64,000 nucleotides of DNA, taken from the NCBI RefSeq assembly GCF_004363655.1, contig NZ_SNZH01000006.1, positions 186,001 to 250,000 on the forward strand, read 5' to 3'. A model generated the notes under the pieces. That model made no database searches. It was given only the letters and a program-made list of their open reading frames with translations, and was not told where the DNA came from. Positions 1-64,000 of this stretch are shown here, in pieces (position 1 is the stretch's first letter; every line of letters starts with the position of its first letter). Origin of the DNA: Tahibacter aquaticus (lineage in GTDB: Bacteria; Pseudomonadota; Gammaproteobacteria; Xanthomonadales; Rhodanobacteraceae). The position numbers and the translations under genes were made by a program.

Positions 1-2373
1 AGCGTGACGATCCTGCCGGTGATGGCGCAGTCGCCGCAGGGGGCGACGTCTGCCGCGACGAAGTCGTACATCATCGAATTCGACGAGGACGGCCTGTTCT
101 ATTCCGACGTAGGCATGCGGCAGCGCAAGGTGCCGGTCGGCGAAGCCGCCGCCAGCGCGACCGATGCCGGCCGCATCGACGTCAACGCGCGGGAATCACG
201 CGACTACCTGCTTCAGGTGCAGATGCAGCAGCAGACGCATCTGGCGCAGATCCGCAGCGCGATCGGCCGCAGCAATCTGAACATTACGCATTACTATAAT
301 ATTACCCTGAGCGGCATATCGGCTGACCTGACCGAGGCGGAAGCCGAAGCAGTTGCAAAGGTCGCGGGCATCAAGACGATCTACGAAACCCCGATGCTCA
401 AGCGCGACACGTTCCGAGGCCCAGCTTTCATCGGTGCGCCGTCGATCTGGAATGGCTCGGCCGTGCCGAATGGCCTCGGTACGCGCGGACAGGGCCAGAC
501 GCTGGCGTCGCTCGATGGCGGTACCAACTCGACGCATCCGTCGTTCGCCAACGACGCGAGCTGCGGCTTCTCGATCGCCACGCCGAAGCTCAAGAGCAAG
601 CTCGACTGCACCACCGCGTCGACCCCGACCGGCGCCTGCAACGGCCCGAATCCGGAAGACATCGAAGACGGCCATGGCGTACACACCGCAAGCACGGCGG
701 CGGGCAACGTCGTGACGACGGCGATCGATCCGACGCTGCCGGTGGTTGCGCCGTACAGCTCGATCTCGGGCGTCGCGCCGTGTGCGGCGATCCGCGCGTA
801 CAAGATGTGCGATTCCACCGCCTGCGGCGGCAACGCGACGCTCGCGGCGATCAACAATTTCATGGCGGCCGGCGACGTGACCGCAGTGAACTACTCGATC
901 GGCCCGACGGCAGGCGGCACCAGCGGCACCAACCCGTGGGCGACGGGCTCCGACAAGGAGTTTCTGGCCGCCGTGCAGTCGGGCATCGTTGTCGCGGCGT
1001 CGGCTGGCAACACCAGCGCCACGCTCACTACACCGGGCGGCCGCGTGGCGCACCAGGGACCGTGGATCATGACCGTCGCGGCGTCGAGCCAGGACGAAGT
1101 GATGACTGCCGGCATCAGCGCGACCGGCCCCGGCACGCCGCCGGCCAACACGCAGGGCATCTACCTCGTACCCGGTTCGACGACGGCTCCGCTCACGGCG
1201 CAGATCGTTGCCGACATCGCGACGTATCCGGCCAACATCGAAGGCTGTACCGACCCGGTTGCGGCGAACCCGAACGTACCCGACAGCGGCACGCCGGGCG
1301 GCGGTTTCCCGGCTGGCACGTTCACCGGCAAGATCGCCCTGATCCAGCGTGGCGACTGCAGCTTCGCCATCAAGATCGACAACGCGATCGGTGCCGGCGC
1401 GGTCGGCGTGGTGATCTACAACAACATCATCAACTTTGGCACCGTGTCGATGGACATGGCCACGGTCACGTCGCCGAATGCGAAGGCGTGGTTCATCGAA
1501 GGTCCGTTCGGTCTCGCGCTGAAGAACTTCATCGCGTCCAGCGCGCCGGCTGCCGTGCCGGGCAGGATCGATCCGGTGGCCTACGGACTGCGCCAGGGCG
1601 ATGTGCTCGGCAGCTTCAGCCTGCGCGGCCCGACGGCCGGCGTCACCGACCTGACCAAGCCGGACATCACCGGGCCGGGCGTGGACATCCTCGCTGCCAA
1701 GGATCCGGGCAACAACAACTACGGCCTGATGAGTGGCACGTCGATGTCGAGCCCGCACCTGGCAGGCGTCGGCATGCTGATGAAGTCGGTGCACCCGAGC
1801 TGGACGCCGGCCGAGATCAAGTCGGCATTGATGTTGACGGCTGTTTCGGGCTTCCGCGAGAACGGCACCACCGCGTGGGTGCCGGACGATGTGGGCAGCG
1901 GCCGTGTCGACCTGACCAAGGCCGCACGCGCCGGCTTCGTTATGGACGTCGCTAACTACTTTGCGTCGAACACGACGCGGCCCAGCGTCACCGACCAGCG
2001 CGCGATGAACTTCGCAAGCATGCGCAATACGGTCTGCTCGAAGGCATCGGGCTGCAACTGGACGCGTATCGTCCGCGGCGTGCTGCCGGCCGGCAACTGG
2101 ACCGCGACGGTGTCGAACCCGTCGCCCGACATCGCCTTGTCGGTGTCGCCGTCGACCTTCTCGCTGACCAACGAAACCATCTTTGCGAATGGCTTCCAGT
2201 CGGTGGGAACGCCGGGCGTCTCGCCGACGCAGACACTGACGATCACTGCGCAGCCAGGTCCTGCTGCGCCGGTGTCGACGGCAACCTGGTGGTTCGGCAA
2301 GGTGACGTTCACCGAAGCGAACAACCTGTCGCCGCCGCTGACGATGACGGTATCGATCAAAGTGGCGAACTAG
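1..2373 (+). CDS. Secreted subtilisin-like serine protease (S8) with PA domain, 5' partial
   Basis: Extracellular serine protease. The reading frame is open from base 1, and the residues before the first in-frame GTG (base 4) look like the end of a signal peptide (LPVMAQS), so the true start lies outside the window. Counting from that GTG: an I9-like propeptide at about 20-135, catalytic Asp171 (SLDGG), His227 (GHGVHT) and Ser580 (GTSMSSPH). A protease-associated domain sits between His and Ser at about 400-510 (GKIALIQRGDCSF). A beta-rich tail follows the catalytic domain. This order matches large exported S8 proteases of Xanthomonadales. It ends in VSIKVAN and lacks the FxxxF tail seen on five other exported proteins here. 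A strong terminator follows. Confidence 0.93.
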   Translation, partial: SVTILPVMAQSPQGATSAATKSYIIEFDEDGLFYSDVGMRQRKVPVGEAAASATDAGRIDVNARESRDYLLQVQMQQQTHLAQIRSAIGRSNLNITHYYNITLSGISADLTEAEAEAVAKVAGIKTIYETPMLKRDTFRGPAFIGAPSIWNGSAVPNGLGTRGQGQTLASLDGGTNSTHPSFANDASCGFSIATPKLKSKLDCTTASTPTGACNGPNPEDIEDGHGVHTASTAAGNVVTTAIDPTLPVVAPYSSISGVAPCAAIRAYKMCDSTACGGNATLAAINNFMAAGDVTAVNYSIGPTAGGTSGTNPWATGSDKEFLAAVQSGIVVAASAGNTSATLTTPGGRVAHQGPWIMTVAASSQDEVMTAGISATGPGTPPANTQGIYLVPGSTTAPLTAQIVADIATYPANIEGCTDPVAANPNVPDSGTPGGGFPAGTFTGKIALIQRGDCSFAIKIDNAIGAGAVGVVIYNNIINFGTVSMDMATVTSPNAKAWFIEGPFGLALKNFIASSAPAAVPGRIDPVAYGLRQGDVLGSFSLRGPTAGVTDLTKPDITGPGVDILAAKDPGNNNYGLMSGTSMSSPHLAGVGMLMKSVHPSWTPAEIKSALMLTAVSGFRENGTTAWVPDDVGSGRVDLTKAARAGFVMDVANYFASNTTRPSVTDQRAMNFASMRNTVCSKASGCNWTRIVRGVLPAGNWTATVSNPSPDIALSVSPSTFSLTNETIFANGFQSVGTPGVSPTQTLTITAQPGPAAPVSTATWWFGKVTFTEANNLSPPLTMTVSIKVAN

Positions 2374-2394
2374 CGCTGTACGCGGTCGAAACGC

Positions 2395-2424
2395 AAAGCC
2401 CGGGCGAGAGCCCGGGCTTTTTTT
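2395..2424 (+). terminator. Rho-independent terminator of the S8 protease gene
   Basis: An AAGCCCGGG / CCCGGGCTT stem with a short loop is followed by eight T residues, starting about 20 bases after the protease stop codon. On the minus strand it could also stop the delta-60 gene, but the T-run there is poor. Confidence 0.9.
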
Positions 2425-2607
2425 TGTGCGTCGGTAGTCTTTTCAGAGATCTGGCGTGTACACGATCGACAGCAGCGCGCTTGTTCTGATTGCGCAGTAC
2501 CCGATGCTTGCTCGGCCAACGGCAAGGGCTGATGGCCTTGCTCCGCTGCCGCGTCCTGCACGACCCGTACTTGGCGATCTCGCCAGCGATTCATCCGTTA
2601 CCGGCCA

Positions 2608-5097
2608 TCAGTCGAACCCGTCCAGGAAAATCCCCTCCGCCAGCGGCAGATGGAACTGCTTCACGCGCTGCTCGATGCCACTGTAGCTGTCATTGCCGGC
2701 ACTGGCGGTGGCTCCGCGCACCCGCAGATAGAAGGTCTGCGCCAGCGGCGGGAAATAGTTGCGATAGACCCAGTCCTTGCCGCTGCGGGTGAAGTTTCCG
2801 AGTGGTGCATAGGCGACGCCGGTCGGCGAATACGCCAGTTCCGGTGCGCGCGTCAGCTCTGGTGTGGCGCCGGCCCGGCGCCAGTAGACGAAGGCTGCGC
2901 CGCTGCTGTAGGAAATCACGTCGATACTCTGCAATGCGGCCTGGGGTTGGTTGAGCCGGGCGAAATAGTCGTTGTCGCCGACGCCGCCCAGGTCGAGGAA
3001 TTGCCCGCTTGCGTATACCTTTCCATCGGGCGCGATGCTGATGTTGCTGACGAAGCGCGGGCTGGTGTTTGCCGCACTCGGTGTTACCCAGCTCGTATCG
3101 AGGCTGCCGTCGACGTTGAGCCGGTTCAGGAAGGCCGTGTTGTCACCGCCGACCAGCAGCTTGCCGTCGGCTTGCAGGGCCAGCGCACGGATGCTGCTGT
3201 TGAGCTGTGGGTTGTAGGCCGTATCGACGGTGCCATTGGCATTCAAGCGGGCCAGGCCGGCACGGTTGAAACCACCGATGACGCTGAAGGTGCCGGCGAC
3301 GACGACGCGTCCGTCGGCCTGCAAGGCGATGCCTGTGATGGGGGCGTTGGCGCCGGGGTTGAACGTGGTGTCGATGCTGCCGTCCGGCAGCAGCCGCGCA
3401 ATTTCGGCGCGCAGTGCGCCAGCGATGGTCGTGAAAGCCCCGGTGACGAGCATTTTGCCGTCGGGCTGTAGCAGCACGTCGCGCACGGTCCCGTCGGCGT
3501 TCGGATCGAAGCTCGCGTCGATGGTGCCATTGGCGTTGAGCCGCGCGATGCGGTTGCGGCTGGCGCCGGCGGCGAGGCTGAAATCGCCGCCGATCACGAC
3601 ACGGCCATCGGGCTGCAGCGCAATGGCGAAAACGCTGTCGTCGATGGACGGACTGAAGCTGCTGTCGACAATGCCGTTTTCGTTCAGCCGCGCCAGCCGG
3701 GTCCGCGCGTTGACGCCCATCTGCGTGAAAAAGCCGCCGACCAGCATGGACAGATCGGGCTGCAGCACGATGGCAGTGACGCCGTTGTTGGGACCCGGCG
3801 CAAACGTCGCATCGCGGCTGCCGTCGGCGTTCAGGCGCGCCAGGCGGCCTATCGACTGTCCGCCCAGCTGGGTGAAGGAGCCGCCCAGCAGCACGCGGCC
3901 GTCGCCCTGCGGGGCGATCGCGACCGGCGCTGCCGGGGTCGGGCTGGGTACCTGGTCGAAGGCGGTTTCTACCGCGCCGTCCGCATGCAGTTGCGCCAGG
4001 CGGCGGCGCGTCTGGCCGCCGACATTGGAGAAGGTGCCGCCGATCACGATCAGGCCGCTGGCCTGCTGTGCCAGCACGATGACGCTGCTGGTTGCGCTGG
4101 CATTGAAGCCTGCATCGATACTGCCGTCGACATTGACCCGTGCGATACGCGTATGCGTCTGTCCGCCGGCGGTTGCGAAGATGCCGCCGACCAGGGCCTT
4201 GCCGTCGTCCTGCAAGGCGATGCCGAGCACGCCGCCGCTGAAGTTCGGGTCGTAGCCCAGGTCGACCGTGCCGTCGGTGTTCAGGCGCGCCATGCGATTG
4301 CGGGCCTGTCCGCCGATGCTGGTGAAGTTGCCGCCGACCAGCAGCTTGCCGTCCTTCTGCAGGGCCAGCGCGCAGCTGCAGATATCGGGATTCGGTACGT
4401 AGCCGCTGTCGATGCTGCCGCCGCTGCTGACCCGCGCCAGCCCGTTGCGCGGCTGTCCGCCGGCCTGGGTGAAGGTTCCGCTGAAGATCACCCGGCCATC
4501 GGCCTGCAGCGCGATGTTTTCGACCAGGCCATTGGTGCCGGGATTGAAGGCGGAGGACAGCGAGGCTTCGATCATCTGGGCGATATTCGCGCGGGGAAAG
4601 CCGTTCACCGTGCTGAAATCGCCGCCGATCAGCACGCGTCCGTTGGGCCGTACGACGATGCTGTAGACCACGCCGTTGACGTCGGGCACGTAGCTCGGGT
4701 CGACGTTGCCGTCGGCCAGCAGGCGCGCCAGATGGTTGCGCGTGCTGCCGCCGACCTGGGTGAAATTGCCGCCGATCAGAATGCGGCCGTCGAGCTGCAG
4801 TGCGATGGCCTGCACCGCGCCGTCGATATCGATGGCGACGAAATTCGGGTCCAGCCTGCCGTCGGCGGTGAGCCGCGCGAGGCGATTGCGCACGACGCCG
4901 CCGATCTCGGTGAAGGCGCCGCCGATAAGGAACTTGCCGTCGGGCTGGATGGCCAGGGTGACGACGCTGGAATTCACGTCGGGATTGAACGGTGCGGCGT
5001 TCTGCGCGCTGGCCAGCGTGGCGAGGCCGGCATTCAGTACCAGTGCGGCAAGCCAGCAGATGCAGCGGTGCAGCGGCAGGGCGGGGGCGTGCATCAT
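2608..5097 (-). CDS. Exported delta-60 (DUF5122) beta-propeller repeat protein with C-terminal FLDGFD tail
   Basis: An 829-residue exported protein. The start is the first ATG of an ATG-ATG pair preceded by AGAGGGA; upstream in-frame codons look like non-coding DNA. The signal peptide covers about residues 1-34 (ends LASAQN). About 14 repeats of roughly 45-50 residues follow, with consensus ALQxDGRxLIGGxF...RxRLARLxADGxxDxxF, the delta-60 repeat (PF17164) that is predicted to form propellers. A C-terminal domain of about 100 residues ends in GIFLDGFD. The family has no assigned reaction and is usually treated as a surface or secreted structural protein. It is convergent with the S8 protease gene and divergent from the cupin gene. 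The last residues match a motif shared with four other exported proteins in this window. Confidence 0.88.
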   Translation of the reverse strand: MMHAPALPLHRCICWLAALVLNAGLATLASAQNAAPFNPDVNSSVVTLAIQPDGKFLIGGAFTEIGGVVRNRLARLTADGRLDPNFVAIDIDGAVQAIALQLDGRILIGGNFTQVGGSTRNHLARLLADGNVDPSYVPDVNGVVYSIVVRPNGRVLIGGDFSTVNGFPRANIAQMIEASLSSAFNPGTNGLVENIALQADGRVIFSGTFTQAGGQPRNGLARVSSGGSIDSGYVPNPDICSCALALQKDGKLLVGGNFTSIGGQARNRMARLNTDGTVDLGYDPNFSGGVLGIALQDDGKALVGGIFATAGGQTHTRIARVNVDGSIDAGFNASATSSVIVLAQQASGLIVIGGTFSNVGGQTRRRLAQLHADGAVETAFDQVPSPTPAAPVAIAPQGDGRVLLGGSFTQLGGQSIGRLARLNADGSRDATFAPGPNNGVTAIVLQPDLSMLVGGFFTQMGVNARTRLARLNENGIVDSSFSPSIDDSVFAIALQPDGRVVIGGDFSLAAGASRNRIARLNANGTIDASFDPNADGTVRDVLLQPDGKMLVTGAFTTIAGALRAEIARLLPDGSIDTTFNPGANAPITGIALQADGRVVVAGTFSVIGGFNRAGLARLNANGTVDTAYNPQLNSSIRALALQADGKLLVGGDNTAFLNRLNVDGSLDTSWVTPSAANTSPRFVSNISIAPDGKVYASGQFLDLGGVGDNDYFARLNQPQAALQSIDVISYSSGAAFVYWRRAGATPELTRAPELAYSPTGVAYAPLGNFTRSGKDWVYRNYFPPLAQTFYLRVRGATASAGNDSYSGIEQRVKQFHLPLAEGIFLDGFD

Positions 5098-5397
5098 GCG
5101 GAATCCCTCTGATGGCGGTGCTGCGGTATCTCCGCTCGGCATTGCGTGCCGGCGGTGTGGCCCTGCATCGACGATACGCCGGAATGCGCCGCGGCGACGG
5201 CGGGCGTTGCGGACTCGCAGTGAAAAGGAAAACGAGGCTGTGCCGGAGCAGCGAACATGGCGGCAGGCCTGCCGCCGCCGCCGTTTCCTCAGGCGGGTCT
5301 GTTCCGCCGCGGCTTCGGCCGGGCCGACGGTTGCCGACGCGGCCGGATTGCACCGACTATCGGCAGCGAAAATTCCCCCGGCACTAGGAGTACGGCC

Positions 5398-5823
5398 TTG
5401 CTGCGTCCTGTCTGCGCACTGTTGTTGCTTGCCACGAGTACCGGCGCTGTTGCGCTGGATAACACCAGCAGCGTCAAGGTAACGCCGCTGCTGAAATCGA
5501 CGACGAGCTGGGACGGCACGCCGCTGGTCTATCCCGCCGGCCCTGCCGAAGTCTCCACGCTGACCATCGAGATCGCGCCCGGCGGCGAGACCGGCTGGCA
5601 CAAGCATCCGGTGCCGTCGTTTGCCTTGGTGCTGGAAGGCGCGCTGGAAGTACGGCTGAAGGACGGCCGCAGCCGGCGCGTCACGGCCGGCCAGGTGCTG
5701 TATGAGGTGGTCGACACCTGGCACAACGGCCGCAACGTGGGCGAGGGCACGCTCAAGCTGCTGGTGACCTATGCCGGCAGGCAGGACCAGGCGCTGACGA
5801 TACGGCCGCCAGCCGGCGAATAG
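5398..5823 (+). CDS. Exported single-domain cupin protein
   Basis: A 141-residue protein. I chose the TTG start because AGGAG lies 7 nt upstream and a clean signal peptide follows at once (MLRPVCALLLL...GAVA). The longer in-frame ATG at 5257 adds a proline/arginine-rich stretch with no ribosome binding site and is rejected. The mature part is a small cupin barrel: motif 1 carries GWHKHPVPSFALVLEG (two His ligands and a Glu-containing turn), and a second His lies in DTWHNGRN. Exported small cupins bind metals, but neither substrate nor reaction can be read from the sequence. It is divergent from the delta-60 gene, with 300 bp between starts. Confidence 0.82.
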   Translation: MLRPVCALLLLATSTGAVALDNTSSVKVTPLLKSTTSWDGTPLVYPAGPAEVSTLTIEIAPGGETGWHKHPVPSFALVLEGALEVRLKDGRSRRVTAGQVLYEVVDTWHNGRNVGEGTLKLLVTYAGRQDQALTIRPPAGE

Positions 5824-6034
5824 CGCTGCCGCAAGGCACGGCGGTACTGGCGGACGTAGTGGCGAACGCCGTGTGCCGCGGCAGGAACGGCGCGGCTGAT
5901 GCTGGTTTTGTCACAGCGGCGCGCTTAACGTGGCGCCGGCAACGTTCGCCGAACGATGGCCGGATGCCGTGCGTTCGCGGGCCAGGATCGCGACGGATGG
6001 CCTGGCCCCGGGCCGACAAGCAAAGGATTGACAC

Positions 6035-7162
6035 ATGAACGCCTCAACGGCACAGACGGAAGCGATCACGGTGCGCGCCGGTTTCCTCATCGTGCAGCGC
6101 ATCGTCGATATTGCCTATGCCATCGACCTGGTCCGCGTCGAAGCCCTGTTCGCGGCGCAGGCGGCGACGAGCCGCGCACGCCTGAGCACGATACCGGCCA
6201 AGGCGATGACCTTCGGCGATCCGCCGGTGGTACTGCCGCTGCCACCGACGCTGCTGAGTTTCGACGGCGAGACCATCGAATGCGGCGTGACGGCCAACGT
6301 CTACCATTTCGGCGCACTGGCGATGGCGATTCGCGTACCGGTCGGCGAGCGTTCCTGGGAACAGCTGGTCGACCTACAGCGGCGCGTGGATGCAGCCATC
6401 GGTTCGGCCTCGGAGGCAGCGGTGTGGGCGCAGCTGTGCCAGCAGATCGTCGAGGCGATAGGGCCGGCGCTGGAGCGTCCGTCCAGCACGCGGTTGCGCG
6501 AGGACTACAGCCTGATCATCGTGCAGGATCTCGGCCTGCGCCTGAGCGCCGAGGAACTGCTGCAGCGTATCGACGTGGTGCCGCTGCTGTCGGGCGAGGA
6601 CAGGCCGCTGGCAGAGTCGTACCGGGCCGAACTGCTGCGGCAGCGCTTTTCCTACTACGCCGACGACCTGGCCGTGCTGACCTGGGACCGCGCCTTCATC
6701 TACGAGCCGCGCGGCGATTCCGACGTGGTCGACGTGCTGGAAGTGGCCAATGCGCAGCTGCTGGAACTGCGCTACTACGACGAACTGCTCGATGCGGAAC
6801 TGCCGCAGATGTACGACGAAGTCGAGCGTGCGCGGCATGCGGCCGGCCTGCTTGCCGCGCGCCATTTCGCCCACCTCGCGCGCCGCCTGCACACGCTGGT
6901 GGCGGAAGTCACCGAGCTGACAGAAAAAGTGGACAATGCGCTTCAGGTGACAGAAGACGTCTACCTGGCCCGGGTCTATTCCGCGGCACTGGGGCTGTTT
7001 CGCGTGCCCAACGTCGCGGCCGCGGTCGACCGCAAGCTGGCCATCGTGCGCGATACCTATACGGCGCTGTACGAAGAGGCATCCAGCCGCCGCGCCGAGC
7101 TGCTGGAAATCGCCATCGTGCTGCTGATCGTGATCGAGATCGTGCTGGCCTTGCGCGGCTGA
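6035..7162 (+). CDS. RMD1/DUF155 family membrane-anchored protein
   Basis: A 375-residue protein of the DUF155 (RMD1/RMND1/Sif2-like) family. It starts at an ATG behind AAAGGA. The family core spans about residues 60-330 and includes the motif WDRAFIYEPRGDSDVVDVLE, followed by a long helical, coiled-coil-prone segment. The C-terminal hydrophobic helix (EIAIVLLIVIEIVLAL, last ~20 residues) is the usual membrane anchor. Eukaryotic relatives act in mitochondrial translation and meiotic nuclear division; the bacterial role is not established. It appears to be transcribed alone. Confidence 0.85.
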   Translation: MNASTAQTEAITVRAGFLIVQRIVDIAYAIDLVRVEALFAAQAATSRARLSTIPAKAMTFGDPPVVLPLPPTLLSFDGETIECGVTANVYHFGALAMAIRVPVGERSWEQLVDLQRRVDAAIGSASEAAVWAQLCQQIVEAIGPALERPSSTRLREDYSLIIVQDLGLRLSAEELLQRIDVVPLLSGEDRPLAESYRAELLRQRFSYYADDLAVLTWDRAFIYEPRGDSDVVDVLEVANAQLLELRYYDELLDAELPQMYDEVERARHAAGLLAARHFAHLARRLHTLVAEVTELTEKVDNALQVTEDVYLARVYSAALGLFRVPNVAAAVDRKLAIVRDTYTALYEEASSRRAELLEIAIVLLIVIEIVLALRG

Positions 7163-7251
7163 GGCGACGGTGGTGTCGCCTCAGCCGCCGCAACGGCGTG
7201 GCCGCAGCGCGATTTTTCTTGCGCCGGCGATGTGGGTGCGCCGAACCGCGA

Positions 7252-7575
7252 TCAGCCTGGATTGCGCAGCTGGGCGGCGACCGGTGCGGTGGCGCTGGCG
7301 GCTGTGGCGGGTTTGCGTTCTTCCAGCGCCTTGACCACCTTGTCGCCGACCAGCCACAGCGTGATGGTCTTGTCGTCGAGGCGGTAGGTCCAGATTTCCA
7401 TCGCTGGCGAAGATTCGTCGCCGGGAATGCTGTCGAGCTGGGTCGGCTCGCCGGCGGCATCGCGCGCCTGCACGGCGCTGGCGCCCTTGCCGATCAGATT
7501 CTTGCCGAGCAGGACGGTTTCGGCGCTGGCGACGCCGCAGCAGCCGATCAGTGCGGCCAGGAGCAGACGTTTCAT
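7252..7575 (-). CDS. Small secreted protein of unknown function
   Basis: A 107-residue protein. The ATG at 7575 is preferred because a signal peptide begins there (MKRLLLAALIGCCGVASA); the upstream in-frame ATG adds 22 residues without a clear ribosome binding site. The mature part contains a pattern of the type found in periplasmic DUF2845-like proteins (GKGxSAxxARDAAGEP...MEIWTYRLDDKTITLWLVGDKV). I do not recognise a defined function. Confidence 0.65.
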   Translation of the reverse strand: MKRLLLAALIGCCGVASAETVLLGKNLIGKGASAVQARDAAGEPTQLDSIPGDESSPAMEIWTYRLDDKTITLWLVGDKVVKALEERKPATAASATAPVAAQLRNPG

Positions 7576-7698
7576 GGCATTGGCTTCCGTTAAAAAAGCC
7601 AAGCATGACGCGGCAATGTTGCGCCGGTTTTTCGCCCGCATGGCGCCGCCGCGGCAGGCGCCGATGAGCGCAGCGAATTGCGCCGCAACACGCTGCTG

Positions 7699-7905
7699 CT
7701 AGCCCGTCACGCCATGCGGTTGCACGAAGCCGGTGGCGATGCCGACCAGCACCAGCAGGATCAGCGCAACCGACAGGGCGATGCGCCGGGTCAGCGCCTT
7801 GACCATGCGGCCGCTGCCACCTTTGTCGGTCATCATGAAAAACAGGCCGGCAGCAAGGTTGTAGACAATGACGCCGAGGAAGGCGAGGGCAACCAGGGTT
7901 TTCAT
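7699..7905 (-). CDS. DUF2909 twin-transmembrane protein
   Basis: A 68-residue protein with two predicted membrane helices (about 3-25 and 43-62) separated by a short loop (TDKGGSGRMVKALTRR). This layout is typical of DUF2909 'twin transmembrane' proteins, which are often found near cytochrome genes. The start overlaps the stop of the MocR gene by four bases (ATGA), so its translation is probably coupled. It is the last gene of the cytochrome operon. Function unknown. Confidence 0.8.
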   Translation of the reverse strand: MKTLVALAFLGVIVYNLAAGLFFMMTDKGGSGRMVKALTRRIALSVALILLVLVGIATGFVQPHGVTG

Positions 7906-9323
7906 GCAGGGGTTCTCAGCAAGGCGTGGACGAGTGCGCCCAATTGCTGCAAGGCCGGCAGCACGTCGGCGGCGGGATGGCCGCAGTTGATGCGGATGCA
8001 GTCGGCGAAGCGGTGGTCGGGCGAGAAGATATGGCCGGGCGCGATGCCGATGCCGGCCTGCAAGGCGGCCTGGTGCAGGCGCATCGCATCCAGCCCTGGC
8101 GGCAGGGCGACCCAGACGAAATAGCCGCCGCGCGGGCGCGACAGGCGCGTGCCGGCGGGAAATGCACTTTCGATGGCTTGTATGGCTGCACTCATGCGTG
8201 CCATCAGTGCCGCCCGCAGGCGGCGCAGGTGGCGGTCGTAGCCGCCTTCTTCCAGGTAGTGCAGCACAGCGACCTGGGCCGGCACCGAGGCGGCCATGGT
8301 CGTCATCAGGGTCAGGCGCTGTATGCGCTGGGCATAGCGGCCGGCGGCGATCCAGCCAACGCGATAGCCGGGCGCCAGGCATTTCGAGAACGAGCTGCAA
8401 TGCAGTACCAGGCCTGCCTCGTCGAAGGCCTTGGCCGGACGCGGACGCTGGCTGCCGAAATACAGTTCGGCGTAGACGTCATCTTCGATCAGCGGTACCT
8501 CGTGCTGCCGCAGCAGCTGTACCAGTTCGCGCTTGCGCGCTTCGGGCATCAGGCTGCCGAGGGGGTTCTGGAACGTCGGCATCAGCCAGCAGGCGGCGAT
8601 GCGCTGGCGCGACAGTGCTTCGCCCAGCGCCTGGATGTCGATGCCGGTTTCCGCGTCGGTCCTGATTTCCAGTGCCTTGAGCTTGAGCCGTTCTATCGCC
8701 TGCAGCGCGGCATAGAACGTCGGCGATTCGATCGCGACGGTGTCGCCGGGCTGGGTCACCGCCTGCAGCGCGGCGTTCAGCCCTTCCAGCGCGCCGTTGC
8801 CGATGACGATCTCGTCGGTCTGCAGGCGCACGCCGTCGAGGCGGTAGCGCGTGGCGATCTGGTCGCGCAGGCGCGGATTGCCCGGCGAGATATTTTCCAC
8901 AATGGAATTCGGTGCCAGGCGGCGCAGTCCGGTGGCGGCGGCGCGGGCGAGCTGGGGCAGCGGAAACAGGTCCGGGCCAGGGAAGGCCGAGCCCAGTGGC
9001 GCAATGCCGCTGGAGCGTGCCGCGCGCAGCACTTCGAACACGAGTTCGCTGACTTCGACTTCGTTCGCCTCGGCGCGCGGCGCGGTGACCGCCAGCTCGT
9101 CGCCCAGTGCGCTGCGCGCGGCGCAGACATAGAAGCCCGACTGCGGCCGCGTGTGGATCAGCCCTTCGCGCTCCAGCCGCTGGTAGGCCTGGAATATGGT
9201 GGACGCACTGATGCCGCGGCGCGCGCGCGCTTCGCGTACCGAGGGCAGGCGCTCGCCCGGACGCAGCTGGCCGTTGCTGATCAGCGCGGTGATTTCGGCG
9301 GCGTATTGCTCGTAGAGTTTCAT
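7902..9323 (-). CDS. MocR/GntR-type PLP-dependent transcriptional regulator
   Basis: A 473-residue regulator. N-terminal GntR winged helix at about residues 1-70 (GERLPSVREARARRGISAST, QAYQRLEREGLI), a linker, then a fold-type I aminotransferase-like domain at about 105-465. The predicted PLP lysine is K314 in SSFSKCLAPGYRVGW. PTFQNPLGS and the EDDVYAELYF segment are typical of the MocR aminotransferase domain. Family members bind DNA as domain-swapped dimers and sense PLP or its adducts with amino compounds. It starts inside the stop codon of the triheme cytochrome gene (ATGA) and ends inside the start of the DUF2909 gene. This embedded position is unusual, as MocR genes usually sit divergent from their target. 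Confidence 0.93.
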   Translation of the reverse strand: MKLYEQYAAEITALISNGQLRPGERLPSVREARARRGISASTIFQAYQRLEREGLIHTRPQSGFYVCAARSALGDELAVTAPRAEANEVEVSELVFEVLRAARSSGIAPLGSAFPGPDLFPLPQLARAAATGLRRLAPNSIVENISPGNPRLRDQIATRYRLDGVRLQTDEIVIGNGALEGLNAALQAVTQPGDTVAIESPTFYAALQAIERLKLKALEIRTDAETGIDIQALGEALSRQRIAACWLMPTFQNPLGSLMPEARKRELVQLLRQHEVPLIEDDVYAELYFGSQRPRPAKAFDEAGLVLHCSSFSKCLAPGYRVGWIAAGRYAQRIQRLTLMTTMAASVPAQVAVLHYLEEGGYDRHLRRLRAALMARMSAAIQAIESAFPAGTRLSRPRGGYFVWVALPPGLDAMRLHQAALQAGIGIAPGHIFSPDHRFADCIRINCGHPAADVLPALQQLGALVHALLRTPA

Positions 9324-10606
9324 CGCGGTTCTATGCCGCCCCAGCGCGACACCTCGTCGGCGGTGATCGGCCGTTCGGGACTGCCCCAGCGCTTGCGCAA
9401 CATATTCACCAGCGCTGCCACTTCGCCGGCAGACAGGCGATGGGCAAACGGCGGCATGGTATAGGGTTGCGGATTCAGCGCAGTCGCCGGTGCGGCGCCG
9501 CCGAACAGGATCACCTTGACCGCGTTGATCGGATCGGGCCCGGTCAGTGCCGAGGAATCGGCCAGCGCCGGATACTTGCCGGCCTTGCCGCGGCCATCGT
9601 CGCCGTGGCAGTCGGCGCAGTGTTCGCGGTATAGCGATTCGCCCTGGCCCAGGCCCTCCCATTGGATGTCGCTGCGCGGCAATGGCGCTGGCGGCGCGGC
9701 GGGTAGGCTGCGCAGATAGGTTTCCATCGCCTTGGCATCGTCGACCTGCAGGTGCTGCAGGTTTTGCGCGATCACGTCGGCCATGCGTCCGTAGGCAGCG
9801 TGGCCGTCGCGCGCCGCGCCGCGCAGATAGCGCGCCAGATCGCCCGGCGGGTAGTGCGCCAGGGTTTGCGCATTCAGCGCCGGTGCGTACCAGCCCGGGA
9901 TGCGCCCGCCGTTGAGCAGCAGGCCGTCGGCCAGCGACGAATAACTGCCGCGCGTGGCATGACAGACGGCGCAATGGCCGATGCCGCTGACCAGGTCGCG
10001 GCCGCGCTGCCAGTCGGGTGCTTGCGCTGCAGCCACGAGGGTGGCGCCAGGCCGGTAGTAGAGCAGGCGCCAGGCCGTCATGGCGCCGGGCAGGTTGGCC
10101 GGAAATTGCAGCGCGTCGGCCACGGGTTCCTCGGCGCTGGCGGGCACGGTGGCGAGATAGGCGAACAGCGCCTCGATGTCGGCCTCGGCCAGCCGTGCAA
10201 AATTGGCATATGGGAAAACGGGAGATTGCACGCCGTTGCGGCTGACGCCGTGGCGCAGGGCGTGGCTGAATTCCGCGTTCGACCACGCGCCGATGCCATG
10301 CTGCGGGTCGCTGCTGAGATTGCTGCTGTAGATCGTGCCGTAAGGCGTGGCGAAAGCCCGGCCGCCCGCATAGGGCGCGCCCCGGTGGCGGGTATGGCAG
10401 CCGGCGCAATTGCCGAGCTGGGCCAGATAGCGGCCGCGTTCGATCACGGCGGTATCGGTCGATGGCGCGCGCACGCCACCCAGCGGCACGCGGAACGGCT
10501 CCAGTCCGCCTTGCCGGGCCAGCAACAACAGCAGCCAGCCCGCGGCGATCAGCAGCAGCGGTGCCAGTAACACCGTGGCGAGCAGGAGTTTGCGCGGCAG
10601 TTTCAT
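9320..10606 (-). CDS. Membrane-anchored triheme cytochrome c (alcohol dehydrogenase cytochrome subunit type)
   Basis: A 428-residue protein with an N-terminal hydrophobic helix (about 5-30) that serves as signal or anchor. It has three CxxCH heme sites at C67-H71 (CAGCH), C212-H216 (CAVCH) and C330-H334 (CADCH). Three c-type domains in this order and length match the cytochrome subunits of membrane dehydrogenases (AdhB or gluconate dehydrogenase type), which pass electrons to quinone or an oxidase. No dehydrogenase large subunit is encoded nearby, so the donor is unknown. Start and stop overlap the neighbouring genes by four bases each (ATGA). Confidence 0.9.
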   Translation of the reverse strand: MKLPRKLLLATVLLAPLLLIAAGWLLLLLARQGGLEPFRVPLGGVRAPSTDTAVIERGRYLAQLGNCAGCHTRHRGAPYAGGRAFATPYGTIYSSNLSSDPQHGIGAWSNAEFSHALRHGVSRNGVQSPVFPYANFARLAEADIEALFAYLATVPASAEEPVADALQFPANLPGAMTAWRLLYYRPGATLVAAAQAPDWQRGRDLVSGIGHCAVCHATRGSYSSLADGLLLNGGRIPGWYAPALNAQTLAHYPPGDLARYLRGAARDGHAAYGRMADVIAQNLQHLQVDDAKAMETYLRSLPAAPPAPLPRSDIQWEGLGQGESLYREHCADCHGDDGRGKAGKYPALADSSALTGPDPINAVKVILFGGAAPATALNPQPYTMPPFAHRLSAGEVAALVNMLRKRWGSPERPITADEVSRWGGIEPR

Positions 10607-11346
10607 GGCTGCACCGCCATGGCCGGCGCATGCGGCAGGTCGGCGCAGGTCAGCGGCAGTACCAGGCTGCCGGCGGCCGCAGGCGGCACGGGTTCGTCGT
10701 GGCCCTGGCGCGACAGCCAGGCGGCAACGGCGCGGATTTCCCGTGGGTCCAGCGCCTGGGCGACCTGGGCCATGCAGTCGGGCGCGCGCGCCGTGCGCAC
10801 GCCGGTCAGCCAGCCGCCGAACTGGGCGACGATATAGTCCTCGGGCAGGCCGACCAGGGCCGGAACGCCGGGCTCCAGGCCGGTCAGTGCGCTGCCGTGG
10901 CAGGCCTTGCAGGCGGGCAGGCCGCGCGCCGGGTCGCCGTGCTCGACCAGTTGCAGGGCTTTGTCGGCGGTTTCCGCCGGCAAGGCCTTGGCGGTGCTGC
11001 CCTGGGCGCGGGTGCGCGGCGGCATGGCGGCGAAATGCATGGCGATGGCGTGCAGGTAGGCGTCGTCCATATTGCGCAGCAGCCAGCCCATCTGGGCGTA
11101 CTGCCGGTCGCCGTCGCGAAAGGCACGCAGCTGCTGGAACAGGTACTGCGCGGGTTTGCCGGCCAGGTGCGGGTAATACTCCGACGCCGTCATGCCTTCG
11201 CCGTGCTTGCCGTGGCAGGTAGTGCAGGCAGCGAGGCGTTCGCTCAGGTCGGTGTCGGCCTGTGTTGCGGGTGGCGCCGCTGGCGAGGGCGATGCCAGGG
11301 CGGCAAAGGCCAGCCAGAGATAGCAATAACTCTTCATGACGCGCAT
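10603..11346 (-). CDS. Diheme cytochrome c (c4-like)
   Basis: A 247-residue periplasmic cytochrome, first gene of the operon. The start is either the ATG at 11346 or the in-frame ATG three codons later at 11337; neither has a strong Shine-Dalgarno. A signal peptide ends near residue 24. Two class I domains carry CTTCHGKHGEG (C41-H45) and CKACHGS (C146-H150), and PHLAGKPAQYLFQQLRAFRDG is a hallmark of cytochrome c4-type electron carriers. Its stop overlaps the triheme cytochrome start (ATGA). The two cytochromes probably form an electron relay. Confidence 0.9.
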   Translation of the reverse strand: MRVMKSYCYLWLAFAALASPSPAAPPATQADTDLSERLAACTTCHGKHGEGMTASEYYPHLAGKPAQYLFQQLRAFRDGDRQYAQMGWLLRNMDDAYLHAIAMHFAAMPPRTRAQGSTAKALPAETADKALQLVEHGDPARGLPACKACHGSALTGLEPGVPALVGLPEDYIVAQFGGWLTGVRTARAPDCMAQVAQALDPREIRAVAAWLSRQGHDEPVPPAAAGSLVLPLTCADLPHAPAMAVQP

Positions 11347-11504
11347 GGTGACCGGATCAGTCGGACCGTAACAGCGCCAGTTTTTACGGATTGCCACCGT
11401 ATCAGTCAGGCGGAAACGCGCCGGCCGACAATCCGTCAGGGGGCGTGTGCTGGGGCACACAACTGTCCGGTGTCTGCGTCGGCGGCCGGTAGCGGGTAAC
11501 GCCT

Positions 11505-12164
11505 TCAGGGGTCGCTGGCGATGACCTCGCCGCGGCACCAGCCGGCGGCTGCGGCGTTCAGGGCGCGTGCCGAGCCCAGGCCGAGCTTGTGCTTGATGCT
11601 TTCGCGGTGGGTTTCCACGGTCTTGATACTGACACCCAGTTCGCTGGCGATGTCCGACGAGCCAAAGCCGCGGCCGATGAAGACGAACACCTGGTATTCG
11701 CGGCCGCTCAGGCCCAGCGCCGGCAAGGCGAGCGAGAGGCGCGCCGGACAGTCGCCGCAGCGCGCTCCGCCCGCCGCCGCCTGCACCAGCGGGCATTGTG
11801 CGACGGTGTCGATCAGCGGCAGAAAGCGCTGCCGCCTGGCGCTGTAACTGACGAAGCCGCAGACCTGCTCGGTACCGCAGGCGGGCTCTACACCGACGTG
11901 CGGATTGCGGCCGAGCAGGATAGTGCGCGTACGCCAATGCCCGCCCGACAGCAGTTGCACGGCGCGGGCCAGCTCCGGCGCGATCAGCACCAGGTCGGGC
12001 TTGTGCCGCTCAATCGCCTTCCAGCCCGCTTCGGCGTTGTGGGCAACCGCGGCAATATGCACGTCAGGGCGCGAACTCATGGCCATGGTCAGGCCGACAG
12101 CCACCAGTTCGCTGTCGACGACGATGACGATGACCGCTTCCTTGGCCTTGGACCGCTTTGGCAT
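11505..12164 (-). CDS. LuxR-family response-regulator-like protein with degenerate receiver domain
   Basis: A 219-residue regulator. Residues about 10-120 resemble a receiver domain (VIVIVVDSELVAVGL), but the position expected to hold the phospho-acceptor reads PDLVLIAPE, with Ala62 in place of Asp, so normal phosphorylation is unlikely. A cysteine-rich linker (C96, C102, C124, C136, C139, including CGDC) leads to a LuxR helix-turn-helix at about 152-200 (LSGREYQVFVFIGRG, SSDIASELGVSIKTVETHR). No histidine kinase gene is nearby. It is divergent from none of its neighbours and lies 158 bp upstream, on the same strand, of the cytochrome operon, so that operon is a candidate target. The cysteines suggest redox or metal sensing, which is inference. 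Confidence 0.85.
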   Translation of the reverse strand: MPKRSKAKEAVIVIVVDSELVAVGLTMAMSSRPDVHIAAVAHNAEAGWKAIERHKPDLVLIAPELARAVQLLSGGHWRTRTILLGRNPHVGVEPACGTEQVCGFVSYSARRQRFLPLIDTVAQCPLVQAAAGGARCGDCPARLSLALPALGLSGREYQVFVFIGRGFGSSDIASELGVSIKTVETHRESIKHKLGLGSARALNAAAAGWCRGEVIASDP

Positions 12165-12254
12165 TGAAGTTCGCGCGCTGCCGGGTTTCCCTGCTGTGGC
12201 GAATGTAGCTTGCGCACCGTGACCGCGTCGATGCGGCGCGATGGCGTGGCGGGG

Positions 12255-13691
12255 CTAGCAACCATCGGCACGATCGAAGGCATGGCAGAACACGCGGTCA
12301 TTGCTGCCGAATTCGTAGGCGCCCTTGTCGGTCGCGCTGCCCAGCGGCCGCGGGGCGCCGCGGAAATCCGAACGCACCAGCGCCGTCGCCGCGCCGCTGT
12401 CCACGCCGGGGCTGGCTGCCGGCAGCTGCAGCGCAGTACTGCCGCTGGTGGCGATGAATAGCGGATCGGCGACCGCGCTGGCGTCGTTGCGCGTGCTGAG
12501 CTGGGTATAGCGCGTCTGCCACTGGGCAAAATTCACCGCGGCGAAGAAGTCGCTGGCGATGAACTGCGGATTGCCGCCGTCGACGAAATAGAGATTGTGG
12601 TCAATTTCCAATGTGGCGTAATCGTCCATCGCGTTGGAGCCGATCTTGATCACCGGCCGCGCGGCGGAACCGTAGAAGACGTTGTTGCGCAGCACGATCT
12701 GGTGGCCCTTCTGGCCGATTTCCGATTCGTTGGAAAACAGCACCGAGCCATGCGTGACCTGGCCGGTGTTGTAGCAGCTGTTGTTGTAAAAGCGCGCATT
12801 CCACGACGAGGCCGTGGCCAGGCACGACCAGCTGGCGTTGACCACCACATTGTTGCGCACGATGCCGTCGTAGCTTTCGTAGTTGCCGTCGAGCAGGCGT
12901 TCCGCATCGGTGGACTGGCCCAGCATCAGCGCATGACCGTTGGCGGCGTTGCCGATATTCACCAGGCGATTGCCTTCGAACACGGCGTCGCGCGCATTGC
13001 CCTTGGCATACACGGCGATATTCGGCACGTCGTGGATGTAGTTGCGTGCCACGCGCACGCGGTCGGCTCCGACGATGTCGACGCCTTGCGCGTTGGCGCT
13101 GGGTACGACGACGGCGGAGTCCTGCCAGATTTCGTTGTCGGTCAGGCTGGCGTCGTTGGCGGTGCGCACCACCTTGACGATGTCGGCGACGCTGCAGCAG
13201 AGCCGGTTGCGGCTCAGCGATACCTTGGGCACGTCGATCTTCACCGCATTGCCGTCGCTGCCGCCGGCCGGGCTGCCCTGGATGGTCAGCCCTTCGATCT
13301 TCCAGTAGTAGGCGCGACAGTCGGTATTGCCGTTGCCGCTGCCGATCGTGTCCTCGTCGCAGTCCGGATGATAGAAGTACAGGGTAGGGCCGCTGCCGCT
13401 GCTGCGCAGCACCGCTGTCTCGCCAGCGTAGGCGCGCAGCACGATGCCGGCTGCCGCCGTGCCGGGCCGGCGCAGGATCACCGCTTCGGTATAGGTGCCG
13501 GCGCGCAGTTCGACCGCATCGCCCGGGTTGACCATGCCGACGGCCTTGGTCACGGTCCTGAACGGTGCGGCCAGGCTGCCGGCATTGCTGTCGTTGCCGC
13601 CGGGAGCGACATACCAGGTTGCCGCCTGCGCGCCGCCCGCAGCGATGATTGCGAATAATGCGAACAAGTTTCTTGGTGTAGATGTTTTCAT
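12255..13691 (-). CDS. Exported right-handed parallel beta-helix protein with C-terminal FxxxF tail
   Basis: A 478-residue exported protein. The start ATG at 13691 is followed by a signal peptide ending GGAQA. The mature N-terminus TWYVAPGGNDSNAGSLAAPF is the DUF1565-like cap of right-handed beta-helix proteins. Beta-helix rungs follow with recurring N/V/I patterns (ARNYIHDV, FEGNRLVNIGN, VRNNVVVNAS, LRNNVFYGS), then DKGAYEFG, common at the end of such domains. Many relatives are polysaccharide lyases or adhesins, but no catalytic residues can be assigned. It ends NDRVFCHAFDRADGC, in which VFCHAFD fits the motif shared by other exported proteins here. Confidence 0.87.
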   Translation of the reverse strand: MKTSTPRNLFALFAIIAAGGAQAATWYVAPGGNDSNAGSLAAPFRTVTKAVGMVNPGDAVELRAGTYTEAVILRRPGTAAAGIVLRAYAGETAVLRSSGSGPTLYFYHPDCDEDTIGSGNGNTDCRAYYWKIEGLTIQGSPAGGSDGNAVKIDVPKVSLSRNRLCCSVADIVKVVRTANDASLTDNEIWQDSAVVVPSANAQGVDIVGADRVRVARNYIHDVPNIAVYAKGNARDAVFEGNRLVNIGNAANGHALMLGQSTDAERLLDGNYESYDGIVRNNVVVNASWSCLATASSWNARFYNNSCYNTGQVTHGSVLFSNESEIGQKGHQIVLRNNVFYGSAARPVIKIGSNAMDDYATLEIDHNLYFVDGGNPQFIASDFFAAVNFAQWQTRYTQLSTRNDASAVADPLFIATSGSTALQLPAASPGVDSGAATALVRSDFRGAPRPLGSATDKGAYEFGSNDRVFCHAFDRADGC

Positions 13692-13999
13692 TGCGGCGTT
13701 TGTGGCTTGGGCAAGGGCGGCGATGGTCTCATTGCGGGCTCGGCCGTAGTGAGAGCTGGCTCGCTGAGATCGCAAGGCCGTGTCCGCCAAAGCGGACTGG
13801 TTCGATACGCTGTAAACGGTTTCTGGCGGAATTCGCACTGGCTCGGCGGCAAGGTGGATACGCACCTGAATGGCATGACGGTGTTCACAACCGCATGACC
13901 GGGAATTAACGAATTCCTCGCAATGCCACGGGCACTCTGCCTCCACAGGGCCATACGCCGGCATGCGAGCGTGCCGGTTGCATCGACGAGGGCCACCTC
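13692..13999. other. Intergenic region between the beta-helix gene and the DUF3606 gene
   Basis: This 308-bp divergent region must hold promoters for both neighbours. A short hairpin (GTCCGCC / GCGGAC) lies near 13780-13796. I could not pick confident -35/-10 boxes, and I see no coding potential. Confidence 0.5.
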
Positions 14000-14215
14000 A
14001 TGCTCGACGTGTATCAGCCGTCTCCGGCTGCCGGCAGCGATCGCATCAATATCGTCGCGATCTGGGAAGTGAATTACTGGGCGACGCGATGGGGTATTAC
14101 CCCGGAGCAACTGTTTCTCGCGGTCGCCGAAGTGGGCGATAACGTGCGTGAAGTACAGGCCTACCTTGCGCGCACGCAGCGCGAAGCGATGCAGGCGCTG
14201 TCCGGGCGCTGCTAG
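14000..14215 (+). CDS. DUF3606 small protein
   Basis: A 71-residue soluble protein. The pattern DRINIVAIWEVNYWATRWGI followed by TPEQLFLAVAEVGDNVREVQAYL matches DUF3606, a short helical domain of unknown function common in proteobacteria. No strong Shine-Dalgarno is visible. It is convergent with the TIGR04222 gene; a 150-bp imperfect hairpin lies between the two stop codons. Confidence 0.75.
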   Translation: MLDVYQPSPAAGSDRINIVAIWEVNYWATRWGITPEQLFLAVAEVGDNVREVQAYLARTQREAMQALSGRC

Positions 14216-14366
14216 TGGCCTGCTCCGGATAAATCCAAGGCGGCCCGTGCGCAATTGCCGCGCAGGACGTGTGGCTCGCCGGGCCAACTCTGGGGTTACT
14301 GCCGCGCCGCGCAGTGAGTTCCTGCACGGCCCTATCCCCGTTTGCGATTTATCCGCAACAGGCCAT
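14216..14366. repeat. Long imperfect inverted repeat between two convergent genes
   Basis: The left arm, TGGCCTGCTCCGGATAAATC (14216-14235), pairs with GATTTATCCGCAACAGGCCA (14346-14365) at 17 of 20 positions. Further weaker pairing runs inward (GCCCGTGC / GCACGGCC). The element exactly fills the gap between two convergent stop codons. It could be a bidirectional terminator or a small mobile hairpin element; there is no T-run. Confidence 0.6.
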
Positions 14367-15799
14367 CAGTCGCCACCGCCGCCACAGCCGCCGCAACCCC
14401 CACCGCCACCGCTGTCGCCGGACGAGCAACTGCTGCTGCCGCTGTCGCCGCTGGAGCCGGAACTGGCCGGAGAACGGTAGTCGTGGAAGCCCGCATACGC
14501 GGTACCGGCCAGCACGGCGGTGCCGGCCAGTGCCACGGCCAACGCCATGTCGCCATCGCGCGGTGCGCGGCGCACATGGGCGTGGGTCTGGTTCAACTCG
14601 CGCAGCAGCTGGTCACCCGCACTGCTGGTGGTCGGCGTGCTGAACCAGCGGCGCAGGCTCATCACGACGGCGAAGGCGGTGAGTATGCAAAGGAAAAATA
14701 CCGGCCGGTCGCGGCTGATGCCGACGGCGATCTTGGCCAGGCCGAAGGCGGTCAGCAGCAGGAAAGGCAGGGCGGTAAACAGCCCTATGCGCCGGCGCTG
14801 TGTATCGTCCAGCAGCAGGCCGCGCTGGACCAGTGGTTCGCGCAGGCGCCGCGTCATCATGCCGTCGAGCTGGGCTGGAATCTTGCCGGCCTTGGTCTTG
14901 GCCGCGCTGGCGCGGGCGATTTCGGCCAGGGGGAACTCGTCGATATGGTTGGGATGCGGCACGTCCAGGCGCTGTTCCTTCGCATTCCAGTGCGCCGAAC
15001 CGGCGGCGAGCAGGCTGGCCACGCCCGCATCCACGACGCGCGCGGTACCGCCGGCAAGATAGGCGACCGACCAGGCATCCAGCGGCACGCCCGGCCAGGT
15101 GTCGCCGCCGGTATTGCGCAGCCGTGCCCGCAGGCTTGCGGAGACGACGAAACACACCACCATCAGTACGCCGAACGTCAGCAGGAATTCCGGGCCGCTG
15201 AAATCCAGCGGATTGGCCGGCAGGGCGAGCAGGGCCGGTGCGATGGCGAGCAGGCCGGCACTGAGCAGCAGCTGTGGCCAGCGCAGTCGCGGCCAGCGCC
15301 AGCGCGGCAGCAGCAGGTGCTGCGCGACGTCGATGCGGCGGTAGTGCGCCGGCTGGCGTGCCTGGGTCCGCGCATCGGGCCACCAAGCCAGGGGCGGCGG
15401 GCCGAACCAGCGCTGGTAACTGGCCAGCGTATCGGCGTATTGGCGCTGGTGCAGGCGGCTCTGCTCGGCTCCGCCGCGGGTCGGTTCGTGGTGCAGCGGG
15501 CGGCCGAGTATTTCCGGGCAGTAGCGCGTCCAGTAGTCGCGGCTGTAGGTCAGGTGCTGATGCCAGACCTCGTCCACCGCATCGGGCGGAGTGACCGTAT
15601 GGCTGGCGACCACGGCGAGGAAACAGAAGCGCTTGTACTCGCGGATCGCCGCCGTTGCGTCCGCTTCGCTCCAGTTGTGCTCGTCGGCCAGGCGGCGCTG
15701 GAAACTCAGTGCGCAAGCGCCGGTGCCGAAATCGTGCTGCTCGATGCGCTGCCAGAGTTCGCGCTGCGAATCGGTCCAGACCGTATCCACTGCTGACAT
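14366..15799 (-). CDS. TIGR04222 domain-containing membrane protein with Gly/Cys-rich tail
   Basis: A 477-residue protein starting at an ATG behind GGAG. Soluble N-terminal part (1-~170) with AVDEVWHQHLTYSRDYW, resembling the glycine-rich-domain protein (DUF1399) motif. Membrane helices follow at roughly 190-210 and 222-240, with NPLDFSGPEFLLTFGVL typical of TIGR04222. After a soluble loop come two more helices, then one near the C-terminus. The tail is low-complexity Ser/Gly/Cys (CGGCGGGGD). The family is of unknown function. The Gly/Cys tail is a regular feature of it, so it is probably not a sequencing artefact. Confidence 0.78.
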   Translation of the reverse strand: MSAVDTVWTDSQRELWQRIEQHDFGTGACALSFQRRLADEHNWSEADATAAIREYKRFCFLAVVASHTVTPPDAVDEVWHQHLTYSRDYWTRYCPEILGRPLHHEPTRGGAEQSRLHQRQYADTLASYQRWFGPPPLAWWPDARTQARQPAHYRRIDVAQHLLLPRWRWPRLRWPQLLLSAGLLAIAPALLALPANPLDFSGPEFLLTFGVLMVVCFVVSASLRARLRNTGGDTWPGVPLDAWSVAYLAGGTARVVDAGVASLLAAGSAHWNAKEQRLDVPHPNHIDEFPLAEIARASAAKTKAGKIPAQLDGMMTRRLREPLVQRGLLLDDTQRRRIGLFTALPFLLLTAFGLAKIAVGISRDRPVFFLCILTAFAVVMSLRRWFSTPTTSSAGDQLLRELNQTHAHVRRAPRDGDMALAVALAGTAVLAGTAYAGFHDYRSPASSGSSGDSGSSSCSSGDSGGGGGCGGCGGGGD

Positions 15800-16143
15800 G
15801 ACTTTCTCCGTAGGAGGGGCCACGCGGCCGACGCTAGCCGTTGTGCGTGACAAGAAAACGTCATACAAGCTTAGGGCCGAACACGTACAGCGTGTCGGCA
15901 CGGTAGTCGGTCCACGGTCGGGACGGGTTGCGCCGTCGCGTAGCGGTAGCTATTGGCAATAGGTGAAATTGCGAGTATCTTCGCGGCACTGTGTTTGCCT
16001 GGGTCACGGTAAATTGTGGCCTGATGCGGTTGATCCCTGTGATCCGCTTCATCGATTCGCCCTGCTTGCTCCCTGCAACCTCAGTCTCGGCACGGATTCA
16101 CCGTTGTCGTGATTTTCTCAAATCGTTTCATGGAGTTAAGAGT
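15800..16143. other. Leader and promoter region of the cold-shock gene
   Basis: This 344-bp region upstream of the cold-shock gene has no ORF of interest. It contains a 13-bp palindrome CTATTGGCAATAG (15950-15962). Cold-shock genes commonly have long structured 5' leaders, and the length here fits that, but no defined cold box could be identified. Confidence 0.4.
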
Positions 16144-16353
16144 ATGTCGAATCGTCAGACTGGCACCGTCAAGTGGTTCAACGACGCCAAGGGCTTTGGT
16201 TTCATCACCCCGGAAAGCGGTGCCGATCTGTTCGTGCACTTCCGCGCCATCCAGGGCACCGGCTTCAAGACCCTGCAGGAAGGTCAGCGCGTCACGTTCG
16301 TCGCCGTGCAGGGCCAGAAGGGCATGCAGGCTGATCAGGTCCAGGTGGTCTGA
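16144..16353 (+). CDS. Cold-shock protein, CspA family
   Basis: A 69-residue single cold-shock domain protein. It binds single-stranded RNA and DNA and acts as an RNA chaperone. The RNP1-like KGFGFI and RNP2-like LFVHF motifs are intact, and [14 protein letters not shown] is the family signature. The start ATG is preceded by GGAG with a 9-nt spacing; in-frame codons upstream belong to the leader. A strong terminator follows 25 bp after the stop, so it is monocistronic. Confidence 0.95.
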
Positions 16354-16376
16354 TCCTCGCTGTCATAGCGTGAAAG

Positions 16377-16407
16377 AAACCCCAGGTGAAAACCTGGGGT
16401 TTTTTTA
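16377..16407 (+). terminator. Rho-independent terminator of the cold-shock gene
   Basis: A stem AACCCCAGGT / ACCTGGGGTT with a GAAA loop is followed by a T7 run, just downstream of the cold-shock stop codon. Confidence 0.92.
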
Positions 16408-16566
16408 TGGGTGCCTTTTGGCGGCACCGGTGCGTGCAAGGGCGCAAGCGAACCCGGCGCTTTTCGCGCTGCGGCAATCCGGCTAGTGTCGGACACTCGG
16501 CCCGGCGTGTCCTGACGCGGCCGCTAGCCAGACCTCAACACTGACCGCATCGGGGAGGATGCCGGG

Positions 16567-17886
16567 ATGTGGCGCCACGCCTACAAGCAGCTCTACGTAC
16601 AGGTTCTGATTGCCGTTGCGCTGGGCATCGCCCTGGGCCATTTCTATCCCAGCCTGGATGCGGTAACGCCCGGCCTGGGCGAGAAAATGCGCCCGCTCGG
16701 CGACGCGTTCATCAGCCTGGTCAAGATGGTCATCGGCCCGGTCATCTTCCTGACCATCGTCGTCGGCATGGCGCGCATGGGCGACCTGCGCCACTCCGGC
16801 CGCATCGGCCTGAAGGCGCTGATCTATTTCGAAGTGCTGACCACGCTGGCGCTGGTCATCGGCCTGCTCGTGGCCAACCTGGCCCAGCCCGGCGCCGGCA
16901 TGGAAATCCATCCGGGTGACCTGAGCCCGGACAAGACCGAAGCCTACCGCCAGGCGGCCAAGGACAGCAGCATCATCGGGTTCATCTTGGGAATTATCCC
17001 CAAGACGCTGGTTTCCGCTTTTACCGGCGACAACCTGCTGCAGGTACTGCTGGTGGCCGTTCTGTTCGGCGTCGCCATGACCCATGCGGGCGCGCCGGGC
17101 CGGCGCGTGCTGGATCTGTTCGACGATGTTTCCCATGTGCTGTTCAAGATCGTCGCCATCGTCATGCGCGCCGCGCCGATCGGTGCGTTCGGTGCGATGG
17201 CGTTTACCGTGGGCAAGTTCGGCCTGGGCACATTGGTGTCGCTGGGCTGGCTGATGCTGTCGGTCTATCTGACCTGCTTTCTGTTCGTGTTCCTGGTGCT
17301 GGGGCTGATCGCGCACTGGTCGGGATTTTCGCTCTGGCGCTTCCTGGTGTTCATCCGCGGCGAGATTCTGCTGGTGGCCGGCACCTCGTCGTCCGAGTCG
17401 GCCTTGCCGCGCATGCTGCAGCGGCTGGAAGAAGCCGGCTGCGACCGCTCCGTGGTCGGCCTGGTATTGCCGACCGGGTATTCGTTCAATCTCGACGGCA
17501 CCTGCATCTACCTGACCATGGCCTCGATCTTCATCGCCCAGGCAGTCGGCGTCGACCTTAGCCTGAAGGACGAACTGGTACTGATCGGCGTACTGCTGCT
17601 GACGTCCAAGGGCGCGGCCGGCATCACCGGCGCCGGCCTGACCACCCTGATCGCGACATTGGCCGCGCTCAACGGCAAGGTGCCGGTGGAAGGTGTGGCG
17701 CTGGTGATCGGCGTAGACCGTTTCATGTCCGAGGCGCGCGCTATTACCAATGTGATCGGCAATGGCGTTGCGACCATGGTGGTGGCGCGCTGGGAGGGTT
17801 TGCGCGACGACGCCAGGATGCACGCCGCCTTCGCCCGCGGACCGCAGGACCAGCCCTTGAACGAGCCCGCCCCACTGCCCGGCTGA
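16567..17886 (+). CDS. dctA: C4-dicarboxylate:cation symporter DctA
   Basis: A 439-residue inner-membrane transporter of the DAACS family, which imports succinate, fumarate and malate with protons or sodium. Eight helices plus two re-entrant hairpins are expected. Visible signatures are the serine-rich hairpin [28 protein letters not shown] (substrate and cation site), and [41 protein letters not shown] near residues 57-78 is typical of DctA. A GGGAGGATG-like ribosome binding site precedes the ATG. It appears monocistronic; SlyD follows after 110 bp. Confidence 0.93.
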
Positions 17887-17996
17887 GCCATCAGCCGCGG
17901 CTTGAATCGCCGGCGCCGCGCCCTCATGCTCCCGCCTGCGCCGGCCCAGCGGCCGGCTGCTTCCGCCCGTTCCGGGCCCAATTCCGAGACCTCTGT

Positions 17997-18479
17997 ATGC
18001 AGATTGCCGAGCGCTGTGTCGCCTCGTTCCACTACACCTTGACCAATGAAGAAGGCGAGATCATCGACTCGTCCAGCGGGCGCGAGCCTTTGGCCTATCT
18101 GCACGGCGCCGGCAATATCGTGCAGGGGCTGGAGCAGGAAATGACCGGCAAGCGCGCCGGCGATACCTTCAACGTCGTCGTGCCGCCGGAACTCGGCTAC
18201 GGCCTGCACCACGAGGCGCTGCTGCAGAAAGTGCCGCGCGAGGCGTTCCAGGGCGTCGACGAGATCGAGCCCGGCATGCAGTTCCACGCCAACGGCCCGA
18301 ACGGCCCCATGGCCGTGACCGTGGCGGAAGTCGACGGCGAGACCGTGACCATCGACGGCAATCACCCACTGGCCGGCGAAACCCTGCATTTCGCCATCGA
18401 AGTCACCGAGGTGCGCGCGGCGACCGAGGAAGAACTGGCCCATGGCCATGTCCACGGCGACGGCGGCCACCATCATTGA
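17997..18479 (+). CDS. slyD: FKBP-type peptidyl-prolyl isomerase SlyD
   Basis: A 160-residue cytoplasmic prolyl isomerase and chaperone. The FKBP core has an insert-in-flap domain: TLTNEEGEIIDSSSG, LAYLHGAGNIVQGLE, then the IF domain (about 75-120), then ITEV-like strands. The short His-rich tail (HGHVHGDGGHHH) is the metal-binding region involved in nickel handling in homologues, though shorter than in E. coli. The start ATG lies directly after a pyrimidine-rich stretch without a strong Shine-Dalgarno. Confidence 0.92.
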   Translation: MQIAERCVASFHYTLTNEEGEIIDSSSGREPLAYLHGAGNIVQGLEQEMTGKRAGDTFNVVVPPELGYGLHHEALLQKVPREAFQGVDEIEPGMQFHANGPNGPMAVTVAEVDGETVTIDGNHPLAGETLHFAIEVTEVRAATEEELAHGHVHGDGGHHH

Positions 18480-18540
18480 TCGTTGACCCGCGCCGCGGCA
18501 CAGTTCGCAGCACCTGCCGCTCTTGATCGAGAGGAAACGC

Positions 18541-19023
18541 ATGACCACTGCCTACGACTTTTCCGCCACCACGCTGGACGGCGACGAGCAATCGTTGAAG
18601 TCCTACAAGGGCAAGGCGATGCTGATCGTCAATGTCGCGTCCAAGTGCGGTTTCACGCCGCAGTACGAGGGCCTGGAAGCGATGTATCGGCGGCACAAGG
18701 AAGAAGGACTGGTCGTACTGGGCTTTCCCTGCGACCAGTTCGGCCACCAGGAGCCGGGCAATGCGGACGAGATCCGCCAGTTCTGCTCGCTCACCTATGA
18801 CGTCAGCTTTCCGATGTTCGCCAAGATCGACGTCAACGGCGACAAGGCTCATCCCTTGTACAAATGGCTGAAAAGTGAAAAAGCGGGGTTTCTCGGCACG
18901 GAAGGGGTGAAGTGGAATTTCACCAAGTTCCTGGTCGACCGCGAAGGCAATGTGGTCAAGCGCTACGGACCGCAGGACGCGCCGGAAAAGATCGAGAAGG
19001 AGCTGGGCAGCGTGCTGGGCTGA
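18541..19023 (+). CDS. Glutathione peroxidase family thiol peroxidase
   Basis: A 160-residue peroxidase of the BtuE/GPX type. The catalytic tetrad is present: Cys36 (VASKCGFTPQY), Gln66 (GFPCDQFGHQEPG), and Trp125-Asn126 (KWNFTKFLVDREG). It has cysteine rather than selenocysteine, so thioredoxin is the probable reductant in vivo. The start at 18541 has AGAGGAAA upstream; the in-frame ATG six codons earlier is rejected. A convergent terminator follows. Confidence 0.94.
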   Translation: MTTAYDFSATTLDGDEQSLKSYKGKAMLIVNVASKCGFTPQYEGLEAMYRRHKEEGLVVLGFPCDQFGHQEPGNADEIRQFCSLTYDVSFPMFAKIDVNGDKAHPLYKWLKSEKAGFLGTEGVKWNFTKFLVDREGNVVKRYGPQDAPEKIEKELGSVLG

Positions 19024-19066
19024 ACAGCCTGCCGGGCCGGCCAGGCCGGCAGCGTTGCACCGTAAA

Positions 19067-19096
19067 GCAGAAGGCGGCCGTGGGGCCGCCTTCTGC
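19067..19096. terminator. Convergent hairpin between glutathione peroxidase and cupredoxin genes
   Basis: A 13-bp perfect stem GCAGAAGGCGGCC / GGCCGCCTTCTGC with a GTGG loop lies between two convergent genes. The T-runs on both strands are short, so termination could be partial or factor-assisted. Confidence 0.75.
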
Positions 19097-19117
19097 ATTA
19101 ATGGACTGGCGCTGCCG

Positions 19118-19555
19118 TCACAGCTCGAAAGCGTCGGCAAAGATCGCGTCGGCCGCGGTGATGGTGATCGGGCCGTTCATGGCGGCGTGGTTCTGGCAGT
19201 TGTAATGGAGTGTGTTCGGCGCGTCGTTGGGCACGACGAAGGTAATGTCGATGGTGCCTGTGGCGCCGTTGTTGGTCACGCCGCTGGTGTAGCGCGAACC
19301 GGCGCCGGTAGTGTTGATCGTGTTGATGTTGAACGGATGCACGCCGGCGACGGCGTTGAGATGGAATACGTAAGTGCCGCCGCGTTGCAAGGTGAGGGCG
19401 GGGTTGGTCTGGCCGTCGACGGTCCAGGCGCTGAAGCTGCCGGCGCTGATGGTAAAGGTCTGGGTGACGCCGCCGCGCTTGGCCGCCTGGGCCAGCAGGG
19501 GCGAGCAGGCCAGGGCAGCGGCGGAAAGAACAAGCAGGGAACGCAGTGCGAGCAT
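19118..19555 (-). CDS. Exported cupredoxin-like copper protein with C-terminal FADAFEL tail
   Basis: A 145-residue exported protein. Signal peptide about 1-23, then a plastocyanin/azurin-like beta barrel. Type 1 copper ligands can be assigned as His73 (GVHPFNI), Cys120, His123 and Met126 (YNCQNHAAM), so it is probably an electron carrier or copper binder. GAGG lies 7 nt before the ATG. The C-terminus AIFADAFEL carries the FxxxF signature seen on other exported proteins here. It lies beyond the last beta strand, so it is an add-on and not part of the fold. Confidence 0.87.
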   Translation of the reverse strand: MLALRSLLVLSAAALACSPLLAQAAKRGGVTQTFTISAGSFSAWTVDGQTNPALTLQRGGTYVFHLNAVAGVHPFNINTINTTGAGSRYTSGVTNNGATGTIDITFVVPNDAPNTLHYNCQNHAAMNGPITITAADAIFADAFEL

Positions 19556-19805
19556 GGGTCTATCCTCGTGGTGAAAGGGGAGCAGCGGTGCGGGCGATGG
19601 GTTGACGCGGCGTCAAGCGCGCGGCGCTTGCGCCGGACAAGCAGCCGCTTTCTGCACTTACGCAACGTCGCGACAATGACCGCCATCGCGACGGGAATTT
19701 CGATGATCGACAGGACACACACTCGCCATGCGCGCACCGCCGATGTTTGACTTTCGCGGCGGTCCGGCTAGCGTGCGCGCTCCACAGGGGAGCGTTCACA
19801 TCGTC

Positions 19806-21014
19806 ATGTCCAGCGAATTCGCCGATCTGCTGACCGGCTACATGCGTCGTATCCGTGCCAGTGCGGCCGGTGTGGCCACCGAGATCGGCATGAGCCGCGA
19901 AGCCGTCAACAACTGGCGTCACGGCCTGTCTTTGCCGAACCGCAAGCATCGGCACAAGCTGGTCGACTGCGCGCGCTACCTGCGCCTGAGCGAAAGCGAG
20001 ACCGACCGGCTGCTCGGCGCGGCCGGTTTCGAGCCGGAATATCCGGTCGGCGGACAGGCACCGGGCCAGCCCTATGCGGACTACATCGACGGCCTGTTCG
20101 AGCGCCTGCAGCGGCTGGCGCCGTATCCCATCCTGCTGTTGCTGAGCCAGGCCCATTGGGGCCAGCCGCCGTTCCGCGAGGCCTTGCTGAACGCCGCGCG
20201 CCGGCTTTACGGCCACGCGTCGGTACTGCATATCCGTCCGCCCTACAGCGTCGAGGCCGACGCGCGCGACTACTTCACCGCCATCGGCGCGCAGTGCGGG
20301 CTGGACGGCATCGATTCGGATTTCGCCTTCGAAACCGCGCTGGAGCGGCGCCTGGCCGCGGGCGAGCGCGTGTTCTGCCTGGTCAGCCGCTTCGAGCAGG
20401 GCGATGCACAGCTGCGCGAGGCGCTGGCCGGCATCCTGCGCGGGCTGTCCGAGATGTACAGCGGCCGACTGCACCTGATGCTCTGCGGCGGCGAGGCGCT
20501 GGCTGAGCTGAAGTACCAAAGTGGAGATCTGTCGCTGTTGAACATTGCCAGTGTCGAGCAATGGCCCGACCCGGGCGTGGCCGAGCTGCGTGCCCTGGCC
20601 GGCCGGCAATTGCCCGCGGCCCAGCTCGACGCCAGGCTGCTGGAACGCCTGCAGCTGCACTGCGGCGGACATCCGGCACTGATCGATGAGGCCCTGCAAG
20701 CCCATGCCAACAACCCCCGTCTGGAAACACCCCAATTGCATGAGTGCCTGTCGGGCAGCGTACGGTTGTGGGAAAGTTTTCTGCCGTTGCTGGCCGACGA
20801 GGCGGCGCGAATGCGCATTGGCGAGCTCTTGCACAAATCCACCCTGGGCCGGGCCCAGCCCTACCTGATCGACCGCCTGTTGCGCCGCCTGTTCTGGGCC
20901 AACCTGATCGCGGCGCGGCCGGGCGAGCAGGGCGCGCAGCTGGAATGGCGCTGTGCCGCCGTGCGCGAGGCCGGCCGGCAGATCCTCGCCTCCTGGGGCG
21001 AAGACGCCGGATGA
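19806..21014 (+). CDS. HTH protein with degenerate NTPase-like domain, partner of the pilin-domain ATPase
   Basis: A 402-residue cytoplasmic protein. An XRE-like helix-turn-helix occupies about residues 1-70 (AAGVATEIGMSREAVNNWRHG). Residues about 90-260 follow the predicted pattern of an AAA/STAND NTPase, but where a P-loop is expected there is LSQAHWGQPPFREALL, without GxxxxGK[ST], and the Walker B-like strand (RVFCLVSRFEQGD) lacks an acidic DE pair. It is therefore probably a non-hydrolysing scaffold. The C-terminal ~140 residues are helical or winged-helix-like. I chose the start at 19806 because the HTH begins there; in-frame ATGs at 19728 and 19743 give a low-complexity extension. The stop overlaps the next start (ATGA). 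I do not recognise a named family. Confidence 0.75.
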   Translation: MSSEFADLLTGYMRRIRASAAGVATEIGMSREAVNNWRHGLSLPNRKHRHKLVDCARYLRLSESETDRLLGAAGFEPEYPVGGQAPGQPYADYIDGLFERLQRLAPYPILLLLSQAHWGQPPFREALLNAARRLYGHASVLHIRPPYSVEADARDYFTAIGAQCGLDGIDSDFAFETALERRLAAGERVFCLVSRFEQGDAQLREALAGILRGLSEMYSGRLHLMLCGGEALAELKYQSGDLSLLNIASVEQWPDPGVAELRALAGRQLPAAQLDARLLERLQLHCGGHPALIDEALQAHANNPRLETPQLHECLSGSVRLWESFLPLLADEAARMRIGELLHKSTLGRAQPYLIDRLLRRLFWANLIAARPGEQGAQLEWRCAAVREAGRQILASWGEDAG

Positions 21015-23158
21015 AACCCCTGTACAAGACCTGGCTGCGCCGCGTCGCGCTGGTGCTGGCCACGCTGTTCTTCGGCACCTTGTTCATGGCGCCGCAATGG
21101 AATCCGCTGCTGCGCGGCACATTGGTGACCACGCCGCAGACGACCGCCCAGCTGTTCAACGGCTGGAACGAAATCCACACGGCAAAAATGCTGCTGAATG
21201 TGCATGTCAGCGATACCGGCGAGTGGCCGCAGGACCTGGCCGTTGCCGGCATCCGCACGGAAGGGCAGGTATTCGCGCTCAGCTCGGCGGCGCCTTACGA
21301 ACTCGTTGCCACGGTGCAGGCGCAGGCGCCGCTCAGCAGCAGCTTGCGCGGCCAGCGCGTCGTGCTGCGCCTGGATGCGGATCGGCTGCAATGGGACTGC
21401 GTACCCGGCGATCCACCGATTCCCTCGCGCTACCTGCCGATGAACTGCCGCATCGACGGCGACACCAGCACCGACATGACGCGCTGGCTGGGCGTGGTGC
21501 TGGCGATGGCCGTGCTGATCCTGCTCGCCTGCGGCGCGCTGCTGGTCTGGCGCCATCCGCTGATTGCGCCGCTGCAGCGCGATCCGGCCCGGCTGCGGCG
21601 CACGCCGCTGTCGCAGCTGCCACGCATCGACAGCGTGCTCGGCTGGCTGCGCCGGCGCGACGACACCCTCGCCGCAGCGCGCGTGGAGCCGGGCGACTGG
21701 CACGATGCGCTGGCCTTTGCGGCGCTGCCGGCAGCGTCGCGCGCCGACATGCTGGCCTTGCGCGTAGCCGCACGCAGTATGCCCAGCGACGGCTGGACCT
21801 TGCCCGGCACTGTGTATGAGTGGACTTTTTCTGCCGAGATGCCGGTGTCGCTGGAGCGCTGCCTGCTGTGGGTGCCGGCGGCGCAGCTGGACCCGGCCGC
21901 GATGCTGCGCCACCTGCGCCAGGCGCAGACCGGCCTGGACGTATTGCTGGTGCTGAGCCCCGCTTCGCCCGGCGAAGGCGCGCTGCGCAGCTTCTGCGCC
22001 AACCGCGACAACCTGTTCGTCTGCCTGGACCAGGAACTGCAGACCGCCTGGCTGCTGGAGCACGAAGCATTGCCGGTACTGCTGCGCGCGCTGGCGCGGC
22101 AGCTGCGCATCACGCGCATTTCGCCCTACCAGACCCGCGGCGGCGTAGCGCGCGCCTCGTCGTTCTTCGGCCGCGAAAGCCTGCTCGCCCGGGTGGTGCA
22201 GCGCGAGCCGGCCAACTACCTGCTGATCGGCGGCCGCCAGCTGGGCAAGACCAGCCTGATGAAGGCGATAGAGCGGCGCCTGCGCGACCATCCGCAGCTG
22301 GCCTGCCTGTACCTGGTATTGCGCGACCATCGCCTGCTGCCGCGCCTGGCCGCGCTGGCCGGCCTGCCGCTGGACAGCGGCCTGGAATGCAGCATCGCGG
22401 AACTGGTGCGCCAACAGGGCGGCAAGCGCCTGCTGCTGCTGATCGACGAGGCCGATCCCTTCTTCCGCGCCGATGCGGAGCAGGGCTATGCGCAGCTGTC
22501 CAGCCTGCGCGCCTTGTCCGAGGAAGGGCATTGCCATTTCCTGCTGGCCGGGTTCTGGGACTTGTACGCCGCCGCGGCGCTGGACTACCAGTCGCCGCTG
22601 CGCAATTTCGGCGAGACGGTCAGCGTCGGCGGCCTGGAAGAAAGCGCCTGCCGCGAACTGGCGACCGTGCCGTTGCAGGTGCTCAACCTGCGCTTCGAAA
22701 CGCCGCAGCTGGTCGAGCGCATCGTCAGCCAGAGCGGACGCCGTGCCAACCTGGTCGCGATCCTGTGCCAGGAATGCCTGGAGGCGCTGCCTGCCGGCGC
22801 CACCACGATTTCCGCGCAGGAAGTGGAGCAGGCCCTGCAGTCGACCGCCGTGCTCGACGCGCTGGCCGGCTGGGGCCGCCTGAGCGCCGACGTGCAGGCC
22901 TCGCGCCTGGACCGCATCGTGGTCTACCGCGTCGCCGCGAACGGCAGCACCAGCCTGGCCGACGTGGTCCAGCTTCTGCGTACGCAGGCCAATGTCGAAG
23001 TGGAAGCGATCCGTGCCTGCTTCGCCCGGCTGCAGCTGGCCTATGTGCTGCGCAAGCAGGACAGCCGCCTGGTCTTCGCCGTGCCGCTGTTTCTGCGCCA
23101 GTTCGAAACCGCGGAAATAGCCCTGCTGCTGGCCGAGGAATTGCGCGCCCTAGGCTGA
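21011..23158 (+). CDS. Membrane AAA/STAND-type ATPase with a type IV pilin-like extracytoplasmic domain
   Basis: A 715-residue protein. TM1 at about 10-28. The extracytoplasmic region (about 35-150) looks like the globular half of a major type IV pilin: FNGWNEIHTAKMLLNVHVSDTG, EWPQDLAVAGI, a strand rich in RVVLRLDADRLQWDC, and RYLPMNCR, with Cys130 and Cys146 placed like the pilin disulfide. TM2 at about 159-180. The cytoplasmic part has a linker, then ISPYQTRGGVARASSFFGRE leading into a P-loop ATPase: Walker A G407-T414 (GGRQLGKT), Walker B LLLLIDEAD with D479/E480, then a C-terminal winged helix. It overlaps the upstream HTH gene by four bases. No pilin gene or pilus cluster is adjacent. 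Function is inferred only as a membrane-located sensor-switch. Confidence 0.78.
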   Translation: MKPLYKTWLRRVALVLATLFFGTLFMAPQWNPLLRGTLVTTPQTTAQLFNGWNEIHTAKMLLNVHVSDTGEWPQDLAVAGIRTEGQVFALSSAAPYELVATVQAQAPLSSSLRGQRVVLRLDADRLQWDCVPGDPPIPSRYLPMNCRIDGDTSTDMTRWLGVVLAMAVLILLACGALLVWRHPLIAPLQRDPARLRRTPLSQLPRIDSVLGWLRRRDDTLAAARVEPGDWHDALAFAALPAASRADMLALRVAARSMPSDGWTLPGTVYEWTFSAEMPVSLERCLLWVPAAQLDPAAMLRHLRQAQTGLDVLLVLSPASPGEGALRSFCANRDNLFVCLDQELQTAWLLEHEALPVLLRALARQLRITRISPYQTRGGVARASSFFGRESLLARVVQREPANYLLIGGRQLGKTSLMKAIERRLRDHPQLACLYLVLRDHRLLPRLAALAGLPLDSGLECSIAELVRQQGGKRLLLLIDEADPFFRADAEQGYAQLSSLRALSEEGHCHFLLAGFWDLYAAAALDYQSPLRNFGETVSVGGLEESACRELATVPLQVLNLRFETPQLVERIVSQSGRRANLVAILCQECLEALPAGATTISAQEVEQALQSTAVLDALAGWGRLSADVQASRLDRIVVYRVAANGSTSLADVVQLLRTQANVEVEAIRACFARLQLAYVLRKQDSRLVFAVPLFLRQFETAEIALLLAEELRALG

Positions 23159-23249
23159 TTCCGCCCCCGGCTGCGGCGGCTCGGGCCCGGCTCTGCCCGG
23201 AATCGATAAAAACCGCCAGAAACAAGGGCTTCCAGCGCCTGATGCGAGC

Positions 23250-23262
23250 CATTCTGTGGTAT
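23250..23262 (+). promoter_or_regulatory. Candidate extended -10 promoter upstream of gyrA
   Basis: TGGTATGCT lies about 90 bp before the gyrA start and fits an extended -10 (TGn-TATnnT). No convincing -35 is visible, which is allowed for this class. This is a weak, sequence-only call. Confidence 0.35.
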
Positions 23263-23350
23263 GCTCGCGCGTTATTTCGGCACCCGGCCGGCCGGCTGGG
23301 CCGCCCTGCAATTTCGCAGCGCAATCTAGCGTCAGAACCCTGGAATCCCG

Positions 23351-26029
23351 ATGGCGGAACTAGCCAAAGAAGTCATACGCGTCAATATCGAAGACGAGAT
23401 GCGGCAGAGCTACCTCGACTACGCCATGAGCGTAATCGTGGGACGCGCCCTGCCGGATGTGCGCGACGGTCTGAAACCGGTCCACCGCCGCGTGCTGTTC
23501 GGCATGTACGAGGTGAACAACTTCTGGAACCGGCCCTACGTCAAATGCGCGCGCATCGTCGGCGACGTGATGGGTAAATACCATCCGCACGGCGACGCGT
23601 CGATCTACGACACCTTGGTGCGCATGGCGCAGGATTTCTCGCTGCGCTATCCGCTCATCGACGGCCAGGGCAACTTCGGCTCCATCGACGGCGACGCCGC
23701 TGCAGCGATGCGTTATACCGAATGCCGACTCGACCGTCTCGCTTCCGAGCTGACCGCCGACATCGACAAGGAAACCGTCGATTTCCAGCCCAATTACGAC
23801 GAAAAGGAATGGGAGCCGACGGTACTGCCGACGCGCGTACCGAACCTGCTCATCAACGGCTCTGCCGGCATCGCCGTCGGCATGGCCACGAACATCCCGC
23901 CGCACAACATCACCGAAGTCATCAACGCGACCATCGCGCTGATCGACGATCCCAGCCTGGGTATCGAAGACCTGATGCGCTTCGTCACCGGGCCCGATTT
24001 CCCCACCGCCGGCATCATCAACGGCGCTTCCGGCATTGTGGAAGCGTATAAAACCGGGCGCGGCAGGATCCTGGTGCGGGCCAAGGCCGACATCGAAGTC
24101 GAGTCCAACGGCCGCGAGACCATCATCATCAGCGAGCTGCCCTACCAGGTGAACAAGGCGCGGCTGATCGAGAAGATCGCCGAGCTGCACAAGGAAAAGA
24201 AAATCGAGGGCATCTCGCCCGACGGCCTGCGCGACGAGTCCGACAAGGACGGCATGCGCATCGTCATCGAGGTGCGCAAGGACACCATGGCCGACGTGCT
24301 GCTGAACAACCTGTTCCAGCAGACCCAGCTGCAGGTGACCTTCGGCATCAACATGGTGGCCCTGGTCGACGGCCAGCCGCGCCTGCTCGGGCTGAAGGAA
24401 ATCCTCGAAGCCTTCATCCGCCACCGCCGCGAAGTCGTCACGCGCCGCACCATCTTCGAACTGCGCAAGGCGCGTGCGCGTGCGCACATCCTCGAAGGCC
24501 TGACCGTTGCGCTGGCCAACATCGACGAGATGATCGAGCTGATCCGCACCTCGGAATCGCCGGCCGTCGCCAAGGAACGCATGCTGGCCCGGCGCTGGAA
24601 CGCGGGCATGGTGCGCAGCCTGCTCGAAGCCGCCGGTGCCGGTGCCTCGCGTCCGGAAGACCTCGATGCCAACGCCGGCCTGGGCGAGCACGGCTACCAG
24701 CTGTCCGACGTGCAGGCCAAGGAAATCCTCGAAATGCGCCTGAACCGCCTGACCGGGCTGGAACAGGACAAGCTGACCGACGAATACAAGGAACTGCTCA
24801 AGGCCATCGCCGGCCTGATCGAGATCCTGTCCGATCCGGCCGTGCTGCTGGCACTGATCCGCGGCGAGCTGGTGGAAATGAACGACGCCTACGGCGATGC
24901 GCGCCGCACGGTGATCCAGCACAGCCAGGAAGACCTCGACGTACTCGACCTGATCGAGCCCGAAGACGTGGTCGTGACGCTGTCGCATACGGGTTACGTC
25001 AAGCGCCAGCCCATCACCACCTACCGCGCGCAGAAGCGCGGCGGCAAGGGCCGCTCGGCCACGGCGGTGAAGGAAGAAGATTTCGTCGCCCAGGTGTGGA
25101 TCGTCAACACGCACGACACGCTGCTCACCTTCACCAGCGCCGGCCGCGTGTTCTGGCAGAAGGTGTACCAGATTCCCGACGCCGGCCCGAACTCGCGCGG
25201 CAAGCCCATCGTGAACCTGCTGCCGCTGGAACCGAACGAGAAAATCCAGGCCGTGCAGTCGGTGCGCGAATTCCCGGTCGACCGCTACGTCTTCTTCGCC
25301 ACCCGCCAGGGCACGGTGAAAAAGACCTCGCTGGCCGACTATTCGCGCCCGCGCACCAACGGCATCCGCGCGATCGACCTCGATGATGGCGACGGCCTGG
25401 TCGGCGTGGCCATCACCGACGGCGCGCGCGACGTGCTGATGTTCGCCTCCAACGGCAAGGCCGTGCGTTTCGCCGAAGACGAAGTGCGCCCCATGGGCCG
25501 CGTCGCCCACGGCGTGCGCGGCATGAAGCTGACCGAAGGCGCCGAAGTGGTGTCGCTGATCGCGGTCGAAGGCGAGGGCGACATCCTCACTGCGACCGAA
25601 CGCGGCTTCGGCAAGCGCACCCCGCTGGAAGAATATCCGCGCAAGGGCCGCGGCACCCAGGGCGTCATCGCGATCCAGTGCTCCGGCCGCAACGGCGCGC
25701 TGGTCGCCGCAGTGCAACTGGATGATTCGCACGAGCTGATGCTGGTGTCCAACCAGGGCACCCTGGTGCGCACGCGCGCGGCGGAAATCGCCCGCGTCGG
25801 CCGCAATACCCAGGGTGTGACGCTGATCCGCCTGCCCGAGAACGAAGCGCTCACCAGCGTGGTCGGCCTGGCCTTGCTGGGCGGTGACGAGGACGGCGAG
25901 GGCGAAGGCGAAGACACGGGCGATAGCGCCGCAGCACCTGTGTCGGCTGAGGCCTCGGGCAACGAGATGGCTGCAGACGACTCCGCCGCGAGCGAAGCGC
26001 CTGCCGGCGAAGAACCGCCGGCGGAATAA
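23351..26029 (+). CDS. gyrA: DNA gyrase subunit A
   Basis: An 892-residue type IIA topoisomerase subunit, which breaks and rejoins the DNA gate during negative supercoiling. N-terminal numbering matches E. coli: the active-site tyrosine is Y122 (AMRYTECRL), and the quinolone-determining region is [14 protein letters not shown], with Ala at position 83 and Asp at 87. The C-terminal pinwheel starts with the GyrA-box QKRGGKG near residue 560. An acidic tail ([14 protein letters not shown] onward, about 45 residues) ends the protein. The start ATG is placed by homology ([17 protein letters not shown]). A terminator follows. Confidence 0.97.
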
Positions 26030-26052
26030 ATCCGGCGTTTCCGGCGATGTAG

Positions 26053-26085
26053 AAAACCCCGCGGTGTTGCCACCGCGGGGTTTTT
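26053..26085. terminator. Bidirectional terminator between gyrA and the RCC1-repeat gene
   Basis: An AAAACCCCGCGGTG / CACCGCGGGGTTTTT hairpin with a TTGC loop lies between convergent genes. It gives a T-run on the plus strand and a T4 on the minus strand, so it can serve both. Confidence 0.92.
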
Positions 26086-26087
26086 GC

Positions 26088-28388
26088 TTATTGGAAACTG
26101 TCGCGGAAGATCACGTCCCCCGCGACCAGCCAGGTAGCGACCGCCTGCGCCTGCAGGTAGTCGGTTTCGCGGCCGTTGCCAAGAGGCCCGTTCTCGCCCC
26201 AGCCGAAGCAATAGACCAGCCCCTGGCGCGTTGCACAGGTGTGGTAGCCGCCGGCGGAATAAACGTTCACTCCCGCAGACAGGCCGGCCGCCGGCGTAGG
26301 CACGTAGCGATTGGCCGTACTGCCGTCGCCGAGCTGGGCACGGTTGTTGATGCCCCAGCAAAGCAGGCCGCCGCCGCTGCGCGCGCAGGTATGCCGGCCG
26401 CCGGCCTCGATGCTGCTGGTGCTGCCGGCGCCCAGGCCGGCCACGTCGACGGGCAGCAGTTGTTGGGTATTGCCGCCATCGCCGACCTGGCCGTAGTCGT
26501 TCAGGCCCCAGCACTTGACCGCGCCGCTGCTGAGTAGCGCACAGCTGTGGAATTCGCCCAGACTGACACTGTCGACACCGCTGCCCAGGCCGCTGACCGG
26601 CACCGGCGTCGTACGCGCAGTAACCGTGCCGTCGCCGAGCTGGCCGTAGGTGTTGTCGCCCCAGCAGCGCAAGGCGCCTGCGCTGCTTACCGCGCAACTG
26701 TGCGAGCCACCCGCGCTGACCGAGCGCATGCCGCTGAGCATGCCGGCCACGTCGACGGCGCTGCGCCGGTCGGTGGCGGTGCCGTCGCCGAGCTGGCCGA
26801 AATTGTTGTCGCCCCAGCAGCGCACGCCACCGGCGCTGGTACGTACGCAATTGTGGAAAATGCCAACACCGAGCTGGGTCACCTGGCTGGAAGCGCCGAC
26901 CACATCCTCCGGCAGGGTGCGGTTGCCGGTGGCGTTATTGCCCAGCTGGCCCTGGTCGTTGCCGCCCCAGCATTTGACGGCGCCGGCCTGGGTCAGCAGG
27001 CAGCTGTGGCCGGAGCCCGCGCCGATATCGCGCACGCCACTGGCATAGCCGGTGACCACGGCCGGACCGTTACGGCTCCAGTTGGTATGGCCCTGGCCCA
27101 GCTGACCGCGGTAGTTCGAACCCCAGCACCAGGCGCCGCCGCTGAGCGTGCGTGCACAGGTATGGCCGTCCTGGATGTTCGCGCCGATGTGACCGCCGGC
27201 AGCGAGTTTGTCGACCGCTTCCGGCAGGGCCGCCAGCGACTGTGCCAGCGACGCCCAGCCGCCGTCGAATCCGTTGCCCAGCGCACCGACATCGCCATTG
27301 CCGGCGCAGCGAATTTCATGGTTGCTGCGGCGAAAACAACTCAGTTCGGTGCCGGTGGCAATCTGTGTGACGGCGCTGCCCAGATCAGTGACGGCGACCG
27401 GCGTAAGGCGGTTGAGGCGCGTGCTGTCGCCCAGTTCGCCATTGCCGTTGGCACCCCAGCAGAAGGCTGCACCCGCAGCGCTGCGCGCGCAGGTGTGGTA
27501 GCCGCCGACGCTGATCTCGGCAACGCCACTCAGCGAAAGCACCGCCGTCGGCTGCCACCGGTCGACCAGGCTGCCGTCGCCGAGCTGGCCGGCATCGTTC
27601 TGGCCCCAGCAGCGGACGGTCGCATCGGCGAGCAGGGCGCAGGTGGTATAGCCGCCCGCGGCGATCGCGCTGACGCCGCTGCCCAGGCCGGCGACGGCAA
27701 TCGGCGTCAGGCGATTGAGATTGCTGCCGTCGCCCAGCTGGCCGCGATTGTTGTAGCCCCAGCATTTCACCGCGCCGGCCTGGCTCAGGGCGCAGGCATG
27801 GTAATAGCCGGTGGCAACGGCCCTGATGGCGCTCAGGCCCGGCACATCGACCGGAGCGTTGCGCTGGGTTGTGGAGTTGTCGCCGAGCTGACCCTGATGA
27901 TTGCGGCCCCAGCAACGCACGCCACCGGTGGCGGTGACGGCGCAACCGAATTCGGCACCGACGGCGAAATCCAGCGCCCCGCTGGCGAAGCCGACGACGT
28001 CGGCAGGAGTACTGCGCGCAGTCGTGGTGTTGTCACCGAGCTGGCCGTAGCTGTTGTTGCCCCAGCAGCGCAGTCGGCCGCCAGTGCTCAGGACACAGCT
28101 TTGGGTGGCGCCCTGGGCGACGTGCAAAGCCCCTTGCTCCAGGCCGAAAACCGGCACCGGCGCCTGGCTGCCGCCGCCGCCGTCGCCAGGCGAAGCGCCC
28201 CAGCATTTTAGAGCGCCGGCCGCCGTGATGGCACAGGCGCGGTTGGTGCCGGCCGCGACCGATTTGGCGGCCACAAGGCCAGGCAGCAGCAGTGTGGCGA
28301 CGGCGAGCAGGGCGCGAAACCACGGCAACGGCCTACGGCGGCGGCGCGGCCTTGGGATCGGCGTCGAGCGGGAGAGAGAAGTGATCAT
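26088..28388 (-). CDS. Exported RCC1/BNR-repeat beta-propeller protein with C-terminal FRDSFQ tail
   Basis: A 766-residue exported protein. Start ATG at 28388, then an arginine-rich n-region and a hydrophobic core (RALLAVATLLLPGLVAA). About 14 RCC1-like repeats follow, each with the pattern CA(L/V)...GAVKCWGxNxxGQLGDGTxxxRxxPV and usually a Cys pair per repeat. Two seven-bladed propellers would fit that number. It ends VIFRDSFQ, the FxxxF tail shared with other exported proteins here. Members of this kind are common and uncharacterised in Lysobacterales and Myxococcota. It lies downstream of, and on the same strand as, the Ser/Thr kinase, separated by 171 bp. Confidence 0.88.
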   Translation of the reverse strand: MITSLSRSTPIPRPRRRRRPLPWFRALLAVATLLLPGLVAAKSVAAGTNRACAITAAGALKCWGASPGDGGGGSQAPVPVFGLEQGALHVAQGATQSCVLSTGGRLRCWGNNSYGQLGDNTTTARSTPADVVGFASGALDFAVGAEFGCAVTATGGVRCWGRNHQGQLGDNSTTQRNAPVDVPGLSAIRAVATGYYHACALSQAGAVKCWGYNNRGQLGDGSNLNRLTPIAVAGLGSGVSAIAAGGYTTCALLADATVRCWGQNDAGQLGDGSLVDRWQPTAVLSLSGVAEISVGGYHTCARSAAGAAFCWGANGNGELGDSTRLNRLTPVAVTDLGSAVTQIATGTELSCFRRSNHEIRCAGNGDVGALGNGFDGGWASLAQSLAALPEAVDKLAAGGHIGANIQDGHTCARTLSGGAWCWGSNYRGQLGQGHTNWSRNGPAVVTGYASGVRDIGAGSGHSCLLTQAGAVKCWGGNDQGQLGNNATGNRTLPEDVVGASSQVTQLGVGIFHNCVRTSAGGVRCWGDNNFGQLGDGTATDRRSAVDVAGMLSGMRSVSAGGSHSCAVSSAGALRCWGDNTYGQLGDGTVTARTTPVPVSGLGSGVDSVSLGEFHSCALLSSGAVKCWGLNDYGQVGDGGNTQQLLPVDVAGLGAGSTSSIEAGGRHTCARSGGGLLCWGINNRAQLGDGSTANRYVPTPAAGLSAGVNVYSAGGYHTCATRQGLVYCFGWGENGPLGNGRETDYLQAQAVATWLVAGDVIFRDSFQ

Positions 28389-28559
28389 GGCGATTACCTG
28401 TGGGTCAGCGGAAGAGCTGGCCAGGACAGGTGTCGCTACCCGGATGGCAGGCAGCAACCCCGGCGCGGCCAGGATGGCTGCGCCATGATCGAAAAAGGGA
28501 ATAGTCCCATTAAGCCCAAACGCGCGAAGCGGAAAAAACCGGTCAGATCTTCCGTACGT

Positions 28560-31181
28560 TTACGGCGGTGCCGGGTCCGCCGTATGCCGATCCCGCACAT
28601 AGGCTTCGGCGCGCTGCAGGCGTGGCCGCAGACGTTGCGCTGCCGGCCGCTCGCCCTGCGTGTCCAGCAGGGCGCGGGCACCGGCCAGCAAGGCGTCCGC
28701 TTCGCTGGCCCGGCCAGCCAGCGCCAGCGACGCGGCGCGTTCCAGCTGGTACGGGACGAGTTCCACACTCTGCGGCGGAAACGCCTGCTTGACGCCTTCA
28801 TAGGCGGTAGCGCTGGCCGCCTCGCTGTCCGCCGCCCGGCCCAGCAGGCGGTAGGCACGTGACAGTTCATTGAATACCGACGACTGCGCCGGACCCGGCT
28901 CCGGATTGGATGCCTGCATCCCCTGCAGTGCCGACTGCAGCGGTGCCAGCGCGGCGCTGGCCTTGTCCTGGCCGAGCAGGGCGCTGCCCAGTCCCAGGTT
29001 CAGCACAGCCAGCAACGGATGCGTCGCGGGCAATTGCGGCTGCACGATGGCGATGCCGCTGGCGAATTCGCGCAACGCCGCATCGGCATCGCCTGCCTCA
29101 AGGTATAGGTTTCCCAGAAAATACAAAGAATGGGCGATCTTGGGGCTGTTCGCGCCATAGACCTCGCGGTAGGCAGCGATGGCCTGCTGCAGGCAGGTGG
29201 CGGCGCGGTCGGGGTCATCGGCGAACAGCACGATGGCTTCCACCATCAGCGCGTCCGCATGGCGGGCGCTGTGCGGGCCCAGGCGCGCGGCATAGATGCG
29301 CTGTGCGTCGCGGATCTGTGCCAGCGCCTTGTCGGTCTGCTCCAGGCCGCGGTAGGCGCTGGCACGATTGTGCGCATTGACACCGGCGGCAACCGAGTCC
29401 GCCCCGTATACCGCGTCCACCAGCGGCTGCTGCTGGTCGAACAGCCGGGCGGCCTCGGCAAAGTGGCCGCGATCCAGCGCAATGGTGCCCAGGTCGTTGA
29501 TGGTGCCGATGCGCAGACGATCGTCGGCGTTCGTCGCGGCAAGCGCCTCGCGCAGTTTTAGCTCTGCCGTATCCAGTTGCGCTGCCTTGAGCAGGCGGCG
29601 GCCTTCGGCGCGCAGCAGCGCGGCCTGCTCTACCGCCTGCGCCGGCAGCGCGCGGGCGCGTGCCAGCGCCGCTGCCGCTTCGTCGTACTGCGCCAGTTCG
29701 GTATGCGCCTCGGCCTTGGCGATCAGCGCCTGCCCCAGCAGTTCGGTCGCGCCGAGTTGCTGCGCACGCACGACGACATCGTCGAACAGCGCCAGCGCGG
29801 CGCGCTGGTCGCCGGTGCTGCGCGCGATGCGCGCCACGACCAGGTCGACCGTGGCGCGGATCTGCGCATCCGGCGACCGCGCTGCAGCCCGCTTCAGCCG
29901 TTCCACCAGGGCCTGTTCGGCCGGCGTCACCTGCGGCGCACTTTCCGGATCGGCCGATTCCATCGCCGATACCAGCAGGCGCATGCCGCTGCGTGCGCGT
30001 TCGGCCTCGGTGCGCGCCTGTGCTTCGGCGCGCTGCAGCGAGGCGCGCTGCAGCGTCAGCGCAAGCAGCGCGACACCCATCAGCAGCACGCCGGCGATGA
30101 CGGCGGCGCTGGCCCAGGGGCGGCGGCGCAGCAGGCAGGCCAGCGCATAGCGCCAGGTCCAGGCGCGGGCCGATACAGGTTCGCGTGCCTGCATGGCGCG
30201 CAGGTCGGCACCGAACTGCGCGACCGACGGATAGCGCGCCGCTGCGTCGGCGGCGCAGGCGCGCTGCAGGATGGCGTACAGGTCTGGCCCCAGTTGTGCG
30301 CGCAAGGGCGTCGACAGGGTTGGGTCGCGCAGACGCTCCCGCTGTGCCACGAGGTGTTCCGGCGGCGTCGCGGTGATGATCTGCAGCAGCAGGGTGCCCA
30401 GCGCGTGAATATCACTGAGCAGGCTGGGATCGCCGCGCACTTGTTCCGGCGCGGCATAGGGCAGGGTGTAGCCGCGCACGCTCTTGCTGCTGCTTTGCGG
30501 AAGCTGGATCAGGCCGAGGCCGAAATCGAGGATGCGGGGCTGGTCGTCCGCGGCGAGCAGCACGTTCGACGGCTTCAGGTCCAGGTGCGCCACGCCCTGG
30601 GCATGGGCGTGGGCGAGTGCGTCACACAGGTGGACGAAGACGCCGAGTACGCGCGCGGCCGGCGCGCCATGCAGCGCCTGGTCCAGGCGCTGGCCTTGCA
30701 CATACTCGGTAACCAGAAACCATTGGCCGGCCGCCGTCCTGTCAATGTAGAGAAAACGCGCGATGCCGGGATGCTCCAATTTGGAGACGGCGCGTGCTTC
30801 GTGGCGCAGGTTGGTCAGCGATTCGCCGCTGAGCCGATGCGGCAGCTTGAGGGCGAATTTCCGCTCCACCACCTCGGCCGCCTGGGTGGCCAGGTAGACC
30901 CGGCCCTGGCCGCCGCAGCCCAGTTCGCCTTCGATACGAAAGCTGCCGAGCGTGGTGCCGGGCTGCAGTGCCTCGGGTTCAGCCGGCCAGGCCTGGTCGA
31001 GCAGGCCGGCCGCCTGGGAGGAATGCAGCTCCGATTGCAGTAGATCCAGCAACAGCTGGCGATCGCGCGGTTCGGGCAGGTGTGCCTGTAAATAGCTCTC
31101 GCGCTGTTCCGGCGGCAGTTCGCCGGCGACAGCATAGATCTCGAACAACATCTCGACGTGCGTCAGAGTACGCAGATTCAT
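28560..31181 (-). CDS. Membrane Ser/Thr protein kinase with C-terminal TPR-like region
   Basis: An 873-residue Hanks-type kinase. Short N-terminal region (1-75), kinase domain about 78-335: glycine loop GELGCGGQGRVY (86-96), Lys112 (FALKLP), catalytic loop HLDLKPSN (199-206) with Leu200 in place of the usual Arg, DFG 219-221, APE 244-246. One membrane helix at about 357-378. The rest is helical with TPR-like repeats (DLGTIALDRGHFAEAARLFDQQ, SLYFLGNLYLEAGDADAALREF), presumably outside the inner membrane. The HLD loop makes it a non-RD kinase, which often does not depend on activation-loop phosphorylation. Its ATG is only 31 bp from the divergent ECF sigma gene, implying a shared pathway. Confidence 0.92.
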   Translation of the reverse strand: MNLRTLTHVEMLFEIYAVAGELPPEQRESYLQAHLPEPRDRQLLLDLLQSELHSSQAAGLLDQAWPAEPEALQPGTTLGSFRIEGELGCGGQGRVYLATQAAEVVERKFALKLPHRLSGESLTNLRHEARAVSKLEHPGIARFLYIDRTAAGQWFLVTEYVQGQRLDQALHGAPAARVLGVFVHLCDALAHAHAQGVAHLDLKPSNVLLAADDQPRILDFGLGLIQLPQSSSKSVRGYTLPYAAPEQVRGDPSLLSDIHALGTLLLQIITATPPEHLVAQRERLRDPTLSTPLRAQLGPDLYAILQRACAADAAARYPSVAQFGADLRAMQAREPVSARAWTWRYALACLLRRRPWASAAVIAGVLLMGVALLALTLQRASLQRAEAQARTEAERARSGMRLLVSAMESADPESAPQVTPAEQALVERLKRAAARSPDAQIRATVDLVVARIARSTGDQRAALALFDDVVVRAQQLGATELLGQALIAKAEAHTELAQYDEAAAALARARALPAQAVEQAALLRAEGRRLLKAAQLDTAELKLREALAATNADDRLRIGTINDLGTIALDRGHFAEAARLFDQQQPLVDAVYGADSVAAGVNAHNRASAYRGLEQTDKALAQIRDAQRIYAARLGPHSARHADALMVEAIVLFADDPDRAATCLQQAIAAYREVYGANSPKIAHSLYFLGNLYLEAGDADAALREFASGIAIVQPQLPATHPLLAVLNLGLGSALLGQDKASAALAPLQSALQGMQASNPEPGPAQSSVFNELSRAYRLLGRAADSEAASATAYEGVKQAFPPQSVELVPYQLERAASLALAGRASEADALLAGARALLDTQGERPAAQRLRPRLQRAEAYVRDRHTADPAPP

Positions 31182-31212
31182 CGGTGTACAGTTCCCGTAG
31201 GGGAGATATGTA

Positions 31213-31773
31213 ATGTTGCTGGATCTGGACCGTTACGATATTACCGAATTGCTGCAGCGCTGGAGCGACGGCGATACGGCGGCGCGCAATGCGCTGTTCG
31301 ACGCGGTCTACCTGCCGCTGCGCCGTACCGCGCAGCAGGCGCCGCGCCAGGGCGAGACATTCACCGTATCGGCGCTGGTGCACGAAACGTTCTTGCGCCT
31401 GAGCGCCAGCGAAGCCGCGAACTTTCGCGACCGCACGCATTTTGCGGCGGTCTGCGTGCTGGCAATGAAGGGCGTGCTGGTCGATCAGTACCGCCGCCGC
31501 CAGACGCGTGGCGAGGCGCTGCCGCTGGCGGCAGCGAGTGGATTGGGCGATACCGCGACACAGCAGTTCGACCTGCGCAATGCGATCGCCGAACTGGGGG
31601 AGTTGCGGCCGGAACAGGCCGATGCGCTGACCCTGCGCTACTGGGGCGGCCTGGATCTGGCGCAGATTGCAGCAGAGTTGAAATGTTCCATTTCTACCGT
31701 GCAGCGCGATCTGCGCAAAGCCGAGTTCTTCGTGCGTACGCGGCTGCACGAAACACAGCAGCCGCCGTCGTAG
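31213..31773 (+). CDS. ECF sigma factor (TIGR02999 type) paired with a Ser/Thr kinase
   Basis: A 186-residue RNA polymerase sigma factor with regions 2 and 4 only. ALVHETFLRLSASEAANFRDRTHFAAV and MKGVLVDQYRRRQTRG match the TIGR02999 group. Region 4 is LRPEQADALTLRYWGG, with HTH AQIAAELKCSISTVQRDLRKAE. GGGGAG precedes the ATG at 9-10 nt. Such sigma factors are often encoded beside Ser/Thr kinases that regulate them by phosphorylation; no anti-sigma gene is present. The last codons and the stop overlap a dispersed repeat (R1), so the C-terminal QQPPS may derive from the repeat. Confidence 0.92.
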   Translation: MLLDLDRYDITELLQRWSDGDTAARNALFDAVYLPLRRTAQQAPRQGETFTVSALVHETFLRLSASEAANFRDRTHFAAVCVLAMKGVLVDQYRRRQTRGEALPLAAASGLGDTATQQFDLRNAIAELGELRPEQADALTLRYWGGLDLAQIAAELKCSISTVQRDLRKAEFFVRTRLHETQQPPS

Positions 31774-31865
31774 CGAAACGGCAATCGCTGGCGATGCGGC
31801 GCCGTGGAGAAATCACGCGGACCGGATGCGGTCCGCGGTGTGGTGTGTCGGACAAACGCTGAGCA
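31749..31865 (+). repeat. Dispersed hairpin repeat R, copy 1
   Basis: About 110 bp. A conserved block (CCGCCGTCGTAGCGAAACGG core) is followed by GAGAAATC and a GC hairpin, CGCGGACCG / CGGTCCGCG (31816-31837, loop GATG). Two further copies lie at 42403 and 46601. It overlaps the end of the sigma factor gene and may act as its terminator. Confidence 0.75.
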
Positions 31866-31921
31866 AACGGGGCTTCTCTTTGGACAGTCGTCTCGCTCAA
31901 ATGAAATGCTTGCCCTGCTTT

Positions 31922-32848
31922 TCATCGGGGCAACATGCAAACGGTCTCGTTGCTCTCCGGATTCCAGCGACACGGGATCACACCGGTGCCCTGCCCGGTG
32001 GTGCCGTAGACCACCTGCACGCCGAGCTGACGCATGAGGTCCAGGAAGGCGTTCATGTCGTCGCCAGAACCGGGAGGGTAGTACCACCTGCCGTTGTAAT
32101 CCTGCATATTGTCCGATCGATCCGGAAGCAACTGGCCTGTATTGTCCCGAGCGCTCCCGGGCACATACGTAGCGTTTTCGCCCATCGGTGCCCGCACCTG
32201 AACCTTTGAGCCGTCGGCAAACACCACGTTTACCGTGATGACGATGCTGTCCGTGAATCCCAGGAAAGCGTCGCCGTGCGAGAGGATGAATTCGATTGGA
32301 CCGGCAAGAATGTTTCCCGGGGCCATCTGGAAGATGTCTGGCTCGCTCGCCCTATCCAGAATGCGGCCGCGCAATGCGCCATCGAGCACAACGCTGTGCG
32401 CGGTGGGCTTGCCAGGCAGGTACGTCGGAAAACCCACGTCGCTAAAGTCCGCAACGATCATCCCTTTCATAGTGCCGCCCGTCGCACGCCACACCTCGCC
32501 CAGGGCCCGGCCCAAATCGATAGTCGTGGTCGTGACGGCGAGTTCTTCGGTCTGAAGACTACACGTCGCCTGCGTGGCTGACGCTCGGGCTGTCCTGCCG
32601 GTGGCGCCCTTGCCGGCGGTGCCGGGATCAACGCCGTTCAAGGCGCCGCAGTAATTTCTGAATCGTTTGACATCGCCATCGGCCGGATCCCAGACCAGAA
32701 TCGGCGAAGGCGATGCGCCGGCAGCCCGGGCCGCGTTATACATTTGGGTGTCGTTGCAATTGATGCATCGCGTAGCCGCCGCAGCAGCGGACTGTGCGCC
32801 CAGGATGGCCAAGGCGATGCTTGCACTCGTTGAAAAAGCCTTGCGCAT
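31922..32848 (-). CDS. Exported protein of unknown function
   Basis: A 308-residue protein. ATG at 32848 with GGGA upstream, signal peptide about 1-24. The mature start has a CxxC (RCINCNDTQMYNAARAAG), and six more cysteines are spread through the chain, suggesting disulfides. Patterns such as ITVNVVFADGSKVQV and PGSARDNTGQLLP look like beta-rich extracellular domains. I do not recognise a family. The FxxxF tail is absent; it ends ETVCMLPR. It is divergent from a small membrane protein gene. Confidence 0.72.
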   Translation of the reverse strand: MRKAFSTSASIALAILGAQSAAAAATRCINCNDTQMYNAARAAGASPSPILVWDPADGDVKRFRNYCGALNGVDPGTAGKGATGRTARASATQATCSLQTEELAVTTTTIDLGRALGEVWRATGGTMKGMIVADFSDVGFPTYLPGKPTAHSVVLDGALRGRILDRASEPDIFQMAPGNILAGPIEFILSHGDAFLGFTDSIVITVNVVFADGSKVQVRAPMGENATYVPGSARDNTGQLLPDRSDNMQDYNGRWYYPPGSGDDMNAFLDLMRQLGVQVVYGTTGQGTGVIPCRWNPESNETVCMLPR

Positions 32849-32952
32849 CGCATTTCCCGTTGTTGTTGCTCCCCTGAACATGTGTACGATAGTGCTTGAA
32901 TCGCCAGGGGCGCAACGCTTCTGCAAAGACGTAGGCGTAGGGAGATTTCGAC

Positions 32953-33138
32953 ATGGAAAGCTTTTCAATCCACCACCTGTTCGTGCTGCTGGTGATGCTG
33001 ATAATGGCGCTTACTCCGCTGGCGGTCGTCGGGTTTGTCGTCTGGTACGTGCGGCGCAATCAACAAAGTTTGCCTGCCTCAACCGCCCGTGATGTCCGCA
33101 TCCCCACGGCGATGAGGAAAAGGCCTCGCGGTCCGTAG
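32953..33138 (+). CDS. Small single-span membrane protein
   Basis: A 61-residue protein behind a strong ribosome binding site (AGGGAGA, 7 nt). One membrane helix at about 8-31 (HLFVLLVMLIMALTPLAVVGFVVWYV) is followed by a basic cytoplasmic tail (RRNQQ...MRKRPRGP). No family recognised. It is divergent from the exported protein gene at 31922-32848. Confidence 0.6.
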   Translation: MESFSIHHLFVLLVMLIMALTPLAVVGFVVWYVRRNQQSLPASTARDVRIPTAMRKRPRGP

Positions 33139-33452
33139 CGCCCCGGCGCTTTCGCTGCCAGGGGTTTTGTCGTTACCCGATACGGCGCGTGGTTTCCCAT
33201 CGCGAGAATCCAAGGGCTGCCAAACCCTGGCGTGATTTCTCCATGGGCCGTGTCGATGACCCCTCCGTGCGCGCCAGGGGCGCCCGCCGGTGGAGCCACT
33301 TCAATCACCCGGCCGTTGTCTCCGTCGTCGAACGACTCACGGCGCGCGAATGCGCGCCAGTGGGGAAATGCCTGGAAGCGTTCCTCGTCGACGGTGGCGG
33401 CCGGTTCGCCCATGCGCTGGATACGTTCTACGACCTACTGAATGCTCGCGAA

Positions 33453-33779
33453 TTAGCGTCCTTTTTGCTCGCCGCGCCATTTCCAGAAGATGCGCGCCAC
33501 CTCTTGTCTCGGAACCACAACGTGGGCCAAAAAGCGCGCGTCGCGTCCGTGAGGGTAGCCGAGTAGATTGTTCAGCGCGTTGTTGATGGCAAGCTGCACG
33601 TCCTCATCGGATTCATCGATATCCGGCAGGCGGCGAACGATGTCCTCCAGCCTGTCGAACGTGATACCGAACAGGATACGAAACTCCGCGTCGTTGAGGA
33701 TGACATCGCCGGCAGCCACGCAGCGCAGGCAGTCGAACACGACCTCGGTTTCCGTATCGGTGAGGTTGTTGAGCGTCAT
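33453..33779 (-). CDS. Small soluble protein of unknown function
   Basis: A 108-residue acidic, mostly helical protein (TLNNLTDTETEVVFDCLRCV, LPDIDESDEDVQLAINNALNN). Start ATG at 33779; an in-frame GTG lies four codons upstream, and neither has a good Shine-Dalgarno. Composition and codon use look like a real gene, unlike the overlapping plus-strand frame. I do not recognise a family. The size and the accessory setting would fit an immunity-like or orphan protein, but nothing shows this. Confidence 0.55.
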   Translation of the reverse strand: MTLNNLTDTETEVVFDCLRCVAAGDVILNDAEFRILFGITFDRLEDIVRRLPDIDESDEDVQLAINNALNNLLGYPHGRDARFLAHVVVPRQEVARIFWKWRGEQKGR

Positions 33780-33864
33780 TTCCCGGTGCACAGGGTTGAA
33801 CGGTGCTGAAACGGTGAGAGGGGGTATCGCACACGGTTAAATTGACCTGGCCGCATGCCGATGC

Positions 33865-34461
33865 TCAGCAACCGTTGTTGTTGCGCAGTTTGTTGCGCTC
33901 GTACGAGGCATCGGAGGCGCGCTGCTCCTTCTGCGCCGTCGCGGTGCCGGCCTGTACCTGGCGACAGACTTCGTCGCGTGATATCGGCCGCTGCTGCACC
34001 GCCGTCTCCCGCGGCACCATGGCCGTGCCTTGAGACGTTTCTCCGCGCGGACCCACCGAGACCGAGACCGGAACCGAATGCCCCCTCACGACAGTCTTGG
34101 GGCACGGCGTCTGCTGCACCCAGGTCTTGGCGCCGTCGAAGCAGCTGTAGGCGTCAGCCTGGGGGGCGTCCAGCGAGGGCAGGGGTGCCAGCAACCCACG
34201 CGACGCGGCCACCCACTGCGCCTGCACTCTCGCCTCTTCGGCCGCCGCGCGTTCCTGCGCCGCACGGCTATCACGCGACGGCACGTATTGCGTATGCGGC
34301 ACATCAGGCTGCCGCTCGTAGCGGTGCTGTCCCAGCGTCTCAGCCGTCGCCGCACACGGCGTCTGCTGGAACGCAATGGAACCGTCGGCCTGCTTGCACT
34401 TGTAGGCATTGGCCGCAGGAAACGCCGCGGCGAGCGTGAGTAACGCGGTGGCGAAGCTCAT
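33865..34461 (-). CDS. Exported DUF4124-like protein
   Basis: A 198-residue exported protein. AGGGGA lies close before the ATG at 34461, and the signal peptide ends FPAANA. YKCKQADGSIAFQQTPC is the DUF4124 signature, and a second partial copy (YSCFDGAKTWVQQTPCPKT) follows, so the domain is duplicated. The region in between is helical and charged (AAQERAAAEEARVQAQ). DUF4124 proteins are periplasmic, of unknown function, and frequent in Lysobacterales. Confidence 0.8.
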   Translation of the reverse strand: MSFATALLTLAAAFPAANAYKCKQADGSIAFQQTPCAATAETLGQHRYERQPDVPHTQYVPSRDSRAAQERAAAEEARVQAQWVAASRGLLAPLPSLDAPQADAYSCFDGAKTWVQQTPCPKTVVRGHSVPVSVSVGPRGETSQGTAMVPRETAVQQRPISRDEVCRQVQAGTATAQKEQRASDASYERNKLRNNNGC

Positions 34462-34797
34462 TCCATCCCCTGAGTCTGTAGCGAGCACTAATCTGAATCG
34501 GGACAACCCGGCCAGGCCGGATGTGCTGGTGCTTGCGTGGCGGACGTTTTCGCCCCCGCGAGCGGTGGGGGCTAGATTACTGCCCCACGCGCCACCTCGT
34601 CACGATCGGGGGAAAACTCGCTGCAATCGGGAGCTTCCGCGACTCTACGGCTTCGAGCAAGCCATTGCCTCCCACGAGTCAGCGTTGCACAGGCCCACTG
34701 TCGGTGGAGTTTTTCCTCCATCAAACCGGTCGGTCGGAAGCTCGTTCACCAGCGCCGGCACTCCGTCCGGAAAGTCGAATACAACCAGATGATGGTG
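34462..34797. other. Intergenic region, no feature recognised
   Basis: This 336-bp region lies between the DUF4124 gene and the pseudogene. Frames present on both strands have poor composition and no ribosome binding sites. Somewhat lower GC than the flanks. Confidence 0.4.
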
Positions 34798-35418
34798 TCA
34801 GCGTTCGAGCGAGAGCATTGGCACCTTTCGCCAGAATATGGCGACTCGCAATTCGGCTCTTGTGGTGCTGGCGCGGCGCGGTTCGGCGAGCATAAACGCG
34901 GTGTTGTAAACCCTGCCTGCTGGAATATCGGCGTAGCAGTGGCACTGAATGAACGCCACGGTGCGGTCGGTCACTGTCGTTTCCGCAAGCACTTCTGCAG
35001 CACGACGGATAGCGGGGGTCAATTGGGCCGGGTTCGCCTTGCACACTGCGATAGCGTGGGCTTTCTCGGAATCGAATCGGGCGCCGGACAGTTTTTTGTC
35101 ACCAGCATCAGGTATCGATTTAGAGAAACGTGGTCTTCGGCTAGCACGCTGGACACCTTATGCTGGAGGCAGGCCGGACAGGGCGTGGCGCCGGCTTGGA
35201 TGAGTGTGACGCGCGTTGTGGGTATGTCGCAATCTTCGGCCAATGCTGCCGGTCTGCACGGGCAGGATTGCATCGAGATCGTCGTCCCTCAGTGGCAGTA
35301 GTTTCAGTCCACCCGTCAGCGCGATTGGCTCAGGCAACGAAAATTGCCGAGCAAACGTGCGCAACTTGTCGGTCCGGGTGACCAAGCCGGTTACGCAATG
35401 TTCCATGTTCAGCGCCAC
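34798..35418 (-). pseudogene. Twice-frameshifted remnant of a ~200-residue protein
   Basis: Three consecutive minus-strand frame segments read as one protein. It starts MALNMEHCVTGLVTRTDKLR...LPLRDDDLDAILPVQT in one frame. It continues as LAEDCDIPTTRVTLIQAG...LVTKNCPAPDS in the second frame from about 35255, then returns to the first frame near 35090 as SEKAHAIAVCKANPAQLTP...RRASTTRAELRVAIFW. The joins need two opposite single-base shifts. The family is unknown. It could be a decaying gene or two sequencing errors. Confidence 0.55.
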
Positions 35419-35484
35419 CTGGGTTGACTTATTTGTCTGGCGCAGGAGGTTAACCTGACCCCGTTGACTTTGCGACGCGGGAAG

Positions 35485-37563
35485 TTAACCCAATCCTGTT
35501 AGCTTCTGGGAGGGCGAAGTTGAGGCCGGTTCGACAGTCAAGGCGGCGCTGCCTTTGAGCGAAATTGGCACGCCGCCCGCTACACACTCCAGCGTCACGA
35601 TGTACGCAGTCCAGTCGGTATCGTTCGCTGCGTAGAGTGGGACGAGGCGCTTGCGCAACCCTTCCACGAATCGTTGCAGTTGCGGCGGGGACGCGAAATA
35701 GTTCGAGGCCTGGTCTTCAGCCTCAGTGGCATTGGAGTAAAACAGGGTCTTCAGTCGTTTTGACGACGCTGGATCACTCGGCTGATAGGCGATGTCTTCC
35801 AGCTCGCCGTCTAGATAGCGACCAAGAATCAACTCGTCGATAACGGGGACCGCCAGCGCAGCAACGCCCACATGCGTGCTGGTACTCACGATGACCAAAG
35901 GCTTGACCACGAAATCCTCGGCCAACGTCATATTAAACTGACGTGCGTCAGCGATGAACGCGGTTCGGTTTTCGTCCAACGATTTGACCTTGCGAAGTAC
36001 CTGCTCCGCTGCACCAAGTACGGTCTTACGGTGCATGGCCATACCCTTGGCATCAGTGGGCTCAAGAATGCACTTTGCTTCCGCAACAAAGACCGTGTTT
36101 CCGATGGAGAAGATCAAATCGATCTGCTCCTCACGCCCGTGTTTCGGCCTGAACGTATAGTCCTTCTCAATGCATGCCGCAACGGGCGATAGCACCTTCG
36201 ACTTCGCAATTGTTTCAATGACAAGCTTCCGGACATGGGCCTCGAAAGCCGGTCCTCGTTTCCCAAGGTCAATGCCAGCCTGATTCATCCATACATCGAC
36301 CAGCCGCCTCAAGTTTGGGGACACGACTGCAGCAAAAACAGGCGTCACGGTTTCCGGTCCGACAGGTACGAGCGGCTGCGCCCAGATCTCCTGCTTTGCC
36401 GCACCGCGAAACGTGAAGAACTCTACGAGACGCCTGCCTTCCGGCTTGCTGATCCCGGCTGCAGCTTCCAACGCGTCCACAAGTGCCTCGATCTGCAACG
36501 TGGGCGCGAACTCAGGGAGCCGAGCATTCGTGCAAATTTTCTCCGAGACGTTGTAGATATTCTTTTCATCAATGGACTGCATCAGCATATACGCGGCGCG
36601 AGAAATGACCATCCATGCGTCGATTAGTGCGGATAAAGTCAATCCATGAAGAGACTCTAAGCGCTCCTCTAACAAATCACCGTAGTAGGCCTCTGAGGCA
36701 AAGGCACGAAGTACGGAAATCTCCTTAAGTACTTCGGTCGCAACACCATGCTTGGCTACTTTGATGAACTGGCGCTTGCCTTGACGCTCGATGCCGCTGA
36801 TCTCGCGGACCCGTAGTCGTGCGTTCCTATTGAGGCTATCGCTAAGGAACTGTGTCGCCATGACTCCGAAACTCATCGCGATCGAGGTCCGTCGTGCTAA
36901 GCCGATCCGATGGGCACGGAGAACATCTAGATCCCGTGGCAGGAATACCTTACGTTGATCCTTCTCAACCATCTGATAGCTATTCCAAAGGCAGTCATCC
37001 CACAAATCCTCGGTGAAGCGATACAGGATACCTAAGTTGAGTTCGCGGCTAACCTCGCCCCATTGGATCTGATTCAGTTGAGGGTTTCCCGCCAAGCTAG
37101 GACTATCTTGCAAGATGATCTTTATCGGTAGTTCGATGCCATCCACAAGGCTCTCGAAGATTTCGTCGGGCTTCCACTCAAATCCACCTGGCAAGCTGAG
37201 CTTCACTGAGGCAATTTCTTCCAAGGTGTAAACTTCTTTCGACTTGCCCTCTCTTTCAGTCCGAAACTTTTCCATTGCAAGCTTTGTTTTGTCGCGTGCA
37301 ACAAAAAAATCGTAGTTTGCGATTGCTAGAAACGCCCGGAGCTTTGTTGTTGCGGAGACGCTTTCAGAGGACGACAGTTTCAGAACCCCCCGGATCGCTC
37401 CAAGTTTTCCGTTAAGAGCTAGTCCGGCGGCATAGGTGTCGTGGTCGACGGCATCGGGCTCCTGCAGTTCAGCGAATGCGCGCTGCCACTTCTCGGGAGT
37501 GAATGCTCGCCTCAGCGGTCCGGGGACAGTGTCAGCGCGGACCCGTTTCGTAAACTCGCCCAT
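35485..37563 (-). CDS. Large PD-(D/E)XK nuclease-domain protein, probably horizontally acquired
   Basis: A 692-residue protein. I chose the ATG at 37563 for its GAGG ribosome binding site; an in-frame ATG 12 codons upstream lacks one. The N-terminal ~430 residues are mostly helical and unrecognised. A PD-(D/E)XK nuclease core follows: E441 (GPAFEAHVRKL), D482 (REEQIDLIF), E495-x-K497 (VFVAEAKC), then a helix with EQVLRKVKSL. The rest (530-692) is mixed alpha/beta. Base composition is visibly less GC-rich than the core genes, and the flanks are a pseudogene and non-coding DNA. A lone nuclease of this size in such a setting suggests a restriction or anti-phage role, but no methylase or partner gene is present. 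Confidence 0.75.
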   Translation of the reverse strand: MGEFTKRVRADTVPGPLRRAFTPEKWQRAFAELQEPDAVDHDTYAAGLALNGKLGAIRGVLKLSSSESVSATTKLRAFLAIANYDFFVARDKTKLAMEKFRTEREGKSKEVYTLEEIASVKLSLPGGFEWKPDEIFESLVDGIELPIKIILQDSPSLAGNPQLNQIQWGEVSRELNLGILYRFTEDLWDDCLWNSYQMVEKDQRKVFLPRDLDVLRAHRIGLARRTSIAMSFGVMATQFLSDSLNRNARLRVREISGIERQGKRQFIKVAKHGVATEVLKEISVLRAFASEAYYGDLLEERLESLHGLTLSALIDAWMVISRAAYMLMQSIDEKNIYNVSEKICTNARLPEFAPTLQIEALVDALEAAAGISKPEGRRLVEFFTFRGAAKQEIWAQPLVPVGPETVTPVFAAVVSPNLRRLVDVWMNQAGIDLGKRGPAFEAHVRKLVIETIAKSKVLSPVAACIEKDYTFRPKHGREEQIDLIFSIGNTVFVAEAKCILEPTDAKGMAMHRKTVLGAAEQVLRKVKSLDENRTAFIADARQFNMTLAEDFVVKPLVIVSTSTHVGVAALAVPVIDELILGRYLDGELEDIAYQPSDPASSKRLKTLFYSNATEAEDQASNYFASPPQLQRFVEGLRKRLVPLYAANDTDWTAYIVTLECVAGGVPISLKGSAALTVEPASTSPSQKLTGLG

Positions 37564-38073
37564 TTTCTTGCCTCGTCCCAGTTGTGAGTCGACATACATT
37601 ACGAATATTCGACCGAATGGTGGGTCGATGAGGATGCGTCAAGTCCACGTGCAGCCAATCAACCAGTTGTTGAATGCGGGCACCTCGAAGCAAATTCGGG
37701 CGGGCGAGTCTTGCTGGGGTCGCGGGGCGCGGCTACTTGGTTTTGCGATTGTGGCATCGTTTGCGAAGCTCAATCTCATTGAGGGACAAATCCACGCCCT
37801 TGACGCTAGCTGCCGCGAGTACAACAATCCTCTCGTTGCCGCCAATTCGGCAACCGGGCTTGGCAGCCCGATCTAGGCGCACACCGCGCCGCATCATTTC
37901 CGGCGTTTTTTTTCGCCCGGAATTTTTGTGGCGTCGTCTGCCGATTTCTGGCGGCGGTGTGTGGGGAGCCGCAAGGCTCGCCGGTCCTAGCCGGTCTGCC
38001 AACCCGCACACCGTTCGCCACCCTTTCTTTCGTTTCTGTTCCGGGTGGCGACTCCACGCAAAGGGAGTTGTCC
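37564..38073. other. Non-coding stretch with leader hairpin
   Basis: A 510-bp region. The left part is of mixed composition with no convincing gene. The right part forms the leader of the short ORF at 38074: an 8-bp stem CGCCACCC (38016-38023) / GGGTGGCG (38043-38050) encloses a pyrimidine-rich loop. Confidence 0.45.
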
Positions 38074-38172
38074 ATGGAAGACCGGTATGCGTGTTGCGGG
38101 CTCTGTCTGAGGCCCGGTTGCTTTGTCCGCGTTGGCGGCGTTGTTCCCTTCTCCGGGAGGTGCGCGCCATGA
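38074..38172 (+). CDS. Cys-rich 32-residue upstream ORF, coupled to the next gene
   Basis: A short ORF with its own Shine-Dalgarno (GGGAG, 6 nt) encoding MEDRYACCGLCLRPGCFVRV and then about a dozen more residues, with Cys at 7, 8, 11, 16 and 29. Its TGA overlaps the ATG of the 92-residue gene at 38169 (ATGA). It may be a leader peptide that couples translation, or a real small protein. No family recognised. Confidence 0.55.
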   Translation: MEDRYACCGLCLRPGCFVRVGGVVPFSGRCAP

Positions 38173-38447
38173 CCCGCCAAGGTTCGTTTTTCCCCCTGCG
38201 TCGCGATGTGTCATCGGCCGAGCCGGTGATGTTTGCGTATGTGCTGGATACGCCGGCGCAGCGCGAGGCGTTGTACGAGGAAATCCTTGATCGCATCGCG
38301 GCTATCCAGGCCATCAGCGAGACGGTGGCGCTGGCGCAGCTGGAAGCGCCGGATGCGCGCTCGCATGGCGGCATTCTGGATGCGTTGGCGATTCTTTCGC
38401 GCGATGTGCGCGGGCTGGTGGAAGCCTGTATCCATCCGGGGCCGTGA
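38169..38447 (+). CDS. Small helical protein of unknown function
   Basis: A 92-residue protein behind a good ribosome binding site (GGGAGG, 7 nt) that lies inside the upstream ORF. Two predicted helices (PAQREALYEEILDRIAAIQA, GGILDALAILSRDVRGLVEA) follow a basic start (MTRQGSFFPLRRDV). The layout resembles small DUF3077/DUF6124-like proteins, but the match is not good enough to assign. Probably translated only after the Cys-rich ORF. Confidence 0.6.
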   Translation: MTRQGSFFPLRRDVSSAEPVMFAYVLDTPAQREALYEEILDRIAAIQAISETVALAQLEAPDARSHGGILDALAILSRDVRGLVEACIHPGP

Positions 38448-38512
38448 GTCCCCTTGCCGGGGCGGTGCTGCGCCGCTCCGGCTTTTGTCACGGCGCGCGC
38501 ATGCTGCGGCAA

Positions 38513-38613
38513 ACACCATCCCCATCCCGGCCTGTCCGGCCCGTCGGGCGTTCAGAGTGATCAGAACCTGTGGTTCTGAGCGATCACTCTTCACCCCCTT
38601 GAAGGGGAAGGAG
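38513..38613 (+). repeat. Dispersed hairpin repeat B, copy 1
   Basis: A CCATCCCCATCCC start, the block GTCGGGCGTTCAG, a hairpin AGAGTGATC-AGAACC / GGTTCT-GATCACTCT (38554-38590), then TTCACCCCCTTGAAGGGG. The same order occurs at 54631, with a different but equally complementary outer stem. Confidence 0.7.
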
Positions 38614-38711
38614 AAATGCAAACCAGTCCCAGCGGGGTGGGCGGAATGCCCCACTTTTGACGAGAAAAGCAGTCCGGTCCCACCGGGGTCGGAAAGACTT
38701 CTGACCGGGTC

Positions 38712-39026
38712 GTTGCGACTTTTTTGTCCAACGGAAGCGGTTTCTACTACCCCGGAGCGGCTTTCGACCGGCTCGTTGCGACTTTTTTGTCCAACGGAAG
38801 CGGTTTTTACTACCCCGGAGCGACTTTCGACCGGGTCGTTGCGACTTTTTTGTTCAACGGAGGCGGTTTCTACTACCCCGGAACGACTTTCGACGGGGTC
38901 GTTGCGACTTTTTTGTTCAACCGAAGCGCTTTCTACTGCTCCGGAGCGGCTTTCGACCGGGTCGTTGCGACTTTTTTCCCTTCCGGAAGCGGTTTCCACT
39001 ACGCCGGAGCGACTTTCGACCGGGTA
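38712..39026. repeat. Minisatellite: five tandem 63-bp units
   Basis: Direct repeats begin at 38712, 38775, 38838, 38901 and 38964, each starting GTTGCGACTTTTTT and containing CGGTTTCTACTACCCCGGAG. No spacers separate them, so it is not CRISPR. The period is a multiple of three, so several frames stay open on both strands and encode 21-residue repeats (plus strand: NGSGFYYPGAAFDR; minus strand: VESRSGVVETAS). None has a ribosome binding site, so I call it non-coding. Confidence 0.85.
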
Positions 39027-39132
39027 GCCGCTGTTCGCCGCGGGTGGCGACCGGGGTAGGGCGCCAACCGCAGGGTGCTGGACTGCCGGCGATGCCCGCC
39101 GCGCCACAACCGGCGCGACGGGCACGGTTGCG

Positions 39133-39702
39133 TTACGTATTGTCGTCGTCGGTCTCAGGCGTGTCCTTCTCCTTGGCCGAGCCGGTTTTCTTGCCCTTGG
39201 CGGCGGCCGCTTCTTCGGTCGGTTTGCGGCGCTTCTTGGCGAAGCGTACGGACAGTTCCTTGCGCAGGCTGTCCAGGCCCTGGCCCAGGCCGGCTTTGTC
39301 CATGATGCCGTAGCCGGCCAGGCACAGCATGTAGACGTCGCTGCCCAGGGCGGCGTGGGTATCGCTGCCGCGTTCGGCCAGGCGTTCCAGCCGCTCCAGC
39401 CGCGGTATCAGCTGGTTGAGTGCGAGCAGGTCGTTGCGCGCTTCGGCCACGTCGAGCACGGGCGGAATCAGGTTGGCGTTCTGTTCCATCATGCGCAGGG
39501 TTTTTTCGCAGAAGGGCTGCGTGATGTCGCCCATGCGGTTGATGCTGCGGCGTTCGGCGGGTGTCAGTGCGATGAAATTGGCGAAGACGGTTTCGAGCTG
39601 GTCGATGGCGGCGTCGGCGGCGGCCAGCTGTTCGTCGGTGTAGCTGATGGAGACGAGATTCTGCGTCACGGCATACTCCAGGCGAGTCAAAGAAAGTTCC
39701 AT
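39133..39702 (-). CDS. Helical protein of unknown function with Lys/Glu-rich tail
   Basis: A 189-residue soluble protein. The ATG at 39702 gives MELSLTRLEYAVTQNLVSIS; upstream in-frame codons run through a perfect hairpin and are rejected. Predicted long helices (TDEQLAAADAAIDQLETVFA, LLALNQLIPRLERLERLAER) are followed by a low-complexity charged tail (KKRRKPTEEAAAAKGKK...TPETDDDNT). No family recognised. The hairpin at 39730-39766 lies in its leader and is a candidate control element. Confidence 0.65.
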   Translation of the reverse strand: MELSLTRLEYAVTQNLVSISYTDEQLAAADAAIDQLETVFANFIALTPAERRSINRMGDITQPFCEKTLRMMEQNANLIPPVLDVAEARNDLLALNQLIPRLERLERLAERGSDTHAALGSDVYMLCLAGYGIMDKAGLGQGLDSLRKELSVRFAKKRRKPTEEAAAAKGKKTGSAKEKDTPETDDDNT

Positions 39703-40484
39703 TTTTTGAGCAATCGCCCCTGACGACTGCGTGTGCAAGAAATCCACAAGGGATTTCTTGCACACGTTGTAAACTTTATGCAGTCGCTGCAAACATACGC
39801 AATTCAACGGTACGCAGGTGTTCAATTCTGCTTTTGCATAAGCCATCCCTGGGCGTAGCGAAGCCAACGGATCGCCGCTTCGGAACGCTGCAGTGCCGTG
39901 GCGGCGACGGCGGTCCAGGTGCGGCACGCGGGGGCTATCCCCGCCGCGGCAGCCGCTGCAAACAGCGGCAGCCGTACGGTGCGAGGAGAATGACTTGAGC
40001 GGTGTTGCAGGGCGGCCCCGGCATCGCTGATGCCGCACGGCGGCAGTGCTGGCGGCCGATGCGCCGCCGCCGCGCGAAACGGCGGGTAGCACGATGGGGC
40101 AACGCGGGCTTGGGGGGAAACGCGGTGCGCTGCGTCTACCGCAAGTGGATACGCAATCGGGGTGGGGGCATCGTCAGTATCGAGCCGATCCCGGTGGCCG
40201 GGCGTGCCGACGAACTGCCGCAGGGAGAATCTGCAGCGCCGCCTGCAGGACGGTCGCCACAACGCGATGGCCTGCAACGGAGATCGACAACGCGGTGCGG
40301 CGTTTTCCATAAAGTCAAAAAAATTCGCCGGTCGCGACGCTCTGGCCGGGTATCGCCAAAAACCCGAAGCGGTGGGGAAGGATTCGTGTGCGCCACGGAT
40401 GCGGCCTGCTGTTGCCTGGAATCTGCTGCTGCTGTGTGGATGGTGTCTGCTGCTCCGATGGGTCTAGCTGAAGGAACTGGCGTC
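39703..40484. other. Region with leader hairpin and duplicated block, copy 1
   Basis: The first 65 bp are the leader of the gene at 39133. From about 39873 the DNA is clearly related to 44115-44696 (shared CGCTTCGGAACGCTG, GGCTTGGGGGGAAACGCG, GCATCGTCAGT, GTTTTCCATAAAG, CAAAAACCCGAAGCGG). Frames in the two copies are not conserved: a single-base indel after the candidate ATG shifts them. I therefore regard it as non-coding leader DNA of the small ORF that follows. Confidence 0.55.
39730..39766. promoter_or_regulatory. Perfect 16-bp inverted repeat in the leader of the gene at 39133
   Basis: CGTGTGCAAGAAATCC / GGATTTCTTGCACACG with a 5-nt loop (ACAAG), 28 bp before the start codon on the minus strand. 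A possible minus-strand promoter (TTGCGT, 16 nt, CATAAA) lies just upstream, so the repeat would sit at the transcript start, a typical operator position. Confidence 0.6.
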
Positions 40485-40766
40485 ATGTATCGCATCCCTG
40501 ATATGCCCCGAGTCATGAATACCGGCCACCGGCCGTGCCTGCAGCGCGTGGCGGCTTATCGCCGCCTGGGCTATCGCGTCGCCGTCGAAGGAACGTCGGC
40601 CACGCCGTTGCGCTGGACGGTATTCCGCCCCGGGCTACGCACCGTATCCGCGTCGGGCATCGTTGCCACGCGCGAAGCCGCGATCGACGCGGCGAATGGG
40701 TGGATCCGCCAGGACGTCGAGACGAAGCGGGCGGCTGCAGCGGCCCGGGTATTCGCCTCGCACTGA
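40485..40766 (+). CDS. Small basic protein upstream of tandem exported protein 1
   Basis: A 93-residue protein with AAGGA 9 nt before the ATG. Contains RVAAYRRLGYRVAVEGTSAT, then PLRWTVFRPGLRTV and ATREAAIDAANGWIRQDVE, which looks like a small alpha/beta fold. No family recognised. A frameshifted copy lies upstream of the third tandem protein (44697-44984), and only its last five codons remain upstream of the second. That spread argues it was part of the ancestral duplicated unit. Confidence 0.55.
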   Translation: MYRIPDMPRVMNTGHRPCLQRVAAYRRLGYRVAVEGTSATPLRWTVFRPGLRTVSASGIVATREAAIDAANGWIRQDVETKRAAAAARVFASH

Positions 40767-40851
40767 ACGTGGTCACGCGTCACACCGGCCGGCAGCGCGT
40801 TGCCGCTACGCCTGCGAATGCCGGTTCATTCCTTGTCTGTTGGAGTTTGCG
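40752..40851 (+). repeat. Conserved 100-nt leader of tandem exported protein 1
   Basis: From TTCGCCTCGCACTGA to the start codon, this leader is nearly identical to 42480-42579 and 44970-45069. It contains GTGGTCACGCGTCAC and the ribosome binding site TTGGAG. The exact 100-nt length in all three copies shows that they share one expression signal. Confidence 0.85.
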
Positions 40852-42375
40852 ATGAAAAGAAATGTACTCAACGCCGCGATTGCCGCGGGTCTGTTTGCGG
40901 TCGCCGGTACGGGCGGTAGCGCGAAGGCGGTCGAGCTGAGCCCCGACGGCACCGGCCAGGTGCTGATCTATCCCTATTACACGGTCAACCGGCAGCAGAC
41001 GACCCTCATCACGGTGGTCAACGGGACCAATGTCGCGAAGGCGGTGCGGGTGCGTTTCCTCGAGGGCTATAACGCGCGCGAGGTGCTGGACTTCAACCTG
41101 TTCCTGTCGGAGTACGACGTCTGGACGGCCACCGTATTCGCGCTGACCGACGCCGGGCAGGCGGGCGATGGCGCCGCCGTCACCACGACCGACCGTAGCT
41201 GTACCGCTCCACACAAGGACGTGTGGAGCGGAGCGCTCGGTACCGGCCGTCCGTACCAGGAGTTCCTGTCGTTCGGATATATCGGCCCGCATCAGGACAC
41301 CGGGCCGACGGGCATCGCACGGACGCGCGAAGGCTATGTCGAGATCGTGCAGATGGCCGACCTCAGCGGAGCGCTGAGCACGGCAGTGACGCACGCCAGT
41401 GGGACTCCGCGCAATTGCGGCGCCGTGCAGACCATCGATCCGGCCAACCCCCAGCTTCTGCCGCCGACCGGCGGACTGTTCGGCGCGGGTGGCATCGTCA
41501 ATGTCGCACAGGGAACGTTCTATACCTACAACGCCGATGCGATCGGCGGCTTCAGCAAGGCCGTGCTGTATGAGGACCCCGCGGCGCCCACTTCCACGCC
41601 GTCGCTGGCGCAGGCGAACACGGCGCCCGGCGTGGCAACGGCCTATGTATTCGATGCGGCCGGCGAGCAGTTCCGCTCGGACTACCCGGTCTCGGGCCAG
41701 CCCAGCCGGGCGATCGATGCGGTTTCCGCGGTGTTCATGGCGTCTACCCTGCTCAACGAATACAACGTCGATTCGGCTGTCGGATCGAATACCGACTGGG
41801 TCGTGACGTTTCCGACCAAGCGCTTCTATGTCGATCCGGAAATCCTGGGCGTGGCGCTGGGCAGTGCCGGTGCCCTGCCGCCGTTCACTTTCACGTTCGG
41901 CCAGCCGTCCACGGTCAACGGATTCTCGGTCAACGGCGACGGGCGGTCCTGCAGCCAGGTTGCGTTTTTGCCGTTCGATCGCGAATCAGGCCGTCCGACC
42001 GGTAATCCTCCCGGTTTTCCGGGTACGCCGACACCGATTCCCGTGCTGTGCACTTCGGTCAATGTCATCAGCATGGGCAACAGTTCAACGCCGCCGGTCG
42101 AATCGGCGGTGCTGGGGTCCCGGCTGCATACCAACCTGCGACCGTTCAGCAGCAGTGGCTGGCTGCGCCTCACGCTGGAGACAACGGCGCAGCCGCATGC
42201 ACTGCGCGCGTCGAGCGACGGCGACGTGTACAGCGGCTTGCCGGCAACCGGGTTCCAGGCGGTGAACTACGTCAACGCCAATTTGACGCCGGGCGTATTG
42301 TCGAACTACAGCGGAGCGTTCCGGCATCGCGCGGTGAGGGCCTGCGCGAATGCGGTTTCGGGCAGCTGTCCTTGA
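40852..42375 (+). CDS. Exported protein of a tandem three-copy family, copy 1
   Basis: A 507-residue exported protein. TTGGAG lies 7 nt before the ATG; signal peptide about 1-28. The mature start VELSPDGTGQVLIYPYYTVN begins a conserved domain that continues with VRVRFLEGYNAREVLDFNLF and LSEYDVWTATVFAL. This belongs to an unnamed group of proteobacterial surface proteins recognised by their 'GQVLIYPYYT' start. Beta-rich throughout, with a few cysteines and the end RACANAVSGSCP. No enzyme motif is visible. Two paralogues follow in the same orientation at very high identity. Confidence 0.82.
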   Translation: MKRNVLNAAIAAGLFAVAGTGGSAKAVELSPDGTGQVLIYPYYTVNRQQTTLITVVNGTNVAKAVRVRFLEGYNAREVLDFNLFLSEYDVWTATVFALTDAGQAGDGAAVTTTDRSCTAPHKDVWSGALGTGRPYQEFLSFGYIGPHQDTGPTGIARTREGYVEIVQMADLSGALSTAVTHASGTPRNCGAVQTIDPANPQLLPPTGGLFGAGGIVNVAQGTFYTYNADAIGGFSKAVLYEDPAAPTSTPSLAQANTAPGVATAYVFDAAGEQFRSDYPVSGQPSRAIDAVSAVFMASTLLNEYNVDSAVGSNTDWVVTFPTKRFYVDPEILGVALGSAGALPPFTFTFGQPSTVNGFSVNGDGRSCSQVAFLPFDRESGRPTGNPPGFPGTPTPIPVLCTSVNVISMGNSSTPPVESAVLGSRLHTNLRPFSSSGWLRLTLETTAQPHALRASSDGDVYSGLPATGFQAVNYVNANLTPGVLSNYSGAFRHRAVRACANAVSGSCP

Positions 42376-42402
42376 TGGCTGCGGTATCCACTTTGTACTG
42401 AG

Positions 42403-42479
42403 CGAAACGCCGCTGCCGCCGTCGTAGCGAAACGGCACTGCCGGATGGCTGGCGTTGCGGGAAATCGCGCGGGCCGGTT
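42403..42479 (+). repeat. Dispersed hairpin repeat R, copy 2 (truncated)
   Basis: Matches the first ~75 bp of copies 1 and 3 (core CCGCCGTCGTAGCGAAACGG, then GAAATCGCGCGGGCCGG) but breaks off in the left arm of the GC hairpin and runs straight into the 100-nt leader of tandem protein 2. Confidence 0.75.
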
Positions 42480-42579
42480 TTCGCCTTGCACTGAGCGTGG
42501 TCACGCGTCACAACGACCGGCAGCACGTCGCCGCCACGCCTGGGAATGCTGGTTCATTCCTTGCCTGTTGGAGTTTGCG
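42480..42579 (+). repeat. Conserved 100-nt leader of tandem exported protein 2
   Basis: Same leader as at 40752. It begins TTCGCCTTGCACTGA, which reads as the final codons of the small ORF that precedes copy 1; the rest of that ORF is missing here. Confidence 0.85.
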
Positions 42580-44097
42580 ATGAAAAGAAATGTACTCAAC
42601 GCCGCGATGGCGGCGTGTGTGATGGCGGTCGCCGGCACGGGCGGCAGCGCGAAGGCGGTCGAGCTGAGCGCCGATGGTATCGGCCAGGTGCTGATCTATC
42701 CCTATTACACGGTCAACCGGCAGCAGCAGACCCTCATCACGGTGGTCAATGGGACCAGCGTCGCGAAGGCGGTGCGGGTGCGTTTCCTCGAGGGCTATAA
42801 CGCGCGCGAGGTGCTGGACTTCAACCTGTTCCTGTCGGAGTACGACGTCTGGACGGCCACCGTATTCGCGCTGACCGACGCCGGGCGGGCGGGCGATGGC
42901 GCCGCCATCTTCACGACCGATCGTAGCTGTACCGCTCCGGACAAGGCCGAGTGGTCCGGCTCGCTCGGTACCGGCCGTCCATTCCAGGAATTCCTGCCGG
43001 TCGCGTATACCGGCCCGCATCAGGACACCGGGCCGACGGGTATCGCGCGGACACGCGAAGGCCATGTCGAGATACTGCAGATGGCCGACCTCAGCGGAGC
43101 GCTGCGCACGGCAGTGACGCACACCGCTGGGGTTCCGCCGAATTGCAACGCCGTCCAATCGATCGACCCGGCCGATACCGATCTGCTGCCGCCGACCGGT
43201 GGACTGTTCGGCGCGGGTGGCATCGTCAATGTCGCAGAGGGAACTTTCTTTTCCTACAACGCCGATGCGATCGGCGGCTTCAGCAAGGTCGTGCTGTATT
43301 CGGACCACACAGAGCCCGCCCCGTCGCTGGCGCAGGCGAACACGGCGCCCGGCGTGGCAACGGCCTATGTATTCGATGCGGCCGGCGAGCAGTTCCGCTC
43401 GGACTACCCGACCTCGGGCCAGCCCAGCCGGGCGATCGATGCGGTTTCCGCGGTGTTCATGGCGTCTACCCTGCTCAACGAATACAACGTCGATTCGGCT
43501 GTCGGATCGAATACCGACTGGGTTGTGACGTTTCCGACCAAGCGCTTCTATGTCGATCCGGAAATTCTGGGACTGCCGCTGGGCAGTGCCGGTGCCCTGC
43601 CGCCGTTCAATTTCACGTTCGGCCAGCCGTCCACGGTCAACGGATTCTCGGTCAACGGCGACGGGCGGTCCTGCAGCCAGGTCGCGTTTCTGCGGTTGGA
43701 TCGCGAATCAGGCCGTCCGACCGGTAATCCTCCCGGTTTTCCGGGTACGCCGACACCGATTCCCGTGCTGTGTACGTCGGTCAACGTCATCAGCATGGTG
43801 AGCAGTTCCGCACCGCCGGTCGAATCCGCGGTGCTGGGGTCCCGGCTGCATACCAACCTGAAACCGTTCGACCAAGGTGGCTGGCTGCGCCTCACGCTGG
43901 AGACGACGACGCAGCGGCATGCACTGCGTGAGTCGAGCGACGGCGACGTGTACAGCGGCTTGCCGGCAACCGGCTTCCAGGCGGTGAACTACGTCAATGC
44001 CCATTTTGCGCCAGGCGTGTTGTCGAACTACAGCGGGGCGTTCCGGCATCGCGCGGTGAGGGCTTGCGCGAATGCGGTTTCGGGCAGCTGTCCTTGA
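42580..44097 (+). CDS. Exported protein of a tandem three-copy family, copy 2
   Basis: A 505-residue paralogue of copy 1 with the same leader, ribosome binding site, signal peptide (MKRNVLNAAMAACVMAVAGT) and domain layout. Differences are concentrated in two places: the segment after DTGPTGIARTREGHVEI, and the loop before SLAQANTAPG, which is two residues shorter (YSDHTEPAP). The last ~120 residues are almost unchanged. It lacks the upstream small ORF. Function unknown; probably surface-exposed or secreted. Confidence 0.82.
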   Translation: MKRNVLNAAMAACVMAVAGTGGSAKAVELSADGIGQVLIYPYYTVNRQQQTLITVVNGTSVAKAVRVRFLEGYNAREVLDFNLFLSEYDVWTATVFALTDAGRAGDGAAIFTTDRSCTAPDKAEWSGSLGTGRPFQEFLPVAYTGPHQDTGPTGIARTREGHVEILQMADLSGALRTAVTHTAGVPPNCNAVQSIDPADTDLLPPTGGLFGAGGIVNVAEGTFFSYNADAIGGFSKVVLYSDHTEPAPSLAQANTAPGVATAYVFDAAGEQFRSDYPTSGQPSRAIDAVSAVFMASTLLNEYNVDSAVGSNTDWVVTFPTKRFYVDPEILGLPLGSAGALPPFNFTFGQPSTVNGFSVNGDGRSCSQVAFLRLDRESGRPTGNPPGFPGTPTPIPVLCTSVNVISMVSSSAPPVESAVLGSRLHTNLKPFDQGGWLRLTLETTTQRHALRESSDGDVYSGLPATGFQAVNYVNAHFAPGVLSNYSGAFRHRAVRACANAVSGSCP

Positions 44098-44696
44098 TGG
44101 CTGCGGCATCCACGTTGCCGCTTCGGAACGCTGCTGTGCAGTGGCGGCGACAGCCGCTCAGGTGCTGCACCCGGGTCCCTGCTTAGCCGGAGCGGCAGCT
44201 GCAAATACGCTCGCGTACGGTGCGAGGAGACGGCCCTGCGCGGCGTTGGAGGGCGGACTCGGCATCGCTGACGTTGCACGGCGGCAGCGCGAAAAGACAG
44301 GTTGCACGATGTGGCAAAAAGGCTTGGGGGGAAACGCGGGTGGCTACGTCTATCGCAACAGAATACGTCATCGAGGCGGGGGCATCGTCAGTGTCGACGC
44401 GATCCCGCTGGCCGGGCATGCCGACGAACGACGGCATGGCCAATCCGCAGCGGCGCACGCAGGACGGTCACCGCCACGCGATAGCTTGCAAATAATACAA
44501 ATAACGTAATGCAGCGTTTTCCATAAAGCATCTGTTTTCTGATCGCGACGCCCCGGGTGGGTGTCGCCAAAAACCCGAAGCGGTTGGGAAGGATTCGTGC
44601 GCGCCACGGATACGGCGTGCTGTTGCCTGGAATCTGCTGCTGCTGTGCTGAGGGTGTCTGCTGCTCCGATGGGTCTGGCCGAAGGAACTGGCGTCA
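44098..44696. other. Duplicated non-coding block, copy 2
   Basis: Related to 39873-40484, starting near 44115. It includes an AT-rich patch (AAATAATACAAATAACG) not found in the first copy. ORFs here are not conserved between the copies, so I annotate no gene. Confidence 0.55.
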
Positions 44697-44984
44697 TGTA
44701 TCGCATCCCCGATAGGCCCCGAGTGTTGAATGCCGGCCGCCGGCCGCGGGCCACGCCTGCGGTGCGTGGCCGCTTGTCGCCGCGCGGGCTATCGCGTCGC
44801 CGTCGAAGCAACGCCGGCCACGCCGTTGCGCTGGACGGTATTCCGCCCCGGGCTGCGCACCGTATTCGCGCCGGGCATCGGTGCCACGCGCGAAGCCGCG
44901 ATCGACGCGGCGAATGGGGGGATCCGGCAGCACATCGAGACGACGCGGATGGCCGCAGCGACTCGGATATTCGCCTCGCACTGA
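44697..44984 (+). pseudogene. Frameshifted copy of the small ORF upstream of tandem protein 3
   Basis: Starts MYRIPDRPRVLNAGRRP as in the intact copy at 40485. A several-base insertion near 44745 (GCGGGCCAC in place of GTGCC) then shifts the frame. The remainder, RAGYRVAVEATPATPLRWTV through FASH, is preserved in the next frame to its stop at 44984. Translation as one protein is not possible without frameshifting. Confidence 0.65.
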
Positions 44985-45069
44985 GCGTGGTCACGCGTCA
45001 CACCGACCGGCAGCACGTCGCAGCCACGCCTGCGAATGCCGGTTCATTCCTTGCCTGTTGGAGTTTGCG
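44970..45069 (+). repeat. Conserved 100-nt leader of tandem exported protein 3
   Basis: Third copy of the leader at 40752 and 42480, again ending with GGAGTTTGCG directly before the ATG. Confidence 0.85.
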
Positions 45070-46578
45070 ATGAAAAGAAATGTACTCAACGCCGCGATTG
45101 CGGCGGGTCTGTTTGCGGTCGCCGGCATGGGCGGCAGCGCGAAGGCGGTCGAGCTGAGCCCCGACGGTGCCGGCCAGGTGCTGATCTACCCCTATTACAC
45201 GGTCAACCGGGAGCAGCAGACCATCGTCACGGTGGTCAACGGGACCAATGTCGCGAAGGCGGTGCGGGTGCGTTTCCTCGAGGGTTACAACGCGCGCGAG
45301 GTGCTGGACTTCAACCTGTTCCTGTCGGAGTACGACGTCTGGACGGCCACCGTATTCGCGCTGACCGACGCCGGGCTGGCGGGCGATGGCGCCGCCGTCA
45401 CCACGACCGACCGTAGCTGTACCGCTCCGGACAAGGCCGCGTGGAGCGGCTCGCTCGGTACCGGCCGTTACTACCAGGACTTCCTGTCGTTCGCGTATAC
45501 CGGCCCGCATCAGGACACCGGGCCGACGGACATCGCACGCACGCGCGAAGGCTATGTCGAGATTGTGCAAATGGCCGATCTCGGTGGCGCGCTGCGCACG
45601 GCAGTGACGCACACCGCTGGGGTGCCGGCGAATTGCAGCGTCGTGCAGACCATCGATCCGGCCAACCCCGAGCTTCTGCCGCCGACCGGCGGGCTGTTCG
45701 GCGCGGGTGGTATCGTCAATGTCGCATTAGGTACTTTCTATACCTACAACGCCGATGCGATCAGCGACTTCAGCAAGGTCGTGCTGTATGCGGACCCCGC
45801 GGCGCCCACTTCCACGCCCTCGCTGGCGCAGGCGAACACGGCGCCCGGCGTGGCAACGGCTTATGTGTTCAATGCGGACGGCGCGCAGTTCCGCTCGGAT
45901 TACCCGGCCTCGCGCCGGCCCAGCCAGGCGATCGATGCGGTATCCGCGGTGTTCATGGCGTCCACCTTGCTCAACGAATACAACGTCGATCCGTTGGTCG
46001 GATCGAATACCGACTGGGTTGTGACGTTTCCGACCAAGCGTTTCTATGTCGATCCGGAAATTCTGGGCGTGCCGCTGGGCAGTGCCGGTGCCCTGCCGCC
46101 GTTCACTTTCACGTTCGGCCAGTCGTCCGCGGCTAACGGCGACGGGCGGTCCTGCAGCCAGGTTGCGTTGCTGCCGTTCGATCGCGAATCAGGCCGTCCG
46201 ACCGGTAGTCTTCCCGGTTTTCCTCTGCCGACACTGACTCCCGTGCTCTGCACGTCGGTCAACGTGATCAGCATGCGCAACAGTGCCACGCCGCTGGTCG
46301 AATCGGCGGTGCTGGGATCCCGGCTGCATACCAACCTGCGACCGTACAGCGCAGGTGGCTGGCTGCGCCTCACGCTGGACACGGCCGCGCAGCCGCATGC
46401 GCTGCGCGCGTCGAGCGACGGCGATGTCTACAACGGCTTGCCGGCAACCGGGTTCCAGGCGGTGAATTACGTCTCTGAGAATATCGTGCCGGGCCTGTTG
46501 TCGAACCACGGCGGGGCGTTCCGGCATCGCGCGGTGCGGGCCTGCCGGAATGCGGTGTCGGGCGGCAACTGTCTTTGA
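45070..46578 (+). CDS. Exported protein of a tandem three-copy family, copy 3
   Basis: A 502-residue paralogue of copies 1 and 2. Same signal peptide and 'GQVLIYPYYTVN' mature start. It has a short deletion near residue 355, where STVNGFSVNGDG of the other copies becomes SAANGDG, and small changes near the C-terminus (RNAVSGGNCL). Dispersed repeat R follows directly after the stop and could act as terminator. Function unknown. Confidence 0.82.
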   Translation: MKRNVLNAAIAAGLFAVAGMGGSAKAVELSPDGAGQVLIYPYYTVNREQQTIVTVVNGTNVAKAVRVRFLEGYNAREVLDFNLFLSEYDVWTATVFALTDAGLAGDGAAVTTTDRSCTAPDKAAWSGSLGTGRYYQDFLSFAYTGPHQDTGPTDIARTREGYVEIVQMADLGGALRTAVTHTAGVPANCSVVQTIDPANPELLPPTGGLFGAGGIVNVALGTFYTYNADAISDFSKVVLYADPAAPTSTPSLAQANTAPGVATAYVFNADGAQFRSDYPASRRPSQAIDAVSAVFMASTLLNEYNVDPLVGSNTDWVVTFPTKRFYVDPEILGVPLGSAGALPPFTFTFGQSSAANGDGRSCSQVALLPFDRESGRPTGSLPGFPLPTLTPVLCTSVNVISMRNSATPLVESAVLGSRLHTNLRPYSAGGWLRLTLDTAAQPHALRASSDGDVYNGLPATGFQAVNYVSENIVPGLLSNHGGAFRHRAVRACRNAVSGGNCL

Positions 46579-46600
46579 CGGCTGCGGCATCCACGTTGCA

Positions 46601-46717
46601 CGAAACGCCGCTGCCGCCGTCGTAGCGAAACGGCACGGCCGGATGGGCGGGTGTGGCGGAGAAATCGCGCGGGCCGGTGACGGCCCGCGCGGTGTCGCGT
46701 TCGGCAAATGCCGAGCC
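46601..46717 (+). repeat. Dispersed hairpin repeat R, copy 3
   Basis: Full-length copy. The core CCGCCGTCGTAGCGAAACGG is followed by GGAGAAATCG and a 10-bp stem CGCGCGGGCC / GGCCCGCGCG (46666-46691). Relative to copy 1 the stem has a compensated A-T to G-C change. It begins about 20 bp after the stop of tandem protein 3. Confidence 0.75.
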
Positions 46718-46765
46718 CATCGGAATTGGTTTTTTAGCTGCCGCTCACTCGACGCAACAACGTAG

Positions 46766-46806
46766 CCGGACCCTCGCGATGCAAGGGTCCGGCGGGGGGG
46801 GGGGGG
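46766..46806. repeat. Hairpin followed by a 13-G homopolymer
   Basis: A stem CCGGACCCT / AGGGTCCGG is followed at once by GGC and then thirteen G residues (46794-46806). It lies between the convergent tandem protein 3 and extracellular nuclease genes. It looks like a terminator hairpin whose tail is a G-tract rather than a T-run. Homopolymer length may be a sequencing artefact. Confidence 0.6.
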
Positions 46807-46858
46807 CCATTCCGCAGCGCGGTACGCGGGCCGCCTACGCGCTAGCGGCGGTGGGCGC

Positions 46859-49849
46859 TTACTCGAAACCGTCCTGGAAGATGACGCCGTCGTCGAACAG
46901 GCCGACCAGTACCGGGTCGTGGTCCGAGGCGCGGTAGGGGCTGGCCGCTTCGAACAGGCTGCGCGGCGGTGTCAGGCTGGCGCCGTTGGGCTCTTCTTCG
47001 TAGGCGGCTTCGCCGGTGTCCTTGATGTCGTCGCTGTAGTCCAGCTGCGGCAGTTCGTCGGCATTGATGTGCCAGGGCGCGACGGCTATCACCTGGGGCG
47101 ACAGGCTGGCGCTGGCCAGGGCGTAGTCGAGGTGGCCGAGCTGGCCGTCGAACAGGTAGGAATAGGCGCCGCTGCCGCCCAGGGTGGCGAGCAGGTCGGT
47201 GTAGCCGCCGGCGGCGAGCGTGCTGATGGCGCTTTCCTTGGCATAGGCGTTGTAGTCGCCCAGCAGCAGCACGTCGGCGTCGTTCGCTGCGGGCAGTACC
47301 GTGCTGCCGATCCAGCTCAGCAGGCGCGCGGCCTGTTGCTGGCGCCGGCTGGCATAGCAGGCCTGGCCGTCGCCACTGTCGGCATCGGCACCGCTGGCGC
47401 CGGAACAGCTCTTCGACTTGAAGTGGTTGACCACGGCGCTGAAGCGCTGGCCGAAGGCCGGGTTGGTGGCATCGACGACGTCGAAGGTCTGTGCCAGCGG
47501 CGGGCGGTTGTGGATGCTGTTGCTGTCGCTCAGCGCCGCGCCGACGGTGGCCAGTACGCCGCTGCGGTAGATCAGCGCGACGCGGATCGCATCGCTGCCC
47601 AGTGCGGCGGCAGGGCCGGCGGCCTGGTACGGGTGCGCGCCGCCGCAGCGGTCGTTGACCGCGCCGAGCAGGTCGGTTAGCGGTGTGGAGGTTGCGGCAT
47701 TTTCCAGTTCTACCAGGCCGACCAGGTCGGCATTCAGGCCGCACAGCACGAGGGCGGTGCGCTCGCGCTGGCGCGCGAGTTCGGCGTTGCTGTCGGCACC
47801 GCGGCAGTCTTGGCTGCTGCTGGGGCCGCAGGGGCCGGACGAGCTGCTGGACGTGGTGTCGATGCTGGTGAAGTAGTTGAGCAGGTTGACGCCGGCGGCC
47901 TTGATCGCACCGGCCACGGCGGGCGCCTGCACCGGCCGCTCGTTGACCGGCGTGAACACGATGGGGTTGGCCTGGGTGGGACGGATGCGCCAGGCGTCGG
48001 TGCCGGTGCTGCCGGCGAACGACCAGTGCAGCACGCCGGTCAGGTTGTCGACGCGGTCGCCGCCGCGGAAGAAATCGCTGCCGTGGCTGCCGACGGAGAA
48101 ACCGCCGTTGGTCTGCGGGTAGTACAGGTATTGCTGGCCTTCGGCCACGGTCAGCGGCCAGTTTTCCGTGTTGTTCTCGTCGTCGAGAATCACGCGCCGG
48201 CGCGACAGTGCTTCCAGGTGCGCGGCATAGCCGGCATTGCCCGGTGCGTTGTCTTCGGTGAACTGGCGCGGACGGCCACCCTGGTACAGCTCGATCTGGC
48301 CGTAGCGCGCCAGTTCGAAATACTCGGCCACGCTGAGTGCATCGGCGAAGCGCACGAGCATGCCTTCGCGGGCTTCGTAGTAGGCATCGACGCTGCCGGC
48401 GATCGGCAGGCTCACACTGGCCGGCGTCACCTGGGCGAGGTTGTTGCCCGCGTTGGTGACAACGACGCTGCCGGCGCTGCTGGCGGTGATCTCGGTCAGG
48501 CCGAAGAACTCGGTCACGTTGCCGGTGGCGCGCACACGCTGGCCTTCGCTCACGCTGGTGGCGCAGGGCAGGCAGTACACAAAGATACCTTCCGAGGTGG
48601 CCGGGTCGGCATCGGCATCGGCGTCTTCTTCCTGCAGGAAGAAACCGGACAGCTGGTCGGCGCGCTGGAAGCTGGCGGTGACGATGCCTTCGAGCGTGAC
48701 CGTGACGCCGGCACCGATCGGCGTGCTGCTGCCGTTGCCTTGCACGTCATGGATCTTCGCCAGCGGCAGGGCATCGTCGTTGACGAGGGTGCCCACGCCT
48801 TCGCCATCGGCGATCACCGCGTTGACCGCATTGCTCAGCAGTACGCGCAGCGTTTCGTTGGGCTCTGCCGTGGTATCGCCGTTGATGCTGACGGTAAAGG
48901 TATAGCTGCTGCTGCCGGCGGGAATGAGCTGGCCGCTCAGCGACTGCGCGGTGTAGTCCGACGGGGCCGTGGCGGTGCCGTCGGCGGTGGCGATGGCGAA
49001 GCTGACGCCGCCGGCCGGTGCGGGTTGCGACAGGCTGACGGTGAAGTTCAGGGTGCTGCTGCCGCTGTTGCCTTCGTCGATGCTGGCGTCGTTGATGCTC
49101 AGCGTGGTCTGCTGCGGGCCGCTGCCGTGCGGCGTGACCGAGACGTCGTCGATGGCCAGGCCGTGGTCGGCGCCGGCGTTGTCCGGATCGGACCAGCGCA
49201 GCATGATTTCGCTGCCGTTGGGCAGGCTGATGCCACTCAGGGTGAAGCTGCGTGCGCTGCGGTTGGCGGCGAGGTTGCCGTTCAAGGCACCGGCGGTGCC
49301 GGCTGTGACCGGGCTGCTGAAATCCAGGCCGGCGACGGCGGTGCCGGCGCTCTGGAATTCGCTCAGCGTGCCGGTGACGGCAGTGCCGATCAGGTACGAG
49401 AACGCCACCGTCTGCGCGGCTGCGGCGCTGTTGCGCCACTGCTCGCCGACGTAGGCGATATCCAGCGAGGTGATGGTGCTGCCGGTGGTGTTCTTCAGGC
49501 GCACGCCCCAGAACAGGTTGCCGACGGCGGCATTGCCGGAGCCGACCGAGCCCAGCGCGCGTTCGCTCGCGCCGCTGCTGCCGTAGCTGTAGAGGTTGCC
49601 GGCGTTGCTGGCGCCGGTGTCGGCGACCAGGTTGCTGCCGCTGCCGGTGCGCGCGTGGTACCAGCCGGGCAGGCTGGTGTTGTTGCTCCAGACGGCCGTG
49701 CCGCTGGCCGGCAGGCTGTCGAAATTTTGCGTATACGGCGTATCGAGCGTGCTCAGCGACACCTGTGCCTGGACGGCGGGTGCGAGCAGCGCGAGCGCGA
49801 CGGCAAGCCAGGTGGCCTGGCGCCGCAGCGAATGCGGTCGAGTGTTCAT
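46859..49849 (-). CDS. Extracellular ExeM/NucH-like endonuclease with Calx-beta domain and C-terminal FQDGFE tail
   Basis: A 996-residue exported nuclease. ATG at 49849 behind AGGGG; signal peptide ends APAVQA. Domain order: N-terminal beta-sandwich (about 30-240), Calx-beta (about 250-350, SINDASIDEGNSGSSTLNFTVSL), an OB/lamin-tail-like region (about 360-640, IHDVQG), and an endonuclease/exonuclease/phosphatase domain (about 670-985). Active-site elements include VGLVELEN, VVNHFKSKSC, LLLGDYNAY and YRASDHDPVLVGL. It should degrade extracellular DNA with a divalent metal, as ExeM and NucH do. The last residues, VIFQDGFE, form the shared FxxxF tail and lie just after the EEP domain. Confidence 0.93.
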   Translation of the reverse strand: MNTRPHSLRRQATWLAVALALLAPAVQAQVSLSTLDTPYTQNFDSLPASGTAVWSNNTSLPGWYHARTGSGSNLVADTGASNAGNLYSYGSSGASERALGSVGSGNAAVGNLFWGVRLKNTTGSTITSLDIAYVGEQWRNSAAAAQTVAFSYLIGTAVTGTLSEFQSAGTAVAGLDFSSPVTAGTAGALNGNLAANRSARSFTLSGISLPNGSEIMLRWSDPDNAGADHGLAIDDVSVTPHGSGPQQTTLSINDASIDEGNSGSSTLNFTVSLSQPAPAGGVSFAIATADGTATAPSDYTAQSLSGQLIPAGSSSYTFTVSINGDTTAEPNETLRVLLSNAVNAVIADGEGVGTLVNDDALPLAKIHDVQGNGSSTPIGAGVTVTLEGIVTASFQRADQLSGFFLQEEDADADADPATSEGIFVYCLPCATSVSEGQRVRATGNVTEFFGLTEITASSAGSVVVTNAGNNLAQVTPASVSLPIAGSVDAYYEAREGMLVRFADALSVAEYFELARYGQIELYQGGRPRQFTEDNAPGNAGYAAHLEALSRRRVILDDENNTENWPLTVAEGQQYLYYPQTNGGFSVGSHGSDFFRGGDRVDNLTGVLHWSFAGSTGTDAWRIRPTQANPIVFTPVNERPVQAPAVAGAIKAAGVNLLNYFTSIDTTSSSSSGPCGPSSSQDCRGADSNAELARQRERTALVLCGLNADLVGLVELENAATSTPLTDLLGAVNDRCGGAHPYQAAGPAAALGSDAIRVALIYRSGVLATVGAALSDSNSIHNRPPLAQTFDVVDATNPAFGQRFSAVVNHFKSKSCSGASGADADSGDGQACYASRRQQQAARLLSWIGSTVLPAANDADVLLLGDYNAYAKESAISTLAAGGYTDLLATLGGSGAYSYLFDGQLGHLDYALASASLSPQVIAVAPWHINADELPQLDYSDDIKDTGEAAYEEEPNGASLTPPRSLFEAASPYRASDHDPVLVGLFDDGVIFQDGFE

Positions 49850-50006
49850 GGAAGAAATCCCCTGCAAGATTGACGACGGACAATGGCGTCCGTCGAACAA
49901 CCAGGAGGGCTTATTCGCGCAGTCGACGAGCGCCGCGGCGACAATGCCGCAGCGCTGCGACAGCGCGGTTACATCCGCTTGCGCATCGCGTGACGTGGGT
50001 GCCTGG

Positions 50007-50486
50007 TCAGCCGATGGTGTCGAGAATCGCCTGCGCGCTGGATACCTTGAATTCGCCCGGCGCTTCCACGTTCAGCGCCTTGACCACGCCGTCTTCCGCA
50101 TACAGCGCGAAGCGCTTGGAACGCAGGCCCATGCCGAACGCGCTGGCGTCCATTTCCAGGCCGAGTGCGCGGGCGAGGTTGGCGTTGCCGTCGGCCAGCA
50201 TGATCAGTTCGTCGGGGACGTTCTGGTCTTTGGACCAGGCTTTCATCACGTAGGCGTCGTTGACCGCCATGCAGGCGACGTCGATGCCGCGCTGCTGGAA
50301 TTCGGCGAATTTTTCCACATATCCCGGAAGGTGCTTGGCCGAGCAGGTTGGCGTGAATGCGCCGGGTACGGAGAACAGCACCACTTTGCGGCCGGCGAAG
50401 ATTTCGTCGGTGGTGATGGCCTGTACGCCGTCCTTGAGGACGTTGAGGGTGACGGAAGGGATGGATGCGCCGACGTCGATGGGCAT
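50007..50486 (-). CDS. Peroxiredoxin, Prx5 type
   Basis: A 159-residue cytoplasmic thiol peroxidase. The peroxidatic Cys48 is in PGAFTPTCSAKHLPG, the Prx5 signature, and VNDAYVMKAW is also typical. Reductant could be glutathione/glutaredoxin or thioredoxin; no fused glutaredoxin is present. I chose the ATG at 50486 to match the family N-terminus (MPIDVGASIP); the longer frame upstream is not supported. Confidence 0.94.
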   Translation of the reverse strand: MPIDVGASIPSVTLNVLKDGVQAITTDEIFAGRKVVLFSVPGAFTPTCSAKHLPGYVEKFAEFQQRGIDVACMAVNDAYVMKAWSKDQNVPDELIMLADGNANLARALGLEMDASAFGMGLRSKRFALYAEDGVVKALNVEAPGEFKVSSAQAILDTIG

Positions 50487-50629
50487 GTGCTGTCTCGGTT
50501 CTGGGAAGGGAGGAAACGCGATCATAGCCTGTGCCGCCCGTGCGCAGCGGCCCTTGAAACCCGATTCGGCGCGCCTATGTTCCGACCCATGGCGCGATCG
50601 CCGCGCCGCCACCATTTCGAGGAGTGAGC

Positions 50630-51073
50630 ATGAGCATTTCGCGTCAGTACCCCTGGACTGTCCCGTCGGGTTTCCAGGACGAGATCAAGCACGCGTTCGA
50701 GCGTCTGTTCCGCACCGACGAGTCGGACCAGTCCAACGTCGTCACCAGCCAGTGGGCGCCGCGCGTGGACATCAAGGAAGAAGACAAGCGTTTTGTCATT
50801 CTTGCCGATGTTCCCGGGGTCGATCCGAACGAGATCGAGATCCATATGGACAAAGGGATTTTGTCGATCAAGGGCGAACGCAAGAAGGACGTCGGCGAAG
50901 GCAAGCTGAGCCGCGTCGAGCGCCAGCACGGCGGCTTCTATCGCCGCTTCGCGCTGCCGGACAGCGCCGATGCGGAAGGTATTACCGCCAGCGGCAAGAA
51001 CGGCGTGCTGGAAGTTTCCATTCCCAAGCGCCCGGAAACCTCGCCGCGCCGCATCGCCATCAACGCAAACTGA
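50630..51073 (+). CDS. Small heat-shock protein Hsp20
   Basis: A 147-residue alpha-crystallin-type chaperone. The ACD spans about residues 42-138 (WAPRVDIKEEDKRFVILADVPGVD, NGVLEVSIPKRPE), and ISIKGERK-like LSIKGERKKD is present. The short C-terminal end lacks a clear IxI motif (RRIAINAN could serve). CGAGGAG precedes the ATG. A DnaJ-like gene follows after 146 bp, suggesting joint heat-shock control, but no CIRCE or sigma-32 box could be confirmed. Confidence 0.93.
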   Translation: MSISRQYPWTVPSGFQDEIKHAFERLFRTDESDQSNVVTSQWAPRVDIKEEDKRFVILADVPGVDPNEIEIHMDKGILSIKGERKKDVGEGKLSRVERQHGGFYRRFALPDSADAEGITASGKNGVLEVSIPKRPETSPRRIAINAN

Positions 51074-51219
51074 CCGCTACGCTGCATCGGAAGTAACCCA
51101 CAGCCCGTGGCGGAGCAATCCGCCGCGGGTCTGTTCGTTTCGCGGCCGGACGATTACTGTTGCCGGGCTCGCCGCAGGCCAACTGCTGCGGCTTTCGAGA
51201 ATCCGCAAGGTGGAAATGC

Positions 51220-52089
51220 ATGCAGTTCAAGGACTACTACGACACCTTGGGCGTAAAGCCCGAGGCCAGCGAAGCCGAGCTGAAGAGCGCTTTTCGCAAG
51301 CTCGCGCGCAAATATCATCCGGATGTGAGCAAGGAAGCCGGCGCCGAAGATAAATTCAAGGCGGTCAACGAGGCCTATGAAGCCCTGCGCGATCCGGAAA
51401 AACGGCGCGAATACGACGCGCTGCGCGCACGCGGCTACAAACCGGGCGACGAATTCCAGCCCACGCCGGATTTCGGCGGCTTCGGCGGTTTCAACAGCGG
51501 AGGCGGTGGCGGCAACAGCGAAGGGTTCAGCGATTTCTTCGAATCGCTGTTCGGCCGCAGCGGCGCCCGCGCCAATACCGGTCCGCGCCGTGGCCAGGAT
51601 CTGCGCGCGCATGCGGCGATCGATCTGGAAACTGCGTTCACCGGCGGCACGCAGCGGCTGGAACTGAATGGCGAACGCCTGGACGTGACGATTCCGGCCG
51701 GCATCCTGCCGGGCCAGACGATTCGTCTGCGCGGCAAGGGCCATCCGGGCCGCGCCGGCGCGGCGGCCGGCGACGTGCTGCTGGAGATACAGCTGCGTCC
51801 GCACCCGCGTTTCCAGCTCGACGGCCGCGACGTGACGGTGAAGCTGCCGATCACGCCCTGGGATGCGGCGCTGGGCGCCACGCTGAAAGTGCCGACGCTG
51901 GCGGGCGAAGTGGATCTGAAGATTCCGGCGGGCTCGGATACGGGCCGCAAGATGCGCCTGAAGGGCCGTGGCATGCCGGGCAGCGAAACCGGCGACCAGT
52001 ACGTCGTGCTCGACGTGCGCGTGCCGGCAGCGCAGTCCGACGAGCAGCGCGCGGCCTACGAACAGTTGCGCGAGGCGTTCGGGGGCTGA
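51220..52089 (+). CDS. cbpA: DnaJ-class curved-DNA-binding co-chaperone CbpA
   Basis: A 289-residue type II J-protein. J domain 1-70 with the HPD motif at 33-35, Gly/Phe-rich linker (FGGFGGFNSGGGGG), then two C-terminal substrate-binding domains (about 118-285: LDVTIPAGILPGQTIRLRGK, DLKIPAGSDTGRKMRLKGRG). It has no zinc-finger, so it is CbpA-like and not DnaJ. It stimulates DnaK ATPase; homologues also bind curved DNA. The AAGGTGG ribosome binding site supports the start at 51220. Confidence 0.93.
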   Translation: MQFKDYYDTLGVKPEASEAELKSAFRKLARKYHPDVSKEAGAEDKFKAVNEAYEALRDPEKRREYDALRARGYKPGDEFQPTPDFGGFGGFNSGGGGGNSEGFSDFFESLFGRSGARANTGPRRGQDLRAHAAIDLETAFTGGTQRLELNGERLDVTIPAGILPGQTIRLRGKGHPGRAGAAAGDVLLEIQLRPHPRFQLDGRDVTVKLPITPWDAALGATLKVPTLAGEVDLKIPAGSDTGRKMRLKGRGMPGSETGDQYVVLDVRVPAAQSDEQRAAYEQLREAFGG

Positions 52090-52104
52090 GGCGTGATCGC
52101 ATTG

Positions 52105-52143
52105 CGTAGGGTGGGATGAGCCAACGGCGAATTCCACCCTACG
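52105..52143. repeat. Palindromic repeat after cbpA
   Basis: A 10-bp perfect stem CGTAGGGTGG / CCACCCTACG encloses a 19-nt loop. It resembles the widespread GTAGGGTGGG-type intergenic palindromes of proteobacteria and precedes the true terminator by 20 bp. Confidence 0.7.
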
Positions 52144-52162
52144 AAAAAGTTGCCTTTCGCAG

Positions 52163-52198
52163 AACGAAAAAGGGAGCCTCTCGGCTCCCTTTTTTTTT
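52163..52198. terminator. Bidirectional terminator between cbpA and pilH
   Basis: An AAAAAGGGAGCC / GGCTCCCTTTTTTTTT hairpin with a TCTC loop and a T9 run on the plus strand; A5 on the other side gives a minus-strand T-run for pilH. Confidence 0.92.
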
Positions 52199-52214
52199 CC
52201 CGTGTGCCGCGCTG

Positions 52215-52580
52215 TTACTTCGGCAGCAGGTCGTTGATGACCTTCGTCAGTTCGGCTTCGTTGATCGGCTTGGTGACATAGGCCTTGGCACCCTGGCGCA
52301 TGCCCCAGACCTTGTCGGTTTCCTGGTCCTTGGTGGTGACCAGGATGATCGGAATATGGCTGGTCTTGGCTTCGCGCGAGATCGTGCGGGTGGCCTGGAA
52401 ACCGTTCAAGTTCGGCATCACCACGTCCATCAGGATCAGGTCGGGGATTTCGCGCTTGGCGACTTCGACGCCGGCGGCGCCGTCTTCGGCCGTAATGATT
52501 TCGTGACCCATTTTCTCGACGATGCGCTTGAGACCCAGTAGCTGGGACTGGGAATCGTCGACGATCAGAATTCGCGCCAT
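52215..52580 (-). CDS. pilH: Type IV pili twitching response regulator PilH
   Basis: A 121-residue single-domain CheY-like receiver. Acidic pocket D8/D9 (VDDS), phospho-acceptor D52 (LILMDVVMPNLNG), Thr (LVTTKDQ) and Lys (VTKPINEAE). The sequence RILIVDDSQSQLLGLKRIVE is typical of PilH, which controls twitching through the Pil-Chp system. It stands alone here, away from pilGIJ-chpA. Confidence 0.88.
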   Translation of the reverse strand: MARILIVDDSQSQLLGLKRIVEKMGHEIITAEDGAAGVEVAKREIPDLILMDVVMPNLNGFQATRTISREAKTSHIPIILVTTKDQETDKVWGMRQGAKAYVTKPINEAELTKVINDLLPK

Positions 52581-52718
52581 GATTGCTCTATCACCCCTGT
52601 AGGCCGTACGACGGCCGGCACATTCTACCGGTGAGCCCAGGCTTGGCAACTGCCGCGCCGGGCTCGCTTTGTCCGCAAGGATTGTGCATCCGCCGGGCTG
52701 GTCGGCGGGCCACGCAAT

Positions 52719-53717
52719 TCAGGCCATGTTTACCAGAGTTCGGCCGAGCGAGCCACCAGCGAGCATGGTGTCGAACACGCCGCTCAGCTGATCCAGGCCC
52801 ACTTCGCGCGTACAGATGGCATCGAGCTGCGACGGCTTCCATTCGCCCGCGAGGCGTTCCCAGACGCGTTCGCGCGTCGCGCGCGCGGTGCCCGAGGAGG
52901 CAATGCCCAGCAGGCTTACGCCGCGGATGATGAAGGGCATGACCGTGGTGGCGAGATCGTGGCCGCCGGCCAGGCCGCAGCTGGCGATGTTGCCGTAGGG
53001 ATGGATGACGCGGGTCAGCCCGGCCAGCATCTCGCTGCCGACATTGTCGATGGCACCGGCCCAGCGGCTGGTTTCCAGCGGGCGCTGGCCCCAGTACAGC
53101 TCGTGGCGCGAGATGCATTGCTTGGCGCCCAGCGACATCAGCCAGTCGAACTGCTCGATTTTGCCGGTGATTGCATGCGCCTCGTAGCCGGCCTGGGTGA
53201 GGATGGCCAGGGCGAGCGAACCGACGCCGCCGGAGGCGCCGGTGACGACGATGGGGCCCTGGTCGGGGTGCTGTTCGTTCTGCTCCATGCGATACAGCGA
53301 CAGTGCCGCGGTGAAGCCGGCGGTGCCGAGGATCATGCTTTCGCGCAAGGTGAGCCCTGCGGGCAGCGGTACGGTCCATTGCGCCGGCAGCCGCACGTAT
53401 TCGCTATAGCCGCCGTCGCGCGTCTCGCTCAACCCCGAGCCGGTGCACAGCACCGCATCGCCTTCCTTGAAGCCGGGGTCGCTCGATGCGACCACATAGC
53501 CGGCCACGTCGATGCCGCCGTTCATCGGGTACTGGCGCAGGATCTTGCCCTTGCCGGTGCCGGCCAGCGCGTCCTTGTAGTTGACGCTGGAATAGGCGGA
53601 CTTGATCACCACTTCGCCGGGCGACAGATCGTCGAGCGACACGGTTTCCAGGCCGGCGCGATAGCCCTTGGCGTCGTTGTGGATGCGCAGGGCGCGGAAG
53701 GATTCGATGCTGCTCAT
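52719..53717 (-). CDS. YhdH/AcuI-type NADPH quinone oxidoreductase (acrylyl-CoA reductase family)
   Basis: A 332-residue medium-chain reductase without zinc. GroES-like N-terminal domain (1-~125, SSVNYKDALAGTGKGKILRQ), then a Rossmann domain with VVTGASGGVGSLALAIL. E. coli YhdH and AcuI reduce acrylyl-CoA with NADPH; that activity is likely but not certain here. GGAGG lies 7 nt before the ATG at 53717, fixing the start. The methyltransferase gene lies immediately upstream on the same strand (18 bp), so the two are probably co-transcribed. Confidence 0.92.
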   Translation of the reverse strand: MSSIESFRALRIHNDAKGYRAGLETVSLDDLSPGEVVIKSAYSSVNYKDALAGTGKGKILRQYPMNGGIDVAGYVVASSDPGFKEGDAVLCTGSGLSETRDGGYSEYVRLPAQWTVPLPAGLTLRESMILGTAGFTAALSLYRMEQNEQHPDQGPIVVTGASGGVGSLALAILTQAGYEAHAITGKIEQFDWLMSLGAKQCISRHELYWGQRPLETSRWAGAIDNVGSEMLAGLTRVIHPYGNIASCGLAGGHDLATTVMPFIIRGVSLLGIASSGTARATRERVWERLAGEWKPSQLDAICTREVGLDQLSGVFDTMLAGGSLGRTLVNMA

Positions 53718-53735
53718 GCGCAAGCCTCCGGGTTT

Positions 53736-54605
53736 TCAGGATTCGGTGTGATCGGATTGCAGCAATACGATGCCCGACATGCGCCGGCCTGCCTCGCGCT
53801 TGCGCGCCGGCTGCAACCAGCTCAGCAGGCGCCACAGCCAGGCTTGGGCGGGCTTGCGGTCCAGGCGCCAGGCTTCGTCCCAGGTGGAGCGGAATTCCGC
53901 CTCGCTCCAGCCGAACGGCGCAAAGAATGCCGTGCCCTCGCGCGGCCCGAACTGGAACGGTGCATTGCCTTGCTGCAGTGTGCGGCCCCAGTCCCTGGCG
54001 ACAAAGCGCAGCAGCGCGGGCGAGGCCAGGTCGCTGAGCCACCAGCGTGCCTGCGCTACGTCATGCAGGTCGCGGGCGAGGTCGGCCACTTGCCCGGCTT
54101 CGAGGTAGATCAGCAGGCCTTCGGTGATGACCAGGGTAGGGCCGAGCGGCGCGGCGCGTTCGAATACCGCGCGGCGCTGTGCGGCGTCGCGCAGGTCGGC
54201 GGCGATGAATTCCAGCTCGCAGCGCGGCGTTTCCGCGCTCATGTGGCTGCGGAAATACGCCACCATTTCCGGCATGTCGACGTGCAGCCAGTTCAGCTCG
54301 CGCGGCAGGTCCAGGCGATAAGGCCGCGCATCCAGGCCAGCGGCGAGATTGAGCACGGTCTTGACGCCCTGCTGCACGCAGCGCAGCACGATCTCGTCCA
54401 TCACGGCCACGCGCACCACCAGCGGCCAGGCCATGGAGCGGCCCTTGGGCATGGCCTTGACGATGGCCTCGCCGCGTTCGCCGCCGAGGCGGCGCGCATA
54501 GGGATCGTGGAACAGCGCGTCCGGCCGTTCGCTTTCCATGGCGCGGTAGACCGCCACCCATAGCGCGGTATCGGAGACGTTGCGGATCGGGTTGGCTTCG
54601 CTCAT
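53736..54605 (-). CDS. Class I SAM-dependent methyltransferase, leucine carboxyl methyltransferase (LCM) family
   Basis: A 289-residue cytoplasmic enzyme of the PF04072/TIGR00027 group. NVSDTALWVAVYRAMESERPD and DALFHDPYARRLGG form the family N-terminus, the SAM motif is LNLAAGLDARPYRLDLP, and LVITEGLLIYLE is motif IV-like. Substrate unknown; relatives methylate carboxylates in polyketide or small-molecule pathways. GGAG precedes the ATG. It is followed by the YhdH-type gene. Confidence 0.88.
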   Translation of the reverse strand: MSEANPIRNVSDTALWVAVYRAMESERPDALFHDPYARRLGGERGEAIVKAMPKGRSMAWPLVVRVAVMDEIVLRCVQQGVKTVLNLAAGLDARPYRLDLPRELNWLHVDMPEMVAYFRSHMSAETPRCELEFIAADLRDAAQRRAVFERAAPLGPTLVITEGLLIYLEAGQVADLARDLHDVAQARWWLSDLASPALLRFVARDWGRTLQQGNAPFQFGPREGTAFFAPFGWSEAEFRSTWDEAWRLDRKPAQAWLWRLLSWLQPARKREAGRRMSGIVLLQSDHTES

Positions 54606-54994
54606 GGCACGTCTCCACGGGGGACGCGGACTCCATCCCCACCCAACCCTCCGGCCCCTCGGGCGTTCAGGACGATGGGAACCTTCGGTTCCAGCCGTCG
54701 TCCTTCACCCCCTTGAAGGGGAGGGCTTGTTATCGCCAAATTCCGCCAATCGCCCTGTTCTATGCACGATTCGCACGAGGTGCTGAAACCCTCCCCTTCA
54801 CGGGGAGGGCAGGGTGGGGATGGTGTCTGTCGCAGACCTGGGCCGGCATAGCGTCAATCGTTGACCGCAGCTGCCAGCTACTCTCTCTGTCGTTGATTGA
54901 TTCACGTACAAAACAAAGCAAAAAGCCGGGGAAGCATCCGGGCTGAGTAGAGGCAGGGCAAATGCCGAAGTCCGCGCACGGCCCCACATCGCAC
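54606..54994. other. Intergenic region mostly filled by a MITE-like element
   Basis: A 389-bp region between lpdA and the methyltransferase gene. 54631-54825 is an inverted-repeat element, annotated separately. The remainder (54826-54994) has no recognisable gene or terminator. Confidence 0.6.
54631..54825. mobile_element. MITE-like element with 22-bp terminal inverted repeats, contains hairpin repeat B copy 2
   Basis: Left end CTCCATCCCCACCCAACCCTCC and right end (reverse complement) CACCATCCCCACCCTGCCCTCC match at 19 of 22 positions. Inside are GGGCGTTCAG, a hairpin AGGACGA-GGAACC / GGTTCC-TCGTCCT (54669-54704), TTCACCCCCTTGAAGGGG, and a second stem CCCTCCCC / GGGGAGGG (54789-54809). No transposase gene and no clear target duplication. 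A related block is at 38513. Confidence 0.6.
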
Positions 54995-56431
<1,437 letters not shown>

Positions 56432-56441
56432 CTAGATAGGT

Positions 56442-56833
56442 TCAGTCGGCCGCTGCCGGCGGCGGCAGCGTCGCGGCGATCTTCTGGATGTAGTCGCCGT
56501 GCGTCTCAAACAAGGCCTTGGCCTTTTCCAGCGCGGCCAGGCAGCGTTCGCTGCCGGGGTTGTGGTCGACCGTGGCGGGCGACTCGGGCTTGAGCTCGTA
56601 GTAGGCCATCACGCGGTGCATGGCGACGGCGCTGGGCGAGTCCTTCAGTGCCTCGTAGGCGGTGCTGAAGGGCGCGTGCTCGTGATCGCAGTTGCCGATG
56701 TCGATATCGGAGATCGCGGTGAACTCGGCGAGGATCTGCACCAGGCGCGCACGCACGGCCGGATCGGGCGCCGCCGTGACGGCGCCCGCGGCAACGGCCA
56801 GCACAGCGGCAAGCAGCAGGCTGGCCGGTTTCA

Positions 56834-56834
<1 letters not shown>
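56442..56834 (-). CDS. Exported protein of unknown function within the odh operon
   Basis: A 130-residue exported protein. Its ATG overlaps the odhB stop by one base (TGATG), so translation is probably coupled; the GTG one codon earlier is less likely. Signal peptide about 1-22 (ends AVTAA). The mature part is helical with two cysteines (IGNCDHEHAP, GSERCLAALEKAK) and a conserved-looking CDHEH. A periplasmic protein here is odd, because the neighbouring products are cytoplasmic. No family recognised. Confidence 0.72.
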
Positions 56835-58078
<1,244 letters not shown>

Positions 58079-58083
58079 ACTTC

Positions 58084-60939
58084 TTACTCCGAGGCGTGAT
58101 CAGTGCCGATCGGCGCGACCAGCGCCTGCTCGACCAGGGCCGCCTGTTCGGCGACGTGGGTATTGTGGTGGCCGCAGGCCGGCGCCGGCGAGCGCGCGCG
58201 GCCAGCGTAGCTGAGGCTGTGTTCCGCGCCCAGGCAGGAGCGCAGGTGATGCTGGACCTGGTACCAGGCGCCCTGGTTCATCGGCTCTTCCTGGCACCAG
58301 ACGACTTCCTTGGCGGCCGGGTACTTGGCCAGCTCTGCCTTCACTTCGCTGCGCGGGAACGGGTAGAGCTGTTCGACGCGGACGATGGCCACGTCGGTCG
58401 CGCCGCGCTTCTCGCATTCGTCGACCAGGTCGAAATAGACCTTGCCCGAGCACAGCACGACGCGGCGCACCTTCTGTCCCGACCTGGCGGTGGAATCGCC
58501 GATGACCAGCTGGAAGCTGCCGTTGGCCAGGTCGTCCAGCGACGATACGGCCAGCTTGTGGCGCAACAGCGACTTGGGTGTCATGACCACCAGCGGCTTG
58601 CGGCAGTCGCGCACCATCTGGCGGCGGATCATGTGGAAGGCCTGCGCCGGCGTGGTCGGAACACAAACCTGCATATTGTTCAATGCGCACAATTGCAGGA
58701 AGCGTTCGAGGCGGGCGGAGGAATGTTCCGGGCCCTGGCCTTCGTAGCCGTGCGGCAGGAACAGCGCCAGGCTGGACAGCCGGCCCCACTTGGCTTCGCC
58801 CGAGCTGATGAACTGGTCGATCACCACCTGGGCGCCGTTGGCGAAGTCGCCGAACTGCGCTTCCCACACCACCAGGGTGTTCGGCTCGGAGGTGGTGAAG
58901 CCGTATTCGAACGCCATCACGGCTTCTTCGCTGAGCACCGAGTCGATCACTTCGACATTGGCGCCGGCGCGTACGTGATCGAGCGGCAGGTAGGTGCCGT
59001 CGGTCTTCTGGTCGTGCAGCACCGCATGGCGGTGGAAGAAGGTGCCGCGGCCGACGTCCTGGCCGACCACGCGCAGGTCATGCCCTTCGGCGACGACGGT
59101 GGCGTAGGCGAGGTTTTCCGCAAAGCCCCAGTCCAGCGCCTGCTGCCCGGCGGCCATCTTGGCGCGGTCGTCGTAGATCTTGGCCACGCGCGGGTGCAGT
59201 ACCAGTTCCGGTGGCAGGGTGAGGATGCTCTGGCTCAGCGCGAGCAGCTTGTCCTTGGCCACGCCGGTCTTGTGCGGCGCGTCGAGGCGGCCGTCGATGA
59301 ACTTGGACCAGTCCAGCGCGTAAGGATCCTTGAAGTTCGGATCCAGCTCGGCCACCGACATGCCCGATTCGAGCTTCTTGCGGTAGTTGTCGACCAGGGT
59401 CTGCGCGTCGCCGTCCTTGATCACGCCGGCGGCGGCGAGCTTCTGCGCGTACAGGTCGCGCGTGGTCTGGCGCGCGCGGATGACCTGGTACATGACCGGC
59501 TGGGTGGCTGCCGGCTCGTCGGCCTCGTTATGGCCGTGGCGGCGGTAGCAGACCAGGTCGATGACGACGTCGCGCTTGAATTTCTGGCGGTAGTCGAAGG
59601 CCAGGCGGGCGACGAACAGCACGGCTTCCGGGTCGTCGCCGTTCACATGGAACACCGGCGCGTTGACCATCTTGGCCACGTCGGTGCAGTAGTAGGTGCT
59701 GCGCGCATCGTGCGGGTTCGAGGTGGTGAAGCCGACCTGGTTGTTGATCACGATGTGGACGGTGCCGCCGACGGCGAAGCCGCGCGCCTGCGACATGTTG
59801 AACAATTCCATCACCACGCCCTGGCCGGCGAACGCGGCGTCGCCGTGGATCAGCACCGGCATCACCTGGCTGCGCTCGCTGTCGCCGCGGCGGGTCTGGC
59901 GTGCACGCACCGAGCCGGCAACGACCGGGTCGACGATTTCCAGGTGCGACGGGTTGAACGCCAGCGCCAGGTGCACGGTGTGGCCGCTGGTCTTGATGTC
60001 GGCGGAGAAGCCCATGTGGTACTTCACGTCGCCGGAATGGGCCGGGTCGTCCGGATGGTCGAACTTGCCTTCGAACTCGGCGAACAGTTTCTGCGGCGCC
60101 TTGCCCAGGGTGTTGACCAGCACGTTGAGGCGGCCGCGGTGGGCCATGCCGATGACCATGTCCTTGACGCCGTCGGCGCCGCTCATCTGCACCAGTTCGT
60201 CGACCAGCGGAATGAGGCTGTCGCCGCCTTCCAGCGAGAAGCGCTTCTGGCCGACGTACTTGGTGTGCAGGTAGCGTTCCAGGCCTTCGGCGGCGGTGAG
60301 GCGTTCCAGCAGGCGCTGCTTGTCGGTCGCGGTCAGGCCGAAGTTGCCACCGGCCTTTTCCAGCTGTTCGTGCAGCCAGCGGCGCTGTACCGCGTCGCTG
60401 ATGTGCATGAATTCCGCGCCGATGGTCGTGGCGTAGGTGGCCTTGAGCAGGCTGACCAGGTCCTTGAGCTTGAGCTTCGGCGGACCGGCCAGCGAGCCGG
60501 TGTTGAATTCTTTGTCGAGATCGCTGCCGTCCAGGCCGTGGAAGCTCAGTTCCAGGTCGGGTGCGGGCAGTTTTTCGGTGAGGCCCAGCGGGTCGAGGCT
60601 GGCGGCGAGGTGGCCGCGCGAGCGGTAGGCGGTGACGAGCTTGAGCACGCCGGCCTGTTTCTGTGCCTGGGCATCGTCGACCGCGGCGGTGACCGGTGCG
60701 GCGGCGGCGCTGCGGCGGTCGAGTTTCTGTGCGGCGCTGATGCGCGCGATCGCATCGGAGTGCGGCAGGTCGCCGCGGCCCTTGAAGCTGTCGAAGTAGG
60801 TCTGCCATTCGGCCGAAACCGCGGCGGGATCGCGCAGCCAGGATTCGTAGAGATCTTCGATAAACGCGGCGTTGCCGCCGGAAAGCTGGGAGGTATCACG
60901 GAACAACTGGATCAGGTTCGCGCTCACGTCGGGGATCAC
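58084..60939 (-). CDS. sucA: 2-oxoglutarate dehydrogenase E1
   Basis: A 951-residue thiamin-diphosphate enzyme that decarboxylates 2-oxoglutarate. N-terminal 2-oxogl_dehyd_N segment ([15 protein letters not shown]), E1 core with [32 protein letters not shown] and [11 protein letters not shown], then a transketolase-like domain ([24 protein letters not shown]) and the C-terminal OxoGdeHyase_C domain. The start is a GTG at 60939, with another in-frame GTG four codons later at 60927; neither has a strong ribosome binding site. First gene of the operon. Confidence 0.96.
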
Positions 60940-61088
60940 CGGGGTGTGGTGCTGGCTGCACGTCGGAAAGGCTCGATCGGGCTGATCGAAACCCGGGGAT
61001 TATACGCTGATGCTGTTGCGGTGCGACAAGGCGACGTTGGTCATAAGTGCGGAGATTTCGGCCGATTTTCGCCCGCAAGCGGGGTTTG

Positions 61089-62051
61089 CTACAGGTGCAG
61101 TTCACGCAACTGCGGCGGCGGCAGCGAACGCTCCCAGACCTGGTTGAAAAATTCGCGCAGCTGCGCCTGCCGGCCCGGCGCGTAGGTGTGCGCCTCGCCG
61201 TCGAAACGGCTGCCCAGCGCGCGGAAGAAATAGCCGCGGCTGTCGGTGATCAGGAAGGCGGACGGGTATTGCAGGTCTTGCTCGGTGTCGGGCGTGCGGA
61301 ACTGGAACACGCTGGGCAGGCGGTGGGCCAGGCCGATGAGCCGGTGGTTGTCCGCCAGCGGAATGGCCGGCGCCTGCACGATGACGCGGATCAGTGCGCC
61401 GCGCCCGGCGGTGGCGATGCGTTTGATCGCGTCCAGTACGGCTTCCTGGTCGAACAGGGACGGATCGAGGTCGCGGGTGTAAATGGCGATCTCGCGCTTG
61501 GCCAGGCCCAGCAGTTCGAGCACGGCGGCCTGGGCCTGTTCGCGCGATTCCACCGCAATCAGGCGCGGTGCCGGCGTGTCGGCCAGGTTCATGCCTGGGC
61601 GATAGCCCGTGTCCAGCGGGGCGAGTTCCAGCCGCATCATGCGGTGCGGAATGTCGCATTCGACGAACTCTTCGCCGTAGGGCTCGAAGCCGAAGCGCTG
61701 GTAGAACGGAATGGCATAGCTCTGCGCATGCATCTCCAGCGCCGGACGGTGCTGCTGGCGGGCGCGTTCGATCAGCGCGCGCATGATCGCGTCGCCGACA
61801 TGCCGGCCACGCCAGCTGGCCAGCACGGCCATGCGGCCGATCTTGTCGTCGGGCGTCAGCCGGCCGGTGCCGATGGGGTTGCCGTCGTTGTCCCGTGCCA
61901 GCACATGCGCCGAGCGCGGGTCGAGATCGTCCCATTCCTCGGCTTCGGGAATGTTCTGGCCAAGGATGAATACCTCGGTGCGCACGAATTTGAGGTCGGC
62001 CTGGTCGACGATCCAGTCGGCCGGTTCTACGCGGAACGAATCCTCGATCAT
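61089..62051 (-). CDS. GNAT acetyltransferase fused to a PLD-like/DUF7931 domain
   Basis: A 320-residue cytoplasmic protein. N-terminal GNAT domain (about 1-150): acetyl-CoA loop region IGRMAVLASWRGRHVGDAIM (RGRHVG, the Q/RxxGxG/A-like loop) and AIPFYQRFGFEPYGEEF. The C-terminal domain (about 165-320) resembles the DUF7931 region found behind such acetyltransferases (YTRDLDPSLFDQEAVLDAIK, ADNHRLIGLAHRL, SRGYFFRALGSRFDGE), which is phospholipase D-like without a complete HKD motif. Its ATG overlaps the roxA stop (ATGA). Substrate unknown. Confidence 0.82.
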   Translation of the reverse strand: MIEDSFRVEPADWIVDQADLKFVRTEVFILGQNIPEAEEWDDLDPRSAHVLARDNDGNPIGTGRLTPDDKIGRMAVLASWRGRHVGDAIMRALIERARQQHRPALEMHAQSYAIPFYQRFGFEPYGEEFVECDIPHRMMRLELAPLDTGYRPGMNLADTPAPRLIAVESREQAQAAVLELLGLAKREIAIYTRDLDPSLFDQEAVLDAIKRIATAGRGALIRVIVQAPAIPLADNHRLIGLAHRLPSVFQFRTPDTEQDLQYPSAFLITDSRGYFFRALGSRFDGEAHTYAPGRQAQLREFFNQVWERSLPPPQLRELHL

Positions 62052-63232
62052 GCACGGCTCCGGCGGCGGGGGCGGGTCAGCACGAGCTGGCCCTGGTTGA
62101 GCAGGGCGAGCAGGGCAGCGCTGTCCTGGGGATTCAGCTCCGCCAGTTCGGCCGCGGCCAGTTCGCGCTGGGCACAGATCAGTTTGGCAAAGGCCAGCGA
62201 ACAGCGCTGCGCCTGGCCGGCCACATAGACCACGGCGCCCTTGCCCTGGCGTGCCCAGGCGGTACGCGCCCAGGGAAAGCGGGTAATACCGGCGCCTTTG
62301 GCCAGGGCGGTGTGCAGGTCGGCGGCGCTGAGCAGCTTGTCCGGCGCCAGCGCGGTCTGTGCGCTGCGGTAGCCGGTGATGAAGCGGCCGAACCAGTCGG
62401 CCAGGCCGGCGTCGTCGAGCTGGCGCAGCGCCGCGACGGCAGATTCGACGCGCTGCAGCGCTGCGCCGTCGATCTCGAACGTGTCCTTGGCCGGCGCCAG
62501 GTCGGCATCGGTATAGCGATCGTCTTCGCTCAGGTTTTCGCCCAGGTGATCGACCAGGCCGTTGAGCATTTCGGCGATGGCCGGCGCACGCATGCCGACC
62601 GACAAGGTCATGCAGTTGCCGATGGCGACGCCGTCGTGGGGCACGCCAGGCGGCAGGTAGAGCATGTCGCCGGGTTGCAGTACCCAGTCGTGGGTGGGGT
62701 GAAATTCGGCCAGGATTTTCAGTTCCACGTCGGCGCGGAACGCCTTGGGCGCGGCCGGATCGTCGCTGATGCGCCAGCGCCGCTGGCCCAGGCCCTGTAC
62801 CAGGAAGACGTCGTACTGGTCCACATGGGCGCCGACACCGCCGCCGTCGACGGCGTAGGAGACCATCACGTCGTCGACGCGCCAGCGCGGCAGGAAACGG
62901 AAGTGTTCCAGCAGTGCGGCGACGTCCATGTCCCACTTGTCGACGTCCTGCACCAGCAGGGTCCAGTGGGATTTTGGCAATTTTGCAAAAACGGATTCGT
63001 CCAGCGGGCCCGATCGCACGTCCCAGCGTTCGCGCTTGGGATCGCGCACGATCAGGCGCGACAGCGCGGCCTCTTCGCAGGCCAGGCCGGCCAGGTCTTC
63101 GGGCGTGATCGGCAGCGGAAAATCGGCCAGCGCGCCGCGGATCAGCAGCGGCCGCTTCTGCCAGTAGTGCTGCAGGAAGGCTTGCTGGCTCATGCCCAGC
63201 GGCTGTGATGCAGTGGCCTGGACTTCGATCAT
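62048..63232 (-). CDS. roxA: Ribosomal protein arginine hydroxylase, JmjC/cupin RoxA (YcfD) type
   Basis: A 394-residue Fe(II)/2-oxoglutarate-dependent dioxygenase of the ribosomal oxygenase group; E. coli YcfD hydroxylates an arginine of ribosomal protein L16. Iron ligands can be assigned as His136 and Asp138 (GAHVDQYDVF) and His199 (LPPGVPHDG). A helical dimerisation/winged-helix C-terminal part follows. Downstream is the coupled GNAT gene. Placement beside the 2-oxoglutarate dehydrogenase operon may be coincidental. Confidence 0.93.
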   Translation of the reverse strand: MIEVQATASQPLGMSQQAFLQHYWQKRPLLIRGALADFPLPITPEDLAGLACEEAALSRLIVRDPKRERWDVRSGPLDESVFAKLPKSHWTLLVQDVDKWDMDVAALLEHFRFLPRWRVDDVMVSYAVDGGGVGAHVDQYDVFLVQGLGQRRWRISDDPAAPKAFRADVELKILAEFHPTHDWVLQPGDMLYLPPGVPHDGVAIGNCMTLSVGMRAPAIAEMLNGLVDHLGENLSEDDRYTDADLAPAKDTFEIDGAALQRVESAVAALRQLDDAGLADWFGRFITGYRSAQTALAPDKLLSAADLHTALAKGAGITRFPWARTAWARQGKGAVVYVAGQAQRCSLAFAKLICAQRELAAAELAELNPQDSAALLALLNQGQLVLTRPRRRSRA

Positions 63233-63360
63233 GGCGGCAATGGGCAGTGACGGGAGAGGGGATAGCCCGCGGGCTGGTCGCTGAAGTGGGACGAGGACGG
63301 CGCGGAATCAAGTAGCAGGCGGGGCGCAGTTTCCGCCCGGCCTTCCTTGGCGGAGCGGCT

Positions 63361-64000
<640 letters not shown>

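Follow-up and report, generated by a model that had tools for sequence, protein, structure and literature searches.

Unrelated exported proteins of Tahibacter aquaticus share a nine-residue terminal peptide, and we think that the odds are about even (a probability of roughly 0.5) that this peptide serves as a portable secretion tag recognised by a second type II secretion system (T2SS), called here system A. Whatever its reader, there is good support for the peptide as a sorting-type tag that unrelated exported proteins have in common. In its fuller form, the consensus reads D-x-[IVL]-F-x-[DN]-[GSD]-F-[ED], and 0–12 residues follow it. The evidence comes from the window, i.e., the whole 64,000-nucleotide stretch of DNA that was analysed, from the rest of the same genome, and from surveys of other genomes.

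The tag in the window and in its genome

The first-pass annotation of the window had pointed out five exported proteins with a common tail, and all five were found where it had placed them (Table 1), within a set of tagged proteins that is larger than first noted. Among all stop-to-stop frames of at least 60 aa in the window, [IVLFM]Fx3F occurs in the last 20 residues of exactly five, which are these same proteins. Judged by a crude rule, all five have signal peptides after two starts are shifted, that of the delta-60 gene to about 5097 and that of the beta-helix gene to about 13691. The cupredoxin label given earlier to the small exported protein has no Pfam match behind it. In the nuclease, the match to the ExeM domain stops 12 residues short of the C-terminus. 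The window also holds three similar exported proteins in tandem at 40852–46578 (507, 505, and 502 aa), which are without the tag, as the annotation had stated.

Table 1. Tagged proteins of the window and the positions of their tags.
Feature	Position	Strand	Database match
Delta-60 (DUF5122) beta-propeller protein, signal peptide, tag carrier	2608..5097	-	
Tag EGIFLDGFD, last nine residues of the delta-60 protein	2611..2637	-	
Beta-helix / choice-of-anchor Q protein, signal peptide, tag carrier	12255..13691	-	
Tag DRVFCHAFD plus five residues (RADGC) of the beta-helix protein; weak form, H at the D/N position	12273..12299	-	
Small exported protein, tag carrier (earlier label: cupredoxin)	19118..19555	-	
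Tag DAIFADAFE, then L, of the small exported protein	19124..19150	-	
RCC1-repeat protein, signal peptide, tag carrier	26088..28328	-	
Tag DVIFRDSFQ, last nine residues of the RCC1 protein	26091..26117	-	
ExeM/NucH-family extracellular nuclease, signal peptide, tag carrier	46859..49849	-	NF033681, E 5.5e-144
Tag GVIFQDGFE, last nine residues of the ExeM nuclease	46862..46888	-	

The F-x3-F core of the consensus first proposed was retained and refined by the D that usually stands at position -2 and by [DN] plus a small residue between both F. Further tails of the same genome are DVIFADDFEL, DRIFANGFESTP, DAIFSNGFDPSTP, DLLFTDSFD, DAIFDDGFDGN, and DRIFGNGFETP. Of 67 tails of this genome that were compared, 61 have D at -2, 61 have D or N two places past the first F, and 65 end the motif with E, D, or Q; 0–11 residues follow the motif. 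These position frequencies are biased towards the pattern that fetched most of the tails. Counted by eye, 14 of the 17 tag-like tails in an unpicked sample have D at -2. The [DN]-G step, which roughly every second tail contains, may indicate a tight turn. Some tails bear two tags in a row (L268, L351, and L111; an example is DLIFKNGFESDIIFKDGFE).

The unpicked sample consisted of 897 genes called by our own script, blind to the motif, on 1.264 Mb of the same genome with the window included. The comparison with shuffled tails that had been proposed for this signature gave a clear enrichment: loose [IV]Fx3F was found in 17 tails against 2.92 after shuffling (maximum of 9 in 200 shuffles), and [IVLM]Fx[DN]xF[DEQ] in 13 tails of the 897 genes against 0.05 (maximum of 1), with only five occurrences outside tails in 361,079 residues. 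The beta-helix tail, with its H at the D/N place, is not one of the 13. The crude rule classed 11 of the 13 matching proteins as exported, and the other two are the protein at window position 2608, with its misplaced start, and C2:54873, in which a signal peptide seen by eye had been misfiled as a membrane protein. Thus, with 11 of 13 exported by rule and two by eye, the pattern is not equally common in cytoplasmic C-termini.

A DNA-level search of the genome with GAYNNNVTNTTYNNNRAYNNNTTYGA gave 59 matches, compared with none for the reversed pattern. Fifty-seven of these 59 places were read. The motif lies no more than 12 residues from a stop codon in 48 and directly after an apparent signal peptide in three, it is internal to long proteins in four (export being established for fewer than all four), and two places are doubtful or chance matches. 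Its description as a C-terminal signature is therefore mostly right, although not as a strict rule, since N-terminal and internal copies occur as well. The 48 strict C-terminal copies all differ in DNA, and their codon use is close to that of the genome (TTC in 84 of 96 cases versus 0.82 in the genome; GAC in 37 of 48 versus 0.68); it is the peptide that is constrained. AT-rich relatives encode the same peptide with AT-rich codons.

Carrier proteins and position of the tag

The carrier set was formed by 68 proteins, i.e., 74 fetched, minus seven (six with a non-terminal motif and one cytoplasmic chance match), plus the beta-helix protein of the window. The last residues of these proteins (420 at most) matched 36 NCBIfam and 64 Pfam families with E values up to 0.001, and among the best 25 of each list there are M36 peptidases, RCC1, delta-60, Kelch, NHL, FG-GAP, phospholipase C, ExeM nuclease, DUF11, and others. 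The M36 models matched among the 68 carriers are rhombosortase-dependent (11) and myxosortase-dependent (10), and the choice-of-anchor models are choice_anch_J (7) and choice_anch_Q (6). Such names point to families whose relatives bear other sorting tails, and here the tag takes that slot. No T9SS C-terminal sorting domain appears among the best 25 of the 36 NCBIfam families.

Nine tails searched alone match no NCBIfam sorting model, in line with the earlier remark that no sorting signal of this form has a name; the sole NCBIfam match of that search is the ExeM domain ahead of the tag, and its 30-residue tails are too short to contain a T9SS sorting domain. Among the papers listed in the literature searches, none was found to describe the nine-residue motif. 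It is unlikely that the tag is the last strand of an outer-membrane beta-barrel, as its carriers include propellers, peptidases, nucleases, and DUF1800 proteins. Nor is it part of the folded domain in the ExeM, choice_anch_Q, DUF1800, and M36 proteins examined.

In DUF1800 proteins, the tag, where present, is at the other end. One of the three copies that follow a signal peptide in the genome of the window belongs to this family; in it, the tag ends at residue 35 and PF08811 starts at residue 48. A tag follows the signal peptide in each of the 24 DUF1800 proteins that were read from tag-rich genomes (14 by the relaxed regex and 10 degenerate by eye, among the latter DALLANGFE and LIFRDGYE, two of the ten being very weak), and in none of the three read from two tag-poor genomes; these 27 proteins are the loci fetched, a subset of all matches. 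An AlphaFold2 model of DUF1800 built from 27 sequences has a mean pLDDT of 88, and its sole stretch below 50, the only part predicted to be disordered, is residues 1–14, which contain the tag. For the M36 C-terminus, the model (11 sequences) is weak, with a mean of 65.7, and the tag scores about 49; other stretches also fall below 50. The conserved C-terminus of DUF1800 may explain why the tag lies at the opposite end. The tag is a portable terminal peptide and not a CTERM signal of the transmembrane type.

Distribution across genomes

In a survey of 150 Lysobacterales genomes at least 90% complete, the number of tags per genome ranged from 0 to 119, with a total of 2534, versus 26 for the reversed-pattern control. 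Family f2 and most of families f1 and f76 are near zero, and the other eight families are mostly full; the tag is missing in whole genera of the order. The survey of the class gave no genome above 4 tags among 199 outside the order, with 108 matches in all versus 61 for the control, so that the tag is there slightly above background at most. A first survey of the phylum, in which 8 of 299 genomes matched, was too strict, as the stop codon had been included in the pattern.

The carriers that could be named comprise at least Marinicella species, Tahibacter soli, Dokdonella fugitiva, Pseudofulvimonas gallinarii, Rudaea, and Lysobacterales MAGs, besides at least some MAGs labelled Alcanivoracaceae or Oceanospirillales. 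Four of the MAGs with these last two labels are tag-rich (69, 22, 30, and 11 matches versus 2, 2, 2, and 0 for the control), and their GspE is 58–65% identical to GspE of system A (GspE-A).

A second T2SS that follows the tag

It had been suggested that a secretion component with the same distribution as the tag should be looked for, and GspD of a second T2SS (GspD-A) was found to track it. The 40 genomes compared were hand-picked from the survey of the order, 20 tag-rich and 20 tag-poor, with G302 (two strict matches) classed as tag-rich. All 20 tag-rich genomes have GspD over the cut-off and, hence, a T2SS; two GspD over the cut-off were found in 19 of them, and one plus fragments in the twentieth (G411). 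The tag-poor genomes have one GspD in 16 cases, none in two, and more than one in two. A tree of 32 GspD sequences gave two groups, A and B, each with 100/100 and with joining branches of more than 2 changes per site. Tag-rich and tag-poor genomes alike are found in group B, and group A is formed by 18 tag-rich genomes and one tag-poor genome (G365). The clade-A GspD of a further genome (G154) was missed by the blast filter used for the tree and was found separately at 92% identity.

GspD-A is a canonical secretin, with 375 bits to PDB 5wln, and GspD-B reaches 140 bits at best. In 20 system-A loci gspC is beside gspD, and all 20 GspC have T2SSC and PDZ matches; according to PMC11981180, the Xps GspC has a single helix where others have PDZ. 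One system-A locus read gene by gene has, in this order, gspC, an alpha/beta hydrolase gene, gspD, gspE, gspF, ftsE, and ftsX. The alpha/beta hydrolase gene between the system-A gspC and gspD is that of an AT-rich relative (L382, 10879–11790), and in G302 gspC directly adjoins gspD. A crude pattern found no pseudopilin genes near system A. In the genome of the window, the system-A genes are away from the window, on contig C18.

The link between the tag and system A is strong, not perfect. Among the 150 genomes, at least three tags are present in 71 of the 76 with GspD-A (4 of them partial and 72 complete, nearly complete, or split in two) and in 5 of the 74 without it. Fisher's test gives p = 6e-30 for this association, a value that ignores relatedness; when GspD-A was shuffled within families, which leaves relatedness below family in place, at most 69 was reached in 20000 trials versus the observed 71. 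By family, at least three tags occur with and without GspD-A, respectively, in 5/5 versus 0/22 genomes of f1, 1/1 versus 0/27 of f2, 2/3 versus 2/21 of f76 (weak), and 21/22 versus 2/3 of f77 (hardly informative). The joint loss of tag and system A rests on few independent events in these four families.

Five tag-rich genomes are without GspD-A (G401, G339, G406, G350, and G380). GspE of G401 is 54% identical to GspE-A (547 bits) and, judging by this sequence, is probably GspE-A; GspE of G331 is likewise 54% identical, yet this genome has only a distant Xcs-like GspD and no tags. The fragmented MAGs G339 and G406 and the 97–98% complete G350 and G380 have neither GspD-A nor GspE-A, only the other type. 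With a relaxed pattern, without the leading D, these four stay tag-rich (38, 69, 18, and 15 matches versus 0, 5, 0, and 0 for the control), and G302 is tag-rich as well (23 versus 0). By the same pattern, G365 (1 versus 1), G372 (3 versus 1), and G436 (2 versus 0) are tag-poor despite GspD-A, and G351, in which GspD-A is present, is borderline (5 versus 1). Tag-poor genomes taken for comparison gave 2 versus 0 (G330), 2 versus 3 (G343), 2 versus 0 (G340), 6 versus 2 (G360), 0 versus 0 (G304), 1 versus 1 (G384), and 0 versus 0 (G331).

A canonical T2SS alone does not imply the tag, since an Acinetobacter genome has one, with GspE 58% identical to GspE-A, and the tag is absent from it (3 versus 2). 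Eight f2 genomes (G094, G331, G338, G364, G369, G414, G349, and G437) have a GspD whose identity to clade A reaches 39–51% over the best piece, and zero tags; this GspD is perhaps that of an Xcs system. The partner profiling covered rhombosortase, GspD, and GspE, and other genes could track the tag better.

Comparison with known sorting signals

The tag resembles GlyGly-CTERM, which goes with rhombosortase, and MYXO-CTERM, which goes with myxosortase, in being a short C-terminal motif on many unrelated exported proteins, with homologous M36 carriers. Unlike both of them, it has no transmembrane helix, basic cluster, Gly-Gly, or Cys, and it can be N-terminal. With 0–11 residues behind the motif in 67 tails, a tripartite CTERM signal (GlyGly-, MYXO-, PEP-CTERM, or LPXTG) is ruled out. 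The C-terminal domains of the T9SS are also a portable address on unrelated exported proteins, but they are folded and of about 70–100 residues, versus nine residues here.

Rhombosortase, which was itself identified through co-distribution (PMC3237569), was tried as a partner and rejected. It is over the cut-off in 3 of 40 genomes (G090, G333, and G343), all tag-poor; its model TIGR03902 exceeds the cut-off in none of 21 tag-rich genomes, with a near miss in G433 (80.1 of 84 bits).

The cargo of the T2SS folds in the periplasm and is recruited by GspC and GspD, and in Dickeya the exposed nine-residue loop 3 of PelI is a T2SS signal recognised by these two components (PMC7949064). The tag is, like that loop, a short flexible segment; unlike it, the tag is one linear sequence on many folds, whereas the loop concerns one enzyme family and acts together with other loops. 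In Vibrio, VesB depends on the PDZ of EpsC, and the Ig fold of VesB carries transplantable PDZ-dependent information (PMC12369372). GspC of clade A has a PDZ, as GspC of the EpsC/OutC type does, but the tag is a terminal peptide, and the VesB signal is a folded Ig domain.

Proposed mechanism and alternatives

In the mechanism that we propose, a tagged protein, exported by Sec, would fold in the periplasm, where its tag would be bound by the second, canonical T2SS of the Gsp/Out type (clade A: GspC with PDZ, GspD, GspE, and GspF). Docking would most likely take place via the PDZ of GspC and/or the N-domains of GspD, and the cargo would pass through the GspD-A secretin to the cell surface or the medium. 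Proteins without tag would take the Xps-like system (clade B) or be retained in the periplasm, and the five tagged proteins of the window would be cargo of system A. We conjecture that a tight turn could fit an N-terminal or internal copy into a groove that usually takes C-termini.

The first-pass annotation had considered a role in secretion, anchoring, or processing. This proposal is supported in part: the motif is not strictly C-terminal and has no membrane segment or basic end behind it, which argues against anchoring coupled to cleavage and for an export recognition peptide. A signal for surface retention or processing, read by another outer-membrane or periplasmic receptor or enzyme with system A as a correlated passenger, is nevertheless the alternative that we take most seriously, although we consider it rather unlikely. 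Many tagged proteins are of kinds that bear anchor tails elsewhere, tag-rich genomes without GspD-A exist, and tandem tags occur (L268 and L351), all of which would suit such a signal. It is opposed by the few residues behind the motif, which leave no room for a membrane segment and a basic end, by N-terminal and internal copies that are ill-suited to cleavage-coupled anchoring, and by the occurrence of rhombosortase in tag-poor genomes only, apart from the near miss in one tag-rich genome.

A handle for periplasmic chaperones or quality control, in which a SurA- or DegP-like factor would bind F-x3-F before export, would account for two aromatics in a flexible end and for the presence of the tag almost exclusively on exported proteins. 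Such chaperones act generally, whereas outside the order the tag is close to background and within it whole genera lack the tag, and the D at -2 is also kept; we therefore regard this explanation as improbable. A functionless origin of the tag, as the usual end of folded domains or as a DNA cassette that was copied around, is hardly credible. Several carriers are indeed related M36/MAM or choice-of-anchor proteins, but the DNA of the C-terminal copies is different in every one of the 48 and follows roughly the codon use of the genome, that of AT-rich relatives follows theirs, and in the cases examined the tag is outside the domain models, at either end.

How the T2SS recognises folded cargo is a long-standing open question. 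PMC7949064 notes that T2SS substrates apparently lack common linear sequences, and PMC11981180 states that a conserved signal for outer-membrane transport is not yet identified. A secretion tag read by system A might be the first shared linear T2SS signal, usable at either end and read by the PDZ of GspC and GspD, with two T2SSs that sort cargo by the presence or absence of the tag; we put this forward tentatively, as a possibility somewhat short of an even chance. If it is true, the cargo of one T2SS could be listed from sequence across much of an order. Should the reader be something other than a T2SS, an address peptide carried by dozens of exported proteins in each genome would still place many proteins of unknown function on a single route.

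Gene neighbourhoods and additional observations

Only one of the 20 system-A loci, that of G393, has a strict tag gene directly beside gspC; in G323 the tag gene beside gspC is degenerate (DIIFRYGHE), and others lie within 20 kb in G346 and G327. No linked sorting enzyme stood out when the neighbours of tag genes were clustered. Among the genes listed around the tag loci of low-count genomes no machinery was found, with gene models that are poor in small GC-rich sets.

One protein of 2329 residues (L167, 2521–9510) ends in a hydrophobic segment plus arginines and resembles a tripartite CTERM tail, so a second sorting route may coexist in this genome.

Besides tag carriers, the largest clusters of neighbours resemble regulators (Ser/Thr kinases, ECF sigma factors, and response regulators, labelled by eye), and the remaining ones, of 2–4 loci each, look like housekeeping genes. 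Apparent pairs of an ECF sigma factor and a Ser/Thr kinase, also labelled by eye, recur beside tag genes, in another family as well (window 28560–31773; L192, 6300–9751; L188, 3050–6448; L194, 1532–4848; L200, 11132–12659), and such pairs may regulate the tagged exoproteins.
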